Source: a virus
Length of the DNA stretch: 64,000 bases
Strand: one strand, 5' to 3'
Virus record (IMG/VR): IMGVR_UViG_3300036402_000045
Location: 25,783 to 89,782 of that record
The notes below the pieces were generated by a model. The model did not search any database, was not told where the DNA came from, and was given only the letters and a program-made list of their open reading frames with translations. Below, in pieces: positions 1 to 64,000 of the stretch. Numbering within the stretch: position 1 is the first letter of the stretch; every line of letters starts with the position of its first letter. The position numbers and the translations under genes are program-made.

Positions 1-283
1 CGACAACAAGCCATTGCCCAGTGTTCGGAAAATCCTGCCAATGCCCCCATGTCGGAAGATCCTCTTCTGGATTGCGATAGGTCGCTACAGCAACCACCCG
101 CACCGACTCAGGCTTGACCCAGATCTCTTCCGTGGAGAAGTCAGCATGAGGAACACTGACAAGCCGACACTGTTCCGAATCGTTGGAGCAGACAAGATAC
201 CGAGCACCGGATTCACGACGCTGTGCCCAGACGCCCGTGCCGTTGCCGACATAGACCACGATGTCACCGAGCTTCGGATTCAT
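1..283 (-). CDS. Hypothetical protein, 3' part cut by window edge
   Basis: The reading frame starts with ATG at 283 and stays open to base 1, giving 94 codons of a protein whose C-terminus lies outside the window. The start overlaps the stop of the gene before it (TGATG), so it is the last visible member of the 1266 operon. The visible part begins MNPKLGDIVVYVGNG and is rich in V, W and charged residues. I recognise no family. Confidence 0.75.
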   Translation of the reverse strand, partial: MNPKLGDIVVYVGNGTGVWAQRRESGARYLVCSNDSEQCRLVSVPHADFSTEEIWVKPESVRVVAVATYRNPEEDLPTWGHWQDFPNTGQWLVV

Positions 284-786
284 CAGTCTCCCGTCCCGTG
301 AGAAGGACGGATATACGGAGCGTTCATGGTGATCGTCGTGTGCTTCGCCACGATCTCAGCATCGATCTTGCCCTCCTGCACCGCCGCAGCAAGACCCGAT
401 GTATCGAGCGCCACGTTCACAGCGCTGGCGACACCGTTCGTCTTCAGAACGTCCATGAGCGCCCGCTGAACCTCCGCAGGAAGCTCGCTCAGGACGAGAG
501 AGCGCCGGTATGCCAAACGCCGCTGCGCGGGCTTGAGATCGCCGTAGAGAGCATCTCCGTCGATGTTGATGTTCTCGGTCTGGACCCGCGTGACCTTCGT
601 GCCGTCGTCAGCGGTCAGGCTCGTCGTTCCCCGAATCTGAAGCTCTTCGCAGATCGAATCCTGAATGCCCTTCTTCGTCTTCTTGGCACGACCCTCGATC
701 TCGGCTTGACGCTCGTACTCCGCGACGAGCACGAAGATCTCGGAGTCCTTGAGCCGCTTCTTAGCCTTCGTCGGCTTGTCAGGCAT
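283..786 (-). CDS. Hypothetical protein, 167 aa
   Basis: The start MPDKPTKAKKR at 786 is chosen because AAAGGAG lies 7 bases upstream. An upstream in-frame start would only add shadow sequence from the neighbouring gene. The N-terminus is lysine-rich and the rest looks like a soluble alpha/beta protein. It overlaps the SAP-like gene upstream by 8 bases and is coupled (TGATG) to the partial gene downstream. No family was recognised. Confidence 0.75.
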   Translation of the reverse strand: MPDKPTKAKKRLKDSEIFVLVAEYERQAEIEGRAKKTKKGIQDSICEELQIRGTTSLTADDGTKVTRVQTENINIDGDALYGDLKPAQRRLAYRRSLVLSELPAEVQRALMDVLKTNGVASAVNVALDTSGLAAAVQEGKIDAEIVAKHTTITMNAPYIRPSHGTGD

Positions 787-1036
787 CGGCGTTCTCCTTT
801 CGGATTTCGGCCAGAGCAAGCTGCGCCACCAGTGACGACGCCTTGGCCTTCGAGAAGCCCGTGATCCCGTGAGCCTTGGCAAGCTCCCGGAGATCCTTGA
901 CCTTCATCGCTTCGAGATCCGCCACGCCGAGACGCTTGGACCGAGCGATGCACTCGTTCGGAACCGAAGTGCGGTTGGTCGTGTTGTGATGGGCGCGGCG
1001 ATCGTGCTTGGCCGAACGCTGGTTCTTGGTCGCCAT
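779..1036 (-). CDS. Small protein with C-terminal Rho-N/SAP-like helical module, 85 aa
   Basis: Residues about 44-75 (MKVKDLRELAKAHGITGFSK and following) match the short helix-extended-helix pattern of Rho-N/SAP/HeH modules, which usually bind nucleic acid. The N-terminus is basic with many H and R residues. The start overlaps the stop of the upstream gene (TGATG), indicating translational coupling. A DNA- or RNA-binding role is inferred from the module only. Confidence 0.75.
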   Translation of the reverse strand: MATKNQRSAKHDRRAHHNTTNRTSVPNECIARSKRLGVADLEAMKVKDLRELAKAHGITGFSKAKASSLVAQLALAEIRKENADA

Positions 1037-1230
1037 CAGACCGCCGCCGTCTTCCGAACCGGACGGCGAAGAGCCGTGGCGATGCGGTCACACCGCGCCA
1101 GAAGAGCGGGCTTGTCAGCCTGAGCGATGAAGCGGTCCGAGCGAACAGCGAGCACCTTGTCAGCCACGACATTCCGGAGGTACTCAAGATCACTCCGCTC
1201 GATCTCGATTGTCACCTTGTTCTTGTCCAT
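1036..1230 (-). CDS. Hypothetical protein, 64 aa, probably leaderless
   Basis: MDKNKVTIEIERSDL starts at 1230, seven bases after a TAAGGT -10 box, so the transcript probably begins at or very near the ATG. A purine-rich AGGTGAGGGG also lies upstream and could serve as a ribosome site. It is first in the four-gene unit that runs off the left edge. No family was recognised. Confidence 0.7.
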   Translation of the reverse strand: MDKNKVTIEIERSDLEYLRNVVADKVLAVRSDRFIAQADKPALLARCDRIATALRRPVRKTAAV

Positions 1231-1237
1231 GCCCCTC

Positions 1238-1266
1238 ACCTTAGTAGAATGTTTCCGAAGTTGCAA
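1238..1266 (-). promoter_or_regulatory. Class-1 early promoter with operator in spacer
   Basis: On the minus strand, TTGCAA (1266-1261) is followed by a 17-base spacer and TAAGGT (1243-1238). The spacer holds TTCGGAAACATTCTA, the operator shared by the other left-arm promoters. The ATG at 1230 follows by seven bases. Confidence 0.6.
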
Positions 1267-1279
1267 GTCGAAATTTCAG

Positions 1280-1750
1280 TCAGCGCAGATTTTGGAGAAT
1301 CGCTCTGCGCTCCATGAGCAGGATGCCCAAGAGGTTCGAGCCTGCCCAGTGTCCGGAAGGCGTGCGCGTCATGCCCCAGATCCGATCGCCCCAAGTGTTG
1401 CCTTCGACCAAGATGGCGTTGCCCGTGGCAAGCAGATCGTTAGCGAGCGTTTGGGTTTCCGAAAACTTGCATGACAGAGCGAAGCGCATGACTTCGATCT
1501 TCCGTTGCTCCCAGTCATCAGCGAGCGGAGCCTTGCGACCGAGCTTCTTGGCATTGCCCGCGTTGCTTGCCGTGAGAATGCGCTGTTGCCATTCAGGATC
1601 GTCTGTCTTCGCTGCCTGATAGTGATGTTCCACCGTGGCGTAAGGAACGCCCCTGAGACGATAAGGAGAGGCATAGAAGTTCGACAGGAACCCGTGCGGT
1701 CCGTCCAGCCGAAAGTCATCGATGATCGTGTAGCCCAACGCCTTCTTCAC
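1280..1750 (-). CDS. NADAR-family N-glycosidase/ADP-ribose hydrolase, 156 aa
   Basis: The protein matches NADAR (YbiA/RibX-like) throughout. Near residues 20-48 it has HGFLSNFYASPYRLRGVPY and then TVEHHYQAAK, and near the C-terminus NTWGDRIWG and NLLGILLMERR. The length is typical of a stand-alone NADAR domain. Family members cleave N-glycosidic bonds in riboflavin intermediates, and some remove ADP-ribose from nucleic acid or protein; the substrate here is unknown. It is the last gene of the SNF2 unit, and its start overlaps the upstream stop by 4 bases. A counter-defence role is inference. Confidence 0.9.
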   Translation of the reverse strand: MKKALGYTIIDDFRLDGPHGFLSNFYASPYRLRGVPYATVEHHYQAAKTDDPEWQQRILTASNAGNAKKLGRKAPLADDWEQRKIEVMRFALSCKFSETQTLANDLLATGNAILVEGNTWGDRIWGMTRTPSGHWAGSNLLGILLMERRAILQNLR

Positions 1751-2016
1751 TTCTCAAGCCCCTTCAGAAACTCAGTGACAAAAGCGAAACACTCGTCGTC
1801 CGTTGCGTCGTCAAACGCAACCGGCTCTGCTCCGTCTCCATACATGCGCCACCCAACAGCATCGGTGCCGTCGTCATTGGGAACCAATGCAAGAGCAAAG
1901 CCGCGAGGATGAAACACAACCCGGTTGATGAGCCAAAGCATTCCAAGGCTCCGAAGTTCCTCGAAGGAATGCACCGTCTCTTCGGGAACCGTGTCGAATA
2001 CGGACTTGCGCGTCAT
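1747..2016 (-). CDS. Hypothetical protein, 89 aa
   Basis: The start MTRKSVFDTV at 2016 overlaps the stop of the upstream gene by four bases (ATGA), as is usual in this operon. The protein is acidic in its C-terminal half (DDATDDEC) and has no recognised domain. It sits between an 86-aa gene and the NADAR gene. Confidence 0.75.
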   Translation of the reverse strand: MTRKSVFDTVPEETVHSFEELRSLGMLWLINRVVFHPRGFALALVPNDDGTDAVGWRMYGDGAEPVAFDDATDDECFAFVTEFLKGLEK

Positions 2017-2273
2017 TTCAGAATCTCGATCTCGTTGTCGTAGAAGTAGTAGATGTCGTGGAACCCGTTGATGCGGTCCATCAACCAATCGTGAACGGGA
2101 ATCCGAATCTCCGGACCCTGCCACGGACAAAGCAGAACCTTGTTCGGGTACTTGTCGGAGTCGTTCTCCAACAGAACGCCCTCAGACCCCTCGAAGAAGC
2201 GTCCAGAGGGATCGTTGTATGCAACCCGGACCCGAATGGCATCGGGGCTTGCAAGAGCCTCTTCGGGCGTCAC
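2013..2273 (-). CDS. Hypothetical protein, 86 aa
   Basis: This is a small soluble protein beginning MTPEEALASPDAIRV. Its central part (SEGVLLENDSDKYPNKVLLC) resembles short beta-barrel phage proteins but cannot be assigned. Its start overlaps the SNF2 stop by four bases, so it is translationally coupled to the helicase gene. Confidence 0.75.
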   Translation of the reverse strand: MTPEEALASPDAIRVRVAYNDPSGRFFEGSEGVLLENDSDKYPNKVLLCPWQGPEIRIPVHDWLMDRINGFHDIYYFYDNEIEILK

Positions 2274-4027
2274 AGGAGATCCCGAATGTTCTGGAGCGTG
2301 ATGCGCTCGATCTGTCGGCCACCGTCTCGCTCGATGGTCCGGTTGGCAAGCGCCCGCTTGTAGTTCAGGAGCGCTTCGATCCTCTGCTCGATCGTGTCTT
2401 CGGCCTGAAGCTCGATGACGTTGACCGTCGTGGCAAGAGCCTCCAGGCCACGCAGACCGCCCGCTGCGGAACGCCCGATGGCCTGATCGTTACCTGCCGG
2501 TGTCCAACCCTTGTCGGTGAAGACGACGTAGGTGGCAACGCCAAGGTTGATGGCCTCGCGGTTCGCATCGATGGTTCCGATGTAGAGCTTGCAATCCTCG
2601 TCGTTGTTGAACCTTCGGATTTCCTCCTGCCGACGACGCAGGTTGATCTCACCGGTGACATACGCCGGGGAATAAGCCTCAAGCTCCCGCTGGATGATGC
2701 GGGTTGCCTTGCTCCACTGGGAGAAGATGATCGCCTTCTCACCGTTGGCGACAAGCTCCCGAACGATGTCCTTCAGTTCGACGATCTTGGCCGAATCCTT
2801 CGACCCGCCGTAAAGCTCCGGAGAGAAGCAAGCCTGCTTCAGCCGGATGATCTGCGGAAGAGCACCGTTGATGTTTCGGATTTCGCCGTTGTCCATGCGA
2901 AGGATGAACTCGTCACGGATCTCGTTGTAGAGCGCCCGAGCTTCACGGGTCAGTTCGATCACGCGGGGAGCGATGATGACCTTCGGAAGATCCTTGAGCA
3001 CCTGATCCTTGCGACGACGCAGGGAGATGTTCTGAATGAAGTCCCGAAGCTCGCCCATCGGCTCCGGGCGGTAGCCAACCGTGGCACCGCCGTTCTTGAT
3101 GGAGATCGCGTCCACGAACCGGTCGTAGATCGGAAAGTCTTCCGGGTAGAGCTTGTGCAGAACGCTCCAGATCTCTTCCGGACGATTCAGGATCGGCGTG
3201 CCCGACATCATCAGCCAACGCTTGCCCTCAAGCTGGAAGAAGCCACGCGTGACCTGAGCATCCGGAGTCTTCACCCGATGGTGCTCATCAACCACGATGA
3301 AGTCGTACTCGAATCCGAAAAGCTCTTCGTTGGCGAACTCGTATCCGATGATCTTCTTGTGAACGTTGCCGTCCTCGTAGATCGGCTTGGCCCGGATCGC
3401 CTCAAAGTTGACGACGGTGATCTCGGCCCGCTTCTCGATCTGTGCAGAGCGCTCTGCGCGTGTTCCGTTGACGACCTGAACCTCGAAGTCGAACTTGTCC
3501 GTGGCTTCAGATTCCCAGTTGAACTTCGCGCTGTTCGGGCAGACGACGAGCGTGCGGAACTGCTTGCCCTTCTTCTCGGCCTTCACCGCCATGATGCGGA
3601 TCGCAGCCAGAAGCATGATGGTCTTCCCTAGACCCATCTCGTCATTGAGAAGATCGATCTCTTCCTCCAGGATCTTCCCGACCGCAACCTTCTGGAAGTT
3701 GTAGAGCTTGCCTTCGAAGCCCGGAATCCGAAGCTTCGGAATCGGCATATCCGCAAGCCGCTTCTCTTCGGCTCGCGTTAGCCGTGCGTAGACGCCCTTC
3801 GAAAGCTCTGCCATCGGGAACGCCAACGACAGACGATCGAAGTACCGCATGTTGAACCGGAAGAGCCACTTGCTCAATTCCTGGTCGTACTCCGCAACGG
3901 GATCGGTGCCGAGAGGAAGGATCTCGCGCATGATGACGCTCTGCGCCTCGTACTTCTCGCTGGAGTCACACATCAAGACGATGTGCTTGCCCCTCGGATC
4001 GTTCTTCTTCGACAAGGTGATCTTCAC
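2270..4027 (-). CDS. SNF2-family DEAD-like ATPase/helicase
   Basis: This is a superfamily 2 translocase of about 585 aa. Walker A is DEMGLGKT near residue 140, motif II is VVDEHHRVK (DEHH in place of DEAH), and motif III is MMSGTP. The C-terminal RecA-like domain contains IIFSQWSKATR and motif VI as QAIGRSAAGG, where most SNF2 proteins read QaigRxhRiGQ. The GTG at 4027 is chosen because it lies seven bases after the -10 box TAGATT, as in the other leaderless genes here; TTG at 4036 and GTG at 4033 are alternatives. It probably remodels DNA-protein complexes in early infection. Confidence 0.93.
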   Translation of the reverse strand: MKITLSKKNDPRGKHIVLMCDSSEKYEAQSVIMREILPLGTDPVAEYDQELSKWLFRFNMRYFDRLSLAFPMAELSKGVYARLTRAEEKRLADMPIPKLRIPGFEGKLYNFQKVAVGKILEEEIDLLNDEMGLGKTIMLLAAIRIMAVKAEKKGKQFRTLVVCPNSAKFNWESEATDKFDFEVQVVNGTRAERSAQIEKRAEITVVNFEAIRAKPIYEDGNVHKKIIGYEFANEELFGFEYDFIVVDEHHRVKTPDAQVTRGFFQLEGKRWLMMSGTPILNRPEEIWSVLHKLYPEDFPIYDRFVDAISIKNGGATVGYRPEPMGELRDFIQNISLRRRKDQVLKDLPKVIIAPRVIELTREARALYNEIRDEFILRMDNGEIRNINGALPQIIRLKQACFSPELYGGSKDSAKIVELKDIVRELVANGEKAIIFSQWSKATRIIQRELEAYSPAYVTGEINLRRRQEEIRRFNNDEDCKLYIGTIDANREAINLGVATYVVFTDKGWTPAGNDQAIGRSAAGGLRGLEALATTVNVIELQAEDTIEQRIEALLNYKRALANRTIERDGGRQIERITLQNIRDLL

Positions 4028-4034
4028 AAGCACC

Positions 4035-4064
4035 AATCTAACAGCTTCGGAATGTTTACGTCAA
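4035..4064 (-). promoter_or_regulatory. Class-1 promoter of the SNF2 unit
   Basis: Minus strand: TTGACG (4064-4059), an 18-base spacer and TAGATT (4040-4035). The spacer contains AAACATTCCGAAG, the common operator half-site. A second TTCCGAA lies just upstream at 4072-4078. Confidence 0.7.
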
Positions 4065-4081
4065 GCGAATATTCGGAAACC

Positions 4082-4204
4082 CAGAGAGGGTCCGGTCGCC
4101 TTTCCCCGTCCGATCCCCCGCCAAGGGAATCGTGGGTTAGTGAACGCTTGGGGAAAAGCGCAGGCGACCTTGATCTCCGAAAGGCTGGAGACTGACCCTC
4201 TCTG
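4082..4204 (-). ncRNA. Candidate structured RNA A (three-way junction), unknown class
   Basis: No ORF fits this 123-nt stretch but it folds strongly. P1 pairs 4194-4204 with 4082-4092 (11 perfect base pairs). Two bases later P2 pairs 4187-4191 with 4174-4178 around an 8-nt loop. P3 pairs 4162-4169 with 4094-4101 (8 bp), continues as 4150-4155 with 4102-4107, and encloses a small hairpin (4111-4118 with 4126-4132 region). A TGCGTATCA motif ends at 4209, so a transcript would start at about 4203-4204, the first base of P1. No U-tract follows. The function is unknown. Confidence 0.55.
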
Positions 4205-4208
4205 AGAC

Positions 4209-4218
4209 TTGATACGCA
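4209..4218 (-). promoter_or_regulatory. Class-2 promoter motif TGCGTATCA before RNA A
   Basis: TGCG at 4218-4215 and TATCAA at 4214-4209 match the motif found 4-6 bases before leaderless start codons in the replication block. Here no start codon follows; instead RNA A begins five bases later. It lies just after the stop of the upstream gene. Confidence 0.55.
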
Positions 4219-4220
4219 GA

Positions 4221-5060
4221 TCAGCGAACCTCGGAAGGCGTGATCTCGCTGCGTAGAATCCTCGCTCTGGCCCTCTCGATGCGCTCTGCGGCTGCGCGAG
4301 CATCGGCCTCGGCCATCTGTCGGCGTTGGGCCTCCAGACGCTCACGGCGCTCTCTGGCGATGCGCTCTTCCTCTGCTCGAACAGCCACCACGTTGACATA
4401 CCGGACCGGTGCCTGAATTCGGTACCGCGGGTGCTCCACTTGGCAGAAGTCTGAAGGGCAAGCGCCCTCCGTGCTGCCTTCGGACTGGGCGTTGCAATGA
4501 AAGCAACGAGGCGTGAACTCGATCGTCACGGCCCGCTGCGGGAAGTGAAGTGAACGCTCCGAGAAGAGCCGATCGCGGCCGATGTCGTGAACGAGCATCA
4601 GAAGCTCTTCGGCCATCGTCACGTACGTCTCTTCCGCATCAGAAGCGAACCGCCGCCACAGCTTCATCTCACCGCGACGCGTGATGTAGGCAAACGCCTT
4701 GTAACGCCCATCGATGTAGCGCTTGAGCACACGCTGACCCGTGAGATCGCCCGACGTAACGAGATGCACGTTGTAGCGGTGAGTTTCGGAAATCCCCGTA
4801 ACCTCGTAGACGCCATTGGGAACGTTCCAGCCATCGAACTCTGTCGCCACGTCATCGATGGAACGACCGGCAAGCTGCGTTGCCAGAGCCTCGACCGCTG
4901 CCGTCTGCTCCACGGTAAGGGTCAAGCTCGATCCGAGAACGTCGGAGTACCGCTGCATGTCTGCATGAAAGCGAACAGCCGGATCACTCAGGATCGAGAC
5001 AACCTGCGGGAACGCAGAGAACCACGCGGGATCGAGGTTGGTGATGTTGTAGGTCGGCAT
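4221..5060 (-). CDS. Hypothetical protein with Cys cluster, 279 aa, leaderless
   Basis: MPTYNITNLDPAWF starts at 5060, six bases after the TAGGAT -10 box, and no ribosome site is visible. Around residues 185-205 there is a CFHCNA ... CPSDFC cluster that could bind zinc. The C-terminal 60 residues are a long basic/acidic helix rich in R, E and A. No family was recognised. It forms a single-gene unit, followed directly by the promoter of RNA A. Confidence 0.85.
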   Translation of the reverse strand: MPTYNITNLDPAWFSAFPQVVSILSDPAVRFHADMQRYSDVLGSSLTLTVEQTAAVEALATQLAGRSIDDVATEFDGWNVPNGVYEVTGISETHRYNVHLVTSGDLTGQRVLKRYIDGRYKAFAYITRRGEMKLWRRFASDAEETYVTMAEELLMLVHDIGRDRLFSERSLHFPQRAVTIEFTPRCFHCNAQSEGSTEGACPSDFCQVEHPRYRIQAPVRYVNVVAVRAEEERIARERRERLEAQRRQMAEADARAAAERIERARARILRSEITPSEVR

Positions 5061-5066
5061 ACAGAG

Positions 5067-5095
5067 ATCCTAAGGGATAAACATTCCGAAGTCAA
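5067..5095 (-). promoter_or_regulatory. Class-1 promoter, leaderless
   Basis: Minus strand: TTGACT (5095-5090), a 17-base spacer with TCGGAATGTTTATC, and TAGGAT (5072-5067). The ATG at 5060 follows after six bases. This is one of the clearest promoters in the window. Confidence 0.75.
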
Positions 5096-5121
5096 GACGG
5101 AGATTGCTAAGCGGCAGATTT

Positions 5122-5520
5122 TCAGCGATCGGAATAGAGGCTGTTGTGAGCCTTCACCCAATCACCATCAGCGATGAGCTTGCCACGGGGCTTACCGAGG
5201 TAGTGCCACGCAGAGCACTTGATCTCGGTGCCTCTGATCGGGTCGTGAGCAACCACGTCCCAAAGGGCATAGCCCGCACCGCGCTCCATACGGTCGATGC
5301 TCTTCCACGACGGACTGTTGTGTCGGAACGTCAGGACATCGCCGGTGATGGTGCCCGACTGATCGAGCTTGGCGACTGGGTAGCTGCCGAACTCAGAGAC
5401 GAAGTAGATCTTCCCCTCGATGGTGCAGTTCGGAATGATGTCCTCGTAGCCACCACGGTCGTTCCACGCGTTCGGTCGGAGCGTTCCGTACACGAAGCAG
5501 GAGATGAGATGGTCGCTCAC
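5122..5520 (-). CDS. Gamma-glutamylcyclotransferase-like (AIG2) protein, 132 aa
   Basis: The N-terminal FVYGTLRPNAWND is the nucleotide-free GGCT/AIG2 loop signature. The DRMERGAGYALW segment carries the glutamate that acts as catalytic base in the family, and length and ending fit a stand-alone GGCT domain. Family members release 5-oxoproline from gamma-glutamyl amines. It is third in the 6959 operon (ATGA overlap with the 171-aa gene). The amidoligase and glutamine amidotransferase lie in nearby units, which suggests one gamma-glutamyl chemistry pathway. That pathway is inferred. Confidence 0.85.
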   Translation of the reverse strand: MSDHLISCFVYGTLRPNAWNDRGGYEDIIPNCTIEGKIYFVSEFGSYPVAKLDQSGTITGDVLTFRHNSPSWKSIDRMERGAGYALWDVVAHDPIRGTEIKCSAWHYLGKPRGKLIADGDWVKAHNSLYSDR

Positions 5521-6032
5521 TTCTGAGCCGCCTTTTCGAACAGGTCGATGATGACCGCAACATCGAAGGTGACGGTGTTGCCTTCGTTGCCTTGGAAGAA
5601 GGTGTAGTTCTCGTCTTCGACCAGACGAGTACCCGTGAGCGTCAGAACTTTCCGCTCAAACTTGATCCGCTGACTCTCTGATTCGATCCGCTTCAGAAGG
5701 TACTCTCTTTCGGAATCAAGCTGTTCTTGAACCCGCTCACGGAACCGCTCCGTCATCGGTGACAACGACTGGGGATGAGCAAGAACAGGAACCCACGTCA
5801 TGTTGTGGACGTTGAACGCCGCAAGAGCGACCTTCGTGGCTTGGCGCTGGACGCCGTACTCATCGGTGTAGCGCCCCTTCTTGTCGGCCTTGACGTACTC
5901 CTTCGTCTTGGCGTCCCGATACCAACGCTCGATGTCAAGAACGAGCGACAGGAACGGACGAGAGGACGAGTACCGACCACCGGGTCGGGAGTAGATGACC
6001 TCCCGACCCTGCTCGATCTCCGAAAGCTTCAT
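5517..6032 (-). CDS. Hypothetical protein, 171 aa
   Basis: It begins MKLSEIEQGREVIYSRPGG and has a basic middle and a long charged helix near residues 95-130. It is coupled by ATGA overlaps both to the 289-aa gene upstream and to the GGCT-like gene downstream, so the three are probably made together. No family was recognised. Confidence 0.8.
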   Translation of the reverse strand: MKLSEIEQGREVIYSRPGGRYSSSRPFLSLVLDIERWYRDAKTKEYVKADKKGRYTDEYGVQRQATKVALAAFNVHNMTWVPVLAHPQSLSPMTERFRERVQEQLDSEREYLLKRIESESQRIKFERKVLTLTGTRLVEDENYTFFQGNEGNTVTFDVAVIIDLFEKAAQK

Positions 6033-6898
6033 GCCTGCACCCCAGCGGCACGCAGAGCGGCCTCAAGAGCGTCACGGGACATCGTTCCCCGACCGGCGAT
6101 GTTGTGCGTTGCGGCAAGCCGACGAAGGGCGTCACGGTTCAAACCGGAAAGCCCGTCGTCGTCGGAACCAACGATCGCCCGCATGATGCCTTGTGCCTCG
6201 GCAAGCTCGTCATCGGTGTATTCCCGCTCTTCGCCGTCCTCGTCGTCCTCGATCTCGCCTGAGAGCATGGCGTTGATCTCATCGATCCCCTGCGCGGCCT
6301 CGTCCTCGATCAGAGCATCGACGTAATCGGCAACCGCCGCCATCGTCGTGTCGGACGGAACCTCTTCGACCACCAGACGGCCCGAGATGTTGTCGGCGCG
6401 TCCTTCGGAAACCAGCGCGTCCCATGTCTCCTGCGTGTAGATGGCGCGGGCCACGACACCGGGGATGCGGCCCTCACGAACCCGAGCACGGAACATCGTC
6501 GGCTTGGCGGCGTAGAAGAGCGAGCACGCCCAAGCGAACGAGTCCAGGCGAGAACCCGTCGAAGCGTTGATGTGCTGGCGCAGGCCCGTGAACAGATCGA
6601 TCACGGTGAACCGCTTCAGCGTCAGCGTTCCCGGCGTGTTCGCAGCGGACAGGCTCATGCGCTGGCCCGGTCGATAGCTGTACCGCTGCCAGATGTGACC
6701 GGCGACGTGGATCGTCGGCACCGGCAGCGACCGGTACGACTCACAGATCGCCGTGACCATCGGCATGACGGCCTCGATCTTCTCGGCGTCCGTCTCCAGA
6801 CGCCACGGCTTCGCCTCGAAGAGAGCGACAGCGGCAGCAACCGCATCCTCTCGGATCTCTCGGTACTTCAGGTGTGGCCGCTGAACGGTCATCGGCAT
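6029..6898 (-). CDS. Hypothetical protein with C-terminal HeH/SAP-like module, 289 aa
   Basis: The ATG at 6898 has GAAAGGGAG nine bases upstream. Residues 1-190 form an unassigned domain. Then comes an acidic linker (EIEDDEDGEEREYTDDE), and the last 35 residues (LNRDALRRLAATHNIAGRG and following) look like a Rho-N/HeH module. It heads the operon that contains the GGCT-like protein. A DNA-associated early protein is possible, but so is a substrate of the neighbouring amidoligase set. Confidence 0.8.
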   Translation of the reverse strand: MPMTVQRPHLKYREIREDAVAAAVALFEAKPWRLETDAEKIEAVMPMVTAICESYRSLPVPTIHVAGHIWQRYSYRPGQRMSLSAANTPGTLTLKRFTVIDLFTGLRQHINASTGSRLDSFAWACSLFYAAKPTMFRARVREGRIPGVVARAIYTQETWDALVSEGRADNISGRLVVEEVPSDTTMAAVADYVDALIEDEAAQGIDEINAMLSGEIEDDEDGEEREYTDDELAEAQGIMRAIVGSDDDGLSGLNRDALRRLAATHNIAGRGTMSRDALEAALRAAGVQA

Positions 6899-6930
6899 TG
6901 CGCTCCCTTTCGGTTGTAGTCGTCGTGCTG

Positions 6931-6959
6931 AGTATGGATCGGAATGTTTCCGATGTCAA
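6931..6959 (-). promoter_or_regulatory. Class-1 promoter with full palindromic operator
   Basis: Minus strand: TTGACA (6959-6954), a 17-base spacer, CATACT (6936-6931). The spacer holds the complete palindrome TCGGAAACATTCCGA, two TTCCGA half-sites separated by three bases. A leader of about 30 bases with a normal ribosome site follows. Confidence 0.7.
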
Positions 6960-6968
6960 GAAGGTTTC

Positions 6969-7460
6969 TCATGCATCCTCGGTTTCCTTGTCACCAACCA
7001 GAAATCTCGGACCATTGACAGAGACGATCGCCCAACGGAACCAAAGCACCGTCTCGCAATCCCATCCGTAGAGATCGTGAGGCTGTGAGTGGCGCGTACG
7101 CCACTGACCCTCTTCGGTCAGGTGCATACCGTCGTACTCCCGAGCCATCGCTTCGAAGTCAAGACCGGTGGTATACCGATCCCCCACGCCGAACCGCTTG
7201 TGCAGATCATTGAGATCCGCAACGGTGTCAACGACAGCGAGGTTCGGGTTGTCGATCGTCTCCAGATCCCAGAGCGTGAACGGCGGTCCACCGAATTTTT
7301 CGGAAACACACCAGTCAACCCAATGGCTCTCGTTGGTCGGATGAGGGGGAGAAGTCCACAACCCACCACTGAGCGGCTTCTTCCACGGATGCGTGCAATT
7401 CACGATCGGCTTGAACGACTGATAACGAGGCTTCTTCACGCCTTGGAAGATGACCTTCAC
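6969..7460 (-). CDS. Hypothetical protein, 163 aa
   Basis: It is rich in W, H and P (GGLWTSPPHPTNESHWVDWC near residues 32-51; LYGWDCETVLWF near residues 130-141). The repeated W/H pattern and the late W-D-C-E-T segment recall small phage enzymes with an ADP-ribosyltransferase-like fold, but I cannot confirm this. Its start overlaps the amidotransferase stop (ATGA), so it is co-translated with that enzyme. Confidence 0.8.
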   Translation of the reverse strand: MKVIFQGVKKPRYQSFKPIVNCTHPWKKPLSGGLWTSPPHPTNESHWVDWCVSEKFGGPPFTLWDLETIDNPNLAVVDTVADLNDLHKRFGVGDRYTTGLDFEAMAREYDGMHLTEEGQWRTRHSQPHDLYGWDCETVLWFRWAIVSVNGPRFLVGDKETEDA

Positions 7461-8419
7461 TGATCCGCCTTGCGCTTCTGCGGCTGGCCGTCAGGGAAGA
7501 GACGCTTCTGCGCCCTCTCGTCCTGCCTGCGCTCCAGATAGGCACGGATGGCGGCGTCCCTGCCCATCCCGTATTCGAAGCCCGTAGAGACAGCCACAGG
7601 CCGTGTCGGTGACGTTGCAGAACCCGTTCCCCGGTAAGACGGATCGGTTCCGAACCTCACCGCGATCTCTGCGGCGGTCAACACCTTCGGACGAGGACGA
7701 GGCCGGAACGTCTTCCGCTCCACGATGTCACCGTACGAAACGGCAAGCACCCGATCTTCGGAAACCGTCGAGAACTTCGTGAAGACGATATCCGGCTCAA
7801 GCTGAAGCAGAGCTTCCTTGTCCGAGGCCCAGATCAGGTTCCCGCGGTCGGTCCACCCGAGCGTCAACTGACGGCCCGTGCTCCGAGCGATGTAGATCGT
7901 GTCGGGTTCCGTGATCCGGCTGTAGACCGCAACCATCGCGCCCTTGATCTTCCGAAGCCCCTTGATGTGGCCCCACTTGTTGACCGCAGCGAAGATGGCC
8001 TCGGAGTCAACCTCGGTCTTCGGATCTTCCCGACCCGTCACGTCCAGAATCTCTTCGAAGTTCGTGAGAACGCCGTTGTGAACGCCCACGATGTCACCGT
8101 GCGGGATCGGATGGTTGTTCCGCACGTCAGCGGGATCACCGTTGGTGGCCCAGCGCGTGTGGCCGATGACCCAGTAGGCGTCATCCGAGACGTTCTTCAG
8201 AATGTTCTCCAGAGCGCTGTTCGTGTCACAGCGACCGGGGAACTTGGCCCACGTCACGTCGGGCTTCGTCGGATCGGTGTCCTTGTTCGGAACCCACTGT
8301 GCCCACCCGTAAGCGTGCGGTCCCTGTCGGACCAGAGCAGGGAAGAGGATGGCGGCGATCTGCGCCGTGCTCAGATCCTCTTCGTTCTCGTTGTATGAGA
8401 TTCCCCAAATTCTGCACAT
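7457..8419 (-). CDS. Class II glutamine amidotransferase, 320 aa
   Basis: The chain starts MCRIWGISYN, so Cys2 becomes the N-terminal nucleophile of an Ntn-type glutaminase (GATase II). Further family marks are the GHTRWATNG loop near residue 90 and DIVGVHNGVLTNFEE near residue 115. The last ~80 residues are basic and low in similarity to synthetase partners, and no synthase domain is attached, so ammonia must go to a separate protein. The amidoligase next to it is the obvious partner. The ribosome site GAGAGGAAGG precedes the ATG. Confidence 0.92.
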   Translation of the reverse strand: MCRIWGISYNENEEDLSTAQIAAILFPALVRQGPHAYGWAQWVPNKDTDPTKPDVTWAKFPGRCDTNSALENILKNVSDDAYWVIGHTRWATNGDPADVRNNHPIPHGDIVGVHNGVLTNFEEILDVTGREDPKTEVDSEAIFAAVNKWGHIKGLRKIKGAMVAVYSRITEPDTIYIARSTGRQLTLGWTDRGNLIWASDKEALLQLEPDIVFTKFSTVSEDRVLAVSYGDIVERKTFRPRPRPKVLTAAEIAVRFGTDPSYRGTGSATSPTRPVAVSTGFEYGMGRDAAIRAYLERRQDERAQKRLFPDGQPQKRKADQ

Positions 8420-8447
8420 CGGCTATCGCCTTCCTCTCTCGTAGTTG

Positions 8448-8476
8448 ATTGAATCATGCTTCGGAATGTTTGTCAA
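8448..8476 (-). promoter_or_regulatory. Class-1 promoter of the amidotransferase unit
   Basis: Minus strand: TTGACA (8476-8471), a 17-base spacer with AACATTCCGAAG, and TTCAAT (8453-8448). The same -10 hexamer is used at 9949. Confidence 0.6.
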
Positions 8477-8477
8477 C

Positions 8478-8711
8478 TCAGTCATCGTCAAGCGCGTTTT
8501 CGCAAACCGCCTGAATCGTGATGATCGCCGTCCTGAGTCCGTCCACGTCATCAAGAGACGTAGCTGCCGCCATTCCGATTGCGTGGACGTATCGCTCCCA
8601 CTTATCGCTTGCGACCTTGGCGCACTCGACCGGGATATCCAGCTTCTCTCCCCGGCTTGCGCGGACCTGCACAGCAATGGCCGCTTCCTCTGCTTGCTCG
8701 CGAGCGCCCAT
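8478..8711 (-). CDS. Hypothetical protein, 77 aa
   Basis: The start MGAREQAEEA at 8711 overlaps the upstream stop (TGATG). It is a mostly helical, acidic protein ending ALDDD and runs up to the amidotransferase promoter. No family was recognised. Confidence 0.7.
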   Translation of the reverse strand: MGAREQAEEAAIAVQVRASRGEKLDIPVECAKVASDKWERYVHAIGMAAATSLDDVDGLRTAIITIQAVCENALDDD

Positions 8712-8968
8712 CACATGCCCCTTACTCGTTCTGCGTTGGCAACTGCGTGCGCCACGATGTCGGGCGCGGCTTGAGCCGAGATGACGTTGAGCAGATTGTC
8801 AACGACATCACACAACGAGAGGATCGTGGCCTTCTGATCCTCAACGATCGGCTCCCAAATATCACAAGCGTCCTTCGCTGCTTGTCTCCGAGCGCAGATG
8901 TGAAGTGGATGCCTGTCGTCGCACGCCGACGAACAAGCTCCCGCCATGACCGTCTCTCGGACGCTCAT
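8711..8968 (-). CDS. Hypothetical protein, 85 aa
   Basis: The ATG at 8968 overlaps the amidoligase stop (an adjacent ATG at 8971 is also possible). The N-terminal half has several cysteines and histidines (ACSSACDDRHPLHICARR) that could bind a metal, followed by a helical C-terminus. It is the middle gene of the amidoligase unit. Confidence 0.7.
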   Translation of the reverse strand: MSVRETVMAGACSSACDDRHPLHICARRQAAKDACDIWEPIVEDQKATILSLCDVVDNLLNVISAQAAPDIVAHAVANAERVRGM

Positions 8969-9906
8969 CATGCACCCACGAACCGACGCTGAGGCTTGGA
9001 GTCCTTCCAGAGAACCCGCAGGTTCTTCCAGTCCTCCTTTGACATGACCCGCTTCGTGTCCTTCGAGTCGGTCGTAAGGATCTGCTGGAGACGCAGGAGC
9101 ACGGCGTTTTCGGAAACCGTTCCCTGCTCCATCGAACCGAGCCTGTAGCTCTTCGCAACCGACCGGCTGTAGCCGTTGCGGGCATCGTCCACGATCGCCA
9201 TGCACAGAGCGAGGTAGGTCTGAACCCGACGAGGGTTGACGCTGCCGTTGAACACTCTGAACTCAACCGTGCCGTGGACCCAGTAGGAGCGGTAGTTGAC
9301 GGCGTAGTAGCGGTCCAGGCTGTTCGCCCACGCCCGTCCGTAACGGCTGTGCCTTCCGCTCTGGCCGAGGACGCCACGCCCGTTGGCGGTGTGACCGTCC
9401 CAAACGTTCTTCAGTTCCTCGATGGTCCGCACCTTCATAATCTCGCGGGCCGTCGCCTCCGGAACCGGCTTGCAGTACGTCGAAGCTCCGGTGCGGATCG
9501 TGTTCCAACCGCTCGAAGCGATGCGGTAGATCGCGTCCTCGAACTTGTAGAAGAACCGAGCAATCGCCGCCATCTGCTTTCCGGTCAGCGGAGTGCCGTC
9601 GTAGTTCTTCGCCTCGATGTGAACGTGGATGCCCGTCGCTTGTGAAGGCCGCATCCCGGCGTCCTGGAGAGCCTGAACCGCCGTGGTGACTTGCGCCCGT
9701 TGCGCCGGATCATCGAAGTCCAGCGGAGGGGAAACAAGCTCACCACCGCGGCTCACGGAACCGTCGTACTTCATCATCCAATCGGTCGGATCGTTTCCGG
9801 TGTGGCGACGACGCTCATCCTTGACGCCAAGACCAGCGGCACGAAGCGAAGCAATCGCATCGTCCATGTCACCCTCGAACTCGATCTCGATTCCGAAACG
9901 TCGCAT
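8968..9906 (-). CDS. Amidoligase (GS-like COOH-NH2 ligase), 312 aa
   Basis: It matches the amidoligase enzyme family. GIEIEFEG at the N-terminus, DGSVSRGGELVSPPL near residues 48-62 and GIHVHIEAKN near residue 92 give the Mg-ATP-binding Glu and His residues, and HGTVEFRVFNGSVN near residue 215 gives the conserved E-R pair. The family joins amino groups to side-chain or terminal carboxylates using ATP. It heads its own unit behind the 9977 promoter, with ribosome site AGGGAGCC. The target is unknown. Confidence 0.93.
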   Translation of the reverse strand: MRRFGIEIEFEGDMDDAIASLRAAGLGVKDERRRHTGNDPTDWMMKYDGSVSRGGELVSPPLDFDDPAQRAQVTTAVQALQDAGMRPSQATGIHVHIEAKNYDGTPLTGKQMAAIARFFYKFEDAIYRIASSGWNTIRTGASTYCKPVPEATAREIMKVRTIEELKNVWDGHTANGRGVLGQSGRHSRYGRAWANSLDRYYAVNYRSYWVHGTVEFRVFNGSVNPRRVQTYLALCMAIVDDARNGYSRSVAKSYRLGSMEQGTVSENAVLLRLQQILTTDSKDTKRVMSKEDWKNLRVLWKDSKPQRRFVGA

Positions 9907-9948
9907 TGGCTCCCTTGCCTGTCCTTGTCGGCTCGTCCCGACAACCTC

Positions 9949-9977
9949 ATTGAATCAGAATGTTTCGGTGGTGTCAA
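9949..9977 (-). promoter_or_regulatory. Class-1 promoter of the amidoligase unit
   Basis: Minus strand: TTGACA (9977-9972), a 17-base spacer with CCGAAACATTCTGA, and TTCAAT (9954-9949). A TTCCGAA lies just upstream at 9982-9988. Confidence 0.6.
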
Positions 9978-10015
9978 CCGATTTCCGAAAGTTTCTCGGT
10001 CCTCTTGTTGATACG

Positions 10016-10114
10016 TCAGACGCGCTCGCGGTGGTTTTTCCACCACTCCCGAACCAAGACAGATCCAATGCTTCCAATCCCCCATCCGAACATCACCAAC
10101 AGGATCTCCCGCAT
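10016..10114 (-). CDS. Small membrane protein, 32 aa
   Basis: The ATG at 10114 overlaps the stop of the KTSC gene (TGATG). The product begins MREILLVMFGWGIGSIGSVL and ends in a basic tail (RERV). One hydrophobic span covers residues 4-21. It is too short for a usual gene caller but has the coupling seen in the rest of the arm. Confidence 0.5.
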   Translation of the reverse strand: MREILLVMFGWGIGSIGSVLVREWWKNHRERV

Positions 10115-10341
10115 CACGCGGTCACTTCCTCGAACTCATAGCAACCCTTCAGAAATCGGGAGACGGCAGCGCCGACTGATCCGACCGGGTTGGCGGCGAC
10201 CTGCGAGATGTTGAGGAACACGGACTCTGGAACATCGGCGTACCGATAGACCCGTCCATTGGCGAACGTGACGACGCAATCGGTCCCGTCATACTCGATG
10301 ACCTGCACGCTGGAACTGTTGGCGACGGTGATGGTGGGCAT
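10114..10341 (-). CDS. KTSC-domain protein, 75 aa
   Basis: MPTITVANSSSVQVIEYDG starts at 10341 after GAAAGG. The segment VTFANGRVYRYADVPESVF is the core of KTSC domains, small beta-rich modules common in phages and sometimes fused to lysyl-tRNA synthetase. The domain fills the whole protein and its function is unknown. It is second in the unit transcribed from 10708. Confidence 0.85.
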   Translation of the reverse strand: MPTITVANSSSVQVIEYDGTDCVVTFANGRVYRYADVPESVFLNISQVAANPVGSVGAAVSRFLKGCYEFEEVTA

Positions 10342-10361
10342 AGCGACCTTTCGGAAAGTGG

Positions 10362-10673
10362 TTAGAAGGAGTAGTCGTGGAACTTGTGGCGACCAGGCAC
10401 CAAACGGGTTCCGGTGTGCATGGACTGACCGCGCTGGACCCACTTGCCGTTCGAGCGCAGCGTGAAGATGATCTTGCGACCGTTCTCGTCTCGCTCATAG
10501 CTGTAGCTCTGGTCTTCGCTCATCCCGTGCGTGTCGGTTCGAGTGGCGGTGTCCTGCTGCCACGTCACGGACTTGCGAGAGGGAGAAGCGCCCACGATGG
10601 TTCCGGCGTGACGGTCGGACCACATGCAGATCGTTGCGCCTTCCCCGATCACGAAGCTCTGAAGGGTTTCCAT
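10362..10673 (-). CDS. Conserved phage hypothetical protein, 103 aa, leaderless
   Basis: METLQSFVIGEGATICMWSD starts at 10673, six bases downstream of the predicted -10 box. The central part is rich in S, T and R and the C-terminus reads RLVPGRHKFHDYSF. It looks like a small conserved actinophage protein, but no function is known to me. Confidence 0.8.
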   Translation of the reverse strand: METLQSFVIGEGATICMWSDRHAGTIVGASPSRKSVTWQQDTATRTDTHGMSEDQSYSYERDENGRKIIFTLRSNGKWVQRGQSMHTGTRLVPGRHKFHDYSF

Positions 10674-10679
10674 GCCCTC

Positions 10680-10708
10680 AGTCAACATCACTTCAGAATG
10701 TTTGTCAA
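10680..10708 (-). promoter_or_regulatory. Class-1 promoter, leftward
   Basis: Minus strand: TTGACA (10708-10703), a 17-base spacer with AACATTCTGAAG, and a weak -10 TTGACT (10685-10680). The ATG at 10673 follows after six bases. The -10 box is poor, so confidence is lower than at the other sites. Confidence 0.45.
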
Positions 10709-10739
10709 CAGGAAATCTCACGGAACGTTCGGAAGGTCG

Positions 10740-10748
10740 GCGTATCAT
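10740..10748 (+). promoter_or_regulatory. Class-2 promoter motif, rightward
   Basis: GCG followed by TATCAT (10743-10748) stands six bases before an ATG at 10755. It is a slightly weaker copy of the TGCGTATCA motif and faces away from the leftward promoter at 10708. Confidence 0.4.
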
Positions 10749-10754
10749 CCGAAC

Positions 10755-10778
10755 ATGACGAAAGAGGCAGCCATGTAA
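10755..10778 (+). CDS. Possible 7-aa leader peptide MTKEAAM
   Basis: The ATG lies six bases after the class-2 motif, where leaderless starts sit elsewhere, and the frame closes after seven codons just before a GC-rich hairpin. It may be a leader peptide or simply the 5' end of a non-coding RNA. Confidence 0.25.
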   Translation: MTKEAAM

Positions 10779-10781
10779 CCG

Positions 10782-10797
10782 CCGCCCGAAAGGGCGG
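10782..10797 (+). terminator. GC hairpin with GAAA loop
   Basis: CCGCCC and GGGCGG pair around a GAAA tetraloop and are followed by ATTTCCTCTC. It would end or fold the short transcript from 10755. Confidence 0.5.
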
Positions 10798-10815
10798 ATT
10801 TCCTCTCAGTAGTCA

Positions 10816-10860
10816 ACGAAGGGCAGGCGACTTGGGTGCCACTCAATCCCTGCCCTTCGT
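10816..10860. terminator. 12-bp perfect inverted repeat
   Basis: Bases 10816-10827 pair perfectly with 10849-10860 around a 21-nt loop. No T-run follows on the plus strand. It may be a terminator or part of a structured leader for the gene at 10903. Confidence 0.45.
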
Positions 10861-10902
10861 CGCGTCTTGACACCGATCCGGTTAGCGCTCCTTCGGAAAG
10901 GC

Positions 10903-11055
10903 ATGAGACAAGACGACCAATCCATACGGGAGATCAAGCGCCGGTGGGAACGCGAGGCCAAGGAGATGACGGACGATGAACTGGTTCACCGCATCTACTC
11001 CCGAAGGGCCAACCAGTACGACCGGGCCGAGGCCAAGAAGCGGAATCTCGTATGA
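10903..11055 (+). CDS. Hypothetical basic protein, 50 aa
   Basis: MRQDDQSIREIKRRWEREAK starts at 10903 with GGAAAGG just upstream. It is a highly charged helical protein (RRWEREAKEMTDDELVHR). No family was recognised. A translationally coupled 18-codon frame follows. Confidence 0.65.
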   Translation: MRQDDQSIREIKRRWEREAKEMTDDELVHRIYSRRANQYDRAEAKKRNLV

Positions 11056-11108
11056 CCCGCCTTCTCTACCGTTTCGGCCAGGATACCGACTTCAGAAAGT
11101 TCTCCTAA
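11052..11108 (+). CDS. Possible 18-aa micropeptide
   Basis: The ATG overlaps the stop of the 50-aa gene (ATGA) and encodes MTRLLYRFGQDTDFRKFS. Coupling is the only support. Confidence 0.3.
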   Translation: MTRLLYRFGQDTDFRKFS

Positions 11109-11127
11109 CTACCATATAGATAGTTAG
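11105..11127. repeat. AT-rich inverted repeat
   Basis: CTAACTA (11105-11111) pairs with TAGTTAG (11121-11127) around CCATATAGA. It lies between two convergent genes and could be a terminator or a protein site. Confidence 0.45.
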
Positions 11128-11164
11128 TGGATTCGATCGTTCTTCCACTCGGTACTACGTAGCC

Positions 11165-11207
11165 CGCGGTTATCAAGATACGCAATACCTTGATGTGGAA
11201 AACCGCG
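11165..11207 (-). terminator. Hairpin just after the winged-helix gene
   Basis: Bases 11165-11171 pair with 11201-11207 and 11172-11177 pair with 11089-style continuation at 11189-11194, giving 13 bp with one bulge. It starts two bases past the stop of the 11209-11586 gene. The loop contains a reverse copy of GCGTATC, so a promoter is also possible. Confidence 0.5.
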
Positions 11208-11208
11208 T

Positions 11209-11586
11209 TCAAGCTCTCTTCCGTTTGGCCTCGGCTTTGGGACGCTCGTAGACGTGAACCAGAATGGCAACAATCTTTCCGTCTTCACGGACCTGTTCTC
11301 GTCGCACATAGCCACGCTCAACGAGTTCCTTCATGGCCGACCTGACCGAGAACTCTCCATCGGTCTTGGCTTTGGAAAGTTCCTCTACAAAGAAGTGCCA
11401 GTCATCCGGTCGGCTAAGCATGAACGCGAGCAAGCCCGTGGCTTTGAAGCTCAAGAGCGGATCACGCAGAGTGTCGTTCTCTATGCGTGTGTACGTCTCA
11501 TGCTTCTTGATTCGGTGGATGGTCTTCGAATCGAGCGTCATCTGTCTGACGGCAAGGGAACTGACCTTCTGATTCTTGGCTGTCAT
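11209..11586 (-). CDS. Winged-helix replication/regulatory protein, 125 aa
   Basis: MTAKNQKVSSLAVRQ starts at 11586 behind AGGAGC. Residues about 45-105 (LLSFKATGLLAFMLSRPDDW, then VRSAMKELVERGYVRRE) match the N-terminal winged helix found in DnaD/DnaB-like phage replication initiators and related regulators. The C-terminus is very basic. It is the only minus-strand gene in the control region, with a long structured leader upstream. It could be the initiator or a regulator acting on the operators; the sequence does not decide. Confidence 0.8.
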   Translation of the reverse strand: MTAKNQKVSSLAVRQMTLDSKTIHRIKKHETYTRIENDTLRDPLLSFKATGLLAFMLSRPDDWHFFVEELSKAKTDGEFSVRSAMKELVERGYVRREQVREDGKIVAILVHVYERPKAEAKRKRA

Positions 11587-11626
11587 GTTGTATGCTCCTG
11601 CTTGGTATCGGGACAGGTGCCACCGT

Positions 11627-11678
11627 ACACGGCCCCCACTATCCGAGCGCTCGTCGCTAACGGAGAAGGGGGCCGTGT
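11627..11678 (-). promoter_or_regulatory. Strong nested hairpin in leader of winged-helix gene
   Basis: Bases 11627-11637 pair perfectly with 11668-11678 (11 bp, GC-rich). Inside, 11642-11645 pair with 11661-11664 and 11646-11649 with 11655-11658. It lies about 40 bases before the ATG at 11586 and may attenuate that gene or belong to a replication origin. Confidence 0.5.
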
Positions 11679-11755
11679 CGCGTCTACCCTCGGCCACGGA
11701 GCCTGGTCGTTGTGTGTCCCGTAGCGACGGGATCAGCGACCGGCTCCACCTACTT

Positions 11756-11765
11756 TGCGTATCGT
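11756..11765 (+). promoter_or_regulatory. Class-2 promoter motif before RNA B
   Basis: TGCG followed by TATCGT (11760-11765) lies four bases before position 11770, where structured RNA B would begin. It is a one-base variant of the consensus. Confidence 0.45.
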
Positions 11766-11769
11766 TGTG

Positions 11770-11913
11770 ATGCGGGAGGACTAAGAGCACACCGAGGCTC
11801 TGGCGAGCGCTTACAACACCAGGCCGAATCCATCGCTAGGCCAGGATGGAAGGCAAACACTCATCCCGGTAACGGGTTCGCTCAACGTCCAGAGATAGAG
11901 GCGTCCTCCCGCT
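11770..11913 (+). ncRNA. Candidate structured RNA B, unknown class
   Basis: P1 pairs 11772-11781 with 11903-11912 (10 perfect bp). Two bases later P2 pairs 11784-11788 with 11797-11801 around an 8-nt loop, the same geometry as in RNA A. A further stem can pair 11805-11809 with 11879-11883, and inside it CCCG-GTAA-CGGG (11864-11876 region) forms a GNRA-type hairpin. A 4-codon frame starts at 11770 but no real ORF fits. A class-2 motif sits directly upstream. The function is unknown. Confidence 0.5.
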
Positions 11914-11927
11914 CTACACTTTCGGAT

Positions 11928-12098
11928 ATGCGGCGACAGAAGCTCGATCCGGATCTCAAGGCCAAGCTCAAGGCCGCACGTCTGCTTCGGAATGAGCGCC
12001 CGTCGTTAGGACTGAAAACCCGTCTACACGACGAGGTAGAGCGCAGACCCAACAGCCTTGACGATCCCGACACGACCGCAAGGGACGCTCTGGATTAG
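11928..12098 (+). CDS. Hypothetical basic protein, 56 aa
   Basis: MRRQKLDPDLKAKLKAARLL starts at 11928, seven bases after TACACT, with no ribosome site, so it may be leaderless. It is a charged helical protein directly upstream of dnaB. No family was recognised. Confidence 0.6.
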   Translation: MRRQKLDPDLKAKLKAARLLRNERPSLGLKTRLHDEVERRPNSLDDPDTTARDALD

Positions 12099-12103
12099 CC
12101 GCC

Positions 12104-12113
12104 TGCGTATCAG
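12104..12113 (+). promoter_or_regulatory. Class-2 promoter of dnaB
   Basis: TGCG plus TATCAG (12108-12113) stands six bases before the dnaB ATG at 12120. No -35 box is visible. Confidence 0.6.
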
Positions 12114-12119
12114 GCATAT

Positions 12120-13394
12120 ATGACCGATCTCGACGGGGCGCTTGTCGCCTATGCCGTCCGTCGTCCGCTTGGGTTGACCGAGCTTCAGCGCGCTGGCATC
12201 ACAACTGAGTACCTGACCGATGACTATGCGAAGGCATGGGATTGGGTCAACCGCATGAAGCGCCAGCACGGTGCGATCCCTTCGCTTCGGGTCGTGCAGC
12301 AGCGCTATGCGGATCTCGATCTCACACCCGCTCGTCAACGAGACGTGCCGATGCTGGTTTCCGAAGTGAAGCAGCGGAAGAAGCTCATCGATTTCCACGA
12401 CGCAATCGAAAACGCTTCCTCTACCGCTCGATCGGTGGACGACATCGACCGTGCGCTCTCGCAGCTTCAGGCCCAACTCAACAGCCTCAACGTACAGGGG
12501 TTGGGCAACCAGTCGATCGTTGACCTGTTCAGCCGTTCCGCCAAACGACGGATGATGAAGGATCTGAAGCAGCGCCGGTCCGGGAAGATGATCGGCATCC
12601 CCACGGGGCTGAAGCGCTTCGACTTCGTGACGGGAGGACTCGTTTCCCGAAAGATGGTCGTCGTCATGGCGCGTACCGGCGTCGGCAAGTCATGGCTCAA
12701 CCTGCTCTTCGTTGCGAGCGCTGTCCTCAACGGCAACAAGGTCGTGCTCTATCCGTTGGAGATGACGCTGGAGGAAACGGCTCTTCGCCTCTACACGATC
12801 TTCAGCCAGAAGATGTTCCGAGGAAGCGACACTCTGAAGAACCTCGATCTGACGATGGGACGCTTCAGCCCTCGCAAGGTCGTGCGCCTGCTCAACATGC
12901 TGGAGGACAAGTACGAAGGTCAGTTGTTCGTGGCCGACGTTGCGAGCCTCAGCGATCCCTACACGCCCGAGCGGGTGGAGTCTGAAGTTGAGCTTTACAA
13001 GCCCGACATGTTCTGGGTCGATTACCTCACGCTCCTGAAGGCCCCGAACGGTCGCAGCGGTGCGGAGGACTACACATCGATCAAGGTGCTCTCCAACGCC
13101 ATCAAGGGGATCGCACAGCGACAGGGGTGTGTCGGTGGTGCATCGGCTCAGGTGAACCGCGACGCCATGAAGGTGCGAAGCTTCATCCCCCGTGTTGAGC
13201 ACATCAGCTACGGCGATTCCATCGGCCACGATGCGGATCAGATTCTTTCACTGGGGAGGAAGGATGAGCACCTTTACTACGGCCTCGTCAAGAACCGTGG
13301 CGGTCCCGAGATCGGGCGCACGCGCATGAAGGCGTTCTTCGATGAAGGACGTATCGAAGAGGACGAGCAACAGGAGTCCGAGGATGACGATTGA
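12120..13394 (+). CDS. dnaB: DnaB-type replicative helicase, 424 aa
   Basis: The RecA-like C-terminal domain has Walker A ARTGVGKS near residue 183, then VVLYPLEMTLEE (the H1a-type segment), Walker B FWVDYLTLL near residue 300 and HISYGDSIGHDADQ near the end. The N-terminal 120 residues fit a reduced DnaB N-domain. It unwinds DNA at the fork with the primase encoded at 16832. The start lies six bases after the class-2 -10 motif and has no ribosome site. The acidic tail (EEDEQQESEDDD) may contact partners. Confidence 0.92.
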   Translation: MTDLDGALVAYAVRRPLGLTELQRAGITTEYLTDDYAKAWDWVNRMKRQHGAIPSLRVVQQRYADLDLTPARQRDVPMLVSEVKQRKKLIDFHDAIENASSTARSVDDIDRALSQLQAQLNSLNVQGLGNQSIVDLFSRSAKRRMMKDLKQRRSGKMIGIPTGLKRFDFVTGGLVSRKMVVVMARTGVGKSWLNLLFVASAVLNGNKVVLYPLEMTLEETALRLYTIFSQKMFRGSDTLKNLDLTMGRFSPRKVVRLLNMLEDKYEGQLFVADVASLSDPYTPERVESEVELYKPDMFWVDYLTLLKAPNGRSGAEDYTSIKVLSNAIKGIAQRQGCVGGASAQVNRDAMKVRSFIPRVEHISYGDSIGHDADQILSLGRKDEHLYYGLVKNRGGPEIGRTRMKAFFDEGRIEEDEQQESEDDD

Positions 13395-13551
13395 GTTCAT
13401 GCGCTGTCCCTCCTGCAACAACGAGCACCTTAGGGATCATTGCGAAAGCCCGTCGTGCCCGTGGAAGAAGTGTCGCAACTGCAATGCGTACGGTCCCAAG
13501 TCACCGAATCCGAAAGTTCCGTGGCGTTCCGACAAGAAGGATGAACGATGA
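13384..13551 (+). CDS. Zinc-ribbon protein, 55 aa
   Basis: The ATG lies inside the end of dnaB. The protein has CPSC, CESPSC and CRNC cysteine pairs, the pattern of a small zinc-binding module, and a basic C-terminus. Its coupling to dnaB suggests a replication accessory, but this is not shown. Confidence 0.75.
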   Translation: MTIEFMRCPSCNNEHLRDHCESPSCPWKKCRNCNAYGPKSPNPKVPWRSDKKDER

Positions 13552-13802
13552 CCGGTCCCGATGAAGAGGCATTCCGTCAGCTTGCCAAGCAGGACACTCG
13601 GAAGTTCGTCATCACACAGGCGTTCGCGCACGGCTTCGTAACCCAAGTGATTCCGGTGATGACCCCAGACGGCGAGCACGAACAACAAATCCGCATCGAG
13701 GGGCCGTGGATGGAAGTCGGCTACTACGAGGAAGCTCTGTTCATCAAATCCTCAGCGATGCCCGCCTCAACGGTAGCGAAGTTCGAAGTGGTTTCCGAAT
13801 GA
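13548..13802 (+). CDS. Hypothetical protein, 84 aa
   Basis: The ATG at 13548 overlaps the previous stop (ATGA). The protein is soluble and begins MTGPDEEAFRQLAKQD. It ends in TTTCCGAATGA, so a TTCCGAA heptamer falls at its 3' end. No family was recognised. Confidence 0.75.
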   Translation: MTGPDEEAFRQLAKQDTRKFVITQAFAHGFVTQVIPVMTPDGEHEQQIRIEGPWMEVGYYEEALFIKSSAMPASTVAKFEVVSE

Positions 13803-14278
13803 AGCTCTTGGTCTGTGGCTCCCGTGATTGGGACGACGAGAACACCATCTGGTCGATCCTCGACGGCTACTACGAGAACGACACACTGGGCCACCTGACA
13901 GTCACGATGGCGTCGTTCACATTGATCGAAGGCGGGGCCAAGGGAGCGGACGCTTGCGCTCACCGATGGGCAAAGAACAGCCCGCTGCATTCGCACAACG
14001 AGCGACCTGATGATCCGGAGTTCCGTCACGTCACGGTCAATGCGAAGTGGGACGAGCATCATCCCAAGTGGTGTCCTTCGGACTGGTGCGCCGCGCGGGA
14101 CTACTGCGTTGGTGCCGGTCCTCGTCGCAACCAACGAATGATCGATCGACACAAGCCCGATCTCGTTCTCGCATTCAAGAACGGGTTCAACTGGAAGCTC
14201 AACAAGGGCGGCACCGAAGACATGGTTTCCCGCGCCATCGCAGCAGAGATCGATTACTACGTGATCGGAAGGAAGTAA
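13799..14278 (+). CDS. SLOG-family (YspA/cpYpsA-like) nucleotide-binding protein, 159 aa
   Basis: MKLLVCGSRDWDDENTIW is the N-terminal beta-strand/loop of the YspA/cpYpsA SLOG branch, and LIEGGAKGADACAHRWA near residue 45 is the ligand-binding GGxxGxD motif. SLOG domains bind nucleotide-derived ligands and some act in phage-host conflict. The ATG overlaps the previous stop. The ligand is unknown. Confidence 0.88.
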   Translation: MKLLVCGSRDWDDENTIWSILDGYYENDTLGHLTVTMASFTLIEGGAKGADACAHRWAKNSPLHSHNERPDDPEFRHVTVNAKWDEHHPKWCPSDWCAARDYCVGAGPRRNQRMIDRHKPDLVLAFKNGFNWKLNKGGTEDMVSRAIAAEIDYYVIGRK

Positions 14279-14985
14279 TGCCCCGCACCAAGCTCAAGGA
14301 GCATCCGGCTCCGTTCTCGAACGTCATCCTCGATCAGTTGCGGATCATGGTTGCCGCCGAACAAGAGCGCCGTCATGGATTTGGAATGTCTACCAACCTA
14401 AGACTTCTCGATCCGTTCGCTGGCATAGGGAAGATCCACAACATCGGCGGTCACGGAATCAAAACCGTAGGCGTAGAGCTTGAACCCGAATGGGCCGCAT
14501 GGCACGCTGCGACCATCGTTGGCAACGCTCTGGATCTGAAGTTCCGCAGACACAGCTTCGACATCATCGCGACCAGCCCGTGTTACGGAAACCGGATGGC
14601 CGACCACCACAACGCACAGGACGGCTCACACAGGCGTAGCTACAAGCACTACCTCGAACGTGACCCTTCTCCCATGAGCGCAGGGGTCATGTATTGGGGA
14701 GACGAGTACCGGGAGTTCCACACCGAAGTCGTCATCGAGCTTGACCGTGTGCTGCGCCCCGGTGGTCTGGTGCTCTGGAACATCTCCAACCACAAGAAGA
14801 CGATCAACAAGGGACAGCCCGCCGTAGAGCAGAAGGTCAGCGAGTGGTACATGGCGCTGTTCCTCGGCATGGGTTGGACCCTCCAAGAAGTGCGCCCGAT
14901 CAAGACGCCCCGCTACAAGTACGGATCGAATTCCGAAACCCGTACCGAGTTCGAGTTCATCATCGCCATGAGAAAGCCGTTCTAA
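14278..14985 (+). CDS. DNA methyltransferase (amino-MTase type), 235 aa
   Basis: Motif I is LLDPFAGIGKIHNIG near residue 42 (AdoMet binding) and the catalytic motif IV is TSPCYGN near residue 100, an SPPY variant typical of N4-cytosine/N6-adenine enzymes. LRPGGLVLWNISNHKK matches the following strand. No restriction gene is next to it, so it is probably a solitary phage methylase. The start overlaps the SLOG stop (TAATG). Confidence 0.88.
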   Translation: MPRTKLKEHPAPFSNVILDQLRIMVAAEQERRHGFGMSTNLRLLDPFAGIGKIHNIGGHGIKTVGVELEPEWAAWHAATIVGNALDLKFRRHSFDIIATSPCYGNRMADHHNAQDGSHRRSYKHYLERDPSPMSAGVMYWGDEYREFHTEVVIELDRVLRPGGLVLWNISNHKKTINKGQPAVEQKVSEWYMALFLGMGWTLQEVRPIKTPRYKYGSNSETRTEFEFIIAMRKPF

Positions 14986-15351
14986 TTGCCCGACAACTAT
15001 CACTTCGACCTGACCGGCGTAGACCTAGAAACCTGCATGAAAATCGCGTTCGCCAACGCACCAGGAAACAAGGCAGAGGCGTGGAAAACAGAGGAAGAAG
15101 GAACGATTCTGATCCTTTGTTGGTCGAACGCAAGTAGCAACTGCAATCCCTTGCCTGCGCCCATGAACGCAGAAGACGCCGTTGCCTTTGTGCGGTCTTG
15201 GCTGCGGTCGGTTCCTTACCCGCCCCGACCAATGCACGACGGAGACAACCGACCAGGCCATCGCGTCTACAACGAGCAATGGGGTCATGTACGCGGCGGG
15301 CACTACGACTTCGTGGCGATCGAGCCGACTTGGCTCATGTACGGAAAGTAA
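14986..15351 (+). CDS. Hypothetical protein, 121 aa
   Basis: It starts with TTG one base after the methylase stop. The protein has aromatic-rich ends (NYHFDLTG; HYDFVAIEPTWLMYGK) and looks like a small conserved phage protein. No family was recognised. Confidence 0.7.
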   Translation: MPDNYHFDLTGVDLETCMKIAFANAPGNKAEAWKTEEEGTILILCWSNASSNCNPLPAPMNAEDAVAFVRSWLRSVPYPPRPMHDGDNRPGHRVYNEQWGHVRGGHYDFVAIEPTWLMYGK

Positions 15352-15356
15352 ACGGA

Positions 15357-15929
15357 ATGTTCCTGTCTGACCACGACATCATCGAAGCCGTCGCCACGGG
15401 TGCTCTTGAGATCACACCGTTCGACCCAGAGGCCGTCCAGCCTGCGTCTGTTGACCTGACGTTGGACGACAAGCTCTTGGTCTTTCACCACGACACGGTG
15501 CGGATCGACCCTCGCGAGGAAGTGCAGATGAAGAGCCTTCCGAAGCGTTTCCGAAACGCACCACCGGAGTTCATCCTGAAGCCGTTCCAGTTCGCTCTTG
15601 CGGCGACCCGAGAGAAGGTGTCGTTGGGTCCGGGACTCGTCGGAAGGCTCGAAGGCAAGTCGTCTCTCGGGCGTCTCGGGCTGACGAGCCACGTCACGGC
15701 GGGCTTCTTCGATCCGGGCTTCAGCGGATACGCAACGCTGGAGTTGTTCAACGCGAGCGGCAAGCCCTTCGTGCTCATCCCTGGCATGAAGATTTGCCAG
15801 ATGAGTTTTGCTCTCACGGTCACACCATCGGTCAACCCGTACGGCTCCGACAAGCTCACGTCGAAGTACCAGAATCAAGAGCGCGGTCCAAAGGGATCGC
15901 AGTACCACAAGAACTTCGAATCCAAGTGA
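15357..15929 (+). CDS. dcd: dCTP deaminase, 190 aa
   Basis: It has the Dcd signature RLEGKSSLGRLGL and, further on, TAGFFDPGFSGYATLELFN with the catalytic glutamate, plus QPASVDLTLDD at the N-terminus. Length matches the family (about 190 aa). It deaminates dCTP to dUTP, and with ThyX (20916) it would supply dTMP. The C-terminal YQNQERGPKGSQYHK is the usual nucleotide-covering tail. Confidence 0.95.
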   Translation: MFLSDHDIIEAVATGALEITPFDPEAVQPASVDLTLDDKLLVFHHDTVRIDPREEVQMKSLPKRFRNAPPEFILKPFQFALAATREKVSLGPGLVGRLEGKSSLGRLGLTSHVTAGFFDPGFSGYATLELFNASGKPFVLIPGMKICQMSFALTVTPSVNPYGSDKLTSKYQNQERGPKGSQYHKNFESK

Positions 15930-16078
15930 GAAAGTTCCGATTCCACAACACCCGCGTTGACATCGAGATCGAAGCCGAAGACGCTTACGATGCTTGGCAA
16001 AAGTGGGGCAAGGAAAACCCCAAAGAAGCCGTCCACACCGTCATCTGTACCGACATCACGGAGGAAAATTCCGAATGA
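15926..16078 (+). CDS. Hypothetical protein, 50 aa
   Basis: The GTG start overlaps the dcd stop (GTGA). It encodes a short beta-alpha protein (MRKFRFHNTRVDIEIEAEDA) of a kind common in phages. No function was recognised. Confidence 0.65.
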   Translation: MRKFRFHNTRVDIEIEAEDAYDAWQKWGKENPKEAVHTVICTDITEENSE

Positions 16079-16503
16079 AACCCACCATCGGCAGAATCGT
16101 CATCTACCGCACGGACGGTCGCAACGGTTTGATCTACGACCTGCCCGCGATCATCACCGTCACCAAAGACACGCATCCTGGTGACTACCCAGACGGCAGG
16201 CTCAACCCTTTGCCGGTCCCTGAGAGCGAAGATCATGTTCACCTGACGGTCTTCACGCCCGGTGGATTCGGAACGAGCATCCTTCCGTCCGGACCCGAAT
16301 GGCAGACGGAAGTGGCCGGAACCAAGATCGATATTCCGGTAGCCAACCCTTCGTCGGACCTGTTCCCTGACAGCAAGCAGCTTGTCCCTGGTTCGGGCAC
16401 CTACGTCGAACTCAATGTTCCGTTCTTCTTTCCCGACACGGACTCCAAGCATGAGTTCTTGGATATTCCCTCCCGTTCGTGGCGTTGGCCCGAGCGCGTC
16501 TGA
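16075..16503 (+). CDS. Hypothetical protein, 142 aa
   Basis: The ATG overlaps the previous stop (ATGA). It starts MKPTIGRIVIYRTDGRNG and shows GDYPDGRLNPLPVPESEDHV, a layout typical of small phage proteins that may bind sugar or nucleotide. The family is not identified. Confidence 0.75.
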   Translation: MKPTIGRIVIYRTDGRNGLIYDLPAIITVTKDTHPGDYPDGRLNPLPVPESEDHVHLTVFTPGGFGTSILPSGPEWQTEVAGTKIDIPVANPSSDLFPDSKQLVPGSGTYVELNVPFFFPDTDSKHEFLDIPSRSWRWPERV

Positions 16504-16835
16504 TGAAAGAGAACCTGAAGCAGTGGCAGGACAGCGCCGGAAGTTCGCTCCTTGACGTATCCGGATCAGCGACACAACCAATGTTGAAGATCCACGTCGA
16601 TGAAGTTCGGAAAAGCCTTCCGACCGCAGAGACGTTCCTTGTCCTTCGCATGGCTCCTGCCGCAACCGGAGGGATTGTCTCCTTCGAAAACAGCGTGGGC
16701 ACGATCCTGGCCCGACTCAACCCTGACGGCTCCACCTACTTCGATCCGAGCTACACGCCCGACGAAGCCGCGGAGGACTTCTGGCGCGCCCTCGGAGTCA
16801 TTGCCAGCTATTACACCGAAGTCACCGAGCGGTGA
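16503..16835 (+). CDS. Hypothetical protein, 110 aa
   Basis: The start overlaps the previous stop (TGATG). The protein begins MKENLKQWQDSAGSSLLDVS. Its C-terminus overlaps the primase start by four bases (GTGA). No family was recognised. Confidence 0.75.
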   Translation: MKENLKQWQDSAGSSLLDVSGSATQPMLKIHVDEVRKSLPTAETFLVLRMAPAATGGIVSFENSVGTILARLNPDGSTYFDPSYTPDEAAEDFWRALGVIASYYTEVTER

Positions 16836-17881
16836 ACGCAGCAGACCTTGGGATCGATGACGTTCTCGATGTAGTTCGGAATGTCTTTGGCATCGAAGGG
16901 GAAGTCCGCAAGACCAACCGTGGTCCGCAGATGCAATTCCTCTGCGTCGTGCATCAGGACTCTGATCCTTCTGCGGACGTTCACCTGGAGACGGGCTACT
17001 GGAACTGTTGGTCGTGCTCTGCCGGTGGCGACATCATCGATCTCGGAGCACGCGCGACAGGCAAGAAGCGGAAGGACATCAGGAAGCTCCTGGTTCCCGA
17101 CAATCCCGATGCCAAGCGTGCTGCCGTTGCCCGCCGTGCAAAGGCCGTACGCGGCCTCCTGAGGGCCACTGAGAAGCCTTTGGCTATCAAGTCGATCATC
17201 GACATTCCGCAGGACTACCCGACCGGTGGGAACTTCCGGTATCTCCGAGATCGTGGGTTCACCAAGGGCACGCTGGACTACTGGGGAATCCGCTACGTGA
17301 GGGAACAGGAGTTGCCGAGAGAGAACGGCAAGCCTTTCACGATCACCAACGCTTTCGGAATTCCGATCCGAGACGAGCACGGCGAAGTCATCGGCTGGTG
17401 CTACCGAGCTTCCCCGCAATCCGAGGCATGGTTCCAGAAGATCCGCTACATCTACACACCGGGCCTCCAGAACGTCCTGAACCAGACGTGGTACGGGCTG
17501 TGGGAGAACTGGGACTCGAAGGAGATCACCGTCACCGAAGGTGCCTTCGATGCGATCTGGAACTGGCAATGCGGCTACCCCGCCGTCGCCGTTCTCGGGA
17601 ACCAGGCGAAGCAGATCGTCAAAATCCGAAAGTTGATGCACTTCCGCCACGTCACCCTGTTCCTGGACCGTGACCGAACGGGTGCCGAGATCACCGAGTA
17701 CCTCGGGTCGGAACTCACAAAGCGTGGTGTTCCCGTTGACGTAGCGAGGTTTTCGTCGTTCATGGTTGGCCGTGACGGGAAGCCCGCAAAGGACTCTCAA
17801 GACCTGTGCCCGCTGGACGTTGATCTGTGTCACGTCCGCGCACTACCGTATGGCATCTGGAAAGGACGAGCCGTAGCTTGA
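16832..17881 (+). CDS. dnaG: DnaG-type DNA primase, 349 aa
   Basis: The N-terminus has a CHC2-like zinc finger (CVVH near residue 31, CWSC near residue 55). The TOPRIM core follows with TVTEGAFDAI near residue 232 (catalytic Glu) and LFLDRDRTG near residue 279 (DxD). It is shorter than bacterial DnaG because the helicase-binding C-domain is missing. It makes primers for the DnaE polymerase. The GTG start overlaps the previous stop. Confidence 0.92.
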   Translation: MNAADLGIDDVLDVVRNVFGIEGEVRKTNRGPQMQFLCVVHQDSDPSADVHLETGYWNCWSCSAGGDIIDLGARATGKKRKDIRKLLVPDNPDAKRAAVARRAKAVRGLLRATEKPLAIKSIIDIPQDYPTGGNFRYLRDRGFTKGTLDYWGIRYVREQELPRENGKPFTITNAFGIPIRDEHGEVIGWCYRASPQSEAWFQKIRYIYTPGLQNVLNQTWYGLWENWDSKEITVTEGAFDAIWNWQCGYPAVAVLGNQAKQIVKIRKLMHFRHVTLFLDRDRTGAEITEYLGSELTKRGVPVDVARFSSFMVGRDGKPAKDSQDLCPLDVDLCHVRALPYGIWKGRAVA

Positions 17882-17906
17882 CGAGCTAACGGAAACTTTC
17901 TAGTAT
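17878..17906 (+). promoter_or_regulatory. Class-1 type promoter of the sigma gene
   Basis: TTGACG (17878-17883), a 17-base spacer and TAGTAT (17901-17906) form a good vegetative-type promoter overlapping the primase stop. The spacer has CGGAAAC but not the full operator. Confidence 0.7.
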
Positions 17907-17924
17907 TGGGAGCAAGAGAGGAAA

Positions 17925-18344
17925 GTGACCTTGGCACAGACGGCGGTAGCTACGGATTGGGCGGAACGCTTCGAGGCGGCACAACCCGCGTACATGGGGA
18001 AGATCAGACGGTTCGCACGCCAGAAGGCGTCGATGCGGTATATCCCCGGTTACGACGAGTGCGACTTCGAGAACGACTTGCTCGAAGTGCTCTGGATGGC
18101 GTGTCGAACGTACGACCCGAACAAGGGTGCGAGCTTCAACACGCTGTTCTGGCAGATGAGCTTCAACCACGTCATCAGCCTCCACCGAAAGGCGTCTTCC
18201 CAGAAGCGGGTCGGGGACTACGAGCGCATCAGCCTCGATGTCGAAGAGATCCGGGAAGCCATTTCCGAACTTCGGGCCGATCCCTCTGCGGAGGATGAAT
18301 ACCTGGCCCGTCTTGCGGTTACGGAACGCTGGCGGTCTTCCTAA
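17925..18344 (+). CDS. Sigma-70-like factor with region 2 only, 139 aa
   Basis: Residues about 20-95 match sigma region 2: FENDLLEVLWMACRTYDPNK followed by GASFNTLFWQMSFNHVISL and a basic segment, which binds core polymerase and the -10 element. A conserved acidic linker follows, and the protein ends where region 4 would start. No region-4 helix-turn-helix was found in any frame nearby. GTG at 17925 follows GAGAGGAAA; TTG at 17931 is an alternative. It has its own vegetative-type promoter and could read the -35-less class-2 promoters. Confidence 0.75.
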   Translation: MTLAQTAVATDWAERFEAAQPAYMGKIRRFARQKASMRYIPGYDECDFENDLLEVLWMACRTYDPNKGASFNTLFWQMSFNHVISLHRKASSQKRVGDYERISLDVEEIREAISELRADPSAEDEYLARLAVTERWRSS

Positions 18345-18351
18345 AACCGTT

Positions 18352-18361
18352 TGCGTATCAG
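18352..18361 (+). promoter_or_regulatory. Class-2 promoter
   Basis: TTGCG plus TATCAG (18356-18361), then five bases and the GTG at 18367. Confidence 0.55.
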
Positions 18362-18366
18362 TAAGC

Positions 18367-18573
18367 GTGGACGAAGACCGGAAGATCGCAAGGCTGGAAG
18401 AGAAGCGGGCATCCCGCTTCCTGGATGCCCTCGCAAGAGATCCCTTCGTTTGCATCATCGTCACCAACGACGGCCAAGTGCAGATCGTCAGTTCGCAGAT
18501 TTCGGAAGAACACCTTCTGCGTATCAAGAAGGTCTTGAAGGAGATCGAAGACGACAATGCCCTCCAAGACTGA
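18367..18573 (+). CDS. Hypothetical protein, 68 aa, leaderless
   Basis: GTG at 18367 lies five bases after TATCAG and has no ribosome site. The protein (VDEDRKIARLEEKRASRFLD...) has a charged helix, a short beta core (CIIVTNDGQVQIVSSQ) and a charged C-terminal helix. Lying right after the sigma gene, it could be a co-factor, but this is speculation. Confidence 0.65.
   Translation: MDEDRKIARLEEKRASRFLDALARDPFVCIIVTNDGQVQIVSSQISEEHLLRIKKVLKEIEDDNALQD
18518..18527 (+). promoter_or_regulatory. Class-2 motif inside the 68-aa gene
   Basis: TGCG plus TATCAA (18522-18527) lies 30 bases before the homing endonuclease ATG, within the end of the upstream gene. It may be a promoter or only coding sequence. 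Confidence 0.35.
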
Positions 18574-19009
18574 CCAAGCCTGGTTCGCCGGATTGGTTGA
18601 CGGCGAAGGATGCTTCACGTTCTCCTGGCAGCGGACGCTCCATCTGGCATTCATCCTTGGCATGACGCATGAGCGCACCATCCAGCGTGCAAGCGTCATT
18701 CTGGAACACGCGGGCGTTCCGCAGACAATGAAGATTCGTGCAAAGTCCGCAGCGGACAAGCCGGAATGGAAAACGTTCTACGAGATTCGGGTCCAGAACT
18801 TCGACGGCGTGCTTAGGGTGTGCGAGTTCATTCGGCCTTTCTCTGTCACGAAGTTCCAGTACGCCGAAGAGTTTGCGGACGTGATCCGACAGATCCAGAG
18901 GACGCCTGTGGGCAACCGTTCGGAAAGTCTTCGCGGACCTGTTCACGAAACTGCGTATCAGAGATTGATGAAGAGTTTCAGGCCGCAAATCGAAAGCGAA
19001 GGAGAGTAG
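18557..19009 (+). CDS. LAGLIDADG homing endonuclease (single motif), 150 aa
   Basis: WFAGLVDGEGCFTFSW near residues 9-24 is the LAGLIDADG helix and following strand. Only one motif is present, so it should act as a homodimer on a near-palindromic site. It is free-standing, with no intron or intein found around it. It overlaps the 68-aa gene by 17 bases. It may be a mobile gene that spreads between related phages. Confidence 0.88.
   Translation: MPSKTDQAWFAGLVDGEGCFTFSWQRTLHLAFILGMTHERTIQRASVILEHAGVPQTMKIRAKSAADKPEWKTFYEIRVQNFDGVLRVCEFIRPFSVTKFQYAEEFADVIRQIQRTPVGNRSESLRGPVHETAYQRLMKSFRPQIESEGE
18952..18961 (+). promoter_or_regulatory. Class-2 motif before the ssDNA-binding gene
   Basis: TGCG plus TATCAG (18956-18961) lies within the 3' end of the homing endonuclease gene, six bases before an in-frame ATG and about 50 before the next gene. 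Confidence 0.4.
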
Positions 19010-19789
19010 ATGCCCGCAGCTACCGGAAAGGGGTTGACGCCGAAGACGTTCGGCGGGTTGTCAAAGACCCGTAGCGCGTCGGGCGCTTCCGCCTTTCCCC
19101 GTGTCAAGCTGAAGGACGACGAAACCGTTTCCCTCCAGTTCTTCGGAAGCATCGAAGACGAGGACTCGTTCAAGGAGTTCGATCAGCACCAGTGGCGAGA
19201 GAAGTATTGGAACTACGTCGCCTGCCTCGGTGACGATTGCCCGCTCTGCGACGACGAGGACGACGACGTTTCGAAGCAGCACTACCGCTTCGTTGCGCTC
19301 GTCTACAACCACGACGAGAAGCAGGTTCAGGTACTCGAAGGTCCGGGCACGATGGCGCAGCGGATCATTCTGAAGGCAGAGCGTCGTCCGGAGTCGTTCG
19401 TCAAGCGGACTTGGGACGTAACCCGTCTCGACACGACGCCAACGTCGTACGACATCGACCAGAGCGACCAGAAGCCGATCAACCTGCGCCAGAAGAACCG
19501 GCTCGATCTCCAGGCTTACATCGATGAGTCTGCGGCCCGGTACTTCGGAAAGAACGCTCCCCGTCCCGACAAGAGCGGGAAGAAGGCCGGTCGGAAGTCA
19601 GCCCTCGATGATGACGACGAGGATTACGACGACGACGAAGAGACGTACACCAAGGCCGATCTCATGGACATGAGCGCCCGCGAACTGAAGACGACGGCCA
19701 AGCAGTTCAAGGTCCGTCTCGTTGACAGCAGCGGTGACAAGAAGAGCAAGCAGCAAGTCATCCGAGAAATCCTCAAGAAGCAGAAGTAA
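19010..19789 (+). CDS. Probable ssDNA-binding protein, 259 aa
   Basis: The core (about residues 25-165) has an OB-like beta-rich region with a CPLC zinc-type pair near residue 77, as in phage gp32-like proteins. Next come a basic hinge, an acidic stretch (DDDDEDYDDDEET) and a C-terminal SAP-like module (DLMDMSARELKTTAKQFKVR). An acidic tail on a ssDNA-binding protein usually recruits partners. The family call rests on layout and position in the replication block. GGAGAG precedes the ATG. Confidence 0.65.
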   Translation: MPAATGKGLTPKTFGGLSKTRSASGASAFPRVKLKDDETVSLQFFGSIEDEDSFKEFDQHQWREKYWNYVACLGDDCPLCDDEDDDVSKQHYRFVALVYNHDEKQVQVLEGPGTMAQRIILKAERRPESFVKRTWDVTRLDTTPTSYDIDQSDQKPINLRQKNRLDLQAYIDESAARYFGKNAPRPDKSGKKAGRKSALDDDDEDYDDDEETYTKADLMDMSARELKTTAKQFKVRLVDSSGDKKSKQQVIREILKKQK

Positions 19790-19823
19790 CCCCACCATCC
19801 AACGGAAAGAGACACGACAACAC

Positions 19824-20405
19824 ATGCCGAAGAAGAGCGCAGCAGACGCCCTCAAGGAAGCCTTCAACGACTTCATCGATGAGCTTGCCGCCGCCGGTCC
19901 TGCCGACGACGACGAGTTCGAGGACGATGAGGATCTGGAGGACGAGGATTCCGAAGAGGAAGAGGACGACGATGAGGACGAGGACGAAGAGATCCCCGTC
20001 TACACCGAGAAGCAGCTTGCGAAGAAGAGCAAGGAAGAGCTTCTGGTCATCGCCAAGGCCCTCGATCTCGACACGACCCGCAAGCGCGAGAACACGCTGC
20101 GGACCATGATCCTCGAAGCCCAGTCCGAAGAGGATGAGGACGACGAAGAAGAGTCCGAAGACGAGGACGACGAGGACTGGGACGACGAGGACGATTCCGA
20201 AGACGACGAGGACGATGAGGACTCGGACGACGACGAGGATGACGACGACGAGGACTGGGACGAGGACGACGAGGATGACGAGGACGAGGCTCCTGCCAAG
20301 TCCAGCAAGGCGTCCAAGTCCGCGAAGAAGTCCACCAAGAAGGCCGCTGGCACCCCCAAGAAGTCCACGGGGGCGAAGAAGGCCACCGCACGGAAGCGCC
20401 GGTAG
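19824..20405 (+). CDS. Acidic protein with SAP-like module and histone-like basic tail, 193 aa
   Basis: MPKKSAADALKEAF starts at 19824. Two long D/E-rich stretches flank a Rho-N/SAP-like module (KQLAKKSKEELLVIAKALDL, residues about 62-95). The last 35 residues are a lysine/alanine/proline tail like that of histone H1. Such a charge-split protein may bind DNA or act as a chaperone. Base use is skewed by the D/E codons. No family was assigned. Confidence 0.75.
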   Translation: MPKKSAADALKEAFNDFIDELAAAGPADDDEFEDDEDLEDEDSEEEEDDDEDEDEEIPVYTEKQLAKKSKEELLVIAKALDLDTTRKRENTLRTMILEAQSEEDEDDEEESEDEDDEDWDDEDDSEDDEDDEDSDDDEDDDDEDWDEDDEDDEDEAPAKSSKASKSAKKSTKKAAGTPKKSTGAKKATARKRR

Positions 20406-20825
20406 ATGGCCGACGAGAACGTCCTTCTCAACAAGGCCATCGCTCACGCCAACCGAGCAGAAGAGCTTGCGCGGGAAGGGTTCCTGGAGGTTGCGGATCT
20501 CCACGACTCGATCGCCAACACCTTCCGTTCGCTGGCCCATGAGGTTCGTGTGGGCAAGTCCAAGCGGAAGTACGAAGGGGTTTCCGAAACCTTCGAGCTT
20601 CCGTACACGATGACCAACGAGCTTCGCGGTGCGGAGAAGGACGTTCCGCCGCCGACGTTCGTGTCCAACTACTTCGGTGCTCAGGGCGAAGCTCCCCGCG
20701 GTATCGGTCAGGAGATCCCCGGCGTCCCCGGTGGCTTCATGCAGCAGACCGAGGCCGCACGCGTCGCATTCGGTGAAGACACCGACGCCGACCATGAGGT
20801 TGACGGAGACAGCACCAAGTCGTAG
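20406..20825 (+). CDS. Hypothetical protein, 139 aa
   Basis: The ATG comes directly after the preceding stop. Residues 1-45 form a helix (NKAIAHANRAEELAREGFLE), the middle is aromatic-rich and the end is glycine/proline-rich and acidic. It is last before a strong terminator. No family was recognised. Confidence 0.75.
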   Translation: MADENVLLNKAIAHANRAEELAREGFLEVADLHDSIANTFRSLAHEVRVGKSKRKYEGVSETFELPYTMTNELRGAEKDVPPPTFVSNYFGAQGEAPRGIGQEIPGVPGGFMQQTEAARVAFGEDTDADHEVDGDSTKS

Positions 20826-20862
20826 ATTCACCGGTCCTACGGCTGGCGAATTCGCTGGTTGA

Positions 20863-20894
20863 AAGAGAGCAGGGGCTTCGGTCCCTGCTCTCTT
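20863..20894 (+). terminator. Intrinsic-type hairpin with UUCG loop
   Basis: Twelve base pairs (20863-20874 with 20883-20894) plus a G-U and a C-G pair close a TTCG tetraloop. Only a short T-rich stretch follows. It separates the ssDNA-binding group from thyX. Confidence 0.8.
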
Positions 20895-20900
20895 CGCGTC

Positions 20901-20910
20901 TGCGTATCAC
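20901..20910 (+). promoter_or_regulatory. Class-2 promoter of thyX
   Basis: TGCG plus TATCAC (20905-20910), then TAGGC and the thyX ATG at 20916. It lies right after the terminator, so it must drive the next unit. Confidence 0.65.
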
Positions 20911-20915
20911 TAGGC

Positions 20916-21701
20916 ATGACCGAAGAGATCACCTTCCGGAGTGATTTCGCCATATCTGTTGTTGACGAGATGGCGAATGACGAGTCGGTGTTGCGGGCCA
21001 TGCTCGTTGCCACCGACAAGGTTCCTACTGGCTCTGCCGAAACCACGGCCAACACGGGACGGATCAACGCCCTGATGCGAGATCGGCACGGCACTCCGTT
21101 CGAGCACAACAGCATCATCTTCTACGCGGAGGCCCCGATCTTCGTCTTCCGTGAGTGGCACCGCCACCGCATCGGAATCTCGATCAACGAGCAGAGCGGG
21201 CGGTATTCCGAACTTCCGCCCATGTTCTACGTCCCGCCTCGCCATCGTCCTCTCGTCAAGGTCGAAGGCACGAAGCAAATGGCCTACGAAAACGAGCTTG
21301 CGAGCGATGAGCAGTACGCCAGAAAGATCGCCGGAGACAAGCGGGTGATGGCAGCGGCCTATCGGGAGTACGAACGGCAGCTTGAGGACGGGATCGTGAA
21401 AGAGTCCGCTCGCAACTGCCTTCCGGTCAGCATCTACTCAAAGATGTTCTGGACTTGCAACGCCCGTTCGCTCATGGCGTTCCTGTCGCTCCGTGTTCGC
21501 AAGGGTCCGTTCTGGAACCAGACCGAGACGCTTGACGGTGTTCCTACGGACTACTGGACGCAAGACCCCGAAGGTTCGGTTTTCCCGAGCAAGCCTGCTT
21601 GGGAGATCGATGCGTGTGCTCAAGCGATGGAGCAGTTGTTCGCAACGCTCATGCCGGTCACGCACGAAGCGTTCCTGAAGCACGGTCGCGTTGCTCCATG
21701 A
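20916..21701 (+). CDS. thyX: FAD-dependent thymidylate synthase ThyX, 261 aa
   Basis: RHGTPFEHNSIIFYAEAPIF and then RHRIGISINEQSGRY carry the ThyX motif, and CNARSLMAFLSLR near residue 190 is the dUMP-binding part. The spacing from RHR to the motif serine is one residue longer than in the T. maritima enzyme as I recall it. It makes dTMP from dUMP with methylene-THF and FADH2. The start is leaderless, five bases after TATCAC. Confidence 0.95.
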   Translation: MTEEITFRSDFAISVVDEMANDESVLRAMLVATDKVPTGSAETTANTGRINALMRDRHGTPFEHNSIIFYAEAPIFVFREWHRHRIGISINEQSGRYSELPPMFYVPPRHRPLVKVEGTKQMAYENELASDEQYARKIAGDKRVMAAAYREYERQLEDGIVKESARNCLPVSIYSKMFWTCNARSLMAFLSLRVRKGPFWNQTETLDGVPTDYWTQDPEGSVFPSKPAWEIDACAQAMEQLFATLMPVTHEAFLKHGRVAP

Positions 21702-22081
21702 ACGATCCCACGAAGCACCTTGATCTTTCTGACCCCGCCAACGCTGCGAGCTTGCGCCTGCACGTTGACATCTGGGTCAAGCAGGAAAGGAAGCACTACG
21801 CCGACGTGAAGTACGCCGAGGATCAGAAGGGCCGTCAAGATCTGATCTCGGACACGACGAACTTTCCGAACTTCGACGGTCCCGAAGGAACGACGTGGAT
21901 CACGTTCCTCACGAACTACCTCGGTCGCGCACAGCGCTTCGGGGTCAACACACCGCAGGGTCGTCAGCAGCTAGGCAAGCTCATCGCCACCGCAACACAC
22001 TGTCTGGAAACTGCCGTGATGGTTCACGGTCGGCTCCCCAAGCCCGGAGTTCCGTCCGGAGAAATCGAGGAATGGACATGA
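21698..22081 (+). CDS. Hypothetical protein, 127 aa
   Basis: The ATG overlaps the thyX stop (ATGA). It is an alpha-helical protein with LIATATHCLETAVMVHGRLP near the end, a pattern seen in small phage proteins near nucleotide genes. No function was recognised. Confidence 0.75.
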   Translation: MNDPTKHLDLSDPANAASLRLHVDIWVKQERKHYADVKYAEDQKGRQDLISDTTNFPNFDGPEGTTWITFLTNYLGRAQRFGVNTPQGRQQLGKLIATATHCLETAVMVHGRLPKPGVPSGEIEEWT

Positions 22082-22428
22082 GACACGCACGCGAGGACTA
22101 CGAGGCCATCCAGCCTTTCCCCACGAAGCGTCCGCATCACGTCAGGATCGACGGCAACTTGGTGATGAATATCCAGGGTGACATCGAACACCTGGGCAAG
22201 CACATGGACCCGATCATTCCCGACGACGAGCCGGTCTTCATCATCCGTGCGAAGGACATCGTTGGTCCCGAGACGGTTCGCATGTGGGCGCAGTTCTCTG
22301 AAGACGCCGGTGCAGATTCCGAACTTGTCTTCAAGGTCCGTGAGTGGGCGCAGGAGATGGAGAACTACGCAGCCATCCACTACAACGGCGGCAAGGTTGC
22401 CGACACGCCCGAAGGGATTCTGAAGTGA
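22078..22428 (+). CDS. Hypothetical protein, 116 aa
   Basis: It starts MRHAREDYEAIQPFPTKRPH with an ATGA overlap. The segment EPVFIIRAKDIVGPETVRMW recalls small phage proteins that may bind ligands. The family is unknown. Confidence 0.75.
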   Translation: MRHAREDYEAIQPFPTKRPHHVRIDGNLVMNIQGDIEHLGKHMDPIIPDDEPVFIIRAKDIVGPETVRMWAQFSEDAGADSELVFKVREWAQEMENYAAIHYNGGKVADTPEGILK

Positions 22429-22655
22429 CCTACTGGCGAGTTCTATTCGTTGGTGGTCAAGAGATGTTCCTGGCAACCAAGTCCGAAGACACCGACATCA
22501 TTCCGGCCCTTGGCGAAACGGAGTTCATGTTCGTCACCGCAGACGATCACAATTCTCCTGTTCTCATTGGGCCAACCCGCAACCTCTTGACGATCACCAA
22601 GGCATCGCAAGAGATGTATGACGAGTTCACCCAAAAGAACGGAGTTCTGAAGTGA
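22425..22655 (+). CDS. Hypothetical protein, 76 aa
   Basis: The GTG start overlaps the previous stop (GTGA). The product begins MTYWRVLFVGGQEMFLATKS. No family was recognised. Confidence 0.65.
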   Translation: MTYWRVLFVGGQEMFLATKSEDTDIIPALGETEFMFVTADDHNSPVLIGPTRNLLTITKASQEMYDEFTQKNGVLK

Positions 22656-22951
22656 GCGACATCGCACAGCCAACATTCATCTTCAACATGGGCGACCGTG
22701 TGAAGGACGTTGTGAGCGGCTACGAGGGCATCGTCATGGCCCGGTTCGAATACTGGACCGGGTGCAACCACTACGGCGTTGAGGGACAAGCTCAGGTGGG
22801 AACCAAGCTGCCCTACGAGAGCTTTGATGAGCAACGCCTTGAAGTGGTTCAGTCCAACGCCGTGCGACTGGCACGGGACTACAAGGCAGAACCCGCTTCT
22901 CGTCGTTCCCCTGACGCCGCCGCTCCACGCGACCCCCACCGACCGGCCTGA
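22652..22951 (+). CDS. Conserved phage hypothetical protein, 99 aa
   Basis: The GTG start overlaps the previous stop. The segment GDRVKDVVSGYEGIVMARFE followed by GCNHYGVE resembles the short beta-barrel proteins widespread in phages (KOW/SH3-like). The C-terminus is P/R-rich. The function is unknown. Confidence 0.7.
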   Translation: MSDIAQPTFIFNMGDRVKDVVSGYEGIVMARFEYWTGCNHYGVEGQAQVGTKLPYESFDEQRLEVVQSNAVRLARDYKAEPASRRSPDAAAPRDPHRPA

Positions 22952-22961
22952 AAGGTTTCCA

Positions 22962-23243
22962 ATGGACTTCGGAGAGATTCCGCCCGAGGCCGAGGCACAG
23001 CGTCCTTGGCTCAAGAAGATCAACATCGGACCGCCCCGTGATGACGAAGCTGGCGTGATCGGTTCGTTGCCTGCGCTCATGGGCAACGAAGTCAAGGAGG
23101 GCATTGGGGAGATCGGCGTTATCCGAATCTGTGCCACGCCAAGCTCTGACGATCTCCTGCGCCTTCAGGCCGGTGAGAAGATCTGGATCGAGATCTGGTC
23201 GTCCGTGATGTATCCGATCGCAATCGAAGTCGGCAAGACCTGA
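22962..23243 (+). CDS. Hypothetical protein, 93 aa
   Basis: The ATG at 22962 follows GAAAGG. The protein is mixed alpha/beta and ends IWIEIWSSVMYPIAIEVGKT. No family was recognised. Confidence 0.7.
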   Translation: MDFGEIPPEAEAQRPWLKKINIGPPRDDEAGVIGSLPALMGNEVKEGIGEIGVIRICATPSSDDLLRLQAGEKIWIEIWSSVMYPIAIEVGKT

Positions 23244-23521
23244 TGATCGTTGCGAAGTTCCTGGCCCCTCCGGGCTTCGACTGGCGGTTCGAGGATCACC
23301 CTCGCTATGGCCGCATGTGGCATCTCGGCAAGGTGCTTGACCCCACCGACCCTTGGAGCCGCCAGTACGTCCCGATGGGCCGAATGGGCCGGGACTTCGC
23401 TCCGATGTGGACCGTGACCGAAGAGACGTTGCGAGTCGCCTTTTATCCCGCGCTTGTTATCCGAATGATTCTGGAAGAAAGCGCACACCACCTGAAAGTC
23501 ATCGAAACCCACCATGCCTAA
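23243..23521 (+). CDS. Hypothetical protein, 92 aa
   Basis: The start overlaps the previous stop (TGATG). It is rich in aromatics and prolines (FDWRFEDHPRYGRMWHLGK). Its end overlaps the polymerase start by eight bases. No family was recognised. Confidence 0.7.
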   Translation: MIVAKFLAPPGFDWRFEDHPRYGRMWHLGKVLDPTDPWSRQYVPMGRMGRDFAPMWTVTEETLRVAFYPALVIRMILEESAHHLKVIETHHA

Positions 23522-26500
23522 CCGTTTTGCACACCTTCACCTTCACGACGAGTATTCGATGCTCGATGGTCTAGGGAAGATTCCGGAGTACGTGTCTCGC
23601 GGGAAGAAGCTGGGGATGCAGCACATGGCCCAGACCAACCACGGCAACATCGCTGGCGCACCTGACTTCTACAAGGAGTGCAAGGCGAACGGGATCAATC
23701 CGATCCTCGGTTGCGAGTTCTACTTCGTGCCCGATGTGACCACGGTGGCCGAAGACATGAAGCGACGACGCAAGGAGTCTGAGCACGACGATGCAGAGGC
23801 CAACCGATACCACGTCGTCTTCCTCGCTAAGAACGAGGACGGGTTCAAGACGCTCGTTGATCTCAACAGCGAGTCTCACCGGAACTACTACTACAAGCCC
23901 CTCATCGATCGCAGCATGGTCGAAGCTCTCGGATCAGAATCCGAAAATCTCATCGTGCTGTCTGGGTGTGCTGGCTCCATCCTTTCCCGCAAGGCACTTC
24001 ACGCTTCGAGGGACGAAGCTCTCGATGAGGCCCGCTGGTGGAGCGAGCAGTTCGAGTCCTTCTACATCGAGCTTCAGCATCACAACGCTCCGGACGATCG
24101 AAAGCTCAATCAACGACTGGTTCGCATCGCGAGAGATCTCGCCCTCCCCCACGTCATCACCAACGATCCCCACTACGTCGTCGCAGAACAGGCCGAGGCC
24201 CACGATTGCCTTCTGGCCGTTCAGACCGCAGCAGACGTTGATGATCCTGATCGATTCCGGTTCGAGGGAGAAGGCTTCCACCTGAAAGGCCGCAAGGAGA
24301 TGGAGCGCACGTTCCGCGGCTACCGAGAAGACGTGTGGCGTCCTGGCCTTGACAACTCTCTGAAGATCGCCTCAGAGATCAACATCACGATTCCCGCTTG
24401 GGACACCCGGACCTGGCACATTCCGAATCTCCCCGGCGTCACCGATCCTGATACTCGCGTCAAGGAGCTTGCGGTCAAGGAACTAAAGCGACGTGGCTGG
24501 GACAAGAAGCCCGAGTACGCCGAACGCCTGCGCTACGAGCTTCCGAAGGTTCGCAAGGCCAAGATCACCGGGGCGATGCTCATCACCCGTGACGCTCTGC
24601 GCTACGCCAAGCGCAAGGGCTACCGAGTCGGTCCGGGCCGTGGTTCGGTGTGCGGCTCACTGGTGGGCTACCTCATCGGCATCCACAAGATCGATCCCGT
24701 CAAGTACGACCTGCTCTTCGAGCGGTTCCTGAACCCTGAGCGCCCGAAGATGCCCGACATCGATTCGGACTTTGAGCGCGCTCACCGTGACGACGTGATC
24801 GAGTATTCGATTCGGAAGTTCGGCGCTGACAACGTGATCCGTGTCGCGGCGTTCTCAACCATGCAGGCGAAGGGAGCGTTCCAGTCCCTTGCTCGCGCCT
24901 ACGGCATCGATCACATTCAGCGCAACCGTCTGACGAAGGAGATGCTGGAGGACGAGGAAGGCAACACCGTTCTCCCGGAGGAAATCCGAAACAACTATCC
25001 CGAGCTTGTCGAACGGATGAAGCAGATCGAAGGTCTAAAGAAGGGGATCTCCCGGCATCCCGCTGGGATCGTGATCCTCCAACCCGAAGACCCGATCAAG
25101 GAACTGATCCCCGAGATGTGGATCGCCGGTTCGAAGAAGATGGTCGGGCAGTACGACCTGGACACGGTTTCTGATCTCGGACTGTTCAAGCAGGACTACT
25201 TGGTGATCCGAGCGCTGGACACGATCGAGTGGACATGCCGGTTCGTGAAGGAGCGCCACGGCATCGACATCGATCCCGACGAGTGGGTTCCGGATGAAGA
25301 GAAGTACGACAGCCGGATCTACAAGATGCTGGCGGCTGGCAAGACCGCTGGCGTGTTCCAGATGGAAGGCGGCACGAACCACCGAGGCATCCAGCAGATC
25401 AAGCCCACAAAGTTCGAAGACATCGTTTCGTGTACGTCTCTCTATCGAGCCGGTCCGCTCGACGCTGGTGCGGACAAGCGCTTTCTGGAGAACCGAGCAG
25501 ACGGCATCGTGCGCGTCATGCACAAGTCCCTGGAACCGATCCTCAATACCACTTGGGGAGAGATGATCTACCAGGAGCAGATGTTCCGAATCTTGAACGA
25601 GGTTGCGGGCTTCTCTTGGGCAAGGGTTGACGACGCCAAGACCGCTGTGTCGAAGAAAGACCCCGAGAAGATGGCGAAGCTGAAGGACGAAGCCATCGCT
25701 GGGTTCATGCGGATCGGCGGCATGTCCGAGTCAAAGGCCGAAGAAGTGTGGGCGATGATCGCTGCACAAGCGACCTACCTCTTCAACCGTTCGCACGCCG
25801 TTGCGTACTCGATGCTCTCCTACCAGACGGCACGGCTGAAGTACCTGTACCCGCTGGAGTACCTGGCCGCTCTTCTCGCCACTGTGGAGCCGAAGAACAA
25901 GACCGACATCGCGAAGCGTGAGCGCTACATGAGCGAAGTCGTTCTTGAGGGTTTCCGAATCTTGGCACCCGACATCAACAAGTCCGCAGAGCGTTTCCGC
26001 CCCGAAGGGAAGGACGCTGTTCGCTTCGGCTTCTTCGACGTGAGTGGGATCGGTGAGAAGACCGCCCCCAGATTGGTCGCAGAGCGCCCCAGAGGGGGCT
26101 ACAAGAAGCTCGCAGAGGTCCGGGCGGCTGGAATGAACGCCAGCGCCATCCAGGCCCTCAGCGAGAGCGGAGCGCTCGAAGCCATTGGCATGAAGACCAC
26201 AAAGGCGTTGCAGGAGACGCGACTGAAGTGGCAGTTCGAGGACAAGATGCTTCCGATCCGTCAGAAGTTCGAGAAGAAGGTCAAGCTCCCGACGAACAAG
26301 GACGGCCAAGTCGTCATCATCGGTGAGATCAAGAAAACCGAGATCCGTCCCACAAAGCGAGGGACCAACTTCTGCACTTGGGTTCTCCAGTGGGCACCGG
26401 GGATGGAATACAAGGTCAACATCTGGGACTCGGCATTCGATCTCTTCGAGATTCCGAAGGGCCGTGTCGTTCAGGTGAGCGGCAAGTGGCAAGCCGACTG

Positions 26501-26552
26501 GCAAAACGTGTCCGTTGGGGACTCCGATCAAGTGCGCCTGGTACGGGCGTAG
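23514..26552 (+). CDS. dnaE: DNA polymerase III alpha subunit (DnaE-type), 1012 aa
   Basis: The N-terminal PHP domain begins HLHLHDEYSMLDG, with TNHGN where active family members read TDHGN. The palm has GPGRGSVCGSLVGYLIGI and PDIDSDF with the metal-binding aspartates, and a C-terminal OB-like segment (VVIIGEIKKTEIRPT) closes the protein. It is shorter than bacterial DnaE (about 1160 aa), lacking the last clamp/tau-binding part. It is the replicative polymerase and would work with DnaB and primase. Confidence 0.95.
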   Translation: MPNRFAHLHLHDEYSMLDGLGKIPEYVSRGKKLGMQHMAQTNHGNIAGAPDFYKECKANGINPILGCEFYFVPDVTTVAEDMKRRRKESEHDDAEANRYHVVFLAKNEDGFKTLVDLNSESHRNYYYKPLIDRSMVEALGSESENLIVLSGCAGSILSRKALHASRDEALDEARWWSEQFESFYIELQHHNAPDDRKLNQRLVRIARDLALPHVITNDPHYVVAEQAEAHDCLLAVQTAADVDDPDRFRFEGEGFHLKGRKEMERTFRGYREDVWRPGLDNSLKIASEINITIPAWDTRTWHIPNLPGVTDPDTRVKELAVKELKRRGWDKKPEYAERLRYELPKVRKAKITGAMLITRDALRYAKRKGYRVGPGRGSVCGSLVGYLIGIHKIDPVKYDLLFERFLNPERPKMPDIDSDFERAHRDDVIEYSIRKFGADNVIRVAAFSTMQAKGAFQSLARAYGIDHIQRNRLTKEMLEDEEGNTVLPEEIRNNYPELVERMKQIEGLKKGISRHPAGIVILQPEDPIKELIPEMWIAGSKKMVGQYDLDTVSDLGLFKQDYLVIRALDTIEWTCRFVKERHGIDIDPDEWVPDEEKYDSRIYKMLAAGKTAGVFQMEGGTNHRGIQQIKPTKFEDIVSCTSLYRAGPLDAGADKRFLENRADGIVRVMHKSLEPILNTTWGEMIYQEQMFRILNEVAGFSWARVDDAKTAVSKKDPEKMAKLKDEAIAGFMRIGGMSESKAEEVWAMIAAQATYLFNRSHAVAYSMLSYQTARLKYLYPLEYLAALLATVEPKNKTDIAKRERYMSEVVLEGFRILAPDINKSAERFRPEGKDAVRFGFFDVSGIGEKTAPRLVAERPRGGYKKLAEVRAAGMNASAIQALSESGALEAIGMKTTKALQETRLKWQFEDKMLPIRQKFEKKVKLPTNKDGQVVIIGEIKKTEIRPTKRGTNFCTWVLQWAPGMEYKVNIWDSAFDLFEIPKGRVVQVSGKWQADWQNVSVGDSDQVRLVRA

Positions 26553-26556
26553 GAAG

Positions 26557-26566
26557 GACGTATCAC
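26557..26566 (+). promoter_or_regulatory. Class-2 promoter
   Basis: GACG plus TATCAC (26561-26566), then TAGAT and an ATG at 26572; the 10 bases after CGTATCACTAG repeat the thyX promoter closely. Confidence 0.6.
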
Positions 26567-26571
26567 TAGAT

Positions 26572-26850
26572 ATGTCAGGAATCACGATCAAGAGCATCAA
26601 GGACTTCAAGATCTATCCAGCGGTCAAGGTGCTCCCTCGCGTTTGCGAGAGGCCCGAGCACATGACAACGCACGACACGCTAGGTCTTCGGTGCTTCAAC
26701 GCCGAAGGTCCGGAGTTCAAGAGCGGGGGCGAAATACGCAAGCACATGTGCGTGTTCCGCCACGATCACTACGGCACCCTGCACTACGCCGTTGTGTTCG
26801 ACAACGACGGTATCCCCACTTGGTACGAATGGGGATGGGCGAGTGCCTGA
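26572..26850 (+). CDS. Hypothetical protein, 92 aa, leaderless
   Basis: MSGITIKSIKDFKIYPAVKV starts five bases after TATCAC with no ribosome site. The protein has several H and C residues (CERPEHMTTHDTLGLRC) that might bind a metal. It leads the RecA group. Confidence 0.7.
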   Translation: MSGITIKSIKDFKIYPAVKVLPRVCERPEHMTTHDTLGLRCFNAEGPEFKSGGEIRKHMCVFRHDHYGTLHYAVVFDNDGIPTWYEWGWASA

Positions 26851-27142
26851 CTACGGCAACCACAACAAGGGCTTCAAGCGCATGGCGCTGCCCGAGGCCA
26901 AGAAGGAGTGCAACACCAAGCTCGACTCCTACGTCCGAGCCGAATGCAACCGGTGTGAGATGGCGGTCATGCTCCACTGTTCGGATTGCAATATTCAGAT
27001 CACCGGATGCTTCTGTTCGGACGAGGACCGCTTCGGAAAGAACGAGGCGATCCAGAAGATGATCGACCGCATGGGCTTCGAGAAGGCCAAGGAAAAGCTC
27101 ACCCGTCAAGGGATCTGGGTTCCTCCGGGAGTGAAGGGCTAA
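26843..27142 (+). CDS. Zinc-binding hypothetical protein, 99 aa
   Basis: The GTG at 26843 overlaps the preceding stop. A cluster CNRC ... HCSDCN ... CFC near residues 35-60 suggests a zinc finger. It is coupled to recA (stop/start overlap at 27142) and may act in recombination. Confidence 0.7.
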   Translation: MPDYGNHNKGFKRMALPEAKKECNTKLDSYVRAECNRCEMAVMLHCSDCNIQITGCFCSDEDRFGKNEAIQKMIDRMGFEKAKEKLTRQGIWVPPGVKG

Positions 27143-28221
27143 TGCCTCGCAAGACCACAGAGAAGGTCGAACTGACTCCCGCTGGACTCGCTGCGGCGAT
27201 GAACAAGAAGTGGGGTCCAGGAACAATGATGATGGGGAACGACCCTTCCCTCGTCATCGAACGTCTACCGACCGGAATCTTGTCGGTGGACTACGCCATG
27301 AAGGGCGGCTTCGCAAGAGGCCGTCACGTCGAACTATTCGGATCTGCAAACGTCGGGAAGACGGCTCTTGCCTATCGCCTAATGGCGATGACCCAACGTG
27401 GCGGTGAGCGGGTCGGCTACGTCGATGTGGAGAAGACGTTCGATCCCGACTTCGCTGGGCATCTCGGCGTTGACGTGAAGACGATGGCGTACCACAAGCA
27501 GATCAACGCGAACCGTGTCGTTGACTTCCTGGACGTTCTGCTTCGATCCGAGATGTACGGCGTCCTCTGCGTGGACTCCATCGCCGCGCTGACGCCCAAG
27601 ATCGAGATCGATTCCGATATGGAGACGACCGGATCAATGGGCATGGAGCAAGCCAAGCTCATGTCCAAGGCCCTTCGGAAACTCACGACCGCCAACGACA
27701 GGACGCTCATCATCTGGATCAACCAGACCCGTGATTCCGTGGGTGGCATGTTCGCCAAGAAGAACGTCACATCTGGTGGGCGCGCGATGGGCTTCTATGC
27801 TTCGACCCGCATCGAGATGGTCCGAACGGAGACGATCAAGAAGAAGGGCAAGATCGTAAATCCGAAGAACGGCACCATCACCGAGTCGGACGTGGCAACG
27901 GGTCATCGAGTCCTTTTGCGTATCGAGAAGGACAAGACGGGTTCCGCCAACCCGTTCGACCAGACGAGCTTCGTGTTCTCCTACGAGGACGCGAACATCG
28001 ATCACCTGGAAGACCTGATGTACGTCGGACGACAGGCGGGTGTCGTCCACAAGAGCGGTACGGAGCGTTCGGAGAAGTGGTGGGTCGAAGGCTACGAGGA
28101 CGACAAGCAATCGGGACGCACGCGGTTCAAGCGGTGGCTCAAGAACAACCCCGCCGTCGCTGACGAACTGGAAGAGATGATCTGGGAAGATTCCGAACCC
28201 GAGGACGAAGAAGACGAGTAG
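27142..28221 (+). CDS. recA: RecA recombinase, 359 aa
   Basis: Walker A is GSANVGKT near residue 67, Walker B is GVLCVDSIAAL near residue 145, and TLIIWINQTRDSVGGMF is the L1/L2-region strand. The length matches bacterial RecA (352 aa). It pairs homologous DNA, presumably with the Cas4-like nuclease and RuvC-like resolvase further on. The acidic C-terminus (EDSEPEDEEDE) is usual for regulation. Confidence 0.95.
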   Translation: MPRKTTEKVELTPAGLAAAMNKKWGPGTMMMGNDPSLVIERLPTGILSVDYAMKGGFARGRHVELFGSANVGKTALAYRLMAMTQRGGERVGYVDVEKTFDPDFAGHLGVDVKTMAYHKQINANRVVDFLDVLLRSEMYGVLCVDSIAALTPKIEIDSDMETTGSMGMEQAKLMSKALRKLTTANDRTLIIWINQTRDSVGGMFAKKNVTSGGRAMGFYASTRIEMVRTETIKKKGKIVNPKNGTITESDVATGHRVLLRIEKDKTGSANPFDQTSFVFSYEDANIDHLEDLMYVGRQAGVVHKSGTERSEKWWVEGYEDDKQSGRTRFKRWLKNNPAVADELEEMIWEDSEPEDEEDE

Positions 28222-28535
28222 TGGCGGGATTACCGGAGTGGTTCCACAAGGACCGAGAACGACAGAACACGCGATCTAGAAAGCAGGAACGTGACTACGC
28301 GCAAGAGCGACAAGGGAAAGTCCAACCCGGGAGCGGAAGTAGCTGGCGACGACCCCAAGATGTCCAAGAAGAAGGGTTCCTCACCCAACTCAAGTTCACG
28401 GACAAAGACTCCTTCACCATCAAAGCGAGCGAGTGGAAAGCGATCCGCAACGACGCGCTCCGGGACGGCAGGGAACCGCGCCTCGTCATCGAGTTCTCAA
28501 AACACGGGTTCACTGTTGCCGTTTCCGAATCCTGA
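28221..28535 (+). CDS. PD-(D/E)XK nuclease-like protein, 104 aa
   Basis: RKQERDYAQERQGKVQPGSG is the start of the small PD-(D/E)XK resolvase-like fold, and DVQEEGFLTQLKFTDKDSF carries D...QxK where many members have ExK. Mrr-type nucleases also use QxK, so activity is possible. The rest (KASEWKAIRNDALRDGREP) fits the fold. GTG overlaps the recA stop by one base. Confidence 0.65.
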   Translation: MAGLPEWFHKDRERQNTRSRKQERDYAQERQGKVQPGSGSSWRRPQDVQEEGFLTQLKFTDKDSFTIKASEWKAIRNDALRDGREPRLVIEFSKHGFTVAVSES

Positions 28536-28545
28536 AGACCGGGAG

Positions 28546-28755
28546 ATGGAGCGGGAGGGGACCGTCACCATCAACTTCGTGACGTATGGCCGGAAGGATC
28601 AGGCCGAGAAGACAGCACAGCAGATGGTCAAGGATCTCCAGGTTCGTCAGCACAGCATCGTCCACGCCGCTTTCGACGGCAGCGAGCTTCAGATCAATCG
28701 CAAGTGGTCAACCCCGGTGCTCGATCACGACCATGACGAGCCGGTCGTTGACTGA
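28546..28755 (+). CDS. Hypothetical protein, 69 aa
   Basis: MEREGTVTINFVTYGRKDQA starts at 28546 after GGGAG. It is a small alpha/beta protein with an acid/histidine-rich end (HDHDEPVVD). No family was recognised. Confidence 0.65.
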   Translation: MEREGTVTINFVTYGRKDQAEKTAQQMVKDLQVRQHSIVHAAFDGSELQINRKWSTPVLDHDHDEPVVD

Positions 28756-28943
28756 TGGCGGGCAAGAAGAACGAACTGTGGATTCTCATCGCTTTGGTGT
28801 CTGCGCTGTTCCTCGTCGTTGTGATGTGGCTGTCACTGACGATGATTGCTGACAACGCCAACGATCAAGAGCGAAACATCAAACGGTGCCTGCGGATCGA
28901 GAATTCCGAAGCCGCTCTTCGATGTGTGGCTAGCGAAATCTGA
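28755..28943 (+). CDS. Small membrane protein, 62 aa
   Basis: Residues 8-33 (WILIALVSALFLVVVMWLSL) form one transmembrane span, followed by a hydrophilic tail with two cysteines. The start overlaps the previous stop. The function is unknown. Confidence 0.7.
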   Translation: MAGKKNELWILIALVSALFLVVVMWLSLTMIADNANDQERNIKRCLRIENSEAALRCVASEI

Positions 28944-29365
28944 TGATCGACAAGGAAGCTCGGATCATTCTGAAGCGCTGGACTCGCTGCCAGTATTACG
29001 TCTACCTCCGTCCGCTGGACTACCGCTTCTACAACCCGACCGCTGACTTCGCCGTTCACTGGAAAGTGACGGTGGAGTACCGAGGGCTGGGTTACAAGCA
29101 ACACGTCGGAGAGGGCATGAACCTTTCCGAAGTAATCAAGAAACTGGGCCTAGAGGTTCCGCTGAACAAGCCGAAGCTGTCGCCCCGAGCTTCAGTCCCG
29201 CGCCCAACCACCGTGGCGAAGATCAACGTCAATATCCGAAAGAACCCCGGTCGGGTGAAGCTGACCCAGAAGTTCGTTGACGACGCCAGAGGCGATGCGG
29301 AGGCGATGCCCGCCAACGGGGGCGTCCGGAAGCGGAAGAAGAAGCCTCATGCCCGTCGCAAGTGA
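28943..29365 (+). CDS. Hypothetical protein, basic C-terminus, 140 aa
   Basis: The ATG overlaps the previous stop. The N-terminal half is aromatic (QYYVYLRPLDYRFYNP) and the last 20 residues are strongly basic (RKRKKKPHARRK), so it may bind nucleic acid. It overlaps the nuclease start by 17 bases. Confidence 0.7.
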   Translation: MIDKEARIILKRWTRCQYYVYLRPLDYRFYNPTADFAVHWKVTVEYRGLGYKQHVGEGMNLSEVIKKLGLEVPLNKPKLSPRASVPRPTTVAKINVNIRKNPGRVKLTQKFVDDARGDAEAMPANGGVRKRKKKPHARRK

Positions 29366-30245
29366 CCGCAGCATTCTGAAGTCGTTCGTCAAGCACATTC
29401 AGGAGAAGGACGTTGATCCGTTCACTCCATTGATCGATGCGTACCTCACGAAGCGAGAGCTTCCCAAGTACCGAGACAGACGGCTGAAGGAGTTCAGCTT
29501 CCCGGTGCTGGAGCGCCCTCGTCCGTTGGGCAGGTTGTCTCCCTCTGCCCTCTGTGGCTGCGAGAGACAGGCCGCGTTCAAGATGCTGGGGGTTGAGGGC
29601 CGCAAGCGGGTTGACGCCGACACAGAGTTGGTCTTCATGGACGGTCATTGGCGTCACCACAAGTGGGACTACATCTTCCTCGACATGCAGGCGATGTTTC
29701 CGAACAAGATCAAGGTGCTCTCCTACGAGGACAACATCAAGATCCCGCACCTGTTCATCGCTGGCTCGTTGGACATTCATGTTGCTGTCAAGATGGATGG
29801 TCGCTGGGTTCGCTACGTCATCGACTTCAAAGGAGCGAACGACTGGGCATTCCAGTACGTCCACAAGAACCACGCTCCGAAGCCCGAACATCTCCTTCAG
29901 GTGCTCCCCTACATGCGAGCCAAGAAGTGCCGCAAGGGAGCGGTGATCTACGACTCCAAGAATCGAAACAACTTCTACATCTTCACCTTCGACTTCAACG
30001 CGAAGGAATGGAAGATGGTTCGCCGCTGGGCCGGTCGGGTGCTCGATCAGCTAGAGCGGAATGTTCTGCCGCCCACGTCTCCCGATTGCACCAAGGGCAA
30101 CTTCATGGGAGACAAGTGCCCGTTCCGAGGACTCTGCTATGGCCCGAAAGACGACGACCGGATCGAGCAAGAGATCTTCCAGCAATGGCAAGGACTCGAA
30201 GCTCTCTGGGAAGAAGGACTTGCGATCGAAGCCGAAATCTTCTAA
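29349..30245 (+). CDS. Cas4/RecB-like exonuclease with Fe-S cysteines, 298 aa
   Basis: Central GSLDIHVAVKMDGRWVRYVI then DFKGAND gives the D...DxK core of PD-(D/E)XK nucleases. A cysteine pair at CGCERQ near residue 63 and a C-terminal CTKGNFMGDKCPFRGLC set resemble the four cysteines that hold an iron-sulphur cluster in Cas4/AddB-type enzymes. It probably resects DNA ends for RecA. Its 3' end carries the start of the 159-aa gene in another frame. Confidence 0.85.
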   Translation: MPVASDRSILKSFVKHIQEKDVDPFTPLIDAYLTKRELPKYRDRRLKEFSFPVLERPRPLGRLSPSALCGCERQAAFKMLGVEGRKRVDADTELVFMDGHWRHHKWDYIFLDMQAMFPNKIKVLSYEDNIKIPHLFIAGSLDIHVAVKMDGRWVRYVIDFKGANDWAFQYVHKNHAPKPEHLLQVLPYMRAKKCRKGAVIYDSKNRNNFYIFTFDFNAKEWKMVRRWAGRVLDQLERNVLPPTSPDCTKGNFMGDKCPFRGLCYGPKDDDRIEQEIFQQWQGLEALWEEGLAIEAEIF

Positions 30246-30618
30246 TGATGCCTATAGCGAGGTACGGGCGGTCCTCGAACCGTTGCTTGAATTCTTCGCG
30301 GCGGGGGATGATGTGTTCACCGAACACGATTCATTTGATCCGGCACACCTACACGCCTCTCTTGGAAGGATCTATCGAAGTTGGAAGGTTTGCCGTACCG
30401 CTTTGGACCCGGAATTCGACCCGGAGAGATTCAGCTACGAGCGGAAGCAGAAGCGGCGTGCTTCGGATTCACCCAGTCCGATCAGCCGAACCCGTTCTAC
30501 GGTCCCGAAGTCGATCTCCGCAACGAACCGCAAGCGGACCGCGACGCCAGAGAAGAAGTCGCCAAAGCCATCTGTTCGTCGTGCAAGCTCAAGTGGCCGT
30601 GCCTCGAATGGGCGATAG
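30139..30618 (+). CDS. Hypothetical protein nested between nuclease and WhiB, 159 aa
   Basis: The ATG at 30139 follows GAGGA by seven bases. The middle (about residues 37-90, EVRAVLEPLLEFFAAGDDVF and on) looks like real helical protein, while both ends are S/K/R-rich and lie over the neighbours (107 bases over the nuclease, 238 over WhiB). The gene is plausible because about 135 bases would otherwise be non-coding, but the limits are uncertain. Confidence 0.5.
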   Translation: MARKTTTGSSKRSSSNGKDSKLSGKKDLRSKPKSSNDAYSEVRAVLEPLLEFFAAGDDVFTEHDSFDPAHLHASLGRIYRSWKVCRTALDPEFDPERFSYERKQKRRASDSPSPISRTRSTVPKSISATNRKRTATPEKKSPKPSVRRASSSGRASNGR

Positions 30619-31031
30619 CCACCGAGGAAGAGTGGGGCGTGTGGGGCGAGATGCCCCCGCAGGATCGCAAGAGGTTTCGGAAATGGCTGCGGAAGACCAA
30701 GCGCAATGAGAAGCCCAAAGGCTCCAGCCTCAAGAACCTCGTCACGCTCTGGCTCCAAGTCGAAGAGCGCAACCGCAAGCGTCGGGAGCGAGAAGCCAAG
30801 AAGCAAGCCCAACCTCAAGCAAAGGTCGTCAAGCTCACACCGCGCCCTGGTGGTGATGGGACTCGATCTGTCTCTGACCGCAACCGGGTTGGTGGTACTG
30901 GACGGGCTACGGGTTTGTCGGTGGCGGCTTCTCCGAACGGAACCAGTAGGACAGCAAGGCCAGTCCCTCGGGCTGCTTCCGTCAGGCAAGTACCGGGGGC
31001 ACCAAGAGGATCGAATCGAGTGGTCCGTTAG
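30381..31031 (+). CDS. whiB: WhiB-family regulator
   Basis: Residues about 26-85 hold the four WhiB cysteines: ACFG, then AICSSCKLKWPCLEW, followed by the turn GVWGEMPPQDR (usually G[V/I]WGG). WhiB proteins bind a 4Fe-4S cluster and contact the host main sigma factor. The TTG start at 30381 has GGAAGGA upstream. The long C-terminal 110 residues are basic and low-complexity and overlap the RuvC-like gene in a different frame, so the true end may lie within the overlap. Confidence 0.85.
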   Translation: MEGLPYRFGPGIRPGEIQLRAEAEAACFGFTQSDQPNPFYGPEVDLRNEPQADRDAREEVAKAICSSCKLKWPCLEWAIATEEEWGVWGEMPPQDRKRFRKWLRKTKRNEKPKGSSLKNLVTLWLQVEERNRKRREREAKKQAQPQAKVVKLTPRPGGDGTRSVSDRNRVGGTGRATGLSVAASPNGTSRTARPVPRAASVRQVPGAPRGSNRVVR

Positions 31032-31374
31032 CCATATCCGAAAGGCGTGGCGTAAGTTCCGCCCCGATCTTGTCGTGATCGAGGACTACGCCTACGGCGC
31101 TCGCGGCAGGGGCTTGACCGGCATCCATGAGCACGGAGGCGTGGTCCGGAACTTCCTGTACCGAGTCGATGCCCCGTTTGTGGTGGTGCAGAACGCCGTC
31201 ATCAAGCAGTACGCAACGGGATCAGGCAAAGCCACGAAGCCTGAGATGGTTGCCGAGGCGAAGACTCACTGGCCCGAGCTTCCAGACATGCGAGAGAACG
31301 ACAACCTCGCAGACGCCTACTTCATGGCACATTTCGGAAACACGAACTACTCATCCCTGGTGCAGAATGCTTGA
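30856..31374 (+). CDS. RuvC-like Holliday-junction resolvase, 172 aa
   Basis: MGLDLSLTATGLVVLD is the first RNase H-fold strand with the catalytic Asp, PDLVVIEDYAYGARGRG near residue 73 gives the Glu, and MRENDNLADAYFMAHFG at the end gives the final Asp pair. It resolves branched DNA before packaging. It starts inside the whiB frame with no clear ribosome site (GTG codons just upstream are alternatives). Confidence 0.88.
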   Translation: MGLDLSLTATGLVVLDGLRVCRWRLLRTEPVGQQGQSLGLLPSGKYRGHQEDRIEWSVSHIRKAWRKFRPDLVVIEDYAYGARGRGLTGIHEHGGVVRNFLYRVDAPFVVVQNAVIKQYATGSGKATKPEMVAEAKTHWPELPDMRENDNLADAYFMAHFGNTNYSSLVQNA

Positions 31375-31399
31375 CAGCAGAATGTTTCCGTTCTAGCCT
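31371..31399 (+). promoter_or_regulatory. Class-1 promoter, rightward, leaderless
   Basis: TTGACA (31371-31376), a 17-base spacer with AGAATGTTTCCG, and TAGCCT (31394-31399); the ATG follows after seven bases. It overlaps the end of the resolvase gene and is the only full class-1 copy with operator on the plus strand. Confidence 0.7.
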
Positions 31400-31406
31400 G
31401 GAGCAC

Positions 31407-31625
31407 ATGAACACGAAGCAGTTGAAGGAGCGGTTGGAGAAGATCAACGTCCTTGACGAGAAGCCCGACCCCGAAGCCGCTCACTCCGAGCAGGACGATC
31501 TGATCGTGGCGTTTCTTGCTGAGATCGTTGACAACAAATACCGCAACTACAACCGTCTTCGGCAACACGCTGAGCTTCTTCTGAAGTTGGCGACCGATGA
31601 CCAGAGAGAGCGGTGGTACGCGTGA
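31407..31625 (+). CDS. Hypothetical protein, 72 aa, leaderless
   Basis: MNTKQLKERLEKINVLDEKP starts at 31407. It is a charged helical protein (two long helices, EQDDLIVAFLAEIVDNKYRN) and may dimerise. No family was recognised. Confidence 0.7.
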   Translation: MNTKQLKERLEKINVLDEKPDPEAAHSEQDDLIVAFLAEIVDNKYRNYNRLRQHAELLLKLATDDQRERWYA

Positions 31626-32002
31626 TCGCCGCTTCCGGCGTTCGCTTCGACGGTCTTGACCTGTTGGTGGTCTTGGCCCTCGTCTCCATCATCGTCGTGC
31701 TGGTGTCGCTCTACTTCGTAACCTTCGGCAAGAAGGTCGATGACGACATCGATCGTCTACTGAAGACCACCGGCCCGAAGCTCTCAATGGACGAGATGGA
31801 TGGGCTTCTCCGGACCGATTACCTGGCTCTGTTGACGCCGAACCTGAGCGCCACCCCCTACTTCCTTGACAGTGGAACCTCACTCCCGAAGCTGTGGAGC
31901 TTGATGGACGAGGAATGGAAGTACGGGATTTCCGAAAGTCCCATGCCCACTCCGTTCTACGACTGGGCCAATGAGCGGCCCGTTCCGCTGGTGAACTGGT
32001 GA
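31622..32002 (+). CDS. Membrane-anchored hypothetical protein, 126 aa
   Basis: The GTG start overlaps the previous stop. Residues 12-37 (LLVVLALVSIIVVLVSLYFV) form one membrane span; the rest is soluble and aromatic. The function is unknown. Confidence 0.7.
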   Translation: MIAASGVRFDGLDLLVVLALVSIIVVLVSLYFVTFGKKVDDDIDRLLKTTGPKLSMDEMDGLLRTDYLALLTPNLSATPYFLDSGTSLPKLWSLMDEEWKYGISESPMPTPFYDWANERPVPLVNW

Positions 32003-32220
32003 GCGCGGACCTGCCGGGAGTGCTTCCTCCCGTCCGCATCCCGAAGGACTGGAAGGAGCGGGCCGACCTCGCCAACTTCGCTGGCCTCTCGGACGACGAA
32101 AGGGCTGCTCTGGACGCATGGTGCGCCCTGGAACAGCGGGAGTACGAGGCCCGTCTACGGCGAGCGATGGAACGTGACGGCGACCTGCCGATGGCGTCCG
32201 CATCCGACGAGAAGGCATGA
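31999..32220 (+). CDS. Hypothetical protein, 73 aa
   Basis: The GTG overlaps the previous stop (GTGA). The product is helical and acidic (LSDDERAALDAWCALEQREY). No family was recognised. Confidence 0.65.
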   Translation: MSADLPGVLPPVRIPKDWKERADLANFAGLSDDERAALDAWCALEQREYEARLRRAMERDGDLPMASASDEKA

Positions 32221-32732
32221 GCTACCGAGGCAGCGCGTCGCTCTCGGACAACGGTTGGTATCGCTACGACCTGGAACGGAAGTGGGAGCGAGTCATAACC
32301 CGCAAGGTCGTCTGGGTCATGCTCAACCCGAGCACCGCCGATGCTCGATTCGATGACGCCACAATCCGAAAGTGCGTGAGCTTCTCCCAGATATGGGGCT
32401 TCGACGGCATGGCTGTGGTGAACCTGTTCGCCTACCGGTCCACCAATCCCAACGTTCTCGCCAACCTGCACGACAAGGGCCATGCACGCGGACCCGAGAA
32501 CCCTGGATACATCAGAAGCCACATCAACGACCGCGAGACACAACTAGTGGTGGCTGCTTGGGGAGCCAACGTCAACAAGATGGGCCTGCCCCGTTACAAC
32601 ATCGAAGCATGGTGTCGTGCGGCCAAGAAGCCCCTTCGGTGTCTCGGAACCAACAAGGACGGTTCTCCCAAGCACCCTGGTCGTATCGGTTACGGAACGC
32701 CCCTAGTACCTTTCGGAAAGTACGAGACATGA
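32217..32732 (+). CDS. DUF1643-family protein, 171 aa
   Basis: VVWVMLNPSTADARFDDATI followed by RKCVSFSQIWGFDGMAVVNL is the DUF1643 signature, and LVVAAWGANV and RCLGTNKDGSPKHP complete it. The domain fills the protein. Its role is unknown, though it is common on phages and mobile elements. The start overlaps the previous stop (ATGA). Confidence 0.92.
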   Translation: MSYRGSASLSDNGWYRYDLERKWERVITRKVVWVMLNPSTADARFDDATIRKCVSFSQIWGFDGMAVVNLFAYRSTNPNVLANLHDKGHARGPENPGYIRSHINDRETQLVVAAWGANVNKMGLPRYNIEAWCRAAKKPLRCLGTNKDGSPKHPGRIGYGTPLVPFGKYET

Positions 32733-32902
32733 ACGCTCGAAGCGTTGAGTGCCCGGTCTGTAAAGCCAAGCCCGGACAGCGGTGTTCAGAGGCCAGATCC
32801 TTGAGTCTTCCATGGGGACGATCTCATCCGTCCCGAGTCCAGAAGGCTGCGAAATGCGTATCAACAGAAGATGACCAAGAGACGATCGCGCAAGAAGACT
32901 GA
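32729..32902 (+). CDS. Small zinc-finger protein, 57 aa
   Basis: CPVCKAKPGQRCSEARSLSL followed by GRSHPSRV matches the short CxxC...C...H...R motif found at the end of some phage DNA-modifying proteins and as stand-alone genes. It overlaps the next gene, which starts within it. Confidence 0.7.
   Translation: MNARSVECPVCKAKPGQRCSEARSLSLPWGRSHPSRVQKAAKCVSTEDDQETIAQED
32855..32864 (+). promoter_or_regulatory. Class-2 promoter
   Basis: TGCG plus TATCAA (32859-32864), six bases before the ATG at 32871, within the small zinc-finger gene. Confidence 0.5.
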
Positions 32903-33395
32903 ACCCTCCTGGTGGTGGGTTGAAGGACTTCGGAAACTGTCCGGAGTGAAGGTCTGGTATCCGCTCTACTGCTCGAAGACCGAAGCGGGCGCGCAACAAA
33001 TCCAGCGCATGTGTGCTGGCGAGGCGCGGCGTATGCGAGAGGGTTTAGCTACAACTAAAGACGCCTCCACCCTCAAGGGCTACAGGGAGTTCCGAGTCGT
33101 TCCCGATAGCGAACAGGGAGTTCGCTGTAGCGAATGCACGTCGAACTACCTCAAGCGCATCAAGCGAGACGGCAAGCGGCTGTGGAAGTGCCTGAACTGC
33201 GGCCATGTGTGGGAGCGGGAAGCCTTTACCGAGTTGGTGCATGACACCAAGACCGTTTCAAAGGCCCCTACAGGGCCTTCTAAGGCTTCGAACCGCCCTG
33301 CGAAGGGTGTTGACGCTGCGAGGCGTGCTTCCGGACGGGAGAAGAAGCCACAGAAGCCGGTCCGTTCCACCCGAAAGGGTCGGAAGATCCGCTAG
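32871..33395 (+). CDS. Zinc-ribbon protein with basic tail, 174 aa
   Basis: MTKRRSRKKTEPSWWWVEGL starts six bases after TATCAA. A zinc ribbon (CSECTSNYLKRIKRDG and then CLNCGHVW, residues about 84-108) recalls transcription-factor or topoisomerase ribbons. The last 50 residues are K/R/P-rich. It may act on polymerase or DNA. It is the last rightward gene; 26 bases separate it from the leftward block. Confidence 0.8.
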   Translation: MTKRRSRKKTEPSWWWVEGLRKLSGVKVWYPLYCSKTEAGAQQIQRMCAGEARRMREGLATTKDASTLKGYREFRVVPDSEQGVRCSECTSNYLKRIKRDGKRLWKCLNCGHVWEREAFTELVHDTKTVSKAPTGPSKASNRPAKGVDAARRASGREKKPQKPVRSTRKGRKIR

Positions 33396-33421
33396 AGCCT
33401 GACTCGGCTGGGCTGCTCGTC

Positions 33422-33571
33422 TCAAAGAGGTTCCCAGGCGTTTTCCGAAAGAAGCTGATCGTCAACCTCTTCCCAATCCTGCCCGTCGTAGTTCTCCAGG
33501 AACGCGAAGAAGCTCGCTGCCATGTCCACGATCCCGAGGGCACGAACAGCGAGCTTCTTCAGTTGACGCAC
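33422..33571 (-). CDS. Hypothetical protein, 49 aa
   Basis: A GTG at 33571 lies six bases past the stop of the membrane protein upstream and opens a 49-codon frame ending SENAWEPL. It is acidic with one hydrophobic stretch (IVDMAASFFAFL). The ribosome site is weak. It is the last gene of the late operon. Confidence 0.45.
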   Translation of the reverse strand: MRQLKKLAVRALGIVDMAASFFAFLENYDGQDWEEVDDQLLSENAWEPL

Positions 33572-33576
33572 GAAGC

Positions 33577-34017
33577 TCAGACCTTGAAGACCTTCGCCAT
33601 GACGAGGTACACGATGATGGCGCAGGCAGTAGCGAGCAACGCCGTCTGCCAATCAAGATGACCGTCTTCGTTCGGAGTCTTCTTCCCGCGAACCGTGGCA
33701 CCGGGAATCATCTTGAGACGAGCCGGATCATCCGAAGGGCGCTTGGCCGAGAGGTAGTCGGCGGCGAGGCCAGCACCAGATCCAACGGACAAGCCGATGG
33801 CAATGAGGGAGTAGGCGTTCATCTTCGCCAGCGAGCCGCCGATGTCGATCTGCGAAGCGAAGTCGGTCTGTGCGTAGAGCACGACGGCGACAACGCCCGC
33901 AAGCCAAGCGGAGGCCGTGGTCACGATGCCGTTGATGTCGCGGTTCGTGAGGTACTTGGTGAAGTCGATCACCTTCTTCACCAACGCCAGCATTGCGAGT
34001 ACGGGTACGAATTCCAT
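33577..34017 (-). CDS. Multi-span membrane protein, holin candidate, 146 aa
   Basis: MEFVPVLAMLALVKKVIDFT starts at 34017 behind AAGGAGC. Spans are visible near residues 3-16, 33-50, 68-90 and 122-143. Position in the lysis module and small size fit a holin or accessory lysis protein. No family was matched. Confidence 0.65.
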   Translation of the reverse strand: MEFVPVLAMLALVKKVIDFTKYLTNRDINGIVTTASAWLAGVVAVVLYAQTDFASQIDIGGSLAKMNAYSLIAIGLSVGSGAGLAADYLSAKRPSDDPARLKMIPGATVRGKKTPNEDGHLDWQTALLATACAIIVYLVMAKVFKV

Positions 34018-34025
34018 TCTGCTCC

Positions 34026-34604
34026 TTACGGGTTGGTGGTGGTGGTCGTGGAAGGAACGACCGGTGCCGGAACACTTCGTACCTCTCGGCACGCGTCCCG
34101 AACCTCGGGGATCTGAACATTCGGAATCTGAGGACGGAGAGATTCGAGGACGATCCGATTGTTCTCTTCGGTCTTGCAATCCACGGCTTCGATGATCTGG
34201 TTCACAAGCAACTGAGTTGACGCCACCTGTGAAGCCGTGGCTTCAGGCCCCGTCACCTTCTGAAGAATCGCTAGCGAGGAAGCGGTGTTGTCGATCGCTG
34301 TGCGGTTGTCACGACTGAACTGGCGCTGGTCCCAGTAAGCCAGTCCTGCGAGCACAAACGCCGCTGCGAAGACAACACATGCGAGCTTGAACCAACGACG
34401 GTCCCGCTCGCGTTCTTCATCCCCCTGCTGAACCTTGATCGTCAGGGTCTTCGTTGCTACCGCCAGTTCCCCGACCTTCTCGGCCATCATCGTCATCGAG
34501 GCCGTGAGGCCAACCAGAAGATGAACTTTCAGAGTTTCCTCTGACTCCGATGGGAGTGACGGAGGCGTCTGAAACGCCGTCTGTTCGTCGTTCGGTCCTG
34601 TCAC
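34026..34604 (-). CDS. Single-span membrane protein, 192 aa
   Basis: The GTG start is at 34604. A helical N-terminal part is followed by a span near residues 74-90 (LACVVFAAAFVLAGLAYW), a long helical outer part and a P/T-rich end (PAPVVPSTTTTT). The layout suggests an inner-membrane anchor with a periplasmic or wall part. It may serve lysis. No family was assigned. Confidence 0.7.
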   Translation of the reverse strand: MTGPNDEQTAFQTPPSLPSESEETLKVHLLVGLTASMTMMAEKVGELAVATKTLTIKVQQGDEERERDRRWFKLACVVFAAAFVLAGLAYWDQRQFSRDNRTAIDNTASSLAILQKVTGPEATASQVASTQLLVNQIIEAVDCKTEENNRIVLESLRPQIPNVQIPEVRDACREVRSVPAPVVPSTTTTTNP

Positions 34605-34749
34605 GAAGTCGCTCTGCTTTCTCAGTCACGGATTGAGCAAGGAAGACGATCTCGGTCGTCAACTGATTGATGGCATCCACGATGGCGTCTGTGTCGTCGT
34701 CTACCGCAACCAAGTCTACGACCTGCTTCCTTATAGACACGTATATCAC
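34417..34749 (-). CDS. Hypothetical protein overlapping next gene, 110 aa
   Basis: The GTG at 34749 overlaps the previous stop (GTGA). The first half is a coiled-coil-like acidic helix (DAIVDAINQLTTEIVFLAQS). The second half is G/D/S-rich and overlaps the 192-aa gene by 188 bases, so the real end is uncertain. Confidence 0.5.
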   Translation of the reverse strand: MIYVSIRKQVVDLVAVDDDTDAIVDAINQLTTEIVFLAQSVTEKAERLRDRTERRTDGVSDASVTPIGVRGNSESSSSGWPHGLDDDDGREGRGTGGSNEDPDDQGSAGG

Positions 34750-35114
34750 CCACCCCGTCGATGTTCAGAAGCGGCTTCTCGCTCAAGAGCGTCCAACCGA
34801 TCGACCAGTCTGTCAAGTGCGGGCAGGATGACATCGTTGGTGTTTTGGAGCGCAAGCTGATATGCGGTAAGCGCCGGGAACACCTTCTCCATCATCAGAG
34901 TTTTTGACGCGGCCTCGGCATCGTCAGTCCTCTTGCGCTCAGCGTTGCGGTCTTCAATGGCTTGGTCGTAGAGCTTCCCGCGCACGACCTGACCAGTAAG
35001 CCAAGCGATGACGATCAGACCCAGCAGCCCGTACTGCGCCCAACCCGGTAGGGGTTCGGCAACGCTTGGACCGTTAGCGGCCACCAGATAGCTGATCCCA
35101 GTCAGGAGGGTCAC
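34746..35114 (-). CDS. Single-span membrane protein, 122 aa
   Basis: A GTG start at 35114. One span near residues 27-42 (YGLLGLIVIAWLTGQ) is followed by a long charged helix. Such proteins are common next to actinophage lysins. A holin-associated role is possible. Confidence 0.7.
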   Translation of the reverse strand: MTLLTGISYLVAANGPSVAEPLPGWAQYGLLGLIVIAWLTGQVVRGKLYDQAIEDRNAERKRTDDAEAASKTLMMEKVFPALTAYQLALQNTNDVILPALDRLVDRLDALEREAASEHRRGG

Positions 35115-35403
35115 CCCGACGCTCCTTCCAAGTCCAGTTCTTCTCGGCGGGGGTCTTCGCTATGAAGACGAGAGCCAAGATGATTCCGCCGATGTTGAAA
35201 GCCGTGTATCGGGTGATGCCGTCTCCGATGTGATCGAGAGCATTCAGCCCTGCGGCGATGGCGAGCATCGCTGCGCTCAGGTGCAACCAAGCAGGTTCGG
35301 AAAATCTCTTGAGCCATCGTGCCGCTCTCCAGAACAGCACGAAAGCCGCCAAGACTCCCGCCACCGCTGTCATCACACGGGAGATGTCCAAGGCAAGCAC
35401 CAC
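35074..35403 (-). CDS. Membrane protein, holin candidate, 109 aa
   Basis: The GTG start is ten bases past the amidase stop. Hydrophobic spans lie near residues 10-25, 41-57 and 68-83. It directly follows the endolysin gene, as holins often do. It overlaps the next gene by 41 bases. Confidence 0.65.
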   Translation of the reverse strand: MVLALDISRVMTAVAGVLAAFVLFWRAARWLKRFSEPAWLHLSAAMLAIAAGLNALDHIGDGITRYTAFNIGGIILALVFIAKTPAEKNWTWKERRGDPPDWDQLSGGR

Positions 35404-35412
35404 CTTTGTCGG

Positions 35413-36369
35413 CTACTCCGTAACACTGACCTGCACATGGGCAGGCCATCCCGGTGCCCATCCTTCGACCGAGAGGATCGTCCCGTTGCTGCCGGGAAGG
35501 TCATCGGCAGCGAAGCCGAGCTTGGCGTTCTGGTACTTCTGGTCAGCCTCCGGGCGCAGGCCAGGTTCGAGAGCACCCTTGATCTGGGTCTTCGACCACG
35601 GAAGACGGACCCAACCGAACCCGGCATAGGGACCGGAGCTTCCGGTTCCAACGATCACGTCGTAGGTGTTCAACTGCATGTCAATTTCCTCCGATGAGAG
35701 AAGCGTGAGCCACGCCGGGGGCGCGGGAGTTGGCGGCGTTGGTTCGGAAATCACCATGCCACCACGAACGAACTGCATTACTGCACCGCCAGGGCAAGCG
35801 GTCTGCTTCCAATCGGCATGAACGTGCCGCTCGGTTCCGGAGCCGCGGGCCTCGTACCACTCGAAGACATTCCGAAGTCCACGTCGGGCATCCACAGTGA
35901 ACTCATCGCCCTCGCCCATCAAGACGCAATGGGCGTAGCTGCGATCGTTCCCGGTATTGGTGCCGTTGGCAGCCGTTCGCCATCCGTACCAGCGTCCTTC
36001 GAAGATGAACCCGTGACGGCAAGTGACATCGGAATATGCGATGTCATTCCAGCCCTGGTGCTCCATGTGGTACTTCTGAATTCCACGGAGCTTGGTGGCG
36101 CAGGACGTGTGCGGATAGTCCCCGAGGCCCGGACCTTCCCAGTGGGCCGTGTTGCCGCGTGCGGTCGTTAGACCGGTCCTGCCCGTTGCGGCCTTGGCTC
36201 CCCAAGAAACCCGAGGGATGAACTTCGCAGGCGGCGGCGTTCCCTTGACGCTGAGGATGGCGTTCTGGAAAGGCGGGGACTCGATCTGGCCGACGTACTC
36301 CAGAACCTCGTAAAGCTCCAGGAGATCCGCAGGAACGGAAAGATGTTCTGCTTCGAGAAGCTCAGTCAA
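35413..36369 (-). CDS. Endolysin: N-acetylmuramoyl-L-alanine amidase, 318 aa
   Basis: The amidase_2/PGRP domain spans about residues 50-200: WGAKA, NTAHWEG with the first zinc His (residue ~76), CRHGFIFEGRWYGWRTAANG, and HVHADWKQTACPGG with the second His, Lys and Cys. It cleaves the bond between the glycan and the stem peptide. The last ~90 residues form an unassigned domain that may bind the wall. The start is TTG at 36369, overlapping the caspase-like gene. Confidence 0.92.
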   Translation of the reverse strand: MTELLEAEHLSVPADLLELYEVLEYVGQIESPPFQNAILSVKGTPPPAKFIPRVSWGAKAATGRTGLTTARGNTAHWEGPGLGDYPHTSCATKLRGIQKYHMEHQGWNDIAYSDVTCRHGFIFEGRWYGWRTAANGTNTGNDRSYAHCVLMGEGDEFTVDARRGLRNVFEWYEARGSGTERHVHADWKQTACPGGAVMQFVRGGMVISEPTPPTPAPPAWLTLLSSEEIDMQLNTYDVIVGTGSSGPYAGFGWVRLPWSKTQIKGALEPGLRPEADQKYQNAKLGFAADDLPGSNGTILSVEGWAPGWPAHVQVSVTE

Positions 36370-37144
36370 GGGGACTCCTGAATGCTTGGTAGAGCGTCGC
36401 GCCGAACTGCGGCGTCTGCGGATAGGACGGAGAAGGCAGCGCCAAACGGATGCGGCGATACCACTCGCGGAACGTCTTCACGTCAGGACCGAGAGCATCG
36501 ATGGCCGCTCGGGTGAAGGCTCCGTTGGGACGATTTCCGAAGGAGGCGTCGTAGCTGTATTCCGGATCGTCGCAACCCGAGATCAGAACCGGACCGCTTC
36601 GACTCGTCGCCCGGATGAACGTGCGCTCTGCGGCGATGGCAGCCTCGACGCTCACGGGAACCGAAGGGATCAAGCCGGGAGAGATGAACTTCGGCTTTCC
36701 GGGAGGGGGAGCAGACGCCATGATCCCTCGGGCCACGGTTCCGGAGTGGCAGGAATCCGAAAGAACCGTGATCTGCGTTCCGTGGCGAGCACGGCCAAAG
36801 ATCGTGTGCATCTCGTCATCGATGAGAAGGCCACCGCTGGCGTAGTCGTGACAGCACAGCGCTTCGTCACGACCATCCGGCTCGTCACCGTCGCCGTCCG
36901 GAACCCACGTCCCGTGACCCGAGTAGCAGAACACGAACCGATCCCGGTACTTCATCGAATCCACGATGCCGAGAAGTTCAGCCACGATCCGGGCCTTGGT
37001 AGCCGAGGAATCCAGAAGCGTCGTGACGGTGTAGCCGCGCGACTGAAGAACCTGTGACCAGTCCATCGCATCGTTGATGCAACCGGAAAGATCTCCCGCT
37101 CCGGGGTAGTCGTTGATCCCTACGCACAAGGCAATACGTCGCAT
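36362..37144 (-). CDS. Metacaspase-like cysteine peptidase (C14), 260 aa
   Basis: It has the caspase fold marks: RRIALCVGINDYPGAGDLSG at the N-terminus, the catalytic His in VFCYSGHGTW (H77) and the catalytic Cys in VLSDSCHSG (C132), the exact type-I metacaspase motif. The acidic GDGDEPDGRDE loop also fits. No prodomain or second domain is present. The gene lies between a tail gene group and the endolysin, with overlapping stop/start on the amidase side. A role in lysis, maturation or host cell death is open. Confidence 0.9.
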   Translation of the reverse strand: MRRIALCVGINDYPGAGDLSGCINDAMDWSQVLQSRGYTVTTLLDSSATKARIVAELLGIVDSMKYRDRFVFCYSGHGTWVPDGDGDEPDGRDEALCCHDYASGGLLIDDEMHTIFGRARHGTQITVLSDSCHSGTVARGIMASAPPPGKPKFISPGLIPSVPVSVEAAIAAERTFIRATSRSGPVLISGCDDPEYSYDASFGNRPNGAFTRAAIDALGPDVKTFREWYRRIRLALPSPSYPQTPQFGATLYQAFRSPLD

Positions 37145-37453
37145 CTACCCATTCTCCTTCGTGTCGGGCGCGGGTTGCGGAACTGCCCGCTCAGCCCGGA
37201 GACGCATCGTGGCCTGTTCCAGCGTTTCCTTCTCGACCAAGATCTCCGCTTCCTTCAGGAGATCGGGCTGGTCCTTCAGAATGTCAACCTGATCCTGACC
37301 GACCTTGTAGGAGCGCGACTCGCCATTGGCAAGCTGCAACACGACAACGACATCACGAACTACTTCGGTTCGCTGAAGGTCTGGATGCCAGATGGTGATG
37401 CCCGCAGAAAGCGTGCGGGGGTCTTTCTGCACGACGGGCGGCTTCTTAGGCAT
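37145..37453 (-). CDS. Hypothetical protein, 102 aa
   Basis: MPKKPPVVQKDPRTLSAGIT starts within the end of the upstream gene. It has a short beta part (VVRDVVVVLQLANGES) and a charged helix. It sits directly before the caspase-like gene with no gap. Confidence 0.7.
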   Translation of the reverse strand: MPKKPPVVQKDPRTLSAGITIWHPDLQRTEVVRDVVVVLQLANGESRSYKVGQDQVDILKDQPDLLKEAEILVEKETLEQATMRLRAERAVPQPAPDTKENG

Positions 37454-37727
37454 GACTGATCTTCTTTCCGGTGGTCTTGCGGGGCTTGGGGGTCGTTACC
37501 CGACCGTTGTGCTTCGGCCTGTCCTTCATCGCTGCTTCCAGAGCTTCGGTCAAGCTCACCTTCTCCTGCGAGATCTGCTCGATCACCGCATCGAGCACGG
37601 TGTTCTCTCGAAGAAGCTGTGCGTTCTTTCGCTCCAGCGCCCGGACATAGGCGTTGATGTCCAGATTGATTCCGCCCTCTGGAGCTTCGGGTACTTCGGG
37701 AACCTGCTTTTCCGGTTGCGGCGTCAT
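37446..37727 (-). CDS. Coiled-coil protein, 93 aa
   Basis: P/E-rich at first (PEKQVPEVPEAPEGG), then a coiled coil (ALERKNAQLLRENTVLDAVI), then a basic end. It is coupled to the tiny frame upstream (ATGA). It may be a tail-fibre accessory. Confidence 0.7.
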   Translation of the reverse strand: MTPQPEKQVPEVPEAPEGGINLDINAYVRALERKNAQLLRENTVLDAVIEQISQEKVSLTEALEAAMKDRPKHNGRVTTPKPRKTTGKKISHA

Positions 37728-37756
37728 GCGCTCTTCTCCTTGTCTTGGTCGGCCAT
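37724..37756 (-). CDS. Possible 10-aa coupling ORF
   Basis: ATG at 37756 overlaps the fibre stop (TGATG), encodes MADQDKEKSA and its stop overlaps the next ATG. The AAGGAG inside it is the ribosome site of the 93-aa gene. It may only serve to couple translation. Confidence 0.35.
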   Translation of the reverse strand: MADQDKEKSA

Positions 37757-40080
37757 CAGGCTGCCTTCTTCTTCAGAGCATCAACTTCTTCGGAAAGCTC
37801 TCGAACCGCCTGCCACAAGATAGCGAGTACGCCGAGAGGCTGGACACCCTTGGTTTCGAAGACTTCCTTGTCGTTGGTGTTGCTCTTCAGCATCGTCCGG
37901 TGGACAACTTCAGGAGGCAGGGTCGTTGCGTCGAATCCGAAATTGTCTCGATCGGAATCCGAGTTTTCACCCGGACGCCACTTGAACTTGATGGGGGTGA
38001 TGGCCTTCACCTTGTCAAGCTGTCGTCCCGCAGAAGCCTTCAGTGGCTCGATGTTTCGCTTCAGCCGCGGATCGGATTGATCCACATGCACACCGGCATG
38101 AGAGTTGCGCCAAGCGGTTGACGCTTGGTTGACGTGGCGAGCGGCACCGACACCGAAGCCGTCGTGGTAGCGCCCAGCCTCGATGGAAACGTCCCATGCA
38201 GCAGACGTGATGGCGGTGTAGCTGTAGGACTCATGGCGAACGCCGTCATCGCCTGAGTGCCAGTAGGAGCGGTGAACCGTATCGCCCGCATCTTTCCAAT
38301 ACAGACTGTCTCGGGTCATCGACATCGCTTGCCACGAATAGTTGTAGCCGTTGCTGCTTACCTCGAAGCCCGCGACGTTTGCGTTGCTGATGACGACACT
38401 CCATGTGTTGCCGTCAAGCCTCAACGATCCGCTCGTCGTGTAGAGGCCGGTGTTGCCGTAGATCTCTCCCATTCGGACTGTTCCGCCATAGGCGTAGATG
38501 TAGTCCTGAACGTAGAACCCGCTCGCGTAGAACTTCCCGCGGAACGAACCGCCTGTGTAGAACTGGTGAGAAGTGTTGCCTTCGTACAAGGGACCGTCAG
38601 CACCGGAACTGTAATAAATCCGATGACTCGCGTCGGTCGCTGCACGGAAGCGAATGGCGTAGTCGTTGAGTGCAAGCTGACCAACAATGGAAACCGCCGC
38701 AGACTGAAGATAGATCTGCGTATTGGCAAACATCTGAATGTCGCCCTGAGTTCCGGTTCCACCGATGAAGTCGATGTAAGGCTGCGGGGCGTTGACGTTG
38801 CTGATGCGCGGACCTTCGATCCGAACAGCACCGCGACCAGAAGCGTTGACAGCGATGATTCGACCAGGGACAGACTCGCCAGCAATCCCGGTGTAAAGCT
38901 GAATGCCTCCGAAGCCAGGTCCGATGTCGGTGCGAACACCTGAGGTAGCAGTTTGGAATGTTCCACCCGTGAAGATGCCACCGGTCACGGTTCCGCTGAA
39001 CGTTCCTCCCGTGGCGTTGACAGTACCGGTGAAGGTTCCCACTCCTGTCGTTGCATCAAGGATCACGGTTGGCGTACCGGCCTGATAAAGCCGGATGCCT
39101 TGATCGTTGATGAAGATTCCGGAAGTACCGGCACCGCCGGTGGGGTTGCCGATCTTGAACTGCCCGCCTGCTCCGATGTTGATCGTCTTGGCGAGAATCG
39201 TTGAAGCATCGAGCAAGCGGTTGACGTTCAGAGTGTTCACGTCGATGCGATCACCACTCATCACACCGAACTGGATCTTGGCCGCATTCAGATCTGCGAT
39301 CACCATCGAGTCGTTCACGCCACCGGCAACAGCGCTGGCTGAAGCCGTCCAAGGCCCTTGGTTGCCGGAAGAGTCGATTGCAGCAACGCGCCCGTACCAA
39401 GTTCCTTCGGTGATGATGTCGTTGAAGGCAACGATGGTGGCGCTCGATCGCATGGTCCGCTTGTTGGCGGTGTTGAACGCCAATGACGTATCGACTTCGA
39501 TCTCGTACAAGCCTTCGCCATAAGCCACGTCACGGGCCTGTGCTTGCGTCAGACCGGTGAACTTGACGATGACGGACGTTGCGCCCCGGAAAGCCGTCAC
39601 GCCGCTCACAGCGGGCGGTGCGGTCAGATCATGGCCCGTGGTGATGTCGTTCCAGCCACTCGTTGTGCCCTGGTTGCCGATGCGGTTGATCGGAGTGATT
39701 CGGATTCCGTACGTCGTGTCAGGCTCCACCGGCTCGAAGCGGAAGTTCGATCCCGCCGTCCGAGCGATCTGGCCCAACTGATAGACGCCTGTGACCTTCT
39801 TGGCGATCTCGACTTCGTAGTCGATGACATCGGAAGTCCCAACCAACGGAGCGTCCCAGTCCACGTTGATGTAGACGACATCGAACGAGGCTCCGCTGGT
39901 CAGGACAATGTTCTGAACCGCGGACGGATTCGTTGCCGTGATCGCAACTCCACCGATGATGACCGACGTGAAAGCAGGAGATCCGCCCGGAGGAACGACC
40001 GCGTTGGGATTGCTGATCGTCTGCTCCAGCGTGTGAAGCCTCTTGTCAATGCTGTCCAGGATCTTCGCTGCGTCCATCAC
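37756..40080 (-). CDS. Tail fibre with C-terminal S74 chaperone, 774 aa
   Basis: After a short helical start, residues about 60-260 look like two FN3-like domains (DVVYINVDWDAPLVGTSDVI; PPAVSGVTAFRGATSVIVKF). Then come G/T-rich beta repeats and a shaft. The C-terminus has SDPRLKRNIEPLKASAGRQL and FKWRPGENS, the signature of the intramolecular chaperone (peptidase S74) that trims itself after trimer assembly. It is probably a receptor-binding fibre. Confidence 0.88.
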   Translation of the reverse strand: MMDAAKILDSIDKRLHTLEQTISNPNAVVPPGGSPAFTSVIIGGVAITATNPSAVQNIVLTSGASFDVVYINVDWDAPLVGTSDVIDYEVEIAKKVTGVYQLGQIARTAGSNFRFEPVEPDTTYGIRITPINRIGNQGTTSGWNDITTGHDLTAPPAVSGVTAFRGATSVIVKFTGLTQAQARDVAYGEGLYEIEVDTSLAFNTANKRTMRSSATIVAFNDIITEGTWYGRVAAIDSSGNQGPWTASASAVAGGVNDSMVIADLNAAKIQFGVMSGDRIDVNTLNVNRLLDASTILAKTINIGAGGQFKIGNPTGGAGTSGIFINDQGIRLYQAGTPTVILDATTGVGTFTGTVNATGGTFSGTVTGGIFTGGTFQTATSGVRTDIGPGFGGIQLYTGIAGESVPGRIIAVNASGRGAVRIEGPRISNVNAPQPYIDFIGGTGTQGDIQMFANTQIYLQSAAVSIVGQLALNDYAIRFRAATDASHRIYYSSGADGPLYEGNTSHQFYTGGSFRGKFYASGFYVQDYIYAYGGTVRMGEIYGNTGLYTTSGSLRLDGNTWSVVISNANVAGFEVSSNGYNYSWQAMSMTRDSLYWKDAGDTVHRSYWHSGDDGVRHESYSYTAITSAAWDVSIEAGRYHDGFGVGAARHVNQASTAWRNSHAGVHVDQSDPRLKRNIEPLKASAGRQLDKVKAITPIKFKWRPGENSDSDRDNFGFDATTLPPEVVHRTMLKSNTNDKEVFETKGVQPLGVLAILWQAVRELSEEVDALKKKAA

Positions 40081-41165
40081 GCACCTTCGTTGAAAGTCAG
40101 TTCGATCTCGTCAGTCGCAGGTCGCCAGGTCTTCGTCTTGATTCGTTCCGAAATATCGGCCTGGATGATCCCGGCATCAATGAGAATCGGAAGGGTGTCG
40201 CCTTCGGAACAATCTTTGAGGTAGTCCCGCACCACCGTACCGTCAGCGCTACGAATGAAGCGCGGAACGGTACAGGTAGGGATGAAGATCGGCTTCTTTC
40301 GCAGATTGACTTCCCGAGTGGCCTTGTCATTGAGCCACGTCACGTCGTTCTGAGATCCTTCGGAAACCACGGATTGCATCACGCCGTACTCAACCGAAGC
40401 GGGAACGTTCTCGACGTTCTGCTCGAACTTCACGCCGCCATTGGACCCGCCCGTGACATAAGCGTGAGTCGTGATGCCCAGACCGTCAGCCTCAACGCTG
40501 AACTTCAACATGTCTCGGCGGGTTCCGTCTGCCTTCCAGACAAGCTTCATATTCTTCTTGAGCGAACCACGCTGCGGATAGAACGGGGTCCAGAGACGTT
40601 GCCCCGTCGCATCACTGATGATGGCCCAGTCGAACCCGTCCTCAAGCTCCGTGAACTCAGTGAGCAGATCGAAGATGAAGGCGTGATCGGCCCGGTCATA
40701 CTGACGACTCCTGATGTGAGTCGTCCCGGCGAACACAGCGGAGTTGATGTTCAGATTCCGGTTCGCCTGTGTCGCCACCGACTGTGCGTACTGCACAAGG
40801 TTCCAGCCAATCGTGCGCTGCTCGACCGATGTGTAGATCAACGTCGCATCATCAATGATGCGCTTTCGGAAATAGCTTCCGAGTCCTTCGCAGTAGATCG
40901 TGATCTTCGTCATGTCACCGCTGTATCGCCACGGGACACCCCAAGCGATGAGATCGTCATCGTCCCAGACCTGGACTTCGTTCTTCACCAGAGCAAACGT
41001 CTTGGAGGCGTTGCGGATCGGATCGATCTCGATGCTGAACTGCTCAGGCTCGTTGAGCTTCCACACAACTTCGGAAACGTTGGCTCCGATGAACTCAGAA
41101 AGCTGACCACCGGATCGATTGACGACCTGAACCCGCGGCTCGCTCACGAATACGTGTCCCGCCAT
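40077..41165 (-). CDS. Minor tail/tail-tip protein, 362 aa
   Basis: The N-terminal half (VVWKLNEPEQFSIEIDPIRN and on) and the TIYCEGLGSYFRKRIID segment match the baseplate-hub-like minor tail proteins of actinophages (ReqiPepy6 Gp37-like). It follows the distal tail gene, as tail-tip proteins do. It overlaps the upstream gene by 22 bases. Confidence 0.75.
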   Translation of the reverse strand: MAGHVFVSEPRVQVVNRSGGQLSEFIGANVSEVVWKLNEPEQFSIEIDPIRNASKTFALVKNEVQVWDDDDLIAWGVPWRYSGDMTKITIYCEGLGSYFRKRIIDDATLIYTSVEQRTIGWNLVQYAQSVATQANRNLNINSAVFAGTTHIRSRQYDRADHAFIFDLLTEFTELEDGFDWAIISDATGQRLWTPFYPQRGSLKKNMKLVWKADGTRRDMLKFSVEADGLGITTHAYVTGGSNGGVKFEQNVENVPASVEYGVMQSVVSEGSQNDVTWLNDKATREVNLRKKPIFIPTCTVPRFIRSADGTVVRDYLKDCSEGDTLPILIDAGIIQADISERIKTKTWRPATDEIELTFNEGA

Positions 41166-41977
41166 TCGACCGTGATTGTGGAAGAAGCTCCTGTGTTCCC
41201 AACGTCACGGTTGACGGTCAGCGTGTTGTTGCCCGGAAGGATGGCGAACCACTGGGAATCGTTCGCAAGAAGATCATGGTCAACCACGCCGCCCTTTGAA
41301 ACGGTCTTGGTCGCGAAGTCAACGACGATCGACTGACCAGCCGTGAGGACGTTCGTGATCTTCAGTTGCCGTGCATCGTCCTCGGTGCTCTGGATGCGGG
41401 GGTTCGTTGCCGGTCCGTTGATCGTGATCTTCGGAAGGTATCCGTCCCGGAAGTCACCGGCGTTGACGACGACACCGCTGTTGGTGGTAGCTCCGCTCGC
41501 CACGACGATGTTCTGGGTCTTGAGAACCAGCCCGTAGATGATCGGATCAGGAGCGGTGAACTGCACCACGACATCGGGAGATCCCATTGCCGTCTTGTAG
41601 TCCGAGGGAATGTCTCGCTTGTCGCACCGAACCCACAAGAACTTCTTGATCCCGTTCCTTCGGAAAGCAAGCTGCTCCAGGTTCGCGACGTAACGCCTGC
41701 GCGGAAGCTGAAACGTCGATTGCAGTAGAGCGATCATCGCTTCGGTCGTTGCCGGTGAGAAGTCGGGCTTGATCTTGCATGTGACGATCTTCTTCCGAAG
41801 CACGGCAAGACCAGGAACCGATCCGTGGTCACCTTCGATGTCGAGATCACCACCACTCACGTCGGCCATCGAGAGCAGGCCGTCAGCCGACTCGTTGACG
41901 TACGCCGTTCCAGCACCCCACAAGAAGCCCCGGAACTCGTACTGATAATCGGCTACGAGAAGGTCGCCAACGGCCAT
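41144..41977 (-). CDS. Distal tail (Dit-like) protein, 277 aa
   Basis: It is the first gene after the tape measure and fits the Dit-type family by length and layout, with an N-terminal tail-tube-like domain (YQYEFRGFLWGAGTAYVNES) and a C-terminal beta domain (RDGYLPKITINGPATNPRIQ). It joins the tube to the tip. Confidence 0.8.
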   Translation of the reverse strand: MAVGDLLVADYQYEFRGFLWGAGTAYVNESADGLLSMADVSGGDLDIEGDHGSVPGLAVLRKKIVTCKIKPDFSPATTEAMIALLQSTFQLPRRRYVANLEQLAFRRNGIKKFLWVRCDKRDIPSDYKTAMGSPDVVVQFTAPDPIIYGLVLKTQNIVVASGATTNSGVVVNAGDFRDGYLPKITINGPATNPRIQSTEDDARQLKITNVLTAGQSIVVDFATKTVSKGGVVDHDLLANDSQWFAILPGNNTLTVNRDVGNTGASSTITVEWRDTYS

Positions 41978-41978
41978 C

Positions 41979-44900
41979 TCAACGTCCTCTCGGTCGAATC
42001 ATCTTGGCCCACATGAACTCGTTGACGATCTCCGGAGCGTCTGCGTCCGTATGAGCTTCCAGGTTGAACGTGTCGTTGTAGTAGTTGTTCGTCTCCCCTT
42101 GCGTTGCCCCGGCGGAAGGAGCGGCGTACGCCCCCGGAGGCACGTACGAAGGAGACGACATCAGAGACTCAAGCATCGACTTTGGAACAACCGTGTCCAT
42201 CGAGGAATTGACGAGATCCGTCATGTTCCGGAGTGCAGCGTCAACAGCGGGAACGTTGCCATCGATCCCGACAGCGAGGCCCTGCATGAGTTGTCCACCG
42301 ATTTCGGAAAACACCTTCGAAGGCGACGCGATCTTCCATCCCTTGCCGAGATCACCAGGGAGCTTGTCGATGATCCAATTCCAGATCGGCTTGAGGCTGT
42401 TGTCGAATGCCCACTTGATGCCATCGCGCAGCCCGTCGATCAAGGCACGGCCCTTGTCGTAGAGCCACCCACCGGCACCGGAGAAGTTGTCCATCAAGGT
42501 GCTCCAGATTGTGCCGCCGATGGTTCCGATGGTTCCCAACACCCACCGAACGCCATCCATAAAGCCTTCGATGACCAAGGCCCCAGCCGAGGACAGCCAT
42601 CCTCGGACGGTGTTGAACCCCGTGGTGATCCAGGAAGCAATGTTCCAAGCGATGCCTCGGATGGTGTCACCGAGCGAGAAGACGCCATCAATGAAACCCT
42701 GGATGATGTCAATTCCGATGTCCATCATCAGACGCGACGGTGAGTGCATCCGGAAGAGATTTCTGATGGGGTTGATGAAGAAGTTGGTGAACCACTCCTT
42801 CACCTTTCCTACAAGGCCGGAGAAGAAGTCTCCGATCACAAGAAGACCGTCGTAGAAACTCGGACCGATGGTGTTCTTGAAGTAGTCGTAGATCTGGGGG
42901 TAGTTCGAGGACAACGCTCCGATCAGACCACCGATGATCGCTCCAGCAACCGTCCCAACGCCCGGAACAGCCGAACCGATCATGGCTCCGGTCATGGCTC
43001 CCGACATCGCGCCGCCGATAGTGGTGCCCCAGTCAAACCCGGCCTTCTTCGCAGGCCCCTTGTTGTTGTTGACGGTGTTGATAAGACCATCCAGATACTT
43101 CTGAAGATCTGCGTTGGTCGGAAGACCCCACGAAGCAGGATCGACACCAGCGCCACCAACGCTGTCATCGGCGGGAACAGGATCGGGAACATTCGGAGCC
43201 TTGGCAAGCGTGTCTGCCATGCCCTTGAACTTGTCCTTCATGTCTCCCGCAGGCATGGAGTCGGACAACTTCTGAAGTTCTTCGCTAAGAGCGTGCGCTT
43301 CGTCACCCGAGTCGAAGATCTCTCCCCGAGCAAGAGCCTGTTGCTTCCGCATCTCGACGTTGGCCTTGGCTACGCCGAACAGCGCATCTTCGTAGCTGTT
43401 GTATGCGTCCGTGATCTCCCGAGCCGCGCGACCTGTGCGGACATCGTTGAGATCAAGTTCCGCCTGACGAACACTCTGAATAGCCTTGGCTACGTCAAGC
43501 TGTGCGTCCCTGTACGCGTTCTGTGCGTCAACGAGATACTTACCGTCCCCGAATTCCTTCCGAAGATCTGCGAGATCACGTTCCTTCTCGGTGATGTCCC
43601 GAGCAGCACCAGCGGCATCGCGGTGAGCCGCTGCGATCTCTCGCTCGATTCGTGCGATCTCTCGATTGCGTGCCGTTTCATCACGGAGATCGGAAAGCTT
43701 CTTCTCGCCATCGCTTACATCGTCTTGTGCGTTGGCAACATCGTTGCGAGCTTCCGCCAAGGTGAGTTCTGCGTCAGCGATGTCCCGAGCCGAAGCACCT
43801 TCTTGACGAAGGTACTGAAGCTGCCACTCGGCGTCTTGAGCGAACTGGTCAGCACGACCGAGCTTCGTTCGAGCGTTGGCAAGATCCTGTTCGGCGTCAG
43901 CGATCTTCTCCAGGTAGTCAGCGCCCCGAAGATCAACAAGCTGCTGTTCGAGATCGATGATCTTTTCGGATATCCCGATTTGCTTGTCCCGAGCATCGGC
44001 CAGATTGCTCTCCGCGTCAGCGATCTTGGCTTCCGCAATCTCCCGAGCATGGTCAAGGTTGTATTCGGCCTTGGCGAGATCACGGGCCGCTTGCTCCTGC
44101 TGGTTGCGGGCCTGAGCAAGCTCAAGTTCTGCCCGCTCGATCTCGCGGGTCGTGTCGTAGTTCTCGGCAAGAACCCGTTGGTAGTTCCGCTGAGCATCCT
44201 CAACGCCCTTGAGAGCCGCTTCCTGTCCTCTCTGAGCGTCTACAAGCCCAAGATGGGCCTGTGCTAGTGCCTCCAGCCGATCACGAAGCTCACGGGCAGC
44301 CTTAGCCGCCTTCTTGAGATTGCCTTCCTCTTGGATGAGCTTCGGATCAACAGCGCCGGTGGCGTCATCGAGATGCAGCGTCTCGTCTGAAAGAGCGGCA
44401 GCGCTCTTCGCAGTGTCCTGCTGCTCCTTGCCGAGCTTGTTCGTAACGACTCCGAGGGCGATGGTTCCTGCCGTAAGCAGGCCCATTGCGAGAAGCCCGC
44501 CCCTGGCTCCCTTGCTCATGCCACCAGCGGCCTGCCCAGCGGCCCCAGCGACACCGACCTTGCCCTGGTTCGCCATCGCCTGAGCACCCTGCGCTGCAAG
44601 AGCGAGGGCTTCCAATCCGGATTGTGCGCGGTAACCCGAAATCTGAACGATGCCAGCGGCACGCTCGAAGTTCGCCGCCATGAGCGTTGCTTCGGCTCCG
44701 GTAGCAGCAAGGATCTGCGGAAAGCCCGCGAAGGAACTTCGAGCATTCTGAATCGACACCATGATCTGATTGAAAGCATCACGGGCGATGAGAAGTCTCG
44801 GAGCGAGAAGCAGGAACCCGGCAACCACAGCCGAGAGCAGGCCGATCAAACCGCCGAAGAGCAACAAGACGGCCTTGAGGGGTCCGGGAAGAGCGCCGAA

Positions 44901-46100
44901 CCCGAGGATCATCCGGGACAGGAAGTTGATGACCATTGCGAGCTTCGGAAGGAACATCTGACCGAAGACCGCAGCGTTCTGGTCAACGATATTCCGAAGC
45001 AGAACCAACTGGCCCGAAAGCGTGTTGGCCTTCTCCGCACTCAACTCCTGGAGAGCGTTCGAGTTCGTGAGCCACTTTCCAGTAGCACCGAAGATCGCAT
45101 TGAGGTTCCGCTGCTCGTCTCCAACCGATCGAGTACCACCGGCAAGAGCGATCAGAGCTTGGGCCTGACGGACTTCCTTGATCCCGAGCGCGTCGAGAAC
45201 CTTGATCTGCTGTTCGTATCCGCCACGGAGATGACCGAGGCCGGTCATCAGATCCGCAAACGCTTCACCGGGAGCGGAACGGAACTTGTCCACGAACTGC
45301 GCCGCTGTCATGTTGGCGGTGTCTGCGAAGAGGTTCAGTTCCTTGTTGGAACCCGAGACTCCCTTCGACACAGCACGCGCCATGTCAGCGAAGGTCTTGT
45401 TGATTGCAGTACCGCCAGCCTCAGCACGGGGTCCGAGGGACAAGACCGCAGCGGACAGACCAAGAACCTGATCCCACGCAACGCCCGCAGCCTGAGCCGC
45501 AGGAGCGATGCGCTTCGCCATATTCAGAATTTCGGTTTCCGTGGCGGCGGTGTTGCGTCCGACTTCAAGCAGGACGTTGGCGAACTGTTCCCACTGACTA
45601 ACGGGAACCTGCATGACGTTGACAACGCGTGCGAACTCATCGACCGATGCAGAAGTCAGGTCGGTGGTGGCGATGAGGTTGCCCATAATGCGGGAGAACT
45701 CACCGAGGAACTTGTTCGGAACACCAAGAGCCGCACCCTGCGATGCAAGGTCGGCGATCTGCGATGCAGCGATCGGCGTCTGTCGAGCTACGGCACGAAG
45801 GTCAGCTTCGATCCCCTTCAGTTCCTCACCAGTCGCACCTGAAGTGCGCTGGACTTGAAACATCGAGTCCTGCCAGTCCTTTGCCGCCTTGATCGCATAG
45901 CCGACACCAGCGGCCATCGCGGCGGGCAGAGCGGCGAACTGGAGGCCGAGGTTCTTGACGCCCCACCAGTTCGTTGCAACGACCTTCGAAAGCTGGTCGA
46001 GTCCGCTCTGCGCCTGCCGCGCAGCGTTGACGGCTCCCTGAGCGTTACCGGTGATCGTGTATGTCGCGGTGCCGAGGCTTCCACCACCCATTCCGCTCAT
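41979..46100 (-). CDS. Tape measure protein, 1373 aa
   Basis: An N-terminal phage-tape region (residues about 70-300, TSGATGEELKGIEADLRAVA) is followed by hydrophobic spans near residues 400-440 and 530-550, a very long coiled-coil region (about 600-960) rich in A/E/R, and a glycine-rich membrane-like part near 1040-1080. It sets tail length; by the usual 1.5 angstrom per residue it would give a tail of about 200 nm. It starts just after the chaperone genes. Confidence 0.95.
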   Translation of the reverse strand: MSGMGGGSLGTATYTITGNAQGAVNAARQAQSGLDQLSKVVATNWWGVKNLGLQFAALPAAMAAGVGYAIKAAKDWQDSMFQVQRTSGATGEELKGIEADLRAVARQTPIAASQIADLASQGAALGVPNKFLGEFSRIMGNLIATTDLTSASVDEFARVVNVMQVPVSQWEQFANVLLEVGRNTAATETEILNMAKRIAPAAQAAGVAWDQVLGLSAAVLSLGPRAEAGGTAINKTFADMARAVSKGVSGSNKELNLFADTANMTAAQFVDKFRSAPGEAFADLMTGLGHLRGGYEQQIKVLDALGIKEVRQAQALIALAGGTRSVGDEQRNLNAIFGATGKWLTNSNALQELSAEKANTLSGQLVLLRNIVDQNAAVFGQMFLPKLAMVINFLSRMILGFGALPGPLKAVLLLFGGLIGLLSAVVAGFLLLAPRLLIARDAFNQIMVSIQNARSSFAGFPQILAATGAEATLMAANFERAAGIVQISGYRAQSGLEALALAAQGAQAMANQGKVGVAGAAGQAAGGMSKGARGGLLAMGLLTAGTIALGVVTNKLGKEQQDTAKSAAALSDETLHLDDATGAVDPKLIQEEGNLKKAAKAARELRDRLEALAQAHLGLVDAQRGQEAALKGVEDAQRNYQRVLAENYDTTREIERAELELAQARNQQEQAARDLAKAEYNLDHAREIAEAKIADAESNLADARDKQIGISEKIIDLEQQLVDLRGADYLEKIADAEQDLANARTKLGRADQFAQDAEWQLQYLRQEGASARDIADAELTLAEARNDVANAQDDVSDGEKKLSDLRDETARNREIARIEREIAAAHRDAAGAARDITEKERDLADLRKEFGDGKYLVDAQNAYRDAQLDVAKAIQSVRQAELDLNDVRTGRAAREITDAYNSYEDALFGVAKANVEMRKQQALARGEIFDSGDEAHALSEELQKLSDSMPAGDMKDKFKGMADTLAKAPNVPDPVPADDSVGGAGVDPASWGLPTNADLQKYLDGLINTVNNNKGPAKKAGFDWGTTIGGAMSGAMTGAMIGSAVPGVGTVAGAIIGGLIGALSSNYPQIYDYFKNTIGPSFYDGLLVIGDFFSGLVGKVKEWFTNFFINPIRNLFRMHSPSRLMMDIGIDIIQGFIDGVFSLGDTIRGIAWNIASWITTGFNTVRGWLSSAGALVIEGFMDGVRWVLGTIGTIGGTIWSTLMDNFSGAGGWLYDKGRALIDGLRDGIKWAFDNSLKPIWNWIIDKLPGDLGKGWKIASPSKVFSEIGGQLMQGLAVGIDGNVPAVDAALRNMTDLVNSSMDTVVPKSMLESLMSSPSYVPPGAYAAPSAGATQGETNNYYNDTFNLEAHTDADAPEIVNEFMWAKMIRPRGR

Positions 46101-46113
46101 CTACGGGACTCCC

Positions 46114-47032
46114 TCATTTTCGGAACATTGACGCCGGATCTCGGAACCGGCCCTTCTTCGCTGGTATCGCCTTCAGCCCTACCCCTGCTACTTCCTTCTT
46201 CGCTTCGTAGACCGGTGCTTCTCGCTTCGGCGGATTGAGAAGCTGGCTGATCCTCATCCGAACTTTCTGTTCTCCCTGCTTCTTGGTCTTTGCTCCTTCC
46301 CCGGCTTCACGAAGCTCGTTCTCGACGTACGCACCCCAGAGGTACACAGCCTCGTCAAAGCAGTAGGCCGTGTAGGGATCGTCAAGACCCATGATGTCGC
46401 TGGGCCTAGTCCCCCATGTCTGCGCCTGCCGGTACAGAGAGAACATCGATTTGCGATTCCGCACGAAACCGGGCCAGGTCAGCGGCAGCCCCCTGAGCAA
46501 CCGCGTAGACGTACATCTTGTCCTGCAACACGACGTTGAAGATCGAGACGGTTCCCGCAGGCGGTCGCCACTTGTTGATCCGATCGGCGTACTGCTTGTC
46601 GTCTTCGGAATCATCACGAACGTCGGGCATCGAGAACTTCGGTTCGAGCACGGCGTTGCAGAAAACCGAATCGAGAAGGTTCATCAACTGCTGCATGACC
46701 TTCATGTCCTTGGCCGACTCTTCGGGGAAGACGTTCGACCCGGTTTCCTGCATTTCCGAAACGATCCCGGCAAGCGGGTTGGGGATGCGACCCGTCGCCA
46801 GCATGATTGGCATGTCCATCGTCCGCTGCATACGAACGACGTTGCCCGAGGGAAGAGGTGTCACGAACCCCTCTTCGGCGGGAGCGGTGGACTGACCCCA
46901 TTCGGACGCCGACGTGACCTGGAGATCATTCGGATTTCGGGGGTCCACCTGCTGTGCTTCGGTGGTGCGACCCTTGTGGGTCGTCTTCTTTGCTGAGGCC
47001 ACTGCCTTCTTAGCAGGGCGGTCTGTCGGCAT
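46114..47032 (-). CDS. Tail assembly chaperone, frameshifted long form (G-T type)
   Basis: The second frame (46114-46410) continues the first if the ribosome shifts +1 at the GGGGG run (46411-46415), one codon before the first-frame stop. The joined part reads TRPSDIMGLDDPYTAYCFDE, the conserved start of the T domain of tail chaperones. The rest is basic and ends SMFRK. The fusion would be about 305 aa. It holds the tape measure during tail assembly. Confidence 0.75.
46406..47032 (-). CDS. Tail assembly chaperone, short form (G), 208 aa
   Basis: MPTDRPAKKAVASAKKTTHK starts at 47032. An A/K-rich N-terminus leads into the conserved domain (AGIVSEMQETGSNVFPEESA; DRINKWRPPAGTVSIFNVVL). It stands between the tail tube and the tape measure, the fixed place of this gene in siphoviruses. 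It ends at TAG 46408-46406. Confidence 0.85.
   Translation of the reverse strand: MPTDRPAKKAVASAKKTTHKGRTTEAQQVDPRNPNDLQVTSASEWGQSTAPAEEGFVTPLPSGNVVRMQRTMDMPIMLATGRIPNPLAGIVSEMQETGSNVFPEESAKDMKVMQQLMNLLDSVFCNAVLEPKFSMPDVRDDSEDDKQYADRINKWRPPAGTVSIFNVVLQDKMYVYAVAQGAAADLARFRAESQIDVLSVPAGADMGD
46409..46416 (-). other. Candidate +1 programmed frameshift site
   Basis: In the G frame the codons read ATG GGG GAC TAG. The Gly-tRNA on GGG can move one base to the next GGG in GGGGG and then read ACT in the T frame. The T frame is offset by +1 (equivalently -2) relative to G, so a classical -1 shift cannot join them. Confidence 0.6.
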
Positions 47033-47071
47033 CTGTGCGCTCCTTGACCTGAGTAGTTGGTGGATCGGAAG

Positions 47072-47605
47072 TTAGACGATGGCGGTCTGCGTCTCGTTCT
47101 GCACGAAGTCGTAGATGCGACGGTCCGACGAACGCCCGATGGCGCGACCGGAAGCACCGGTCAGCCAGAAGGCACCATCGGCCATCTCACCGGAAAGCTC
47201 TCCGGTGGCACGGCAGCGGTACAGCAAGACGTGGAAGTCGCCACCCGAGTCCGAGATGGCCTGACCTTCGACCTGGAAGTACGGACGTGCATCAGTATCC
47301 GCCTTTCGGAAGGTCTTGATCTGGTTGGGCGTGGTGCCCGTCTCGATGATGGTGCCGCCGAACATGGACTTGACGGCCTCGAAGCTGATGCCGCCGCCTT
47401 CCAAGTCCCAGTCAGCGGAAGCGCCCATGCCTCGGACGGCAACAACGCCGTCGTCACCACGAAGCTCTTCGAAGTCTTCCGTCTCCGAGAAGGAGAACGT
47501 CCGAGCGTTGGGAAGGTCAACTGAAGCGCCCGCCGTTTCACCAGTCAGCGGACGAATCTTCACGTCGCGCAGACCGAACGGGAGCGGCTGGAATCCGATG
47601 GGCAT
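47072..47605 (-). CDS. Major tail tube protein, 177 aa
   Basis: FQPLPFGLRDVKIRPLTGET and ASADWDLEGGGISFEAVKSM followed by GGTIIETG match tail tube proteins of actinophages in length and order. It is encoded just before the tail chaperones. It would form the tube around the tape measure. Confidence 0.8.
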   Translation of the reverse strand: MPIGFQPLPFGLRDVKIRPLTGETAGASVDLPNARTFSFSETEDFEELRGDDGVVAVRGMGASADWDLEGGGISFEAVKSMFGGTIIETGTTPNQIKTFRKADTDARPYFQVEGQAISDSGGDFHVLLYRCRATGELSGEMADGAFWLTGASGRAIGRSSDRRIYDFVQNETQTAIV

Positions 47606-47832
47606 TAGACCTTTGCCTCCTTAGCAAGATGGGTCTTGGTGGGAATGATGCTGTTGGGATCTCGGTACTGCTTGGTGTTGACAAGATCCCCGGTGACGGG
47701 ATGGAAGTAGTGGAAGACCACGACACCCGGCTCATCGCAACACGGCTTCCAACGGCACTTGACTTCAATCAAGCCATCGTCGGTGAGAACCGCATGGAGA
47801 TGGGACGAGCAACGAAGCTCCACTTCTGCCAT
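47605..47832 (-). CDS. Small zinc-type protein, 75 aa
   Basis: Cysteines and histidines (RCSSHLHAVL; CRWKPCCDEPG; FHYFHP) suggest a small metal-binding fold. It lies between two structural genes and its start overlaps the previous stop by one base. The function is unknown. Confidence 0.7.
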   Translation of the reverse strand: MAEVELRCSSHLHAVLTDDGLIEVKCRWKPCCDEPGVVVFHYFHPVTGDLVNTKQYRDPNSIIPTKTHLAKEAKV

Positions 47833-48479
47833 TACGAAGTCCGGGTGCTCCCGCCGACCGTCCCACCGCCGCCACCAGTGGAACCACCAGTGGTCGTGCC
47901 TGCTCCGGAAACTGCGGAACCGGTGTGTGCGGGTGACGAAGGGGAAACTTCCGATGTTGCGGGCTGCTCGTTCTGAACGAGATCGACAAGAGCCTCCTGA
48001 AGCTCTTCCTGGTTCATCTTCGTGCGGCCCTTGATGTTCTTCTCCTTGGCGTACTCCAGCAACTCGGCGCGCGTGGCGTCGGAGCTTCGGATCTTCGCCA
48101 AGATCTCTTCACGGGCGTTGGCCTGTGCAGCGCCAGCCCGAGCGCTCTCGAACGCAGCATCGAGAGCGGCCTGACGAGCCTCTTCCTCTTCGGCCAGCGT
48201 CTTCTGCTGGCCCTCGCGAAGACCCATGAAGGTCTTCTGGTGATCGTTGAGCGGAGTGCGGACGTAATCCGTCACGTCCATGAACGAGTCGTTGAGGATC
48301 AGGTGCTCCCAAACCTCGTCCGAGATCTCGCTGAACGGCTCCGCATCGGTGTCGATCGTCCAACCGTTCTTCCGGTTGAACTCGACATGCACGGGAAGAC
48401 CTTCGGAAAGAACGTCACTGAAGGTGTCACCCTTCAGAAGCTCCTTCACGTCAGCCGTCCCCATATACTTCAGCTTCAT
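47832..48479 (-). CDS. Structural-region protein with Rho-N/SAP-like module, 215 aa
   Basis: An N-terminal domain (MKLKYMGTADVKELLKGDTF) and a long charged helix (EEARQAALDAAFESARAGAA) lead to a SAP/HeH-like module at about residues 132-170 (ATRAELLEYAKEKNIKGRT). The end is a G/S/T-rich tail. It may be a capsid-connected DNA-binding protein. Confidence 0.75.
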   Translation of the reverse strand: MKLKYMGTADVKELLKGDTFSDVLSEGLPVHVEFNRKNGWTIDTDAEPFSEISDEVWEHLILNDSFMDVTDYVRTPLNDHQKTFMGLREGQQKTLAEEEEARQAALDAAFESARAGAAQANAREEILAKIRSSDATRAELLEYAKEKNIKGRTKMNQEELQEALVDLVQNEQPATSEVSPSSPAHTGSAVSGAGTTTGGSTGGGGGTVGGSTRTS

Positions 48480-48497
48480 TTCAGAATCTCCTTCTGC

Positions 48498-48824
48498 TCA
48501 GGGCAGGTTGATGACGGCCATCGTGACCGTTGCGGTGGCGCTGAACTGAACGGTCACAAGACCGTTTGCGTCGTTGAACAGAGCAGCGTCCAGCGAGATC
48601 AAACGGTCCTGCCCAGCCGGGACAGCGATGACTTGGTTGGGAACAGTGACGTGCCCCATCCGACCGACACCGACGAGGGTGACGTTGATGGAAGCGCCGC
48701 TGCCGTTCCGAACCAGAAGGACAGTGACGCCACCCGGATTCGGAACCGTGTCGCTTGCGCTGACGGCGTTGTAGACCGGCGCGACACCGACCGGGGTTGC
48801 AACTTGAGCCTGTAGTGCTGCCAA
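48498..48824 (-). CDS. Small beta-rich structural protein, 108 aa
   Basis: Short V/T/G-rich strands (VTVLLVRNGSGASINVTLVG) suggest an Ig- or decoration-like beta sandwich. It lies among the head-tail joining genes. It could be a head or tail decoration protein; no family was matched. Confidence 0.7.
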   Translation of the reverse strand: MAALQAQVATPVGVAPVYNAVSASDTVPNPGGVTVLLVRNGSGASINVTLVGVGRMGHVTVPNQVIAVPAGQDRLISLDAALFNDANGLVTVQFSATATVTMAVINLP

Positions 48825-48839
48825 CTCCTTCTCCCTTGT

Positions 48840-49283
48840 TTAGTTGCTGACGGTGAAGCGGGCCGTGCCAAAGCGTACCCCGCTATGTTGATCGGGGTCC
48901 GTAATGCGCTGTGACACTCCATCCCATCTGGAATAGGAGCATCGGAACGTTGTTCCGTCCTCGACAACGGTGAACGGAACCATTCCTTTGACAATCCTTC
49001 TGATCTCTCGGAGGATCAGATTGATGCGTCCGTAGTCCCCGAGTTCGTCGTAGACGTAGAACGTGTAGATCCGCATCTCGGCGTTGGAAGTTTCGGAAAC
49101 CTCCTGGAACGGTGACGACGGAAGCTCGTTGTAGACAACGTACGGGAACTCAGGGATCTCGAAATTGTCGCCCTCGCCAAGAGCACCGGACGAATAGAAC
49201 CACGGCTGTTCAGTCCTGCGAACAGCGAATATCGCCTTGAGCGCGTCGTCGTCGTTGATGGTGGTGAACAGATGCGCGTCCAT
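48840..49283 (-). CDS. Tail terminator-like protein, 147 aa
   Basis: MDAHLFTTINDDDALKAIFA starts at 49283, where the ATG overlaps the previous stop (TGATG). The order (adaptor, stopper, completion, terminator, tube) and length fit the tail terminator, and FPYVVYNELPSSPFQEV resembles family members. It caps the finished tail tube. Confidence 0.75.
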   Translation of the reverse strand: MDAHLFTTINDDDALKAIFAVRRTEQPWFYSSGALGEGDNFEIPEFPYVVYNELPSSPFQEVSETSNAEMRIYTFYVYDELGDYGRINLILREIRRIVKGMVPFTVVEDGTTFRCSYSRWDGVSQRITDPDQHSGVRFGTARFTVSN

Positions 49284-49852
49284 CAGGTCATCGTCCTGAT
49301 CTTGTCCCCGATTTGCGGAGCAAAGTGGTGGATGGTCGGAAGGACGATGGCGTACTTGCCGCCCCATCGGACTTCGAGCCAGATGCCGTAGTAGATGTCC
49401 TTGCCGTGTCCGAGGAAGATTGTGAAGTGGGTTGCGTCACTCCACACAACAGCGCCCTGGAGTCCTTCACGCGCATCAGTCGTTCGGTCTTTCCACGGAG
49501 CGTTGTCCTTGGCCCAAGCAACCATCTCGTCCTTGAGAGCTTCGATCTTCTGGCGCAGGGGGCCGTCGCCAGTGAACTTGATCCCGTACGCCTCCATGTT
49601 GTCAGCGACTTCGGAAAGCCCCTGCCAAGCGAAGCCCCATCCACCACCGAAGCGACCGGATGAGTCACGAACCTGCTGACGGTGGTACTCCCGGTAAATG
49701 GCGGAACCCCAGTCCTCTCCAGAGTTGGACTGGAACGGGACGTTGGTTCGGAAACCGCCGTTGGACATCGGCCTCGGCATCCGGGCGGAACCGGGAACGC
49801 GACGGCCACTGGTGCCGGGAATGGGAGCGGAACGGTTGTAGCCACTAGCCAC
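49283..49852 (-). CDS. Tail completion protein (HK97 gp10-like), 189 aa
   Basis: The C-terminal half has AREGLQGAVVWSDATHFTIF followed by LGHGKDIYYGIWLE, the gp10-like fold. The N-terminus is G/R-rich. It is coupled to genes on both sides. It would act in joining heads to tails. Confidence 0.8.
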   Translation of the reverse strand: MASGYNRSAPIPGTSGRRVPGSARMPRPMSNGGFRTNVPFQSNSGEDWGSAIYREYHRQQVRDSSGRFGGGWGFAWQGLSEVADNMEAYGIKFTGDGPLRQKIEALKDEMVAWAKDNAPWKDRTTDAREGLQGAVVWSDATHFTIFLGHGKDIYYGIWLEVRWGGKYAIVLPTIHHFAPQIGDKIRTMT

Positions 49853-50213
49853 GGCGGTCCACCCATCCCTTCCGCTGATATTCCGAAGTTACGGGATCGA
49901 TCTTGAAGACCCGATAGTCCTCGCCGTTGACGGTGAACTCGTCATCTTCCTGAATGTCGTCGCCCTGCTCTCCGATAAGCACGTAACCCGCGGCGATTCG
50001 CTGACCGTTCAAGGTCGTGATGACAACGGGGTTGCCGCTCACCGAACCGAAGTAGCGAATGACAGGAGCAAGATCGATTGCATCATCGACACGACGAATG
50101 CCACCAGCAGCGGTACGAACCTGCTCTCCCTTGCGCCGAAGCTGGATCTCGGTCCCGAACTCCGCAATGAGGTTCGCGGTCGTCTTTCGGTTTTCGTCCG
50201 TGTAGATGCTCAC
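49845..50213 (-). CDS. Head closure/stopper protein, 122 aa
   Basis: IQLRRKGEQVRTAAGGIRRV and EDDEFTVNGEDYRVFKIDP match the stopper (SPP1 gp16-like) layout, in the usual place after the adaptor. Its start overlaps the adaptor stop (ATGA). Confidence 0.75.
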   Translation of the reverse strand: MSIYTDENRKTTANLIAEFGTEIQLRRKGEQVRTAAGGIRRVDDAIDLAPVIRYFGSVSGNPVVITTLNGQRIAAGYVLIGEQGDDIQEDDEFTVNGEDYRVFKIDPVTSEYQRKGWVDRRG

Positions 50214-50950
50214 GATCCGGTCCAGTTCCCGGAAAGCACGGAAGCGAAGCGCTTGAGCGGGTAAACCCGAACGTGCTCGCTGTAACCAGAGAACGGTGTG
50301 CCTTCCACCAGCGAGTCATTCGACTGATCGAGGCACACAACCCGTCCGACGACTCTCCAGCCGCTCCTGAAGGCTTCCAGGACGTTCTCAGCCCGTTCTG
50401 CGAAGTTGTCGGCCATCTCTTGCGCCTGGTGGAACTTCTGCGAGAGCGCACGGGAGCTTCCAGACTCATCGATGTCGATCAACTCGGCGTAATGAGCCGC
50501 CTTTGCCCGCCAAGCGATCGAAGCAGCGGAGTTGATGTCACCGCCACCTTCATTCAGAATCAATTGCAGATCATGGTTCGAGAAGAACGCATCTGCTTCG
50601 GTCTTGTTCGTGGGAATGCGATCTCCAGCCATCATGCGGAGAAACGCAACGTCATCGAACGTGACCGCCATACCGGGAAGAACGACTTCGAACCATTCCT
50701 CTCCCGGCGAAACGGGACCGCCGAGATAGGTGCCGGTCCAAACGGCTCGATACCAACCGATGCCTTCGGTGGCTTCCCACTCTGCGCTGTAGCTGCCAAG
50801 CCCTTGCCACTCTGGAACGACCGGACCGAAAACCGAAACTCCGTCAGCGTTGAAGATCTCGAACGCAGGAGCGGTCACATCGACGGGAAGGCCACCCGCG
50901 TTCCGGTAGGTCGTGGTCATCGTGACGGTCTGGTCTTGGACAGCCTGCAT
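50210..50950 (-). CDS. Head-tail adaptor with N-terminal Ig-like domain, 246 aa
   Basis: Residues 1-95 form a beta-rich domain (VTMTTTYRNAGGLPVDVTAP), and residues 95-200 fit the helical adaptor fold (FDDVAFLRMMAGDRIPTNKT; RAKAAHYAELIDIDES). An added beta domain on an adaptor is less usual. AGGAAAGG precedes the ATG. Confidence 0.7.
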   Translation of the reverse strand: MQAVQDQTVTMTTTYRNAGGLPVDVTAPAFEIFNADGVSVFGPVVPEWQGLGSYSAEWEATEGIGWYRAVWTGTYLGGPVSPGEEWFEVVLPGMAVTFDDVAFLRMMAGDRIPTNKTEADAFFSNHDLQLILNEGGGDINSAASIAWRAKAAHYAELIDIDESGSSRALSQKFHQAQEMADNFAERAENVLEAFRSGWRVVGRVVCLDQSNDSLVEGTPFSGYSEHVRVYPLKRFASVLSGNWTGS

Positions 50951-50974
50951 TTCGGAAACCCTTTCCTACGTCAA

Positions 50975-51012
50975 GAGGGCCGAGCCAGGTTGTGACACCC
51001 GACCCGGCCCTC
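50975..51012 (-). terminator. GC-rich hairpin after the 179-aa gene
   Basis: Eight base pairs (50975-50982 with 51005-51012) with a partly paired inner loop, followed on the minus strand by TTGACG. It may reduce transcription past the capsid genes. Confidence 0.55.
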
Positions 51013-51035
51013 CATTCTGCACTTGTGAAGCGGAA

Positions 51036-51575
51036 CTACTCCGACGACTCCGAGGCAGCCTGACGGCGGCGAGCGGACTTCTTCGCGGCCTGAGCCTTCT
51101 TCGCCCGGACGCCACCGCTGCGAACCCGAGAAACCTGCTCTTCGGGATCGTCGGTGTTCAGCCCAAGCTCATCCTGCTCTTCCGCGATGGCCGCACGGCG
51201 CTGGTCGTCCTCTTCCTCATCGGAAAGCTCGTCCTCATCGGACTCACGGCTCTCTTCGAGGGAACGACGCTTCTTCGCGTGCACGGCCTGGACTTCGGCC
51301 TCCTGCCACGGCTTCGGCTTCGTCGGGTCCGAGAAGCGGGCGACGACTTCAGCAGCCTCGTCCTCTTCGTGAACCTCGTCGTACTCCGACTGGGTGGCGA
51401 CTTCGAGAACGCCACGACCAAGCTGCACACGAACGTACGCAGCCTGATCCTCGTCCTCCGGGAACTCCTTCACGTCCAGCCCCGCAATCGACCAGCCGCT
51501 TCCTCCGGTGACATCGGCCACCATCTGAAGAGCAAGGCGATTGGCGAGACGAACGAATGAGGGGTCGTTCGGCAT
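51036..51575 (-). CDS. Hypothetical structural protein, 179 aa
   Basis: MPNDPSFVRLANRLALQMVA begins a short folded part, followed by an acidic helix and a basic, Q/K/R-rich tail (RAKKAQAAKKSARRRQ). It directly follows the major capsid gene. It may be a minor head or connector protein. Confidence 0.7.
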   Translation of the reverse strand: MPNDPSFVRLANRLALQMVADVTGGSGWSIAGLDVKEFPEDEDQAAYVRVQLGRGVLEVATQSEYDEVHEEDEAAEVVARFSDPTKPKPWQEAEVQAVHAKKRRSLEESRESDEDELSDEEEDDQRRAAIAEEQDELGLNTDDPEEQVSRVRSGGVRAKKAQAAKKSARRRQAASESSE

Positions 51576-51596
51576 CTTTCGGATTCTCCTTTCGCC

Positions 51597-52703
51597 TTAG
51601 ACGCTGGGCGGCGTCGGGCCGGGGTTGGTGGCGAGGTTGGTCGAGTAGTCCAGAACCATGCGACCATCCTTGAAGATGTTCGCGAAGCCCGTGATGATCG
51701 ACACGTACTCGCCCTCGATCTGACGGGACACGATCCGCTCGCTCTCGATGAGAAGCGGCATGGCCGTCAACTGGATGAAGGCACGGGCGACATCGATCAG
51801 GATGATCTTCTTCGCGGGCACCGAGTCGTGGACGAAGATGTCCTGCGACGTGGGGAGAGGCGTGGTGACGTTGAGCGTCACCGGCGAGGGCGTCGTGGCA
51901 CCGGCCCCGACCGTCCGCTGGAACTCCGGAAGGTTCAGGATGGTGACGGCATCCGACTCGTTGGTGAGCATGACCGTGCTGTTGCGCCCGATCCTGCGGA
52001 ACCGAATCCACGCACGCGTGAGATCGGAATACAGGAGCGTGTTGGCGGTCGCAGCGCCGATCACGGGAGCCGCTTCGGAAGCATCGGCCTGGTCACCGTT
52101 GATGGCGATGTTGATGAGATCTCGATCGAGATCGGCACCAAGCTGCGTGCCAAGCTCTTCGAAGTAGATCGCGGCCAGGTCGATCGGGGTGAACATGATC
52201 GACTCGTAGGTCTGCTTCAGACCCCGCGCCTTCTTCTTGATCGTGACCTGCTTCTCACGCCAGGTGATGATCTCGCCTTCGGGGATCGTCGCACCCTCAT
52301 TCACGTCCCGAAGCTGAACTTCGGAACGATCCGTGAGGCTGGTGAAGTCCATGAAGGGCATCGTGAGGCCGGTGCCTCCGATGTTCTCTTCGGCGGCGAT
52401 GAGGCCGCGGAAGAACGGGGTGTATTCCAAACCCCGTCGGATGGCGTCGCGGAAGATCTCCGGGAACAGCCAGCGATTCAACTCGCTGGTGTTCAACATC
52501 TTCTCGACGGTCATCTCCTTCATCTCGATGCCGAGGGACCGGTAGAACTTCTCCGGGGTCATCTCGTCATCGAAGGACTCCTTCAGGAACGACTTGAGAG
52601 ACACGTCCTTGCGGTTCTTCCGAAGCCGCTGCATCTCCTTGTGGAACGCCTCCATCGGGAAGGATTCCTTGTCGAGCGCTGTGGTGCTGAACTTGGTCGG
52701 CAT
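51597..52703 (-). CDS. Major capsid protein (HK97 fold), 368 aa
   Basis: Strong ribosome site AAGGAGG precedes the ATG. After a helical N-arm (about 100 aa, KEMQRLRKNRKDVSLKSFLK) come KKKARGLKQTYESIMFTPID and DLDRDLINIAINGD, the spine-helix and A-domain pattern of HK97-type capsid proteins. The end (ANIFKDGRMVLDYSTN) also fits. Its place after the decoration and protease-scaffold genes supports the call. Confidence 0.92.
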   Translation of the reverse strand: MPTKFSTTALDKESFPMEAFHKEMQRLRKNRKDVSLKSFLKESFDDEMTPEKFYRSLGIEMKEMTVEKMLNTSELNRWLFPEIFRDAIRRGLEYTPFFRGLIAAEENIGGTGLTMPFMDFTSLTDRSEVQLRDVNEGATIPEGEIITWREKQVTIKKKARGLKQTYESIMFTPIDLAAIYFEELGTQLGADLDRDLINIAINGDQADASEAAPVIGAATANTLLYSDLTRAWIRFRRIGRNSTVMLTNESDAVTILNLPEFQRTVGAGATTPSPVTLNVTTPLPTSQDIFVHDSVPAKKIILIDVARAFIQLTAMPLLIESERIVSRQIEGEYVSIITGFANIFKDGRMVLDYSTNLATNPGPTPPSV

Positions 52704-52723
52704 GACTGTTTGTTCCTCCTTCC

Positions 52724-53140
52724 CTAGCTTGCAGCCGTGATGAGAACGTCAACCTTGACGGCTGCGCCCGCGGCTGGCATGAGTGCGATTCCGATTGTGG
52801 CGACACCGCCGCCTGCGGCGAGCAGAGCGCCCGCAGCCCCGATGCCGACGTTTGCACCGGCAGCGAACGCGCCACCGGAAGTCATCCGTCGAACCATGAC
52901 GCCACGGGCTTCCACCGTGACATCACCGGGAACCTTGTTGACCGGAAAGTTTCCGGTGCCTGCCTGACGCATCTTGTTGGCGACTGACACGAAGCCCACA
53001 ACAGGCTTCGTCCCGTCAGCAAGACCGCACTCGTACGGGCCGGTAACCATGACCGGATCTCCGACAGCGAGCGCGACCTGTGCCTCCAAGGTGATCGCCA
53101 GCAGGCCGGTGATCTTCCCTCCTGCGGCCTTCGTGACCAT
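52724..53140 (-). CDS. Capsid decoration/cement protein (DUF2190-like), 138 aa
   Basis: Beta-rich with G/A/V runs (VALAVGDPVMVTGPYECGLA; VEARGVMVRRMTSGGAFAAG), typical of trimeric cement proteins. It is encoded between scaffold and major capsid genes, as in many siphoviruses. GGAGGG precedes the start. Confidence 0.85.
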   Translation of the reverse strand: MVTKAAGGKITGLLAITLEAQVALAVGDPVMVTGPYECGLADGTKPVVGFVSVANKMRQAGTGNFPVNKVPGDVTVEARGVMVRRMTSGGAFAAGANVGIGAAGALLAAGGGVATIGIALMPAAGAAVKVDVLITAAS

Positions 53141-53206
53141 TGCTTGATGTCCCTCCTTCGGGGGTGTGTAGCCGAGTATGCCCTACGAACTGCTCAATTC
53201 CCGAAA

Positions 53207-55015
53207 CTACGAATGCAGCCGGGAAACCTTCTCGTCGTCATCCTTCTGCCACTCGATGTCACCAGCGGGGGTCCGCTCGTTCACATCGTCTCCAGCGGGA
53301 ACAGAAGACCGACGACTGGCCTTCTGCGGGAACTTGGCTCGCGCCATGTCCTTGTTCTCTTCGATGAGGCCCTTGATGAGATCCACATCGTCACCGCATC
53401 GAGCCAGGATCTTCTCGAACAGTTCGGTCTTGACCGGAACCGTGTCAGCGCTCTTGTGCGCCTTCACGTACCAGTCAATCGCTTCTGCTCGAAGCTCGAT
53501 CAGGAACGTCTCTCCGATCGCGGCCTTTTCGGAAAGAGCCTTGTGTTCGGCACCGAGAGCGGCGAAGACGGCGGGAAGTGCGTTCTTCCTACTGGCCTTC
53601 TTTGCGGCATCGATGATTGCGGCGGGAAGACCTGCGGAGGTTGCGAGAGCGACAACGTTCTGATCCGTTTCCGAATCCACGTTCTCATCCTCGTCATCAT
53701 CCTCCGGCTCACGGTCGGAATCGTCGTCTTCCTCGTCGTCGTCACCGCTCTCGGCGTCGTCCTCGTCGGACGCAGCGGCGGTCGCTAGACCCCCTTCGTG
53801 TTCCGACCCTCCTGCTTCGGCGTCCCCGCCGACTTGCTCTTCGCCGCCGCCGTCCCCTTCGACGGAGCGGCCTTGAAGGTCGATTGCTTGATCCGGGTCC
53901 CCCGCATCATGTTCGACCAGCCCTTCGATCCCTTCGCCATCAGGTGCTTCCTCGCTTTCATCGTTGTCGGTGGTTGCTGCCTTGCCGAGACTTCCGATCT
54001 CGTCCGTCTCGGGGTCGAACTGCCAGATGAGCTTCTGGTCATCGACCCACTTCAGAGTCCCGTCCTCGTTCTCGGTCACGCCGAAACGCATCCGAGCTTC
54101 GGTCACACGCCGCGGCTCCTTGTGGAGCGGAAGCGCATCGGACTCGGATTCCGAAAGACCGATGATCGGAACTCCCTTCGCTGCGGCCTTCATCACCGAA
54201 GCGAACTCGGGCGTCTTCTCCAGGGCAGCGAAATACTGCGCGCCCAAGAAGACCTGCGAAAGCTCGTACATGTCCTTCGGGTCATCGAAGTCCCGGATGC
54301 ACTTCTGAGCGCCGCTGGTCTTGGGGTCGCACGGTGTCGGCCAACCCCAAGCGTCCTCTTCGGCGTCCTCGGTGTAGTAGAGGCCCTTGTCGTGCCCGTT
54401 CTGGCACCACCAGCCCCACGACGAGAACGGAGCCTTGCAGAAGGACAGGGAGCACTCATCGGAACCGAGCATGACGCCAACCGAAACGGCCCAGTTGATT
54501 CCGAAGTCGATGTCCTCGATGAAGCCCTTGTTCTTCTCCGTGTTCGGCACGTAAACCTCGTTGGTGAGGAACAGCGCCGAATCGACCTTCTTGGTGTCGG
54601 TTCCGAAGATCCGACCCACAGCGTTCTCGACCTTGTAGACGTGATCGAGCATGTAGCTCTTGCCGGTCGGTGAGAACGGCTGCTCCAGGGCCGCAAAGCC
54701 CTTTACGCACTCGGTCTTGAACCGATCATCGTCCCGGTCCGGAATGTCGTTGCACGACAGCGTGGTGAAAGCCACGACTTCATCGGCGGTGACGGCCTTG
54801 CGGGTGAACTTGTTGATCCGCTCCAACTGCTCGTCGGTCGGACGCATCGTGGCCCCGGTTTCGGAAACCAGATCGTCGCCACCATCGGTGGTCTTGACGA
54901 GAGCGGCACGCTTGTCGATGAGTCCCTTGCGGGCCTTGATCGCGTCCCTGTCGTCAGCGACAGCCGACGAGAGCTTGACCTTCTGGGGATGCTCTCGCTT
55001 CTTCAGCACCGTCAC
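53207..55015 (-). CDS. Capsid maturation protease fused to scaffold, 602 aa
   Basis: The N-terminal half has SYMLDHVYKVENAVGRIFGT (catalytic His) and NWAVSVGVMLGS (candidate Ser), the layout of prohead serine proteases. A cysteine/tryptophan-rich insert follows. After an acidic linker (DDDEEDDDSDREPEDDDEDE) the C-terminal 150 residues are helical, like a scaffolding domain. A single chain thus shapes and then cleaves the shell. The enzyme call rests on pattern and place. Confidence 0.8.
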   Translation of the reverse strand: MTVLKKREHPQKVKLSSAVADDRDAIKARKGLIDKRAALVKTTDGGDDLVSETGATMRPTDEQLERINKFTRKAVTADEVVAFTTLSCNDIPDRDDDRFKTECVKGFAALEQPFSPTGKSYMLDHVYKVENAVGRIFGTDTKKVDSALFLTNEVYVPNTEKNKGFIEDIDFGINWAVSVGVMLGSDECSLSFCKAPFSSWGWWCQNGHDKGLYYTEDAEEDAWGWPTPCDPKTSGAQKCIRDFDDPKDMYELSQVFLGAQYFAALEKTPEFASVMKAAAKGVPIIGLSESESDALPLHKEPRRVTEARMRFGVTENEDGTLKWVDDQKLIWQFDPETDEIGSLGKAATTDNDESEEAPDGEGIEGLVEHDAGDPDQAIDLQGRSVEGDGGGEEQVGGDAEAGGSEHEGGLATAAASDEDDAESGDDDEEDDDSDREPEDDDEDENVDSETDQNVVALATSAGLPAAIIDAAKKASRKNALPAVFAALGAEHKALSEKAAIGETFLIELRAEAIDWYVKAHKSADTVPVKTELFEKILARCGDDVDLIKGLIEENKDMARAKFPQKASRRSSVPAGDDVNERTPAGDIEWQKDDDEKVSRLHS

Positions 55016-55143
55016 TTGCGGATCTCCTTGCCCTTGCCCTGGAACGTCTTGCCGGAATTGGCAACCTTCTCTGCGATCTTCGCTTCCGGAGGATTCTCGC
55101 CCTTCGGAGTGTCCTTCTCAGACTTCTGCGAAGTCTTGCTCAT
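55012..55143 (-). CDS. Hypothetical small basic protein, 43 aa
   Basis: GGAGG lies six bases before the ATG at 55143 (an ATG at 55149 is also possible). The product starts MSKTSQKSEKDTPKGENPPE and is lysine-rich. It overlaps the portal end by 26 bases and the protease start by four. Confidence 0.65.
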   Translation of the reverse strand: MSKTSQKSEKDTPKGENPPEAKIAEKVANSGKTFQGKGKEIRK

Positions 55144-56635
55144 CTTCATCCTCCGATGAGAGTAGTCGAGTATGTGCTTTGCCCTCCGAAACCGGTGCGG
55201 TACCGGAATCGGAATTGCTTTGGGTGTCGTCCTGCTTTCCGCTCGCACCCTTCGGCGGTGACGGAGGACGGTCGAACGCTTCCTTCGGCTCGTTCTCTCC
55301 GTGACGGTTCGCAACCTGGATCTGATCGATGATGCCCAGATACCAAAGCATGTGGCTGTTGGCGATCTCCGCAGCCTCCGCTTGCGCTTCACCGAGACGG
55401 TTCAGCGTGCGGTTCTCCTGGAAGTTCAGAGAGATGGAGTTCGGCTGCTCGATGCCCGGAGCCATCGTGACCATGAGCCAGTAACCCGACTCGATCATGC
55501 GCTTGGCTGCGCGCTGGTACTTCCGGGTGTTGCGAAGGATGATCTCGTAAGCAACCCCGGCATAAGTTTCCGTTGTTGAGTACGAACGACCCTGGACCGA
55601 AGGCATCGACTTCAGACCCGAGAAGACCATCTCTTCGTTGGCCTTGTGAATGTTCGTGGCACCAGCGGCATTGCCACCGATGTTCCACGTCGTTGTCGTC
55701 ACGTCATCGAAGTGAACCATGCCGCCGTCGCGCACCATCTCTTCCGCGACGGTGACGTACTGATCCAGATACTCACCAGCACGAATCGCAAAGTCATCGT
55801 CAGACTCCCCCGGCTGCGGGGAAAGCCGCTCGATGGTGAGATCGATGACAGCGAGCAGACCGATCTTCTTCACGATCTGCGCCATGTTGTGAACCATGTC
55901 CCGCTGAATCGCAATGTTTGACAACGCTGCGAGGAACGGCGGGGTTCCGTACGGAGAACCCGGAGCGGCATCGAAAGCGAAGTAACGGAAGGTCAACTCG
56001 TTGAGCTTGACGCAGTTGTTGATGAGCGTCTTGCCCTCGTCGCGAGCCTTCTGAAGCTGCGTTCCGAAAAGCATCTGGTACGGGAGGTAGCGGCCCTCGT
56101 CGTCATCCCAGAAGAATCGGATCACCTTCGGGTTGATGTCGATGAAGTCGATGACATCGGTGAGTTCGTCGTTCAAGACCCACTCGCCGCACATCGCTCC
56201 GTACGTTGCGGCTTGATCCAGAAGCTTGTCGATCACACCGTCGATGCCGCCATGAGCTTCCTGGATCGTCCGAGCCTTGTTCTCCAGAAGCTCCTTGACA
56301 CGCCTCTGTCGAAGTTCGGAATTCGCAACGATGAAAAGCTCATGCCCGCTGTTTGCGAGCATCTTGATGTTCTCGACGGCCTGGGAGTAGTCCGGGTTGT
56401 ACGTCGCCAGAAGCTCGACGTAATCCAGCGTCTCCCACGGAAGCCCGTAAGACAGCCCCTTGTAGCTCTGGAAGAGCTTCTTGACCTGATTGGTGGCTGT
56501 TGGCTCACCAACCTCTGCCGAAGTCACACGGCTCGTCTTGAGGCTCTTCCCAGCCGCACGCAGGGCGCGGATTCGCTGCTCGTCTTCCGAAAGATCGGAA
56601 GCGAGACGCTTCAGCTTGCTGGGACTGGCTGCCAC
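55118..56635 (-). CDS. Portal protein, 505 aa
   Basis: LFQSYKGLSYGLPWETLDYV near residue 54, DIDPK-like VIDFIDINPKVIRFFW, and AAPGSPYGTPPFLAALSNIA near residue 225 match siphovirus portals, with a long helical C-terminal clip and an acidic tail. Twelve copies form the DNA gate. The start is set by the end of the upstream gene. Confidence 0.92.
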   Translation of the reverse strand: MAASPSKLKRLASDLSEDEQRIRALRAAGKSLKTSRVTSAEVGEPTATNQVKKLFQSYKGLSYGLPWETLDYVELLATYNPDYSQAVENIKMLANSGHELFIVANSELRQRRVKELLENKARTIQEAHGGIDGVIDKLLDQAATYGAMCGEWVLNDELTDVIDFIDINPKVIRFFWDDDEGRYLPYQMLFGTQLQKARDEGKTLINNCVKLNELTFRYFAFDAAPGSPYGTPPFLAALSNIAIQRDMVHNMAQIVKKIGLLAVIDLTIERLSPQPGESDDDFAIRAGEYLDQYVTVAEEMVRDGGMVHFDDVTTTTWNIGGNAAGATNIHKANEEMVFSGLKSMPSVQGRSYSTTETYAGVAYEIILRNTRKYQRAAKRMIESGYWLMVTMAPGIEQPNSISLNFQENRTLNRLGEAQAEAAEIANSHMLWYLGIIDQIQVANRHGENEPKEAFDRPPSPPKGASGKQDDTQSNSDSGTAPVSEGKAHTRLLSSEDEDEQDFAEV

Positions 56636-56638
56636 GGC

Positions 56639-57433
56639 CTACTCGTCGTCTTCGGACTTGACGGCAGAGAGCTTGGCGGAACCTCGCTTGCCGGTCGCAC
56701 GACGGGACTCACGGTTTTCGGATTCCCCCACCGGAGCATCCGTGGTGCCCTTGGTCGGAAGGTTCCCGCCCGCCGCCTTCAACTCCGTGCGGTAGCGAAG
56801 AACGAGTTCCTTGAGGGTCTTCATCGCCTCTTCGGATTCCTTCGCCTGCTGCTCCATCTGCGCCTTCTCCTGCTCGTTGAGAGCAAGAACGCCGGTGAGG
56901 GCGATGGCCTTCAGCGCACGACGACGACGCTGGCGATGGCTGATGAATTCCTCTTCGAGACGACGGAGGTAACCACCCTGCGTCTGGCCCTGCTGGTCGG
57001 TCTGCCCAACGAGAAACACCTTGCGAGCGTTCTTCAGATCGTTCGGAGTGATCGTGACCCCGGCGTCGGCAAGACGCTTCTTCTTGCGGCTGAAGCTCTT
57101 CTGCTGTGCCGCAGCGCGTTCACGAAGGGAAGCAGCCGAATTCCGATACCGCTCCTGCTCCGCACGCTTGTCAGCGAAAGGATCTTCGGGATCGTCATCG
57201 TCGTCGGTCGCCTTGGGCGGCGGCGGGATGGTTCCGAGCGCCGTTGCGCGAGCCTCGTCGTTGGCCGCTGCAACCTCGCTGACCCAAGCCTGCTGTGCGA
57301 CTTCGACCGCTTCGTTGACCAACGCCTGCTTCCGTGCTTCGGAAATCGAACCATCGGAAACGTCGTCCTCGTAGTTCGAGGGGTCAACGAACCGAAAGTC
57401 CAGATCCTCGATGGGATCAGTGTTCGTGGGCAT
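56639..57433 (-). CDS. Helical hypothetical protein before portal, 264 aa
   Basis: The ATG at 57433 has AAAGGA upstream. It is alpha-helical with a basic middle (HRQRRRRALKAIALTG) and an acidic linker. No family was recognised. It may be a head or injection protein. Confidence 0.75.
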   Translation of the reverse strand: MPTNTDPIEDLDFRFVDPSNYEDDVSDGSISEARKQALVNEAVEVAQQAWVSEVAAANDEARATALGTIPPPPKATDDDDDPEDPFADKRAEQERYRNSAASLRERAAAQQKSFSRKKKRLADAGVTITPNDLKNARKVFLVGQTDQQGQTQGGYLRRLEEEFISHRQRRRRALKAIALTGVLALNEQEKAQMEQQAKESEEAMKTLKELVLRYRTELKAAGGNLPTKGTTDAPVGESENRESRRATGKRGSAKLSAVKSEDDE

Positions 57434-57500
57434 CTATGTCCTTTCGATACGTAACTATGGGAGAGAGAATAGCCATGTTCGGATTTCGAACGTCGAACCG

Positions 57501-60500
57501 CTAGGCAGGAGCAAGAACCGAAACGGTCCCGGCGCTGCCTCGCCACTTCAGGGCACCGCCTTCGGAATACAGCAGACCACCGGCGACATTGGTAGTGGGA
57601 ACGGTTGTCGCATCTGCAATCTTCACGACCCCCACACCACCACCAAATCCAGAAGTGTCCACGAACAGACTCAAGTTGCCGTCTGCGTGGGTTCGCATCA
57701 CAGTTCGCGTTGGCACAAGTGCATCCACGAAACGATTCGGTCCAATGTCAGTGAACTGAGCGGCACCGCTCGCTGTGATGCGGGCCACAACAGTTGCCGC
57801 CGAATTCTGAATCTGAAGCAAGTCACCGGTTTGACCAGCGAACCCCCGAGCGACAAAGGCAACTTCGGATGCCGACTTTGAGCCGGTGATAAGTGCCCCC
57901 GGTGCTCCGCTGCCCGCCAGCCCCCCGACACGGACTTGACCCCAAGCGTCGAGCACACCGCTCGCAGTGGGAACGGTGACATTACCGGACCCGTCGATGC
58001 GGAACATCGACGTGGCTCCATTTCGGAAGTTCCAACCCGATCCGGCGTTGCCGCCTCGGTGGTCAAAGAAGAACTGATGCGCCCCGGCATCAGTGGTGTA
58101 GACAGCCATCTCGCTTCCCGTACCGGGGAATGCGAGTTCACCGCCGAGGTATGTCGGACCTCCGTACGAGGCGAATCCTCCAGAAGCGGTGACCTTTGCA
58201 AGAACTGTCCCTGCCGAGTTCTGCCATTGAGTCAAGTCACCCGTCTGCGAGACAGCACCCTTGACAATCAATCCAATCGAAGCGGCATTACGGGCATTGA
58301 TTTGAGTAGTCGCACCAAGTTCCAACAACCGTGCTCCACCAGCGCCCGCAGTGTCAGCACCGTAGAAGCCCATCGAATAGTTGACGGGATCGTTCTGAGT
58401 GATCTTGTTCTGGCCGTTATTGAAGACAACCGAATGCGTGCCGGTCAAGGTGAGTAGGGCACCGTTGGTTCCGGTCAGACCTGACCTGCCACCACGAATG
58501 TCAGCGGCGTAAAGAACATCTGCCTCGGGGTATCCGTCCGCAGCGACACGGAAGAAGGAAGCACCACCCGAGTTCTCAGCCCGCAGAGTCGGAGCGACCT
58601 GACCAGCCATGGCCTTGAAGTGCAGAGTGGCAACCGGAGGTTCGGAAACACTGACACCAGTGAAACCATTTCCGAACACGCGACCTGTTGAATCGACCTT
58701 GGCAAGAACCGTTCCCGCCGAGTTCTGCCACTCTTGAAGGTTTCCGGTTTGAGAAACAGCGCCCTTCGCTACCAAAGCAGCCAGTGAAGCCGAAGCTGGC
58801 GTAACAGTGGTGGGTCCAGCAGAAGCGATGAACAACCGATCTGTGGTGCCGGTCAAGTCACGAACCTTCCAGTCCGTGCCGAACACTCCAATCTGCCAAT
58901 ACCGCACGCCGCTCTGCTGTTCGATGTAAGTGTCGGTGCTGCCGTTGTTTCTGAAATACTGACCATTAGCAACGAACGTCGTACCGGCGGTTACCGAAAC
59001 ATTCGTCCCTACGGTGAGCTTGACGGCACCGCCCAGAAGAAACTCCAAGGACGCTCCGCCGTTCTGGTACATGCCGTATTGACCGGTCGTTGCTCCGAAT
59101 CCGTAGCCGGTGTAGTAGGGGACCAAGTTCTCGCCGTTGGCACGAACCCTAGAAAGAACCGCTCCTGCGGAGTCTTGCCATTGCGTGAGATCGGCGGTCT
59201 GTGCGGCGGCAGCCTTAGCCAGCAGCGGAACATCGGTGGCGGCGACGGCGCGCGCCTGGACGGCACCGTTGAAAATCGTGGTCGGACTCGTACCGGGAGT
59301 GAACTGAGCGGCCATGACCGCATTCACCGTGTCACGAATGAAGTAACTGCCGCCCGTCGAGTAGGTGAGCCACTTGTTGTCGTAGGTCGTGCCAACACCA
59401 GCAGGGAGAGTAAGACCGTTCAAAGACCAGATTGTTCCGTTGTTGTCAACCGTAGCGTTCAAGACTCCGGCGTCTGAGTAGAACGAAGTGGTACTCGTAC
59501 CCACTTGGAACTTCGGAGTGATCGAAGCGCCAGCAGTACCGGAAACAACAGCGAAGATGTTGACAAAGTTGCCTTGCGCCCGAATACCGGCAACCGTTCC
59601 GGTGGAATCACGACTCGTTGTCGCGCCCGCACCGCGAATGTTGTATCCAAGCCACGGATGGCCGTTGGCAAGGTCGCCACCAACCGTCGAAAACGTGCGC
59701 CCGTGGAAACGAACTTCGCCACCAGCAGCAGGAACGTAGAGAAGCGGATTGTCTGCCGAGTCCTTGATCTGAAGAGCATCAGCAGTAGCAGAGGCGGCGA
59801 GCTTGACCAACAGACCTGGCGTGGACGGGCTGGACACGATCGAACTGAGTTGAGCATTCTGATTCGTCGCTGTACCGGCGTGAACACGCGAGTCGAAGTA
59901 CGAAACCGCTGCATTGGCGTCAGCACCGGGCTGGAGCGTTTCGTGCATCCGAGAGTTGACCGCATCTCGGAAATACATCGTTGAGCCGCCAGCGGTGTAG
60001 AAGAGCCACTTCAGCGCTCCCGCAGGTTCGAAGTAGATGCCGGGGTTGCTTCCCGCCATACGAACCTGACCCTCAGACGGCCAAGCCGCAGCCAATCCAA
60101 GAGCGATACCGCCGAGATGACTGATCCGCATAAGCGGATTGCTCGAAGCCTCATCCTCGATGATGAAGGGAGCGCCGTTGGCCGTTGCTCCTGCCGGGTT
60201 CTTGACGCGTACACCATTGGCGTTGACAGCAGGGTAATGAGAAGTGCTGCCTGCGTTGTCGATTCGCACTCGCTCGACAATTCCTGTAGTGGCGCTGAGG
60301 GTTGTGTAGAACGAGATACGACCGGGAGCCGAACCAGCAGCAAAGGGAGCATCGCTCGTCAGGTCGATGGCAGCGGCGGTGCGATAGCTGCCTCCGTCAA
60401 AGCCCCATGCGAGCAGGCGACCCATAACTCGGTTGGCAGCGTCGAGAGCCGTCGTGCCCGCCATAGCCCTTCGGAAATCGATCCCCGCCGAGGCCGTGGA

Positions 60501-63500
60501 ACTCTGGCGATCGAGATACGCCATCGTCGCGGAGCCATCGTCGCGGACGTGGATGATCGAACCCTGTCCCTGCGCGTCGCCCAAGGTTCCAACGCCAAGA
60601 CCCTGATGGAAACGGGGATAGCCAGCGCCGGTGACGCGAGCCAAGACCGTCGAAGCGGAGTCTTGCCACTGCGTCAGGTCACCGGTCTGTGAAGCAACAC
60701 CACGAAAAGCAGCAACGGCGACGCTAGCCGTATAGGTCGTGAACTGAACTCCAGGACCGCCACCACCAGTGGGAATGAACTGAAGCGGCGTACCGGTCCA
60801 TTCGATTATGTTGGTGGCCTTGATTCCGAACTGAGCACCGCCCACCGTTGAACCACGGAAGAGGTAGTGCGAACCGTTGTTGGTCCTAGCTTCGAACAGG
60901 GCGCTACCCAGTAGTCCTCCGACACCGGCAGGAGACATCACTGAGTTCCAACCAGTAGGGCCGACCGCCGAGTAGACGGCTCCGGTGGAGTCCTGCCACT
61001 CACTCAAGTTCGCTGTCTGCGAGACGTGCGCTCTGAGAGCGATCGGAATCGCTCCGGGTGAATGGTTTGAAGCATCAATGAGAACCTGAAGCGGAACACC
61101 AGACTTCAGAATCATCGTGCTTGAGGGCGATGCCAGAACTGCTCCGGAAGCACCGTTCTTCAAAACCTGGAAGATAGGAGTTTCCGAACCAGGAGCAGAG
61201 CGGAGCGTGAATCCCGTGGTAGACGCGTCGTACGAAGTCACACCACCCGCTTCATTGATCTTCGTAAGCACGGTGGAAGCGCTGTTGCGTACCTCAAGCG
61301 CATTACCGGTGTGTCCAGCGCTCAGACCGATGACTTGCATGATGGTGCCCGCTGCGGACTGGGCAAGCGGGTTGATGACCAAACCACCCTCGGAGCCAAT
61401 GTCGAGGCGGCGTCCCCACACAGCACCAGACGTGAAAACCGAAAACATTCCGCGACCGTTGGTGATCGAGACGTTTTCCTTGCCGCCCGTGATTGACGCG
61501 TACGCCGCAGGAGCAAGGTTTTCTCCAGAAGACAATGCCTCGAACTGGATGACAGGACCGACACCCGCTCCCCAAGGCTTGAAGGAGCGCAGCGTCACAT
61601 CGCCGCCGTTGCCCGCCGTCCCGTTGGAGATCGCAGGAGCATTCGGATTCAGCAACATGAGAGTTTCGGAAATTCCGTTATGCCAAGACTCGATCGAAGC
61701 TGCCTGAATGTCACCGGCAACCGAACCGGCAGACGCAACTGACGCGACATCAGCAGCGGTCTTGGCGTAGGAGAAGGTGGTGGCTGTTGTAGCGGTGATC
61801 GAGAAGTTTCCGTTGAAGGTGGCGTCAACGCCCGCCACCGACACGCGGCGCCCAACAGACAATCCATGAGCAGCAGCGGTCGTGATGGTTGCAACGTTTC
61901 CGGTCAGGGCCTTGTTGGTGACGGTGGCTGCTACGCCCCTTCCGTTGACCTTCAGGCCAGTGAATGCGCCGCCGCCAGGAGTGACTAGAACACCCTGACC
62001 CGGATTCAACTGGAGATCGCTGCCCGTGGGAGTGGAGATCCACGTATAGCCGTAGCTTGCGAGGCCGAGGGCCATGCGTCCGTATCCGTCAATGGTGAAA
62101 GCAGAAGCGGCCTTGGTGGTGTCGTAGGCATCTATGAACGCAGCACCTTGTCCCGCGTTGCGAGCGTTCAAAGACGAACCCTGAATGAGTCCAGCAGCCG
62201 TGATCTTGGCGACGATTGCCGCAGCAGAATCCTGCCACTGGGCCAGATCACCGGTCTGTGCAGCAGCGCCGCGGGTGATCTGACCAACAACACTTGCGGC
62301 AGAGATGTTCGCGTGAATCATCGCGGCAGGAGCGACGGTTCCAAGACCCAAGCGGCCTTCGGTGGTGATCCGAGCAAGCTCCATCCCGGCAATGGCCGTG
62401 CCGTACGCCCCGTAGTTGAAACTCACCAGAGCGTTCGAACCCTGGACCGATCGCGTGCCTCGTTGCAGAACAATTCCGATGTCGTCGCCCAACGACGGAT
62501 CGGAAATGATTCCAAGACGACCGTTTGACGATCCACGGAAGTACGTACCTGCCGTGAAACCGCCGTTCGGGGCGCTCATGTCACTGGTAGCCATTCGGAA
62601 CTGAAGTGCTCCACCACCGGGGTAGTAGTCGATGGCCCCTTGTGCCTGAAGCTGGAGAGCGGGCGTCGTACCGGCCGTGGACTGAATCCAAGTCGTATAC
62701 GTTCCGTCAGTCGAACGACTGAAATACATTCCTAGATCCGTGATCTTCGATGTCTGGTTGGCGACCTGGCTCGTTGCGTAGAACGACTGTCCGCTCGCAT
62801 CAACCCACTGGCGCTTTGCAGATGCAGAATCTTGCCACTCCTGAAGGTTTCCGATTTGGGCAGCAGCGCCGCGCACCAACAACCCAACCTTGTCGGCGGC
62901 AGGAAGCACCGCAACCACCGTGGCCGGTCGGTTTCCGCCAGTTGCGCCGCCCGCGAAGATGCTTTCGCCTTGGGGGTTTGCCATGCCAGCAGCAAGCTGA
63001 ACGCTGCCTCCGCTTACGGCGCTGGTAAACCGAGCAACGCCTACGTAATAACCGGTATCGGTGACATCAAGAAGCGGAACACCGGACTGGGCAGGAGTGT
63101 TGATCCTGGCCTTCCAGGTACCGGCGTTGTCATGCCACTCCTGAAGACTGGCGCTGTTTCCAACCGCTCCCCGAACGACCGCGCCGATGTGACCGTTGGT
63201 AGTGCTCGCCAGAACCCCGAGGGCCGCTCCGTAGACGCCGTTGCCTCCGTTGGCGAACAATCCGAACGTCGTGGAGATATAGGGCGAGTAGATGTTTCCG
63301 GTTGAGGAAACCCGAGCAAGAACCGCACCCACAGGGTCTTGCCACTCCTGAAGGTTGGCGGTTTGAGCCGTGAATCCTCTAACAGCGATCCCTCGATAGT
63401 TCGCGGCGGTGGGCACAATCAAAACATTTGGGTCCGCAGCAGGACGAAGGAACACCGACCCGCCAACCGAGAAGGCGTCGTCCGTCTTCAGAGTGTCAGC

Positions 63501-63941
63501 AGCAGACCGATAGAGGTTTACATCAGCACCGAAGTTCATGGTGGCGTCGAACCGCTTCGCTCCCGTGATCGTCTGTGCCGTTGCCAGCGTGACGTAGTTG
63601 TTTGGGAGCAGATTCAGTTCGATCTGCGTTGCGATGTCGATCGGCTTCCACCGAGCGGTTCCGGTATCCCACGCCAGAACGCTGTCTTGAGCAAGTCCCG
63701 CAAGCGCAACGTCCTTCAGACCCGCGATCGTGTGCGGTCGGTCAACGAACTGCGCCTCGACCTGATCCAGAGCCGCCTGCACGTCTCCAGCGGTAACCCA
63801 GACGTTTCCCGTGGCGTCGTAGGCGATGTTCGGAGCCGTGTCGGGCGGATAAACCGCAAACAACGACGACACTTCGATGATGTCGGGCGCGTCCTCGCGA
63901 ACGAAGACACGATCAACGATGTCCATTGAAGTGACGGTCAT
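57501..63941 (-). CDS. Giant fibre-like protein with degenerate repeats, 2146 aa
   Basis: After an N-terminal domain (QAALDQVEAQFVDRPHTIAG, then VLAWDTGTARWKPIDI, a stalk-start motif of tail fibres) the chain carries at least 12 copies of a ~30-residue unit of the type AQTGDLTQWQDSAGTVLAKV, spaced 80-250 residues apart among beta-rich G/T/N regions. This is the layout of long receptor-binding fibres. Its place upstream of the portal is unusual for a tail fibre. The ATG overlaps the upstream stop. Confidence 0.85.
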   Translation of the reverse strand: MTVTSMDIVDRVFVREDAPDIIEVSSLFAVYPPDTAPNIAYDATGNVWVTAGDVQAALDQVEAQFVDRPHTIAGLKDVALAGLAQDSVLAWDTGTARWKPIDIATQIELNLLPNNYVTLATAQTITGAKRFDATMNFGADVNLYRSAADTLKTDDAFSVGGSVFLRPAADPNVLIVPTAANYRGIAVRGFTAQTANLQEWQDPVGAVLARVSSTGNIYSPYISTTFGLFANGGNGVYGAALGVLASTTNGHIGAVVRGAVGNSASLQEWHDNAGTWKARINTPAQSGVPLLDVTDTGYYVGVARFTSAVSGGSVQLAAGMANPQGESIFAGGATGGNRPATVVAVLPAADKVGLLVRGAAAQIGNLQEWQDSASAKRQWVDASGQSFYATSQVANQTSKITDLGMYFSRSTDGTYTTWIQSTAGTTPALQLQAQGAIDYYPGGGALQFRMATSDMSAPNGGFTAGTYFRGSSNGRLGIISDPSLGDDIGIVLQRGTRSVQGSNALVSFNYGAYGTAIAGMELARITTEGRLGLGTVAPAAMIHANISAASVVGQITRGAAAQTGDLAQWQDSAAAIVAKITAAGLIQGSSLNARNAGQGAAFIDAYDTTKAASAFTIDGYGRMALGLASYGYTWISTPTGSDLQLNPGQGVLVTPGGGAFTGLKVNGRGVAATVTNKALTGNVATITTAAAHGLSVGRRVSVAGVDATFNGNFSITATTATTFSYAKTAADVASVASAGSVAGDIQAASIESWHNGISETLMLLNPNAPAISNGTAGNGGDVTLRSFKPWGAGVGPVIQFEALSSGENLAPAAYASITGGKENVSITNGRGMFSVFTSGAVWGRRLDIGSEGGLVINPLAQSAAGTIMQVIGLSAGHTGNALEVRNSASTVLTKINEAGGVTSYDASTTGFTLRSAPGSETPIFQVLKNGASGAVLASPSSTMILKSGVPLQVLIDASNHSPGAIPIALRAHVSQTANLSEWQDSTGAVYSAVGPTGWNSVMSPAGVGGLLGSALFEARTNNGSHYLFRGSTVGGAQFGIKATNIIEWTGTPLQFIPTGGGGPGVQFTTYTASVAVAAFRGVASQTGDLTQWQDSASTVLARVTGAGYPRFHQGLGVGTLGDAQGQGSIIHVRDDGSATMAYLDRQSSTASAGIDFRRAMAGTTALDAANRVMGRLLAWGFDGGSYRTAAAIDLTSDAPFAAGSAPGRISFYTTLSATTGIVERVRIDNAGSTSHYPAVNANGVRVKNPAGATANGAPFIIEDEASSNPLMRISHLGGIALGLAAAWPSEGQVRMAGSNPGIYFEPAGALKWLFYTAGGSTMYFRDAVNSRMHETLQPGADANAAVSYFDSRVHAGTATNQNAQLSSIVSSPSTPGLLVKLAASATADALQIKDSADNPLLYVPAAGGEVRFHGRTFSTVGGDLANGHPWLGYNIRGAGATTSRDSTGTVAGIRAQGNFVNIFAVVSGTAGASITPKFQVGTSTTSFYSDAGVLNATVDNNGTIWSLNGLTLPAGVGTTYDNKWLTYSTGGSYFIRDTVNAVMAAQFTPGTSPTTIFNGAVQARAVAATDVPLLAKAAAAQTADLTQWQDSAGAVLSRVRANGENLVPYYTGYGFGATTGQYGMYQNGGASLEFLLGGAVKLTVGTNVSVTAGTTFVANGQYFRNNGSTDTYIEQQSGVRYWQIGVFGTDWKVRDLTGTTDRLFIASAGPTTVTPASASLAALVAKGAVSQTGNLQEWQNSAGTVLAKVDSTGRVFGNGFTGVSVSEPPVATLHFKAMAGQVAPTLRAENSGGASFFRVAADGYPEADVLYAADIRGGRSGLTGTNGALLTLTGTHSVVFNNGQNKITQNDPVNYSMGFYGADTAGAGGARLLELGATTQINARNAASIGLIVKGAVSQTGDLTQWQNSAGTVLAKVTASGGFASYGGPTYLGGELAFPGTGSEMAVYTTDAGAHQFFFDHRGGNAGSGWNFRNGATSMFRIDGSGNVTVPTASGVLDAWGQVRVGGLAGSGAPGALITGSKSASEVAFVARGFAGQTGDLLQIQNSAATVVARITASGAAQFTDIGPNRFVDALVPTRTVMRTHADGNLSLFVDTSGFGGGVGVVKIADATTVPTTNVAGGLLYSEGGALKWRGSAGTVSVLAPA

Positions 63942-64000
63942 CGAGTGACTTGCTCCTTGATCGTGACGGTGCCCTCAGCCCACGGGATCTTGATGATGTC
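63938..64000 (-). CDS. 3' end of an upstream gene, cut by window edge
   Basis: Twenty codons ending TIKEQVTR run from the right edge to a TGA at 63938-63940 that overlaps the fibre ATG. The AAGGAG within it is the fibre ribosome site. The product is unknown. Confidence 0.6.
   Translation of the reverse strand, partial: DIIKIPWAEGTVTIKEQVTR

Follow-up and report, generated by a model that had tools for sequence, protein, structure and literature searches.

A candidate small RNA gene with a stable branched fold next to a promoter-like signal in a tailed phage

In a 64,000-nt window of viral DNA (bases 25783-89782 of the 89.8-kb virus record IMGVR_UViG_3300036402_000045, here G000), a 123-nt structured non-coding stretch on the minus strand at window positions 4082-4204, designated RNA A, is probably a lineage-specific, free-standing phage small RNA and, as judged from sequence, a candidate gene. 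To the fuller reading that RNA A is a stand-alone minus-strand RNA of ~120 nt transcribed under the signal TGCGTATCA, acting in trans as a stable decoy or scaffold and replacing a small protein gene, we would give about an even chance. G000 is a tailed phage, encoding a portal, a major capsid protein, a tape measure protein, a phrog_405 DNA polymerase, a DnaB-like helicase, RecA and ThyX; the collections hold only distant relatives (G002, G004, G005 and G007, each 73-81 kb), in which the major capsid protein has 62-77% of its sequence in common with that of G000, and this phage group is without any studied member. The closest relative of its ThyX among bacterial genomes is 46% identical, too low for naming the host. 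If transcribed, RNA A would be a phage RNA gene absent from all RNA libraries. Positions below are those of the window unless a genome is named.

A stable branched fold on the minus strand

The computed minus-strand fold of RNA A comprises a closing stem, a three-way junction and a second branched arm, with a minimum free energy of -65.3 kcal/mol. In the terminal stem P1, the 5' strand CAGAGAGGGUC (4194-4204) pairs with the 3' strand GACCCUCUCUG (4082-4092) over 11 bp, the length given in the original prediction. Inside it lie hairpin P2 (4173-4192), which has the 8-nt loop that had been described (AGCCUUUC) and a stem of 6 bp (5 Watson-Crick pairs plus one G-U) rather than the 5 bp then proposed, and the P3 arm (4094-4169), whose 8 bp (4169-4162 with 4101-4094), already described as branched, fork into hairpins P4 (4144-4161; 6 bp, loop UUCCCC at 4155-4150) and P5 (4105-4136; 9 bp with a 3-bp lower part).

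None of 1000 dinucleotide shuffles was equally stable (z -5.38), and neither the z nor the energy of RNA A was reached by any of 1000 random 123-nt windows of G000, the lowest 0.1% of which lie at z -4.5; across the 4485 windows scanned genome-wide, its energy was the second lowest, and the P3 arm alone has z -3.1. The fold is also well defined, with an ensemble diversity of 4.1 (equally well defined: 0.4% of 1000 random G000 windows). Both ATG and GTG are absent from the 123 nt, as is the case for 3% of random G000 windows, in agreement with the earlier view that the stretch holds no open reading frame. By itself, an 11-bp stem of such a span is nothing unusual, with 15 stems of at least 10 bp in the 90 kb; what stands out is the complete fold together with its position. 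These figures bear on whether RNA A is a chance fold in a short intergenic gap beside a chance or unrelated copy of TGCGTATCA, a view favored by the single sequence, the lack of a homologue and the look-elsewhere effect of a genome first scanned by eye; against the standing of RNA A among random and genome-wide windows, and a coincidence with the predicted transcription start that is independent of the fold, we judge this explanation to be quite improbable.

The antisense of RNA A is clearly less stable (z -3.63). Because the sense strand outfolds the antisense, partly through G-U pairs in P5 that exist solely in the minus-strand RNA, this computed strand preference argues for an RNA rather than a DNA palindrome. 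While the 11-bp inverted repeat at the ends would also suit an element working at the DNA level (a protein binding site, or the end of a recombination or mobile element) whose inverted repeats are merely RNA-like, the strand-specific stability, the single copy in the genome and the lack of any visible flanking duplication render such an element highly unlikely. Within the RNA, the P4 loop may pair with GGGGAA at 4107-4102, a pseudoknot that would cost the lower 3 bp of P5 and ~1 kcal in P4 and gain ~-9 to -11 kcal before the knot penalty; in this energy model it is possibly about isoenergetic with the plain fold.

A promoter-like signal ahead of the fold

The class-2 promoter-like 9-mer TGCGTATCA, a single box, occupies 4210-4218 (minus strand), 2 nt past the stop codon of the gene at 5060-4221. 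It occurs 11 times in G000 vs. 0.35-0.42 expected under Markov models of order 2-4, and 12 of the 16 copies and near-copies have ATG, GTG or TTG 6-8 nt downstream (background per three-position window, 13%), including the sites at the DnaB-like helicase (12120) and at ThyX (site at 20901); no -35 consensus is visible at these sites. Because the 6-8 nt spacing puts the transcription start on the start codon, the sites look like promoters of leaderless mRNAs. Such mRNAs are widespread in mycobacteria, in which an RTG at +1 is both required and enough (PMC4633059). Since no start codon follows the copy at 4218 and the 9-mer does not resemble a Shine-Dalgarno sequence, we infer that TGCGTATCA is a single -10-like promoter box and not a ribosome signal.

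At the 4218 copy, the terminal stem P1 stands in place of the start codon. Applying the 6-7 nt spacing seen at leaderless genes, the transcription start is predicted at A4203 or G4202, which are bases 2 and 3 of P1; stems of at least 9 bp begin at 0.5% of random positions. The distance of five bases originally stated between signal and first paired base is correct for the 9-mer TGCGTATCA, whereas the 10-mer quoted there, TGCGTATCAA, ends four bases before it. These signal statistics, like the fold, are computed, while transcription from the site and the 3' end of RNA A are what we infer. With a start 6-7 nt downstream, the signal would also allow the transcription starts of about a dozen other genes to be predicted exactly.

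Late promoters of phage T4 consist of a single -10-like box without a -35 element and are used at many phage genes. As a signal, with no bearing on the RNA, TGCGTATCA is likewise a single -10-like box without -35 found at many genes; it differs from the T4 box in sequence, and no phage sigma factor was identified among the G000 proteins scanned.

The gene at 5060-4221, which belongs to no family, ends 17 nt before the fold begins, and with RNA A lying between two same-strand promoters, and strong folds being known to protect the 3' ends of transcripts, RNA A might be a 3' end structure of this gene that stabilises or terminates its transcript or serves as a processing site, setting the gene apart from the helicase unit downstream. 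We hold this to be unlikely: a simple hairpin would suffice where RNA A has a branched fold, the exact copy of TGCGTATCA just before the fold is left unexplained, and the U-tract is missing, the letters after P1 being GGUUUCCGAAUAUUCG and not the U run that follows the G+C-rich hairpin of an intrinsic terminator.

Neighboring genes and the gap filled by RNA A

On the other side of RNA A, on the same strand, lies an SNF2-type helicase gene (phrog_62; 2270-4027, minus strand), the start of which was revised to GTG 4027 by analogy with its relatives, which begin VKIxLSKK or similar. This start is leaderless and without Shine-Dalgarno sequence. By consensus and spacing, the helicase has its own promoter at 4035-4064 (minus strand), made up of TTGACG (4064-4059), 18 nt, TAGATT (4040-4035) and 7 nt before the GTG, and similar TTGAC ... 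TANNNT ... start layouts also precede gene 5060 and gene 31371. With this promoter, the helicase would not need that of RNA A. The -35/-10 spacers of these class-1 promoters (genes 5060-4221, 4027-2270, 1266-1036 and 31371) share GGAATGTTT or AAACATTCC in either orientation, likely the operator of a common regulator.

RNA A is on the helicase strand and ends 55 nt ahead of the GTG with no terminator separating the two, an arrangement in keeping with a structured 5' leader (a riboswitch or other cis-regulator) of the helicase mRNA. However, a riboswitch sits in a 5' UTR without an intervening promoter, whereas by consensus TTGACG-N18-TAGATT-N7-GTG stands between RNA A and the helicase; as the gene is leaderless and has no Shine-Dalgarno sequence, a transcript from 4203 would be expected to translate poorly. 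With neither an Rfam riboswitch match nor an alternative terminator or anti-Shine-Dalgarno hairpin at the 3' end of RNA A, we consider the leader an improbable explanation. A separate small RNA, which had been favored over a leader from the start, is still the best reading in view of the real TGCGTATCA signal, the start on the terminal stem and the helicase's own leaderless promoter; its transcription and selection on its structure remain predictions.

In G002, G004, G005 and G007, the gene directly upstream of the helicase is small (~70-80 codons) and belongs to a single family (37-46% mutual identity), and in G007 a distant homologue of gene 5060 sits upstream of the small gene. When this gene was sought in G000 by tblastn, no significant match was obtained (best E 0.11), and RNA A fills the gap between helicase and gene 5060 where the four long relatives keep the small protein gene. 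If both serve the helicase or its operon, a link that is positional only, the replacement of a conserved small protein gene by an RNA at this site would amount to an interesting natural experiment.

Search for homologues and a second site

That RNA A does not look like any known RNA class was supported by comparison with Rfam (release 15, 4227 models), with no match at gathering thresholds in the window and none around RNA A even at E <= 10; ARAGORN reported no tRNA or tmRNA genes in the window. With BLASTN in distant mode, RNA A drew only chance matches of 19-32 nt from phages and plasmids, and from the four long relatives and all fragments only RNA A itself was returned by BLASTN (7-base words) and by R1, a covariance model built on the single sequence, with no counterpart found in G002, G004, G005 or G007. 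R1 also had no match in 192 bacterial genomes from the phylum of the best ThyX relative, a run without positive control that is uninformative. As for a Y RNA, which would call for a TROVE/Ro60 protein (PF05731) encoded nearby or possibly by the host, the domain is absent from the phage record, and the control genome was positive. At the depth sampled in the phage, plasmid and IMG/VR collections, RNA A thus appears lineage-specific, a single sequence with no homologue found in them. Two matches in IMG/VR to the exact promoter-plus-stem pattern were dismissed as chance, one lying within a reading frame and neither having the fold.

A second site, RNA B, is a non-coding stretch at 11772-11912 (plus strand) flanked by the genes for a replication-initiator-like protein (HTH_36) and the DnaB-like helicase. 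Here a 10-bp terminal stem (GCGGGAGGAC/GTCCTCCCGC) comes 7 nt after a weaker promoter copy, TGCGTATCG at 11756 (plus strand), and begins exactly at the start predicted from TGCGTATCG; the interior has no well-defined fold (ensemble diversity 37, z -2.8). RNA B was rejected as a paralogue of RNA A, being missed by R1 and resembling it in no more than the promoter, the terminal stem and a first loop of 8 nt. RNA B backs the promoter-plus-stem arrangement, not kinship with RNA A. Upstream of the HTH_36 gene, at 11610-11750 (plus strand), two large hairpins lying side by side, ACACGGCCCCC...GGGGGCCGTGT and GGAGCC...GGCTCC, with -63.9 kcal/mol per 124 nt, suggest an origin-like or another structured element.

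Comparison with known phage RNAs and possible function

Phage small RNAs described to date include lambda OOP, Phi24B 24B_1 and VP882 VpdS, with 38 more listed without function (PMC12197685). Similar to OOP, 24B_1 and VpdS, RNA A is small and non-coding and lies in an intergenic or antisense region with its own promoter, here a predicted one. Whereas these RNAs act by base pairing, several with Hfq, RNA A is fully paired at its 5' end, lacks a U-rich tail and finds no antisense target of more than 13 nt in the phage. There are two 13-nt complements in the genome vs. an estimated ~0.3 expected, a weak excess, and as antisense to phage translation starts the loops showed no clear enrichment vs. 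random regions, so base pairing against phage mRNAs is unsupported. Given the paired 5' end, the lack of a U-rich tail and the single stable fold, a stable partner-binding RNA fits better than an antisense RNA of the Hfq type.

We surmise that TGCGTATCA, as a single -10-like box, drives transcription from the second or third base of P1, and that a start inside P1 would give RNA A a blunt, paired 5' end. The exposed parts, the pyrimidine-rich loops AGCCUUUC and UUUUCCCC, might then be presented to a partner from the host or the phage, with a protein or RNP likelier than an mRNA, which would amount to a decoy or scaffold role, and RNA A may have taken the place of the small protein gene kept upstream of the helicase in the relatives. 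Mechanism and partner are thus proposals; given transcription, we put a protein- or RNP-binding decoy or scaffold at about one in four.

RNA A resembles the pRNA of phi29 in its length of ~120 nt, its paired 5' and 3' ends and a three-way junction with two arms, but it matches no Rfam model, the pRNA model included, and G000 is another kind of phage, of 90 kb and with a conserved portal and a major capsid protein of another type. Two loops of pRNA pair through 3-4 nt, with covariation between relatives (PMC12670572); by inspection of its one sequence, the P5 loop of RNA A contains GGC and the P2 loop GCC, a 3-nt complementarity that is at chance level. Like RNA anti-CRISPRs (Racr; PMC10651486), RNA A is a structured RNA that stands alone just downstream of a phage promoter, in its case a predicted one. 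Racrs are solitary copies of CRISPR repeats, similar in sequence and fold to a repeat of the host, whereas RNA A has a branched fold of 123 nt. Stand-alone phage small RNAs are a known kind, many of them with no assigned function (PMC12197685), and RNA A, while outside the described families, is a single sequence and as such is not callable a new class. We would regard as rather doubtful the proposal that it represents a novel class of structural RNAs in phages, knotted at the core (UUCCCC/GGGGAA by P3), that it works as a protein-binding scaffold or decoy and that the phage has two or more such RNAs under this single-box promoter, the second at 11772-11912 (plus strand).

Other features of the genome

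The octamers TTTCCGAA and TTTCGGAA (palindromic 9-mer TTTCSGAAA) occur 90 and 52 times in G000 vs. 4 expected (~13-22x over-represented) and are over-represented in G002 and G007 as well, whereas G004, G005 and G008 show no such excess. Most copies are inside genes, on both strands, one copy (4073-4080, minus strand) being directly 3' of RNA A, and together they constitute a dispersed iterated or stoperator-like site. Two intergenic stretches of ~1.2 kb (G000:10225-11480 and 12903-14139) carry iterated GGAACCCC, TACCTAC and AGCGCTAG motifs and are possibly an origin or repeat region. Helicase homologues at G005:42476-45304 (957 aa) and G007:46294-50139 (1299 aa) are long open frames with intein-like in-frame insertions. 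A gene cluster at 5122-9906 (minus strand) encodes a GGACT cyclotransferase, a class II glutamine amidotransferase-like protein and an amidoligase, a possible peptide or amide modification pathway in the phage; the cluster is kept in G002 and G007, and the latter two genes also in G004. Finally, a caspase-domain protein (PF00656, E 7e-24) is encoded at 36362-37144 (minus strand), amid tail and lysis-side genes.

Follow-up and report, generated by a model that had tools for sequence, protein, structure and literature searches.

A lean three-enzyme member of the phage amidoligase, class II glutaminase and GGCT-like gene cassette

The phage contig IMGVR_UViG_3300036402_000045 (89.8 kb) carries genes for an amidoligase, a stand-alone class II glutamine amidotransferase (GATase), and a gamma-glutamylcyclotransferase-like protein (GGCT) in three promoter-operator units, all on the minus strand of the 64,000-nucleotide stretch analyzed here (the window). 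This set of enzymes is known in print as the phage "peptidoglycan modification cassette" (PMC5498523, PMC11945000, PMC6256558); it was predicted about 15 years ago and has already been described in many other phages. What is new is a member that consists of three enzymes and lacks the COOH-NH2 ligase, and this phage and its Arthrobacter phage relatives suggest that three enzymes can suffice. Our tentatively favored reading is that the locus represents a lean member of the cassette which would amidate a carboxylate of peptidoglycan stem peptides.

All three genes are intact, and the positions and families given for them in the first-pass annotation, which was made from the sequence alone, hold. 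The amidoligase (312 aa; positions 8968 to 9906) was assigned to Amidoligase_2 (PF12224; Pfam E value, 1.4e-28) and is a predicted ATP-dependent carboxylate-amine ligase. Alignment with 59 relatives revealed 14 invariant residues; among the active-site residues, G5, E7, E9, G92-x-H94-x-H96, R199, N204, and T213-x-E215-x-R217 are invariant in the 59 sequences, with the exception of T213, which is conserved in at least 90% of them. The protein is homologous to gp18 of LUZ24 (hhalign probability, 98.3%) and weakly resembles the YbdK subfamily (E value, 0.0067). An hhalign comparison with a GCS2 protein gave no significant score, the signals obtained with the GCS2 protein and with a COOH-NH2 ligase being like that of the negative control, and a sequence search found no solved structural relative; the putative GS-like fold is that of the Pfam assignment. 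The GATase (320 aa; positions 7457 to 8419), a predicted ammonia supplier, matches GATase_6 (PF13522; E value, 2.3e-16) and possesses the N-terminal Cys2 as well as the catalytic motifs HTRWAT, HNG, and VDSE. Cys2, R89, N115-G116, and D138, i.e., the nucleophile and the glutamine/oxyanion residues of class II glutamine amidotransferases, are invariant in the alignment. The protein resembles the glutaminase half of GlmS (PDB 1xff; E value, 4.6e-11), and Pfam gives GATase domains only, without a C-terminal SIS or Asn synthase domain. The GGCT (132 aa; positions 5122 to 5520), a gamma-glutamyl(amine) cyclotransferase-like protein (GGACT/AIG2), matches PF06094 with an E value of 1e-9 and a score of 39.4 bits (cutoff, 22.8). 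Its YGTLR loop and the predicted catalytic Glu79 are invariant or conserved in an alignment of six sequences, and its profile matches YtfP (1xhs; E value, 1.8e-13). PHROGs 2520, 14519, and 2443 for GGCT, GATase, and amidoligase, respectively, agree with the Pfam calls. Each enzyme has the active-site residues of its own family.

The proposed linkage of the three enzymes is supported by their distribution across phages. A viral scan with a single amidoligase sequence gave no matches, and relatives were obtained with an alignment query; DnaB helicase as the control query also gave no matches and was replaced by ThyX. When whole contigs were compared, GGCT was present on 17 of 40 amidoligase viral contigs versus 2 of 40 control contigs with ThyX (Fisher P = 6e-5), and GATase on 9 of 40 versus 0 of 40 (Fisher P = 1e-3); an amidoligase above the cutoff was found on none of the 40 ThyX contigs. 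A separate set of 80 ThyX loci comprised 2-kb flanks only; its zero counts were therefore left out and the whole-contig control was used instead. In all 16 amidoligase loci having a GATase, the latter lies directly downstream on the same strand, and 65 of the 80 GATase loci fetched have an amidoligase within 3 kb. The three commonest amidoligase neighbors in viral loci are GATase, GGCT, and a ParB-like/DNA methylase module. The three genes lie side by side in Arthrobacter phages, in viral locus L071, and, accompanied by extra ligases, in LUZ24-like phages, and they are colinear in the closest relative, IMG/VR contig 3300028007_000001 (L011); bacterial genomes have the amidoligase alone or with GGCT only. 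Since co-occurrence and adjacency both support the linkage, the original idea is sound, though already published. Many amidoligase contigs have no GATase or GGCT, so the enzymes can presumably act on their own or with partners supplied by the host.

That the genes lie in three neighboring units sharing one operator, likewise noted in the first pass, was confirmed. The units are amidoligase-85-77, GATase-163, and 289-171-GGCT, with the numbers denoting the lengths of the additional proteins, and each is preceded on the minus strand by TTGAC(A/G) with AACATTCYGA in the spacer. As read from the sequence, the promoter-operator of the amidoligase unit (positions 9936 to 9977) consists of TTGACA, AACATTCTGA within a 17-base spacer, and TTCAAT; that of the GATase unit (8440 to 8476) of TTGACA, AACATTCCGA, and TTCAAT; and that of the GGCT unit (6920 to 6959) of TTGACA, TCGGAAACATTCCGA, and CATACT. 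AACATTCYGA occurs seven times in the window versus 0.31 expected occurrences. The same promoter-operator is also located upstream of an SNF2-type helicase gene (4064), a gene for a 279-aa protein (5095), and a gene for a 123-aa protein (10708), and, within the 26 kb to the left of the window, at a minimum of five early sites, i.e., at no fewer than 11 early sites altogether. It therefore reflects general early-gene control and is not a mark of the enzyme set; the operator as a link specific to the set, and with it a dedicated regulon, had to be rejected. That the three units share a general early promoter in the window, and that one or two of the genes are missing from many relatives, would fit three independent auxiliary genes sharing the early region by chance with no common pathway. 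We regard this as very improbable in view of the strong enrichment over the control and the order and orientation conserved in unrelated phages.

The cassette has been described for LUZ24, PaP3, phiRIO-1, and PSA-HP1 (Iyer 2009 and Hardies 2013, cited after PMC5498523 and PMC11945000), which share with this phage Amidoligase_2, class II glutaminase, and GGCT clustered among early/replication genes. LUZ24 has in addition a COOH-NH2 ligase and a RimK-like ATP-grasp protein. In this phage, the enzyme genes are distributed over three units that also encode small additional proteins. A search for the COOH-NH2 ligase (PF14395) gave no match in this phage and detected the LUZ24 positive control; as the ligase is also missing from the Arthrobacter phages carrying the trio, it was treated as optional rather than defining. 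The search for RimK gave no match in this phage either, but it carries no information, since LUZ24 was missed as well although the annotation of LUZ24 gp21 includes RimK. Furthermore, the glutaminase gp19 of LUZ24 has a long C-terminal extension that the GATase of this phage lacks. The Arthrobacter phages Laroye, Salgado, Shrooms, Kovu, and Ottawa have the same three enzymes (24 to 33% identity) near an SNF2-type helicase, in the order helicase-GGCT-amidoligase-GATase as opposed to amidoligase-GATase-289-GGCT-helicase here, and their amidoligase has an extra N-terminal region. L011 shows identities of 53% for the amidoligase, 54% for the GATase, 37% for the GGCT, and 53% for the helicase; unlike this phage, it carries a further amidoligase-GATase pair, on the opposite strand and at a distance of about 10.7 kb. 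A defense system was considered and rejected, as PADLOC gave no match for the trio.

If the locus modifies the wall, as the first-pass annotation had suggested next to possible peptide tagging, and in agreement with the published hypothesis (PMC5498523, PMC11945000, PMC6256558), the three units would be made early in infection upon release of the shared promoter-operators. The glutaminase would hydrolyze glutamine and pass the ammonia to the adjacent amidoligase, a direct hand-over predicted by the conserved amidoligase-GATase order. The amidoligase would use ATP to activate a carboxylate and convert it into an amide, the target most likely being a free carboxylate, the D-Glu alpha-carboxyl or meso-DAP, in the stem peptides of peptidoglycan or in the precursors of these peptides. 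The GGCT-like enzyme might clear gamma-glutamyl-amine side products or edit gamma-glutamyl linkages, with release of 5-oxoproline. These enzymatic steps are inferred from family knowledge, and the proposed wall target and benefit to the phage follow the published hypothesis; the altered wall could exclude later phages (superinfection exclusion) or be prepared for the phage's own lysin (lysis tuning). A related arrangement is known from the AsnB-type proteins LtsA and AsnH, in which a Cys2 class II glutaminase likewise feeds an amidation, with the same kind of target as proposed here; their synthetase is the C-terminal domain of the same protein, whereas this phage encodes the ligase separately, as an Amidoligase_2 protein. 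LtsA and AsnH amidate peptidoglycan or act on it in another way (PMC7920481, PMC3885529), and asnH mutants of L. casei show an approximately 10^4-fold decreased sensitivity to phage J1 (PMC3885529). Against the wall reading stand the missing COOH-NH2 ligase of the fuller cassette and the gene context: the recurrent neighbors in viral loci included no evident peptidoglycan-synthesis gene. An alignment scan of genomes likewise revealed no wall-gene context for cellular amidoligase loci, and the literature searched contained no biochemistry on the cassette's substrate. Arthrobacter phages with the trio grow on laboratory hosts, which opens the wall-modification hypothesis to a genetic test.

Alternatively, the set might modify host or phage proteins or peptides, with the amidoligase forming isopeptide or gamma-glutamyl bonds on a side chain or terminus and the GGCT removing them. 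RimK modifies a ribosomal protein, and the RimK-like ligase added in LUZ24 is consistent with such a role. The Aravind group has predicted protein modification by related phage peptide ligases, e.g., R2K ATP-grasp enzymes (PMC7824862, PMC4431377). We consider this unlikely, as no small protein is conserved with the cassette across all phages and the proposed partners are lineage specific, except for the 289-aa protein in one relative. The co-operonic proteins had been suggested as substrates or partners. Those of 171 aa (positions 5517 to 6032, between the 289-aa protein and GGCT), 163 aa (6969 to 7460, overlapping the GATase end), 85 aa (8711 to 8968), and 77 aa (8478 to 8711), all encoded on the minus strand, are missing from L011. 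Among the loci tested, the 163-aa protein (phrog_8582; E value, 4.5e-10) has a relative only in gut phage MT835477, and the other three have none; the small proteins were therefore rejected as conserved substrates. The 85- and 77-aa proteins, predicted to be co-transcribed with the amidoligase, are by inspection unlike a 93-aa protein that follows the amidoligase in 25 viral loci. The exception among the co-operonic proteins is the 289-aa protein (6029 to 6898, minus strand), the first gene product of the GGCT unit and the sole neighbor between GATase and GGCT retained in L011 (12135 to 13067; 26.6% identity), the only one of the loci tested with a counterpart. It matches no Pfam family and contains an acidic stretch and, as read by eye, a candidate SAP/Rho_N-like C-terminal tail. 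It might be the adaptor or substrate if the trio were a complete write-and-erase system for a gamma-glutamyl/amide mark on a non-wall target (host protein or metabolite); this appears improbable, and if true would represent a so far undescribed phage-encoded reversible amide modification.

In known pathways, small molecules serve as substrates for all three enzyme classes (GS-like ligases, class II glutaminases, and GGCT enzymes), and the set could accordingly make or repair a small metabolite for the phage, such as a gamma-glutamyl amide, a modified nucleotide, or a thiol-pathway compound, possibly for DNA-base modification. A weak match of the GATase to EgtC of ergothioneine synthesis and the location of the cassette among replication genes point in this direction. 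The proposal is nevertheless doubtful: among the proteins scanned, which represent part of the proteome, there were no queuosine-type or thymidine-hypermodification genes, the candidates being limited to ThyX, dCTP deaminase, and a weak DNA methylase, and the ThyX contigs are devoid of amidoligases above the cutoff.

The cassette, for which we retain amidation of stem peptides as the preferred function, is adjoined by the SNF2-type helicase gene (positions 2270 to 4036, minus strand; Pfam SNF2 E value, 2.9e-36). Homologs of the helicase are recurrent neighbors, being located near the cassette in L011, L071, Shrooms, Ottawa, and Kovu, and it probably belongs to the early replication region rather than to the cassette. 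Between GGCT and the helicase, a 279-aa protein is encoded (4221 to 5060, minus strand), for which phmmer gave no significant match; in its place, L011 has a 218-aa protein that by eye looks similar and features a Cys-rich tail.

The genes for the amidoligase (Amidoligase_2; 9906-8968), the stand-alone class II glutaminase (GATase; 8419-7457), and the γ-glutamylcyclotransferase-like enzyme (GGCT; 5520-5122), all on the minus strand, were assigned concordantly by Pfam and PHROGs, and catalytic residues are intact in all three products, which confirms the enzymes noticed in the first-pass annotation. The GS-like fold of the amidoligase is predicted from its Pfam assignment alone. The order of transcription is amidoligase, 85-aa, 77-aa, GATase, 163-aa, 289-aa, 171-aa, GGCT, 279-aa, and SNF2 helicase, where genes are named by product length. 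This locus is the cassette termed phage peptidoglycan modification module in published work, described in PSA-HP1 and other podoviruses (PMC5498523), in the LUZ24-like phage U17 (PMC11945000, citing Hardies 2013), and in Sinorhizobium phage PhiM6 (PMC6256558, citing Hardies 2013 and Iyer 2009); the AIG2-like and amidoligase genes of Arthrobacter phages were pointed out in 2017 (PMC5513430). The gene set for which peptide tagging or wall modification was initially proposed is thus real, and that interpretation is partly supported, but the set is of a known kind, with an old hypothesis on its putative function. In LUZ24, a COOH-NH2 ligase, amidoligase, glutaminase, RimK-like protein, and GGCT are all encoded in one stretch. 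Amidoligase, glutaminase, and GGCT are common to both phages, whereas the COOH-NH2 ligase, detected in LUZ24 as the positive control, was not found at the present locus. The search for an ATP-grasp ligase gave no match here, but it was weak, having also missed LUZ24 with its RimK-like protein.

Co-occurrence, a check suggested in the first-pass annotation, was assessed in 40 viral contigs selected for amidoligase and in 40 ThyX-bearing control contigs, which were longer on the whole. GGCT was present in 17/40 versus 2/40 contigs (Fisher P 6e-5) and GATase_6 in 9/40 versus 0/40 (Fisher P 1e-3), P values that are optimistic because the contigs are not fully independent. None of the 40 controls contained an amidoligase over the cut-off; the sole sub-threshold one was located 2 kb away from a GGCT gene, one of the pair detected in the controls. 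Gene geometry is a stronger argument for linkage than these statistics. GATase immediately follows the amidoligase, in the same orientation, in 16 of 16 cases, GGCT lies within 3 kb of the amidoligase in 30 of 80 amidoligase loci (same strand in 29 of those 30), and 65 of 80 loci fetched via GATase have an amidoligase within 3 kb. Unsupervised neighbor clustering placed GATase and GGCT among the three commonest families, the third being a ParB-like/DNA methylase module; the GATase count is inflated, as this gene was used to fetch half of the loci. Both the enrichment and the constant amidoligase-GATase geometry bear out a linked set.

The closest relative, on IMG/VR contig 3300028007_000001, has an amidoligase of 53% identity, followed by GATase, a 310-aa protein related to the 289-aa one, GGCT, a 218-aa protein, a small gene, and an SNF2 helicase. 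The unassigned neighbors had been proposed as possible partners or substrates; of these, only the 289-aa protein has a counterpart in this relative, and the suggestion is not supported for the 85-, 77-, 163-, and 171-aa genes, none of which is present there. A further amidoligase-GATase pair lies on the other strand of this contig, and only one of the two pairs is accompanied by GGCT. Arthrobacter phages show the order helicase-(small genes)-GGCT-amidoligase-GATase, as does a further viral contig (L071). The helicase recurs at cassette loci but also beside incomplete sets, and was therefore taken as early-region context. Sixteen viral loci contain relatives of the 123-aa gene that precedes the amidoligase here (10362-10730, minus strand); they lie near the amidoligase, on the opposite strand. 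In 25 viral loci, the gene immediately after the amidoligase encodes a small protein (median 93 aa; e.g., 8946-9170 of locus L055) that by inspection is unlike the 85- and 77-aa proteins.

Each of the three cassette units (9977, 8476, and 6959) is preceded by a TTGAC(A/G)-17-(TTCAAT or similar) promoter whose spacer contains AACATTC(C/T)GA, in agreement with the operator reported previously. This motif occurs 7 times in the window versus 0.31 expected, far above chance. The element is not specific to the trio, however: the same promoter-operator is located 5' of the helicase, 279-aa, and 123-aa genes and at at least five further early sites left of the window. It is a mark of early genes generally and hence no evidence for a dedicated trio regulon; presumably one repressor controls all these promoters.

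Most likely, the glutaminase would free ammonia with which the amidoligase, using ATP, would convert a carboxylate to an amide, and GGCT would remove or edit γ-glutamyl products. We favor the cell wall as the putative target, first because it is the one proposed in the literature and second because peptidoglycan amidation is an established activity of class II glutaminase enzymes: LtsA of Corynebacterium amidates DAP (PMC7920481), AsnH of Lactobacillus casei is required for phage J1 sensitivity, and its ortholog in L. lactis amidates cross-bridge D-Asp (PMC3885529). Unlike in the phage cassette, the synthetase of LtsA and AsnH is part of the same protein as the glutaminase, making them analogues rather than members. 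Counting against the wall, no wall genes were evident among recurrent neighbors in phage loci or next to the cassette in cells, and the literature yielded no measured substrate for any cassette member; the target may instead be a protein or a metabolite.

The window covers bases 25783-89782 of an 89,782-base virus record, with a G+C content of 58.6%. Its phage genes include those for portal, major head, tape-measure, and endolysin proteins, and there is a replication region with RecA/ThyX/DnaE/DnaB. DNA matches were to Gordonia, Mycobacterium, and Microbacterium phages, and Streptomyces phages were among the DnaE matches, whereas the portal protein resembles those of Firmicutes phages. A 2141-aa protein at the contig end, upstream of the portal gene (57501-63926, minus strand), had no PHROGs match. 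Directly upstream of the endolysin gene, the late module encodes a 260-aa caspase-like protease (36362-37144, minus strand; Peptidase_C14 E 6.8e-24; PADLOC caspase E 1.6e-13). A NADAR-domain protein (1280-1750, minus strand; E 3.2e-29), whose match to the NCBIfam NADAR anti-phage family was below the cut-off, possibly counters ADP-ribosylating defenses. Left of the window, record positions 12963-13420 contain few genes and many CGGAACGTTCCGA-like palindromes and operator-like motifs, possibly representing an origin or a partition site. Rho_N/SAP-like segments are repeated among early proteins, identified as Pfam Rho_N in two (779-1036, minus strand, and record positions 22572-23264) and by eye in the 289-aa protein (6029-6150, minus strand), the tail of which is 60% identical to a protein of Gordonia phage UBSmoodge.

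Follow-up and report, generated by a model that had tools for sequence, protein, structure and literature searches.

Which factor reads the short word that recurs in front of the genes of this phage, and is that word a promoter? The window analysed here, a stretch of 64,000 nucleotides, corresponds to positions 25783-89782 of an 89,782-base virus record called G000 (a contig coordinate is the window coordinate plus 25782). Its plus-strand block codes for DnaB, a dCTP deaminase, a primase, an SSB-like protein, ThyX, DnaE, RecA and a Cas4-like exonuclease, and its minus-strand virion block, at about 37-57 kb, for the major head, portal, major tail and Dit proteins. Genes were called by a simple codon-usage script which missed some small genes, and gene counts are therefore approximate. 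An earlier note on this DNA had proposed that the word marks a second class of promoters, without a -35 box, placed just before leaderless starts. The individual sites in the window are the following:

4210..4217, minus strand: GCGTATCA, intergenic, 184 nt upstream of a helicase gene (2270-4033)
10009..10016, minus strand: ACGTATCA, intergenic, 110 nt upstream of an amidoligase-like gene (8968-9906)
10740..10747, plus strand: GCGTATCA, 7 nt before ATG 10755 of a 7-codon ORF (MTKEAAM)
12105..12112, plus strand: GCGTATCA, candidate promoter element of dnaB, 7 nt before ATG 12120
12120..13394, plus strand: DnaB-like helicase (PF03796, 1.2e-20), predicted to be leaderless under the motif
18353..18360, plus strand: GCGTATCA, 6 nt before GTG 18367, a position conserved in the relatives G001 and G002
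18519..18526, plus strand: GCGTATCA inside the ORF 18367-18573, 38 nt before ATG 18557 of an HNH gene (leadered)
18953..18960, plus strand: GCGTATCA inside the HNH gene; the SSB-like gene starts 57 nt further on, at ATG 19010, with a GGAGAG Shine-Dalgarno sequence of its own
20902..20909, plus strand: GCGTATCA, immediately behind a strong hairpin and 6 nt ahead of the thyX start codon, ATG (gene 20916-21701)
26558..26565, plus strand: ACGTATCA, 6 nt before ATG 26572, at the head of a unit with recA (27142-28221)
32856..32863, plus strand: GCGTATCA, 7 nt before ATG 32871 of a 174-aa gene

The window holds eight copies of GCGTATCA against 0.78 expected, and 0 of 100 shuffles reached eight; the excess is real, and the two chance copies allowed for in the earlier note were generous. 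That note had also placed TATCAN 5-6 nt before the starts at 10755, 12120, 18367, 20916, 26572 and 32871, which holds for all six (6-7 nt when counted from the final A of TATCA). The copies it listed upstream of 18557 and 19010 are present as well, but at 38 and 57 nt they would give leadered and not leaderless mRNAs. Over the whole 89.8-kb contig, CGTATCA occurs 21 times, with an ATG or GTG exactly 6-7 nt after the final A in 13 cases (binomial p = 6e-15); beyond these 13, up to five copies precede possibly leadered genes. Of all 21 copies, 16 are non-coding (p = 4.5e-8). None of the 21 single-base neighbours of CGTATCA is comparably enriched in the contig, and when every 7-mer upstream of G000 genes is ranked blind, CGTATCA comes first. 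The same arrangement at starts was found nine times in 2.57 Mb of other phage loci, with a maximum of one per locus, a rate from which 0.31 start-associated copies would be expected for G000.

Eight of the 13 start-associated copies precede small genes in the left arm, beyond the window; seven of these are in the leftmost 11 kb and the eighth is at contig 21374(-), all on the minus strand. Those of these small genes that were scanned matched no PHROG family. RCGTATCA is absent from window positions 33-64 kb, the region holding the head, portal and tail genes, and about 18 copies in G000 stand where non-structural genes begin. Control of the replication block, as suggested earlier, thus describes a part of the picture: the replication genes are included, but the predicted regulon is wider and takes in many small genes outside the window.

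Several observations point to transcription. Between -50 and -5 relative to the motif no position is conserved and the information content is about zero, which agrees with the claim that no -35 hexamer is shared. The base preceding the start codon is a pyrimidine at most motif sites, which would suit transcripts beginning with that codon, although this is suggestive only. Shine-Dalgarno-like words were found at 2 of 14 motif-start genes of G000 versus 61 of its 125 other genes, in keeping with leaderless mRNAs. The motif copies are oriented with transcription and stand at gene junctions, and strong hairpins lie directly upstream of those at contig 5494 and 46684, with folding energies beyond 1000 of 1000 random segments. 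In the relatives G001 and G002, which were found through DnaE (54% and 45% identical to that of G000), copies also follow terminators: G001 has an intrinsic terminator between its sigma gene and the following motif, and the G002 copy at 64856 comes after a terminator and precedes a dnaE with a leader. The G000 copy at contig 22167, too, is a long way from the start that follows it. Such positions, far ahead of genes having their own Shine-Dalgarno sequences, are not those of a translation signal. Promoters of the type TTGAC-17/18-TANNNT also occur in G000, some of them leaderless, so that the RCGTATCA class is distinct from the canonical one. A second promoter class without a -35 box is the best reading of these data, and on this point the original proposal is supported.

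The motif's reader, which the earlier note missed, is likely a sigma factor reduced to region 2 and encoded in the window:

17878..17906, plus strand: sigmaA-type promoter TTGACG-17-TAGTAT before the sigma gene
17931..18344, plus strand: 137-aa sigma factor limited to region 2, with a TTG after AGAGGAAA as its probable start
18367..18573, plus strand: small conserved protein (68 aa), homologues of which adjoin the sigma gene in G001, G002 and G003

In its residue pattern (...DLLEVLWMACRTYDPNKGASFNTLFWQMSFNHVISLHRK...) the 137-aa protein matches sigma region 2, and its best PHROG family is phrog_1740, a sigma family which includes gp36 of phage phiEco32 (E 7e-4). On its own it falls below the Pfam cut-off (PF07638, E 0.015); its identity rests on its homologues and its fold. 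Homologues exist in G001 (phmmer 1e-30), G002 (2.5e-15) and G003 (profile 4e-33), and that of G002 passes the Pfam Sigma70_r2 model (PF04542, 6.8e-9, 35.8 bits against a cut-off of 24). Compared with the PDB by VIA-align, the predicted structure gave 6pmi_F as best match (Z 8.3, rmsd 2.8, 83 residues) and also matched 6kop_F (Z 8.0, rmsd 2.6, 81 residues), both Z scores being modest for a helical protein. Nearly all VIA and Foldseek matches of the model are sigma factors, the Foldseek E values being above 0.1, and the model thus has a sigma2 fold. No match to region 4 was found in any of the four homologues, each of which ends within about 70 residues of region 2, and no full-length sigma was seen in G000, a contig that may be incomplete. 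In sigma factors, -10 elements are recognised by region 2 and -35 elements by region 4; a region-2-only factor and promoters with only a -10-type element therefore fit each other.

The motif search in related genomes proposed by the earlier note found the word at the same places in two of three relatives. In G000, G001 and G002 it precedes dnaB and the small gene downstream of the sigma gene and also opens the recA unit, with flanking DNA that is unalike at these shared sites. The G001 element is TGTCGTATCAA, often with GTG starts, and that of G002 is CGTATCAT. For G003 we had predicted beforehand both a sigma homologue and the exact word: the homologue is present, but CGTATCA occurs only once. 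Among CGTATCA and its neighbours, CGTACCA is the sole enriched word in G003, with two starts at 7-nt spacing and 6 of 8 copies non-coding; the p values of 0.035 and 0.005 are nominal only, as this is one of 22 words tried. Neither CGTATCA nor CGTACCA stands in front of dnaB in G003, and the motif is absent at the small gene next to its sigma gene. A shift of specificity from CGTATCA to CGTACCA is the explanation that we favour for G003, although it is post hoc. Kinship among the four phages could account for the joint inheritance of sigma and motif with no functional link between them, and since G001 and G002 each also encode full-length sigma factors, the motif there could in principle belong to another factor. 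G000, in which no such factor was seen, is nevertheless the genome with the most copies.

Searches of viral contigs gave no matches with the sigma protein alone, only the known relatives with a three-member sigma alignment, and one further match, L190, with the four-member alignment. L190, a more remote phage, was rejected as a related system: its sigma has region 4, and CGTATCA is absent from the 20 kb read. A match in the fecal phage MT835476 likewise proved to be a full-length sigma, and phage MT121964, whose head protein is 35% identical, has neither a sigma2 homologue nor an obvious start-linked word. A search of genome contigs with the major head protein for a host of G000 gave no match.

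We consider it probable that a phage sigma lacking region 4 directs the host RNA polymerase to single-element RCGTATCA promoters. Promoters of this phage-specific class would have RCGTATCA as their one element, of the -10 type, and the very small sigma would keep region 2, for binding the core clamp and recognising the -10 element, without region 4. With region 4 lost, the holoenzyme formed with the host core would recognise one element and need no -35 box. Transcription would start 6-7 nt downstream of the element and in most cases with the first base (A or G) of the start codon, to give leaderless mRNAs, and a few copies would serve leadered genes. Because the sigma gene has a host-type promoter, host sigmaA would act first, followed by the phage sigma and then by the replication, recombination and small non-structural genes. 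The sigma gene lies downstream of the dnaB promoter, with both on one strand, so that the factor may boost its own production. The regulon would consist of replication, recombination and small accessory genes and leave out the virion genes. The motif, where it is placed, the region-2 protein and the conservation of motif and protein in relatives are directly shown; from comparison we infer that the 137-aa protein reads RCGTATCA, as well as the exact start site and the timing.

Other readers have to be weighed against this one. The element might belong to an alternative sigma of the host, for example of the ECF type, or be an unusual sigmaA -10 (TATCAN), the phage protein then having another role. 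CGTA-type -10 elements belong to some ECF sigmas, and the G002 element includes TATCAT, which fits TANNNT. However, only 2 of 14 G000 sites have T at position 8, unlike a sigmaA -10, the same word is used in phages with 59% and 51% GC whose hosts probably differ, G000 has its separate TTGAC...TANNNT promoters, and the motif tracks the clade with the sigma2 gene; we regard a host sigma as unlikely. It is more improbable that the word is the binding site of a phage regulator (a repressor, an activator or a stoperator-like protein) overlapping the start sites. The fixed distance of 6-7 nt to the start codons argues against it, as does the absence at motif genes of a second shared upstream element, and something must restart transcription where copies lie directly behind terminators, even if a short asymmetric word, oriented with transcription and tolerating no one-base variants at starts, would suit a regulator.

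A signal for translation initiation in the mRNA would account for the constant short distance to the start codons and for the Shine-Dalgarno-like words being so much rarer at motif genes than at others. Start-associated sequences of cluster K mycobacteriophages are reportedly of this kind, being repeated near gene starts and thought to act in translation. Against this stand several copies well upstream of genes with a normal Shine-Dalgarno sequence, namely window 18953, G002 64856 behind its terminator and contig 22167: unlike the cluster K sequences, the leadered copies and the terminators here point to transcription, and we give a translation signal very little probability. A phage-encoded RNA polymerase, for which a long near-invariant word is typical, would explain the form of the motif, but PF00940 was unmatched in G000-G002 (in a search whose control was unmatched as well) and no other polymerases were seen among the scanned genes, a subset of all genes. 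This is the reading that we find hardest to credit.

Returning to the region-2-only sigma, to our knowledge only two well-studied phage systems, phiEco32 gp36 and T4 gp55, have sigmas that work without region 4. The G000 protein would be a third such sigma, shorter and so diverged that profile methods were needed, and predicted to control about 18 promoters in one phage. It would supply a natural set of -10-only promoters giving leaderless mRNAs, and offer a direct test of a minimal sigma for promoter opening and of how the specificity of region 2 evolves, perhaps having changed in a relative. By analogy, the G000 system may work like these two. In phiEco32, gp36 shows no homology to region 4, and its promoters consist of a single element, with transcription starting 6-8 bp downstream of it (PMC8948821). 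The likeness lies in a region-4-less sigma and single-element promoters without a -35 element, and gp36 belongs to the PHROG family that best matches the 137-aa protein (phrog_1740, E 7e-4); direct comparison of the two proteins gave weak scores (hhalign E 0.07, BLASTP 0.61). At 13 sites here the start codon, where transcription is predicted to begin, lies 6-7 nt after the element. They differ in length (214 against 137 aa) and in their element (tAATGTAtA against RCGTATCA), and the G000 promoters are predicted to be mostly leaderless and do not have the virion genes under them.

T4 gp55 places only a region 2 on the core and acts at -10-only promoters without -35 (PMC2988020, PMC7892883), and its chain 7d7c_F matches the model of the 137-aa protein (VIA-align Z 5.6, 92 residues, rmsd 4.2). 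T4 late promoters, however, serve late genes and need the sliding clamp and gp33, a stand-in for sigma4 (PMC2988020), whereas in G000 the promoters stand before non-structural genes and no homologue of gp33 was found. In Bacillus subtilis, region 2 (RsoA) and region 4 (SigO) are on separate proteins (PMC8103513); the G000 promoters differ in having no -35 element, and a region-4 partner is only a candidate.

Such a partner could be the 68-aa protein encoded next to the sigma gene. According to this extension, the 137-aa protein would be among the smallest natural sigmas and its neighbour the missing partner, standing in for sigma4 or gp33 on the beta flap, to make a split sigma whose second half is controlled by the first; the element and region 2 would have co-evolved, CGTATCA giving way to CGTACCA in G003. 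We hold this to be doubtful. The 68-aa protein (18367-18573) has no PHROG match and no clear fold match, and as region 4 itself it was rejected, since its sequence and predicted alpha-beta-beta-alpha fold are unlike sigma4. The conserved FW of region 2.3-2.4 is FQ in the sigma homologue of G003. Finally, a 79-aa helix-turn-helix protein (contig 19010-19249) gave weak sigma-region-4 scores and also matches the common phage HTH family phrog_686; it has homologues in G001 and G002.

The word GAATGTTT/AAACATTC, found in both orientations and non-coding in 11 of its 15 copies in the whole contig (G000), often adjoins or slightly enters the -35 element of a sigmaA-type promoter (TTGAC...TANNNT); it looks like an operator of this first promoter class. 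Copies lie at:

window 4050, 6942, 8464, 9958, 10696 and 31380, (+), GAATGTTT/AAACATTC
window 5086, (-), GAATGTTT/AAACATTC

The repeat TTCGGAA is dispersed throughout the contig in coding and non-coding DNA, with 185 copies (both strands counted); the related phages G001, G002 and G003 hold 134, 32 and 4.

Promoter-like sequence is also present in G003, where four alike blocks, ACGTGCG or CGTGCG...GAGGCATAGT, constitute a further putative promoter class; an ATG follows 6 nt after the block in three of them. No full-length sigma factor (regions 2 and 4) was seen in G000, in contrast to G001 and G002, and three G002 proteins, DnaB among them, present long insertions relative to G000 which are probably inteins.

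G003 52859, 53889, 55183 and 56376, (+), promoter-like blocks
G001 35279-35803, +, full-length sigma factor (locus L016)
G002 77456-78301, -, full-length sigma factor (locus L023)
G002 23413-27297, 46243-50139 and 57618-61013, proteins with long insertions (loci L021-L023)

In all four phages, the gene of the region 2-only sigma factor is adjoined by a small conserved protein (window 18367-18573 in G000), which shares with its homologues the pattern [RK]A..FL..L....F..C and matched, like them, no known family. Finally, one GCGTATCA copy is directly followed by the seven-codon ORF MTKEAAM (window 10755-10778), which may encode a leader peptide or merely mark the transcript start for a later gene.
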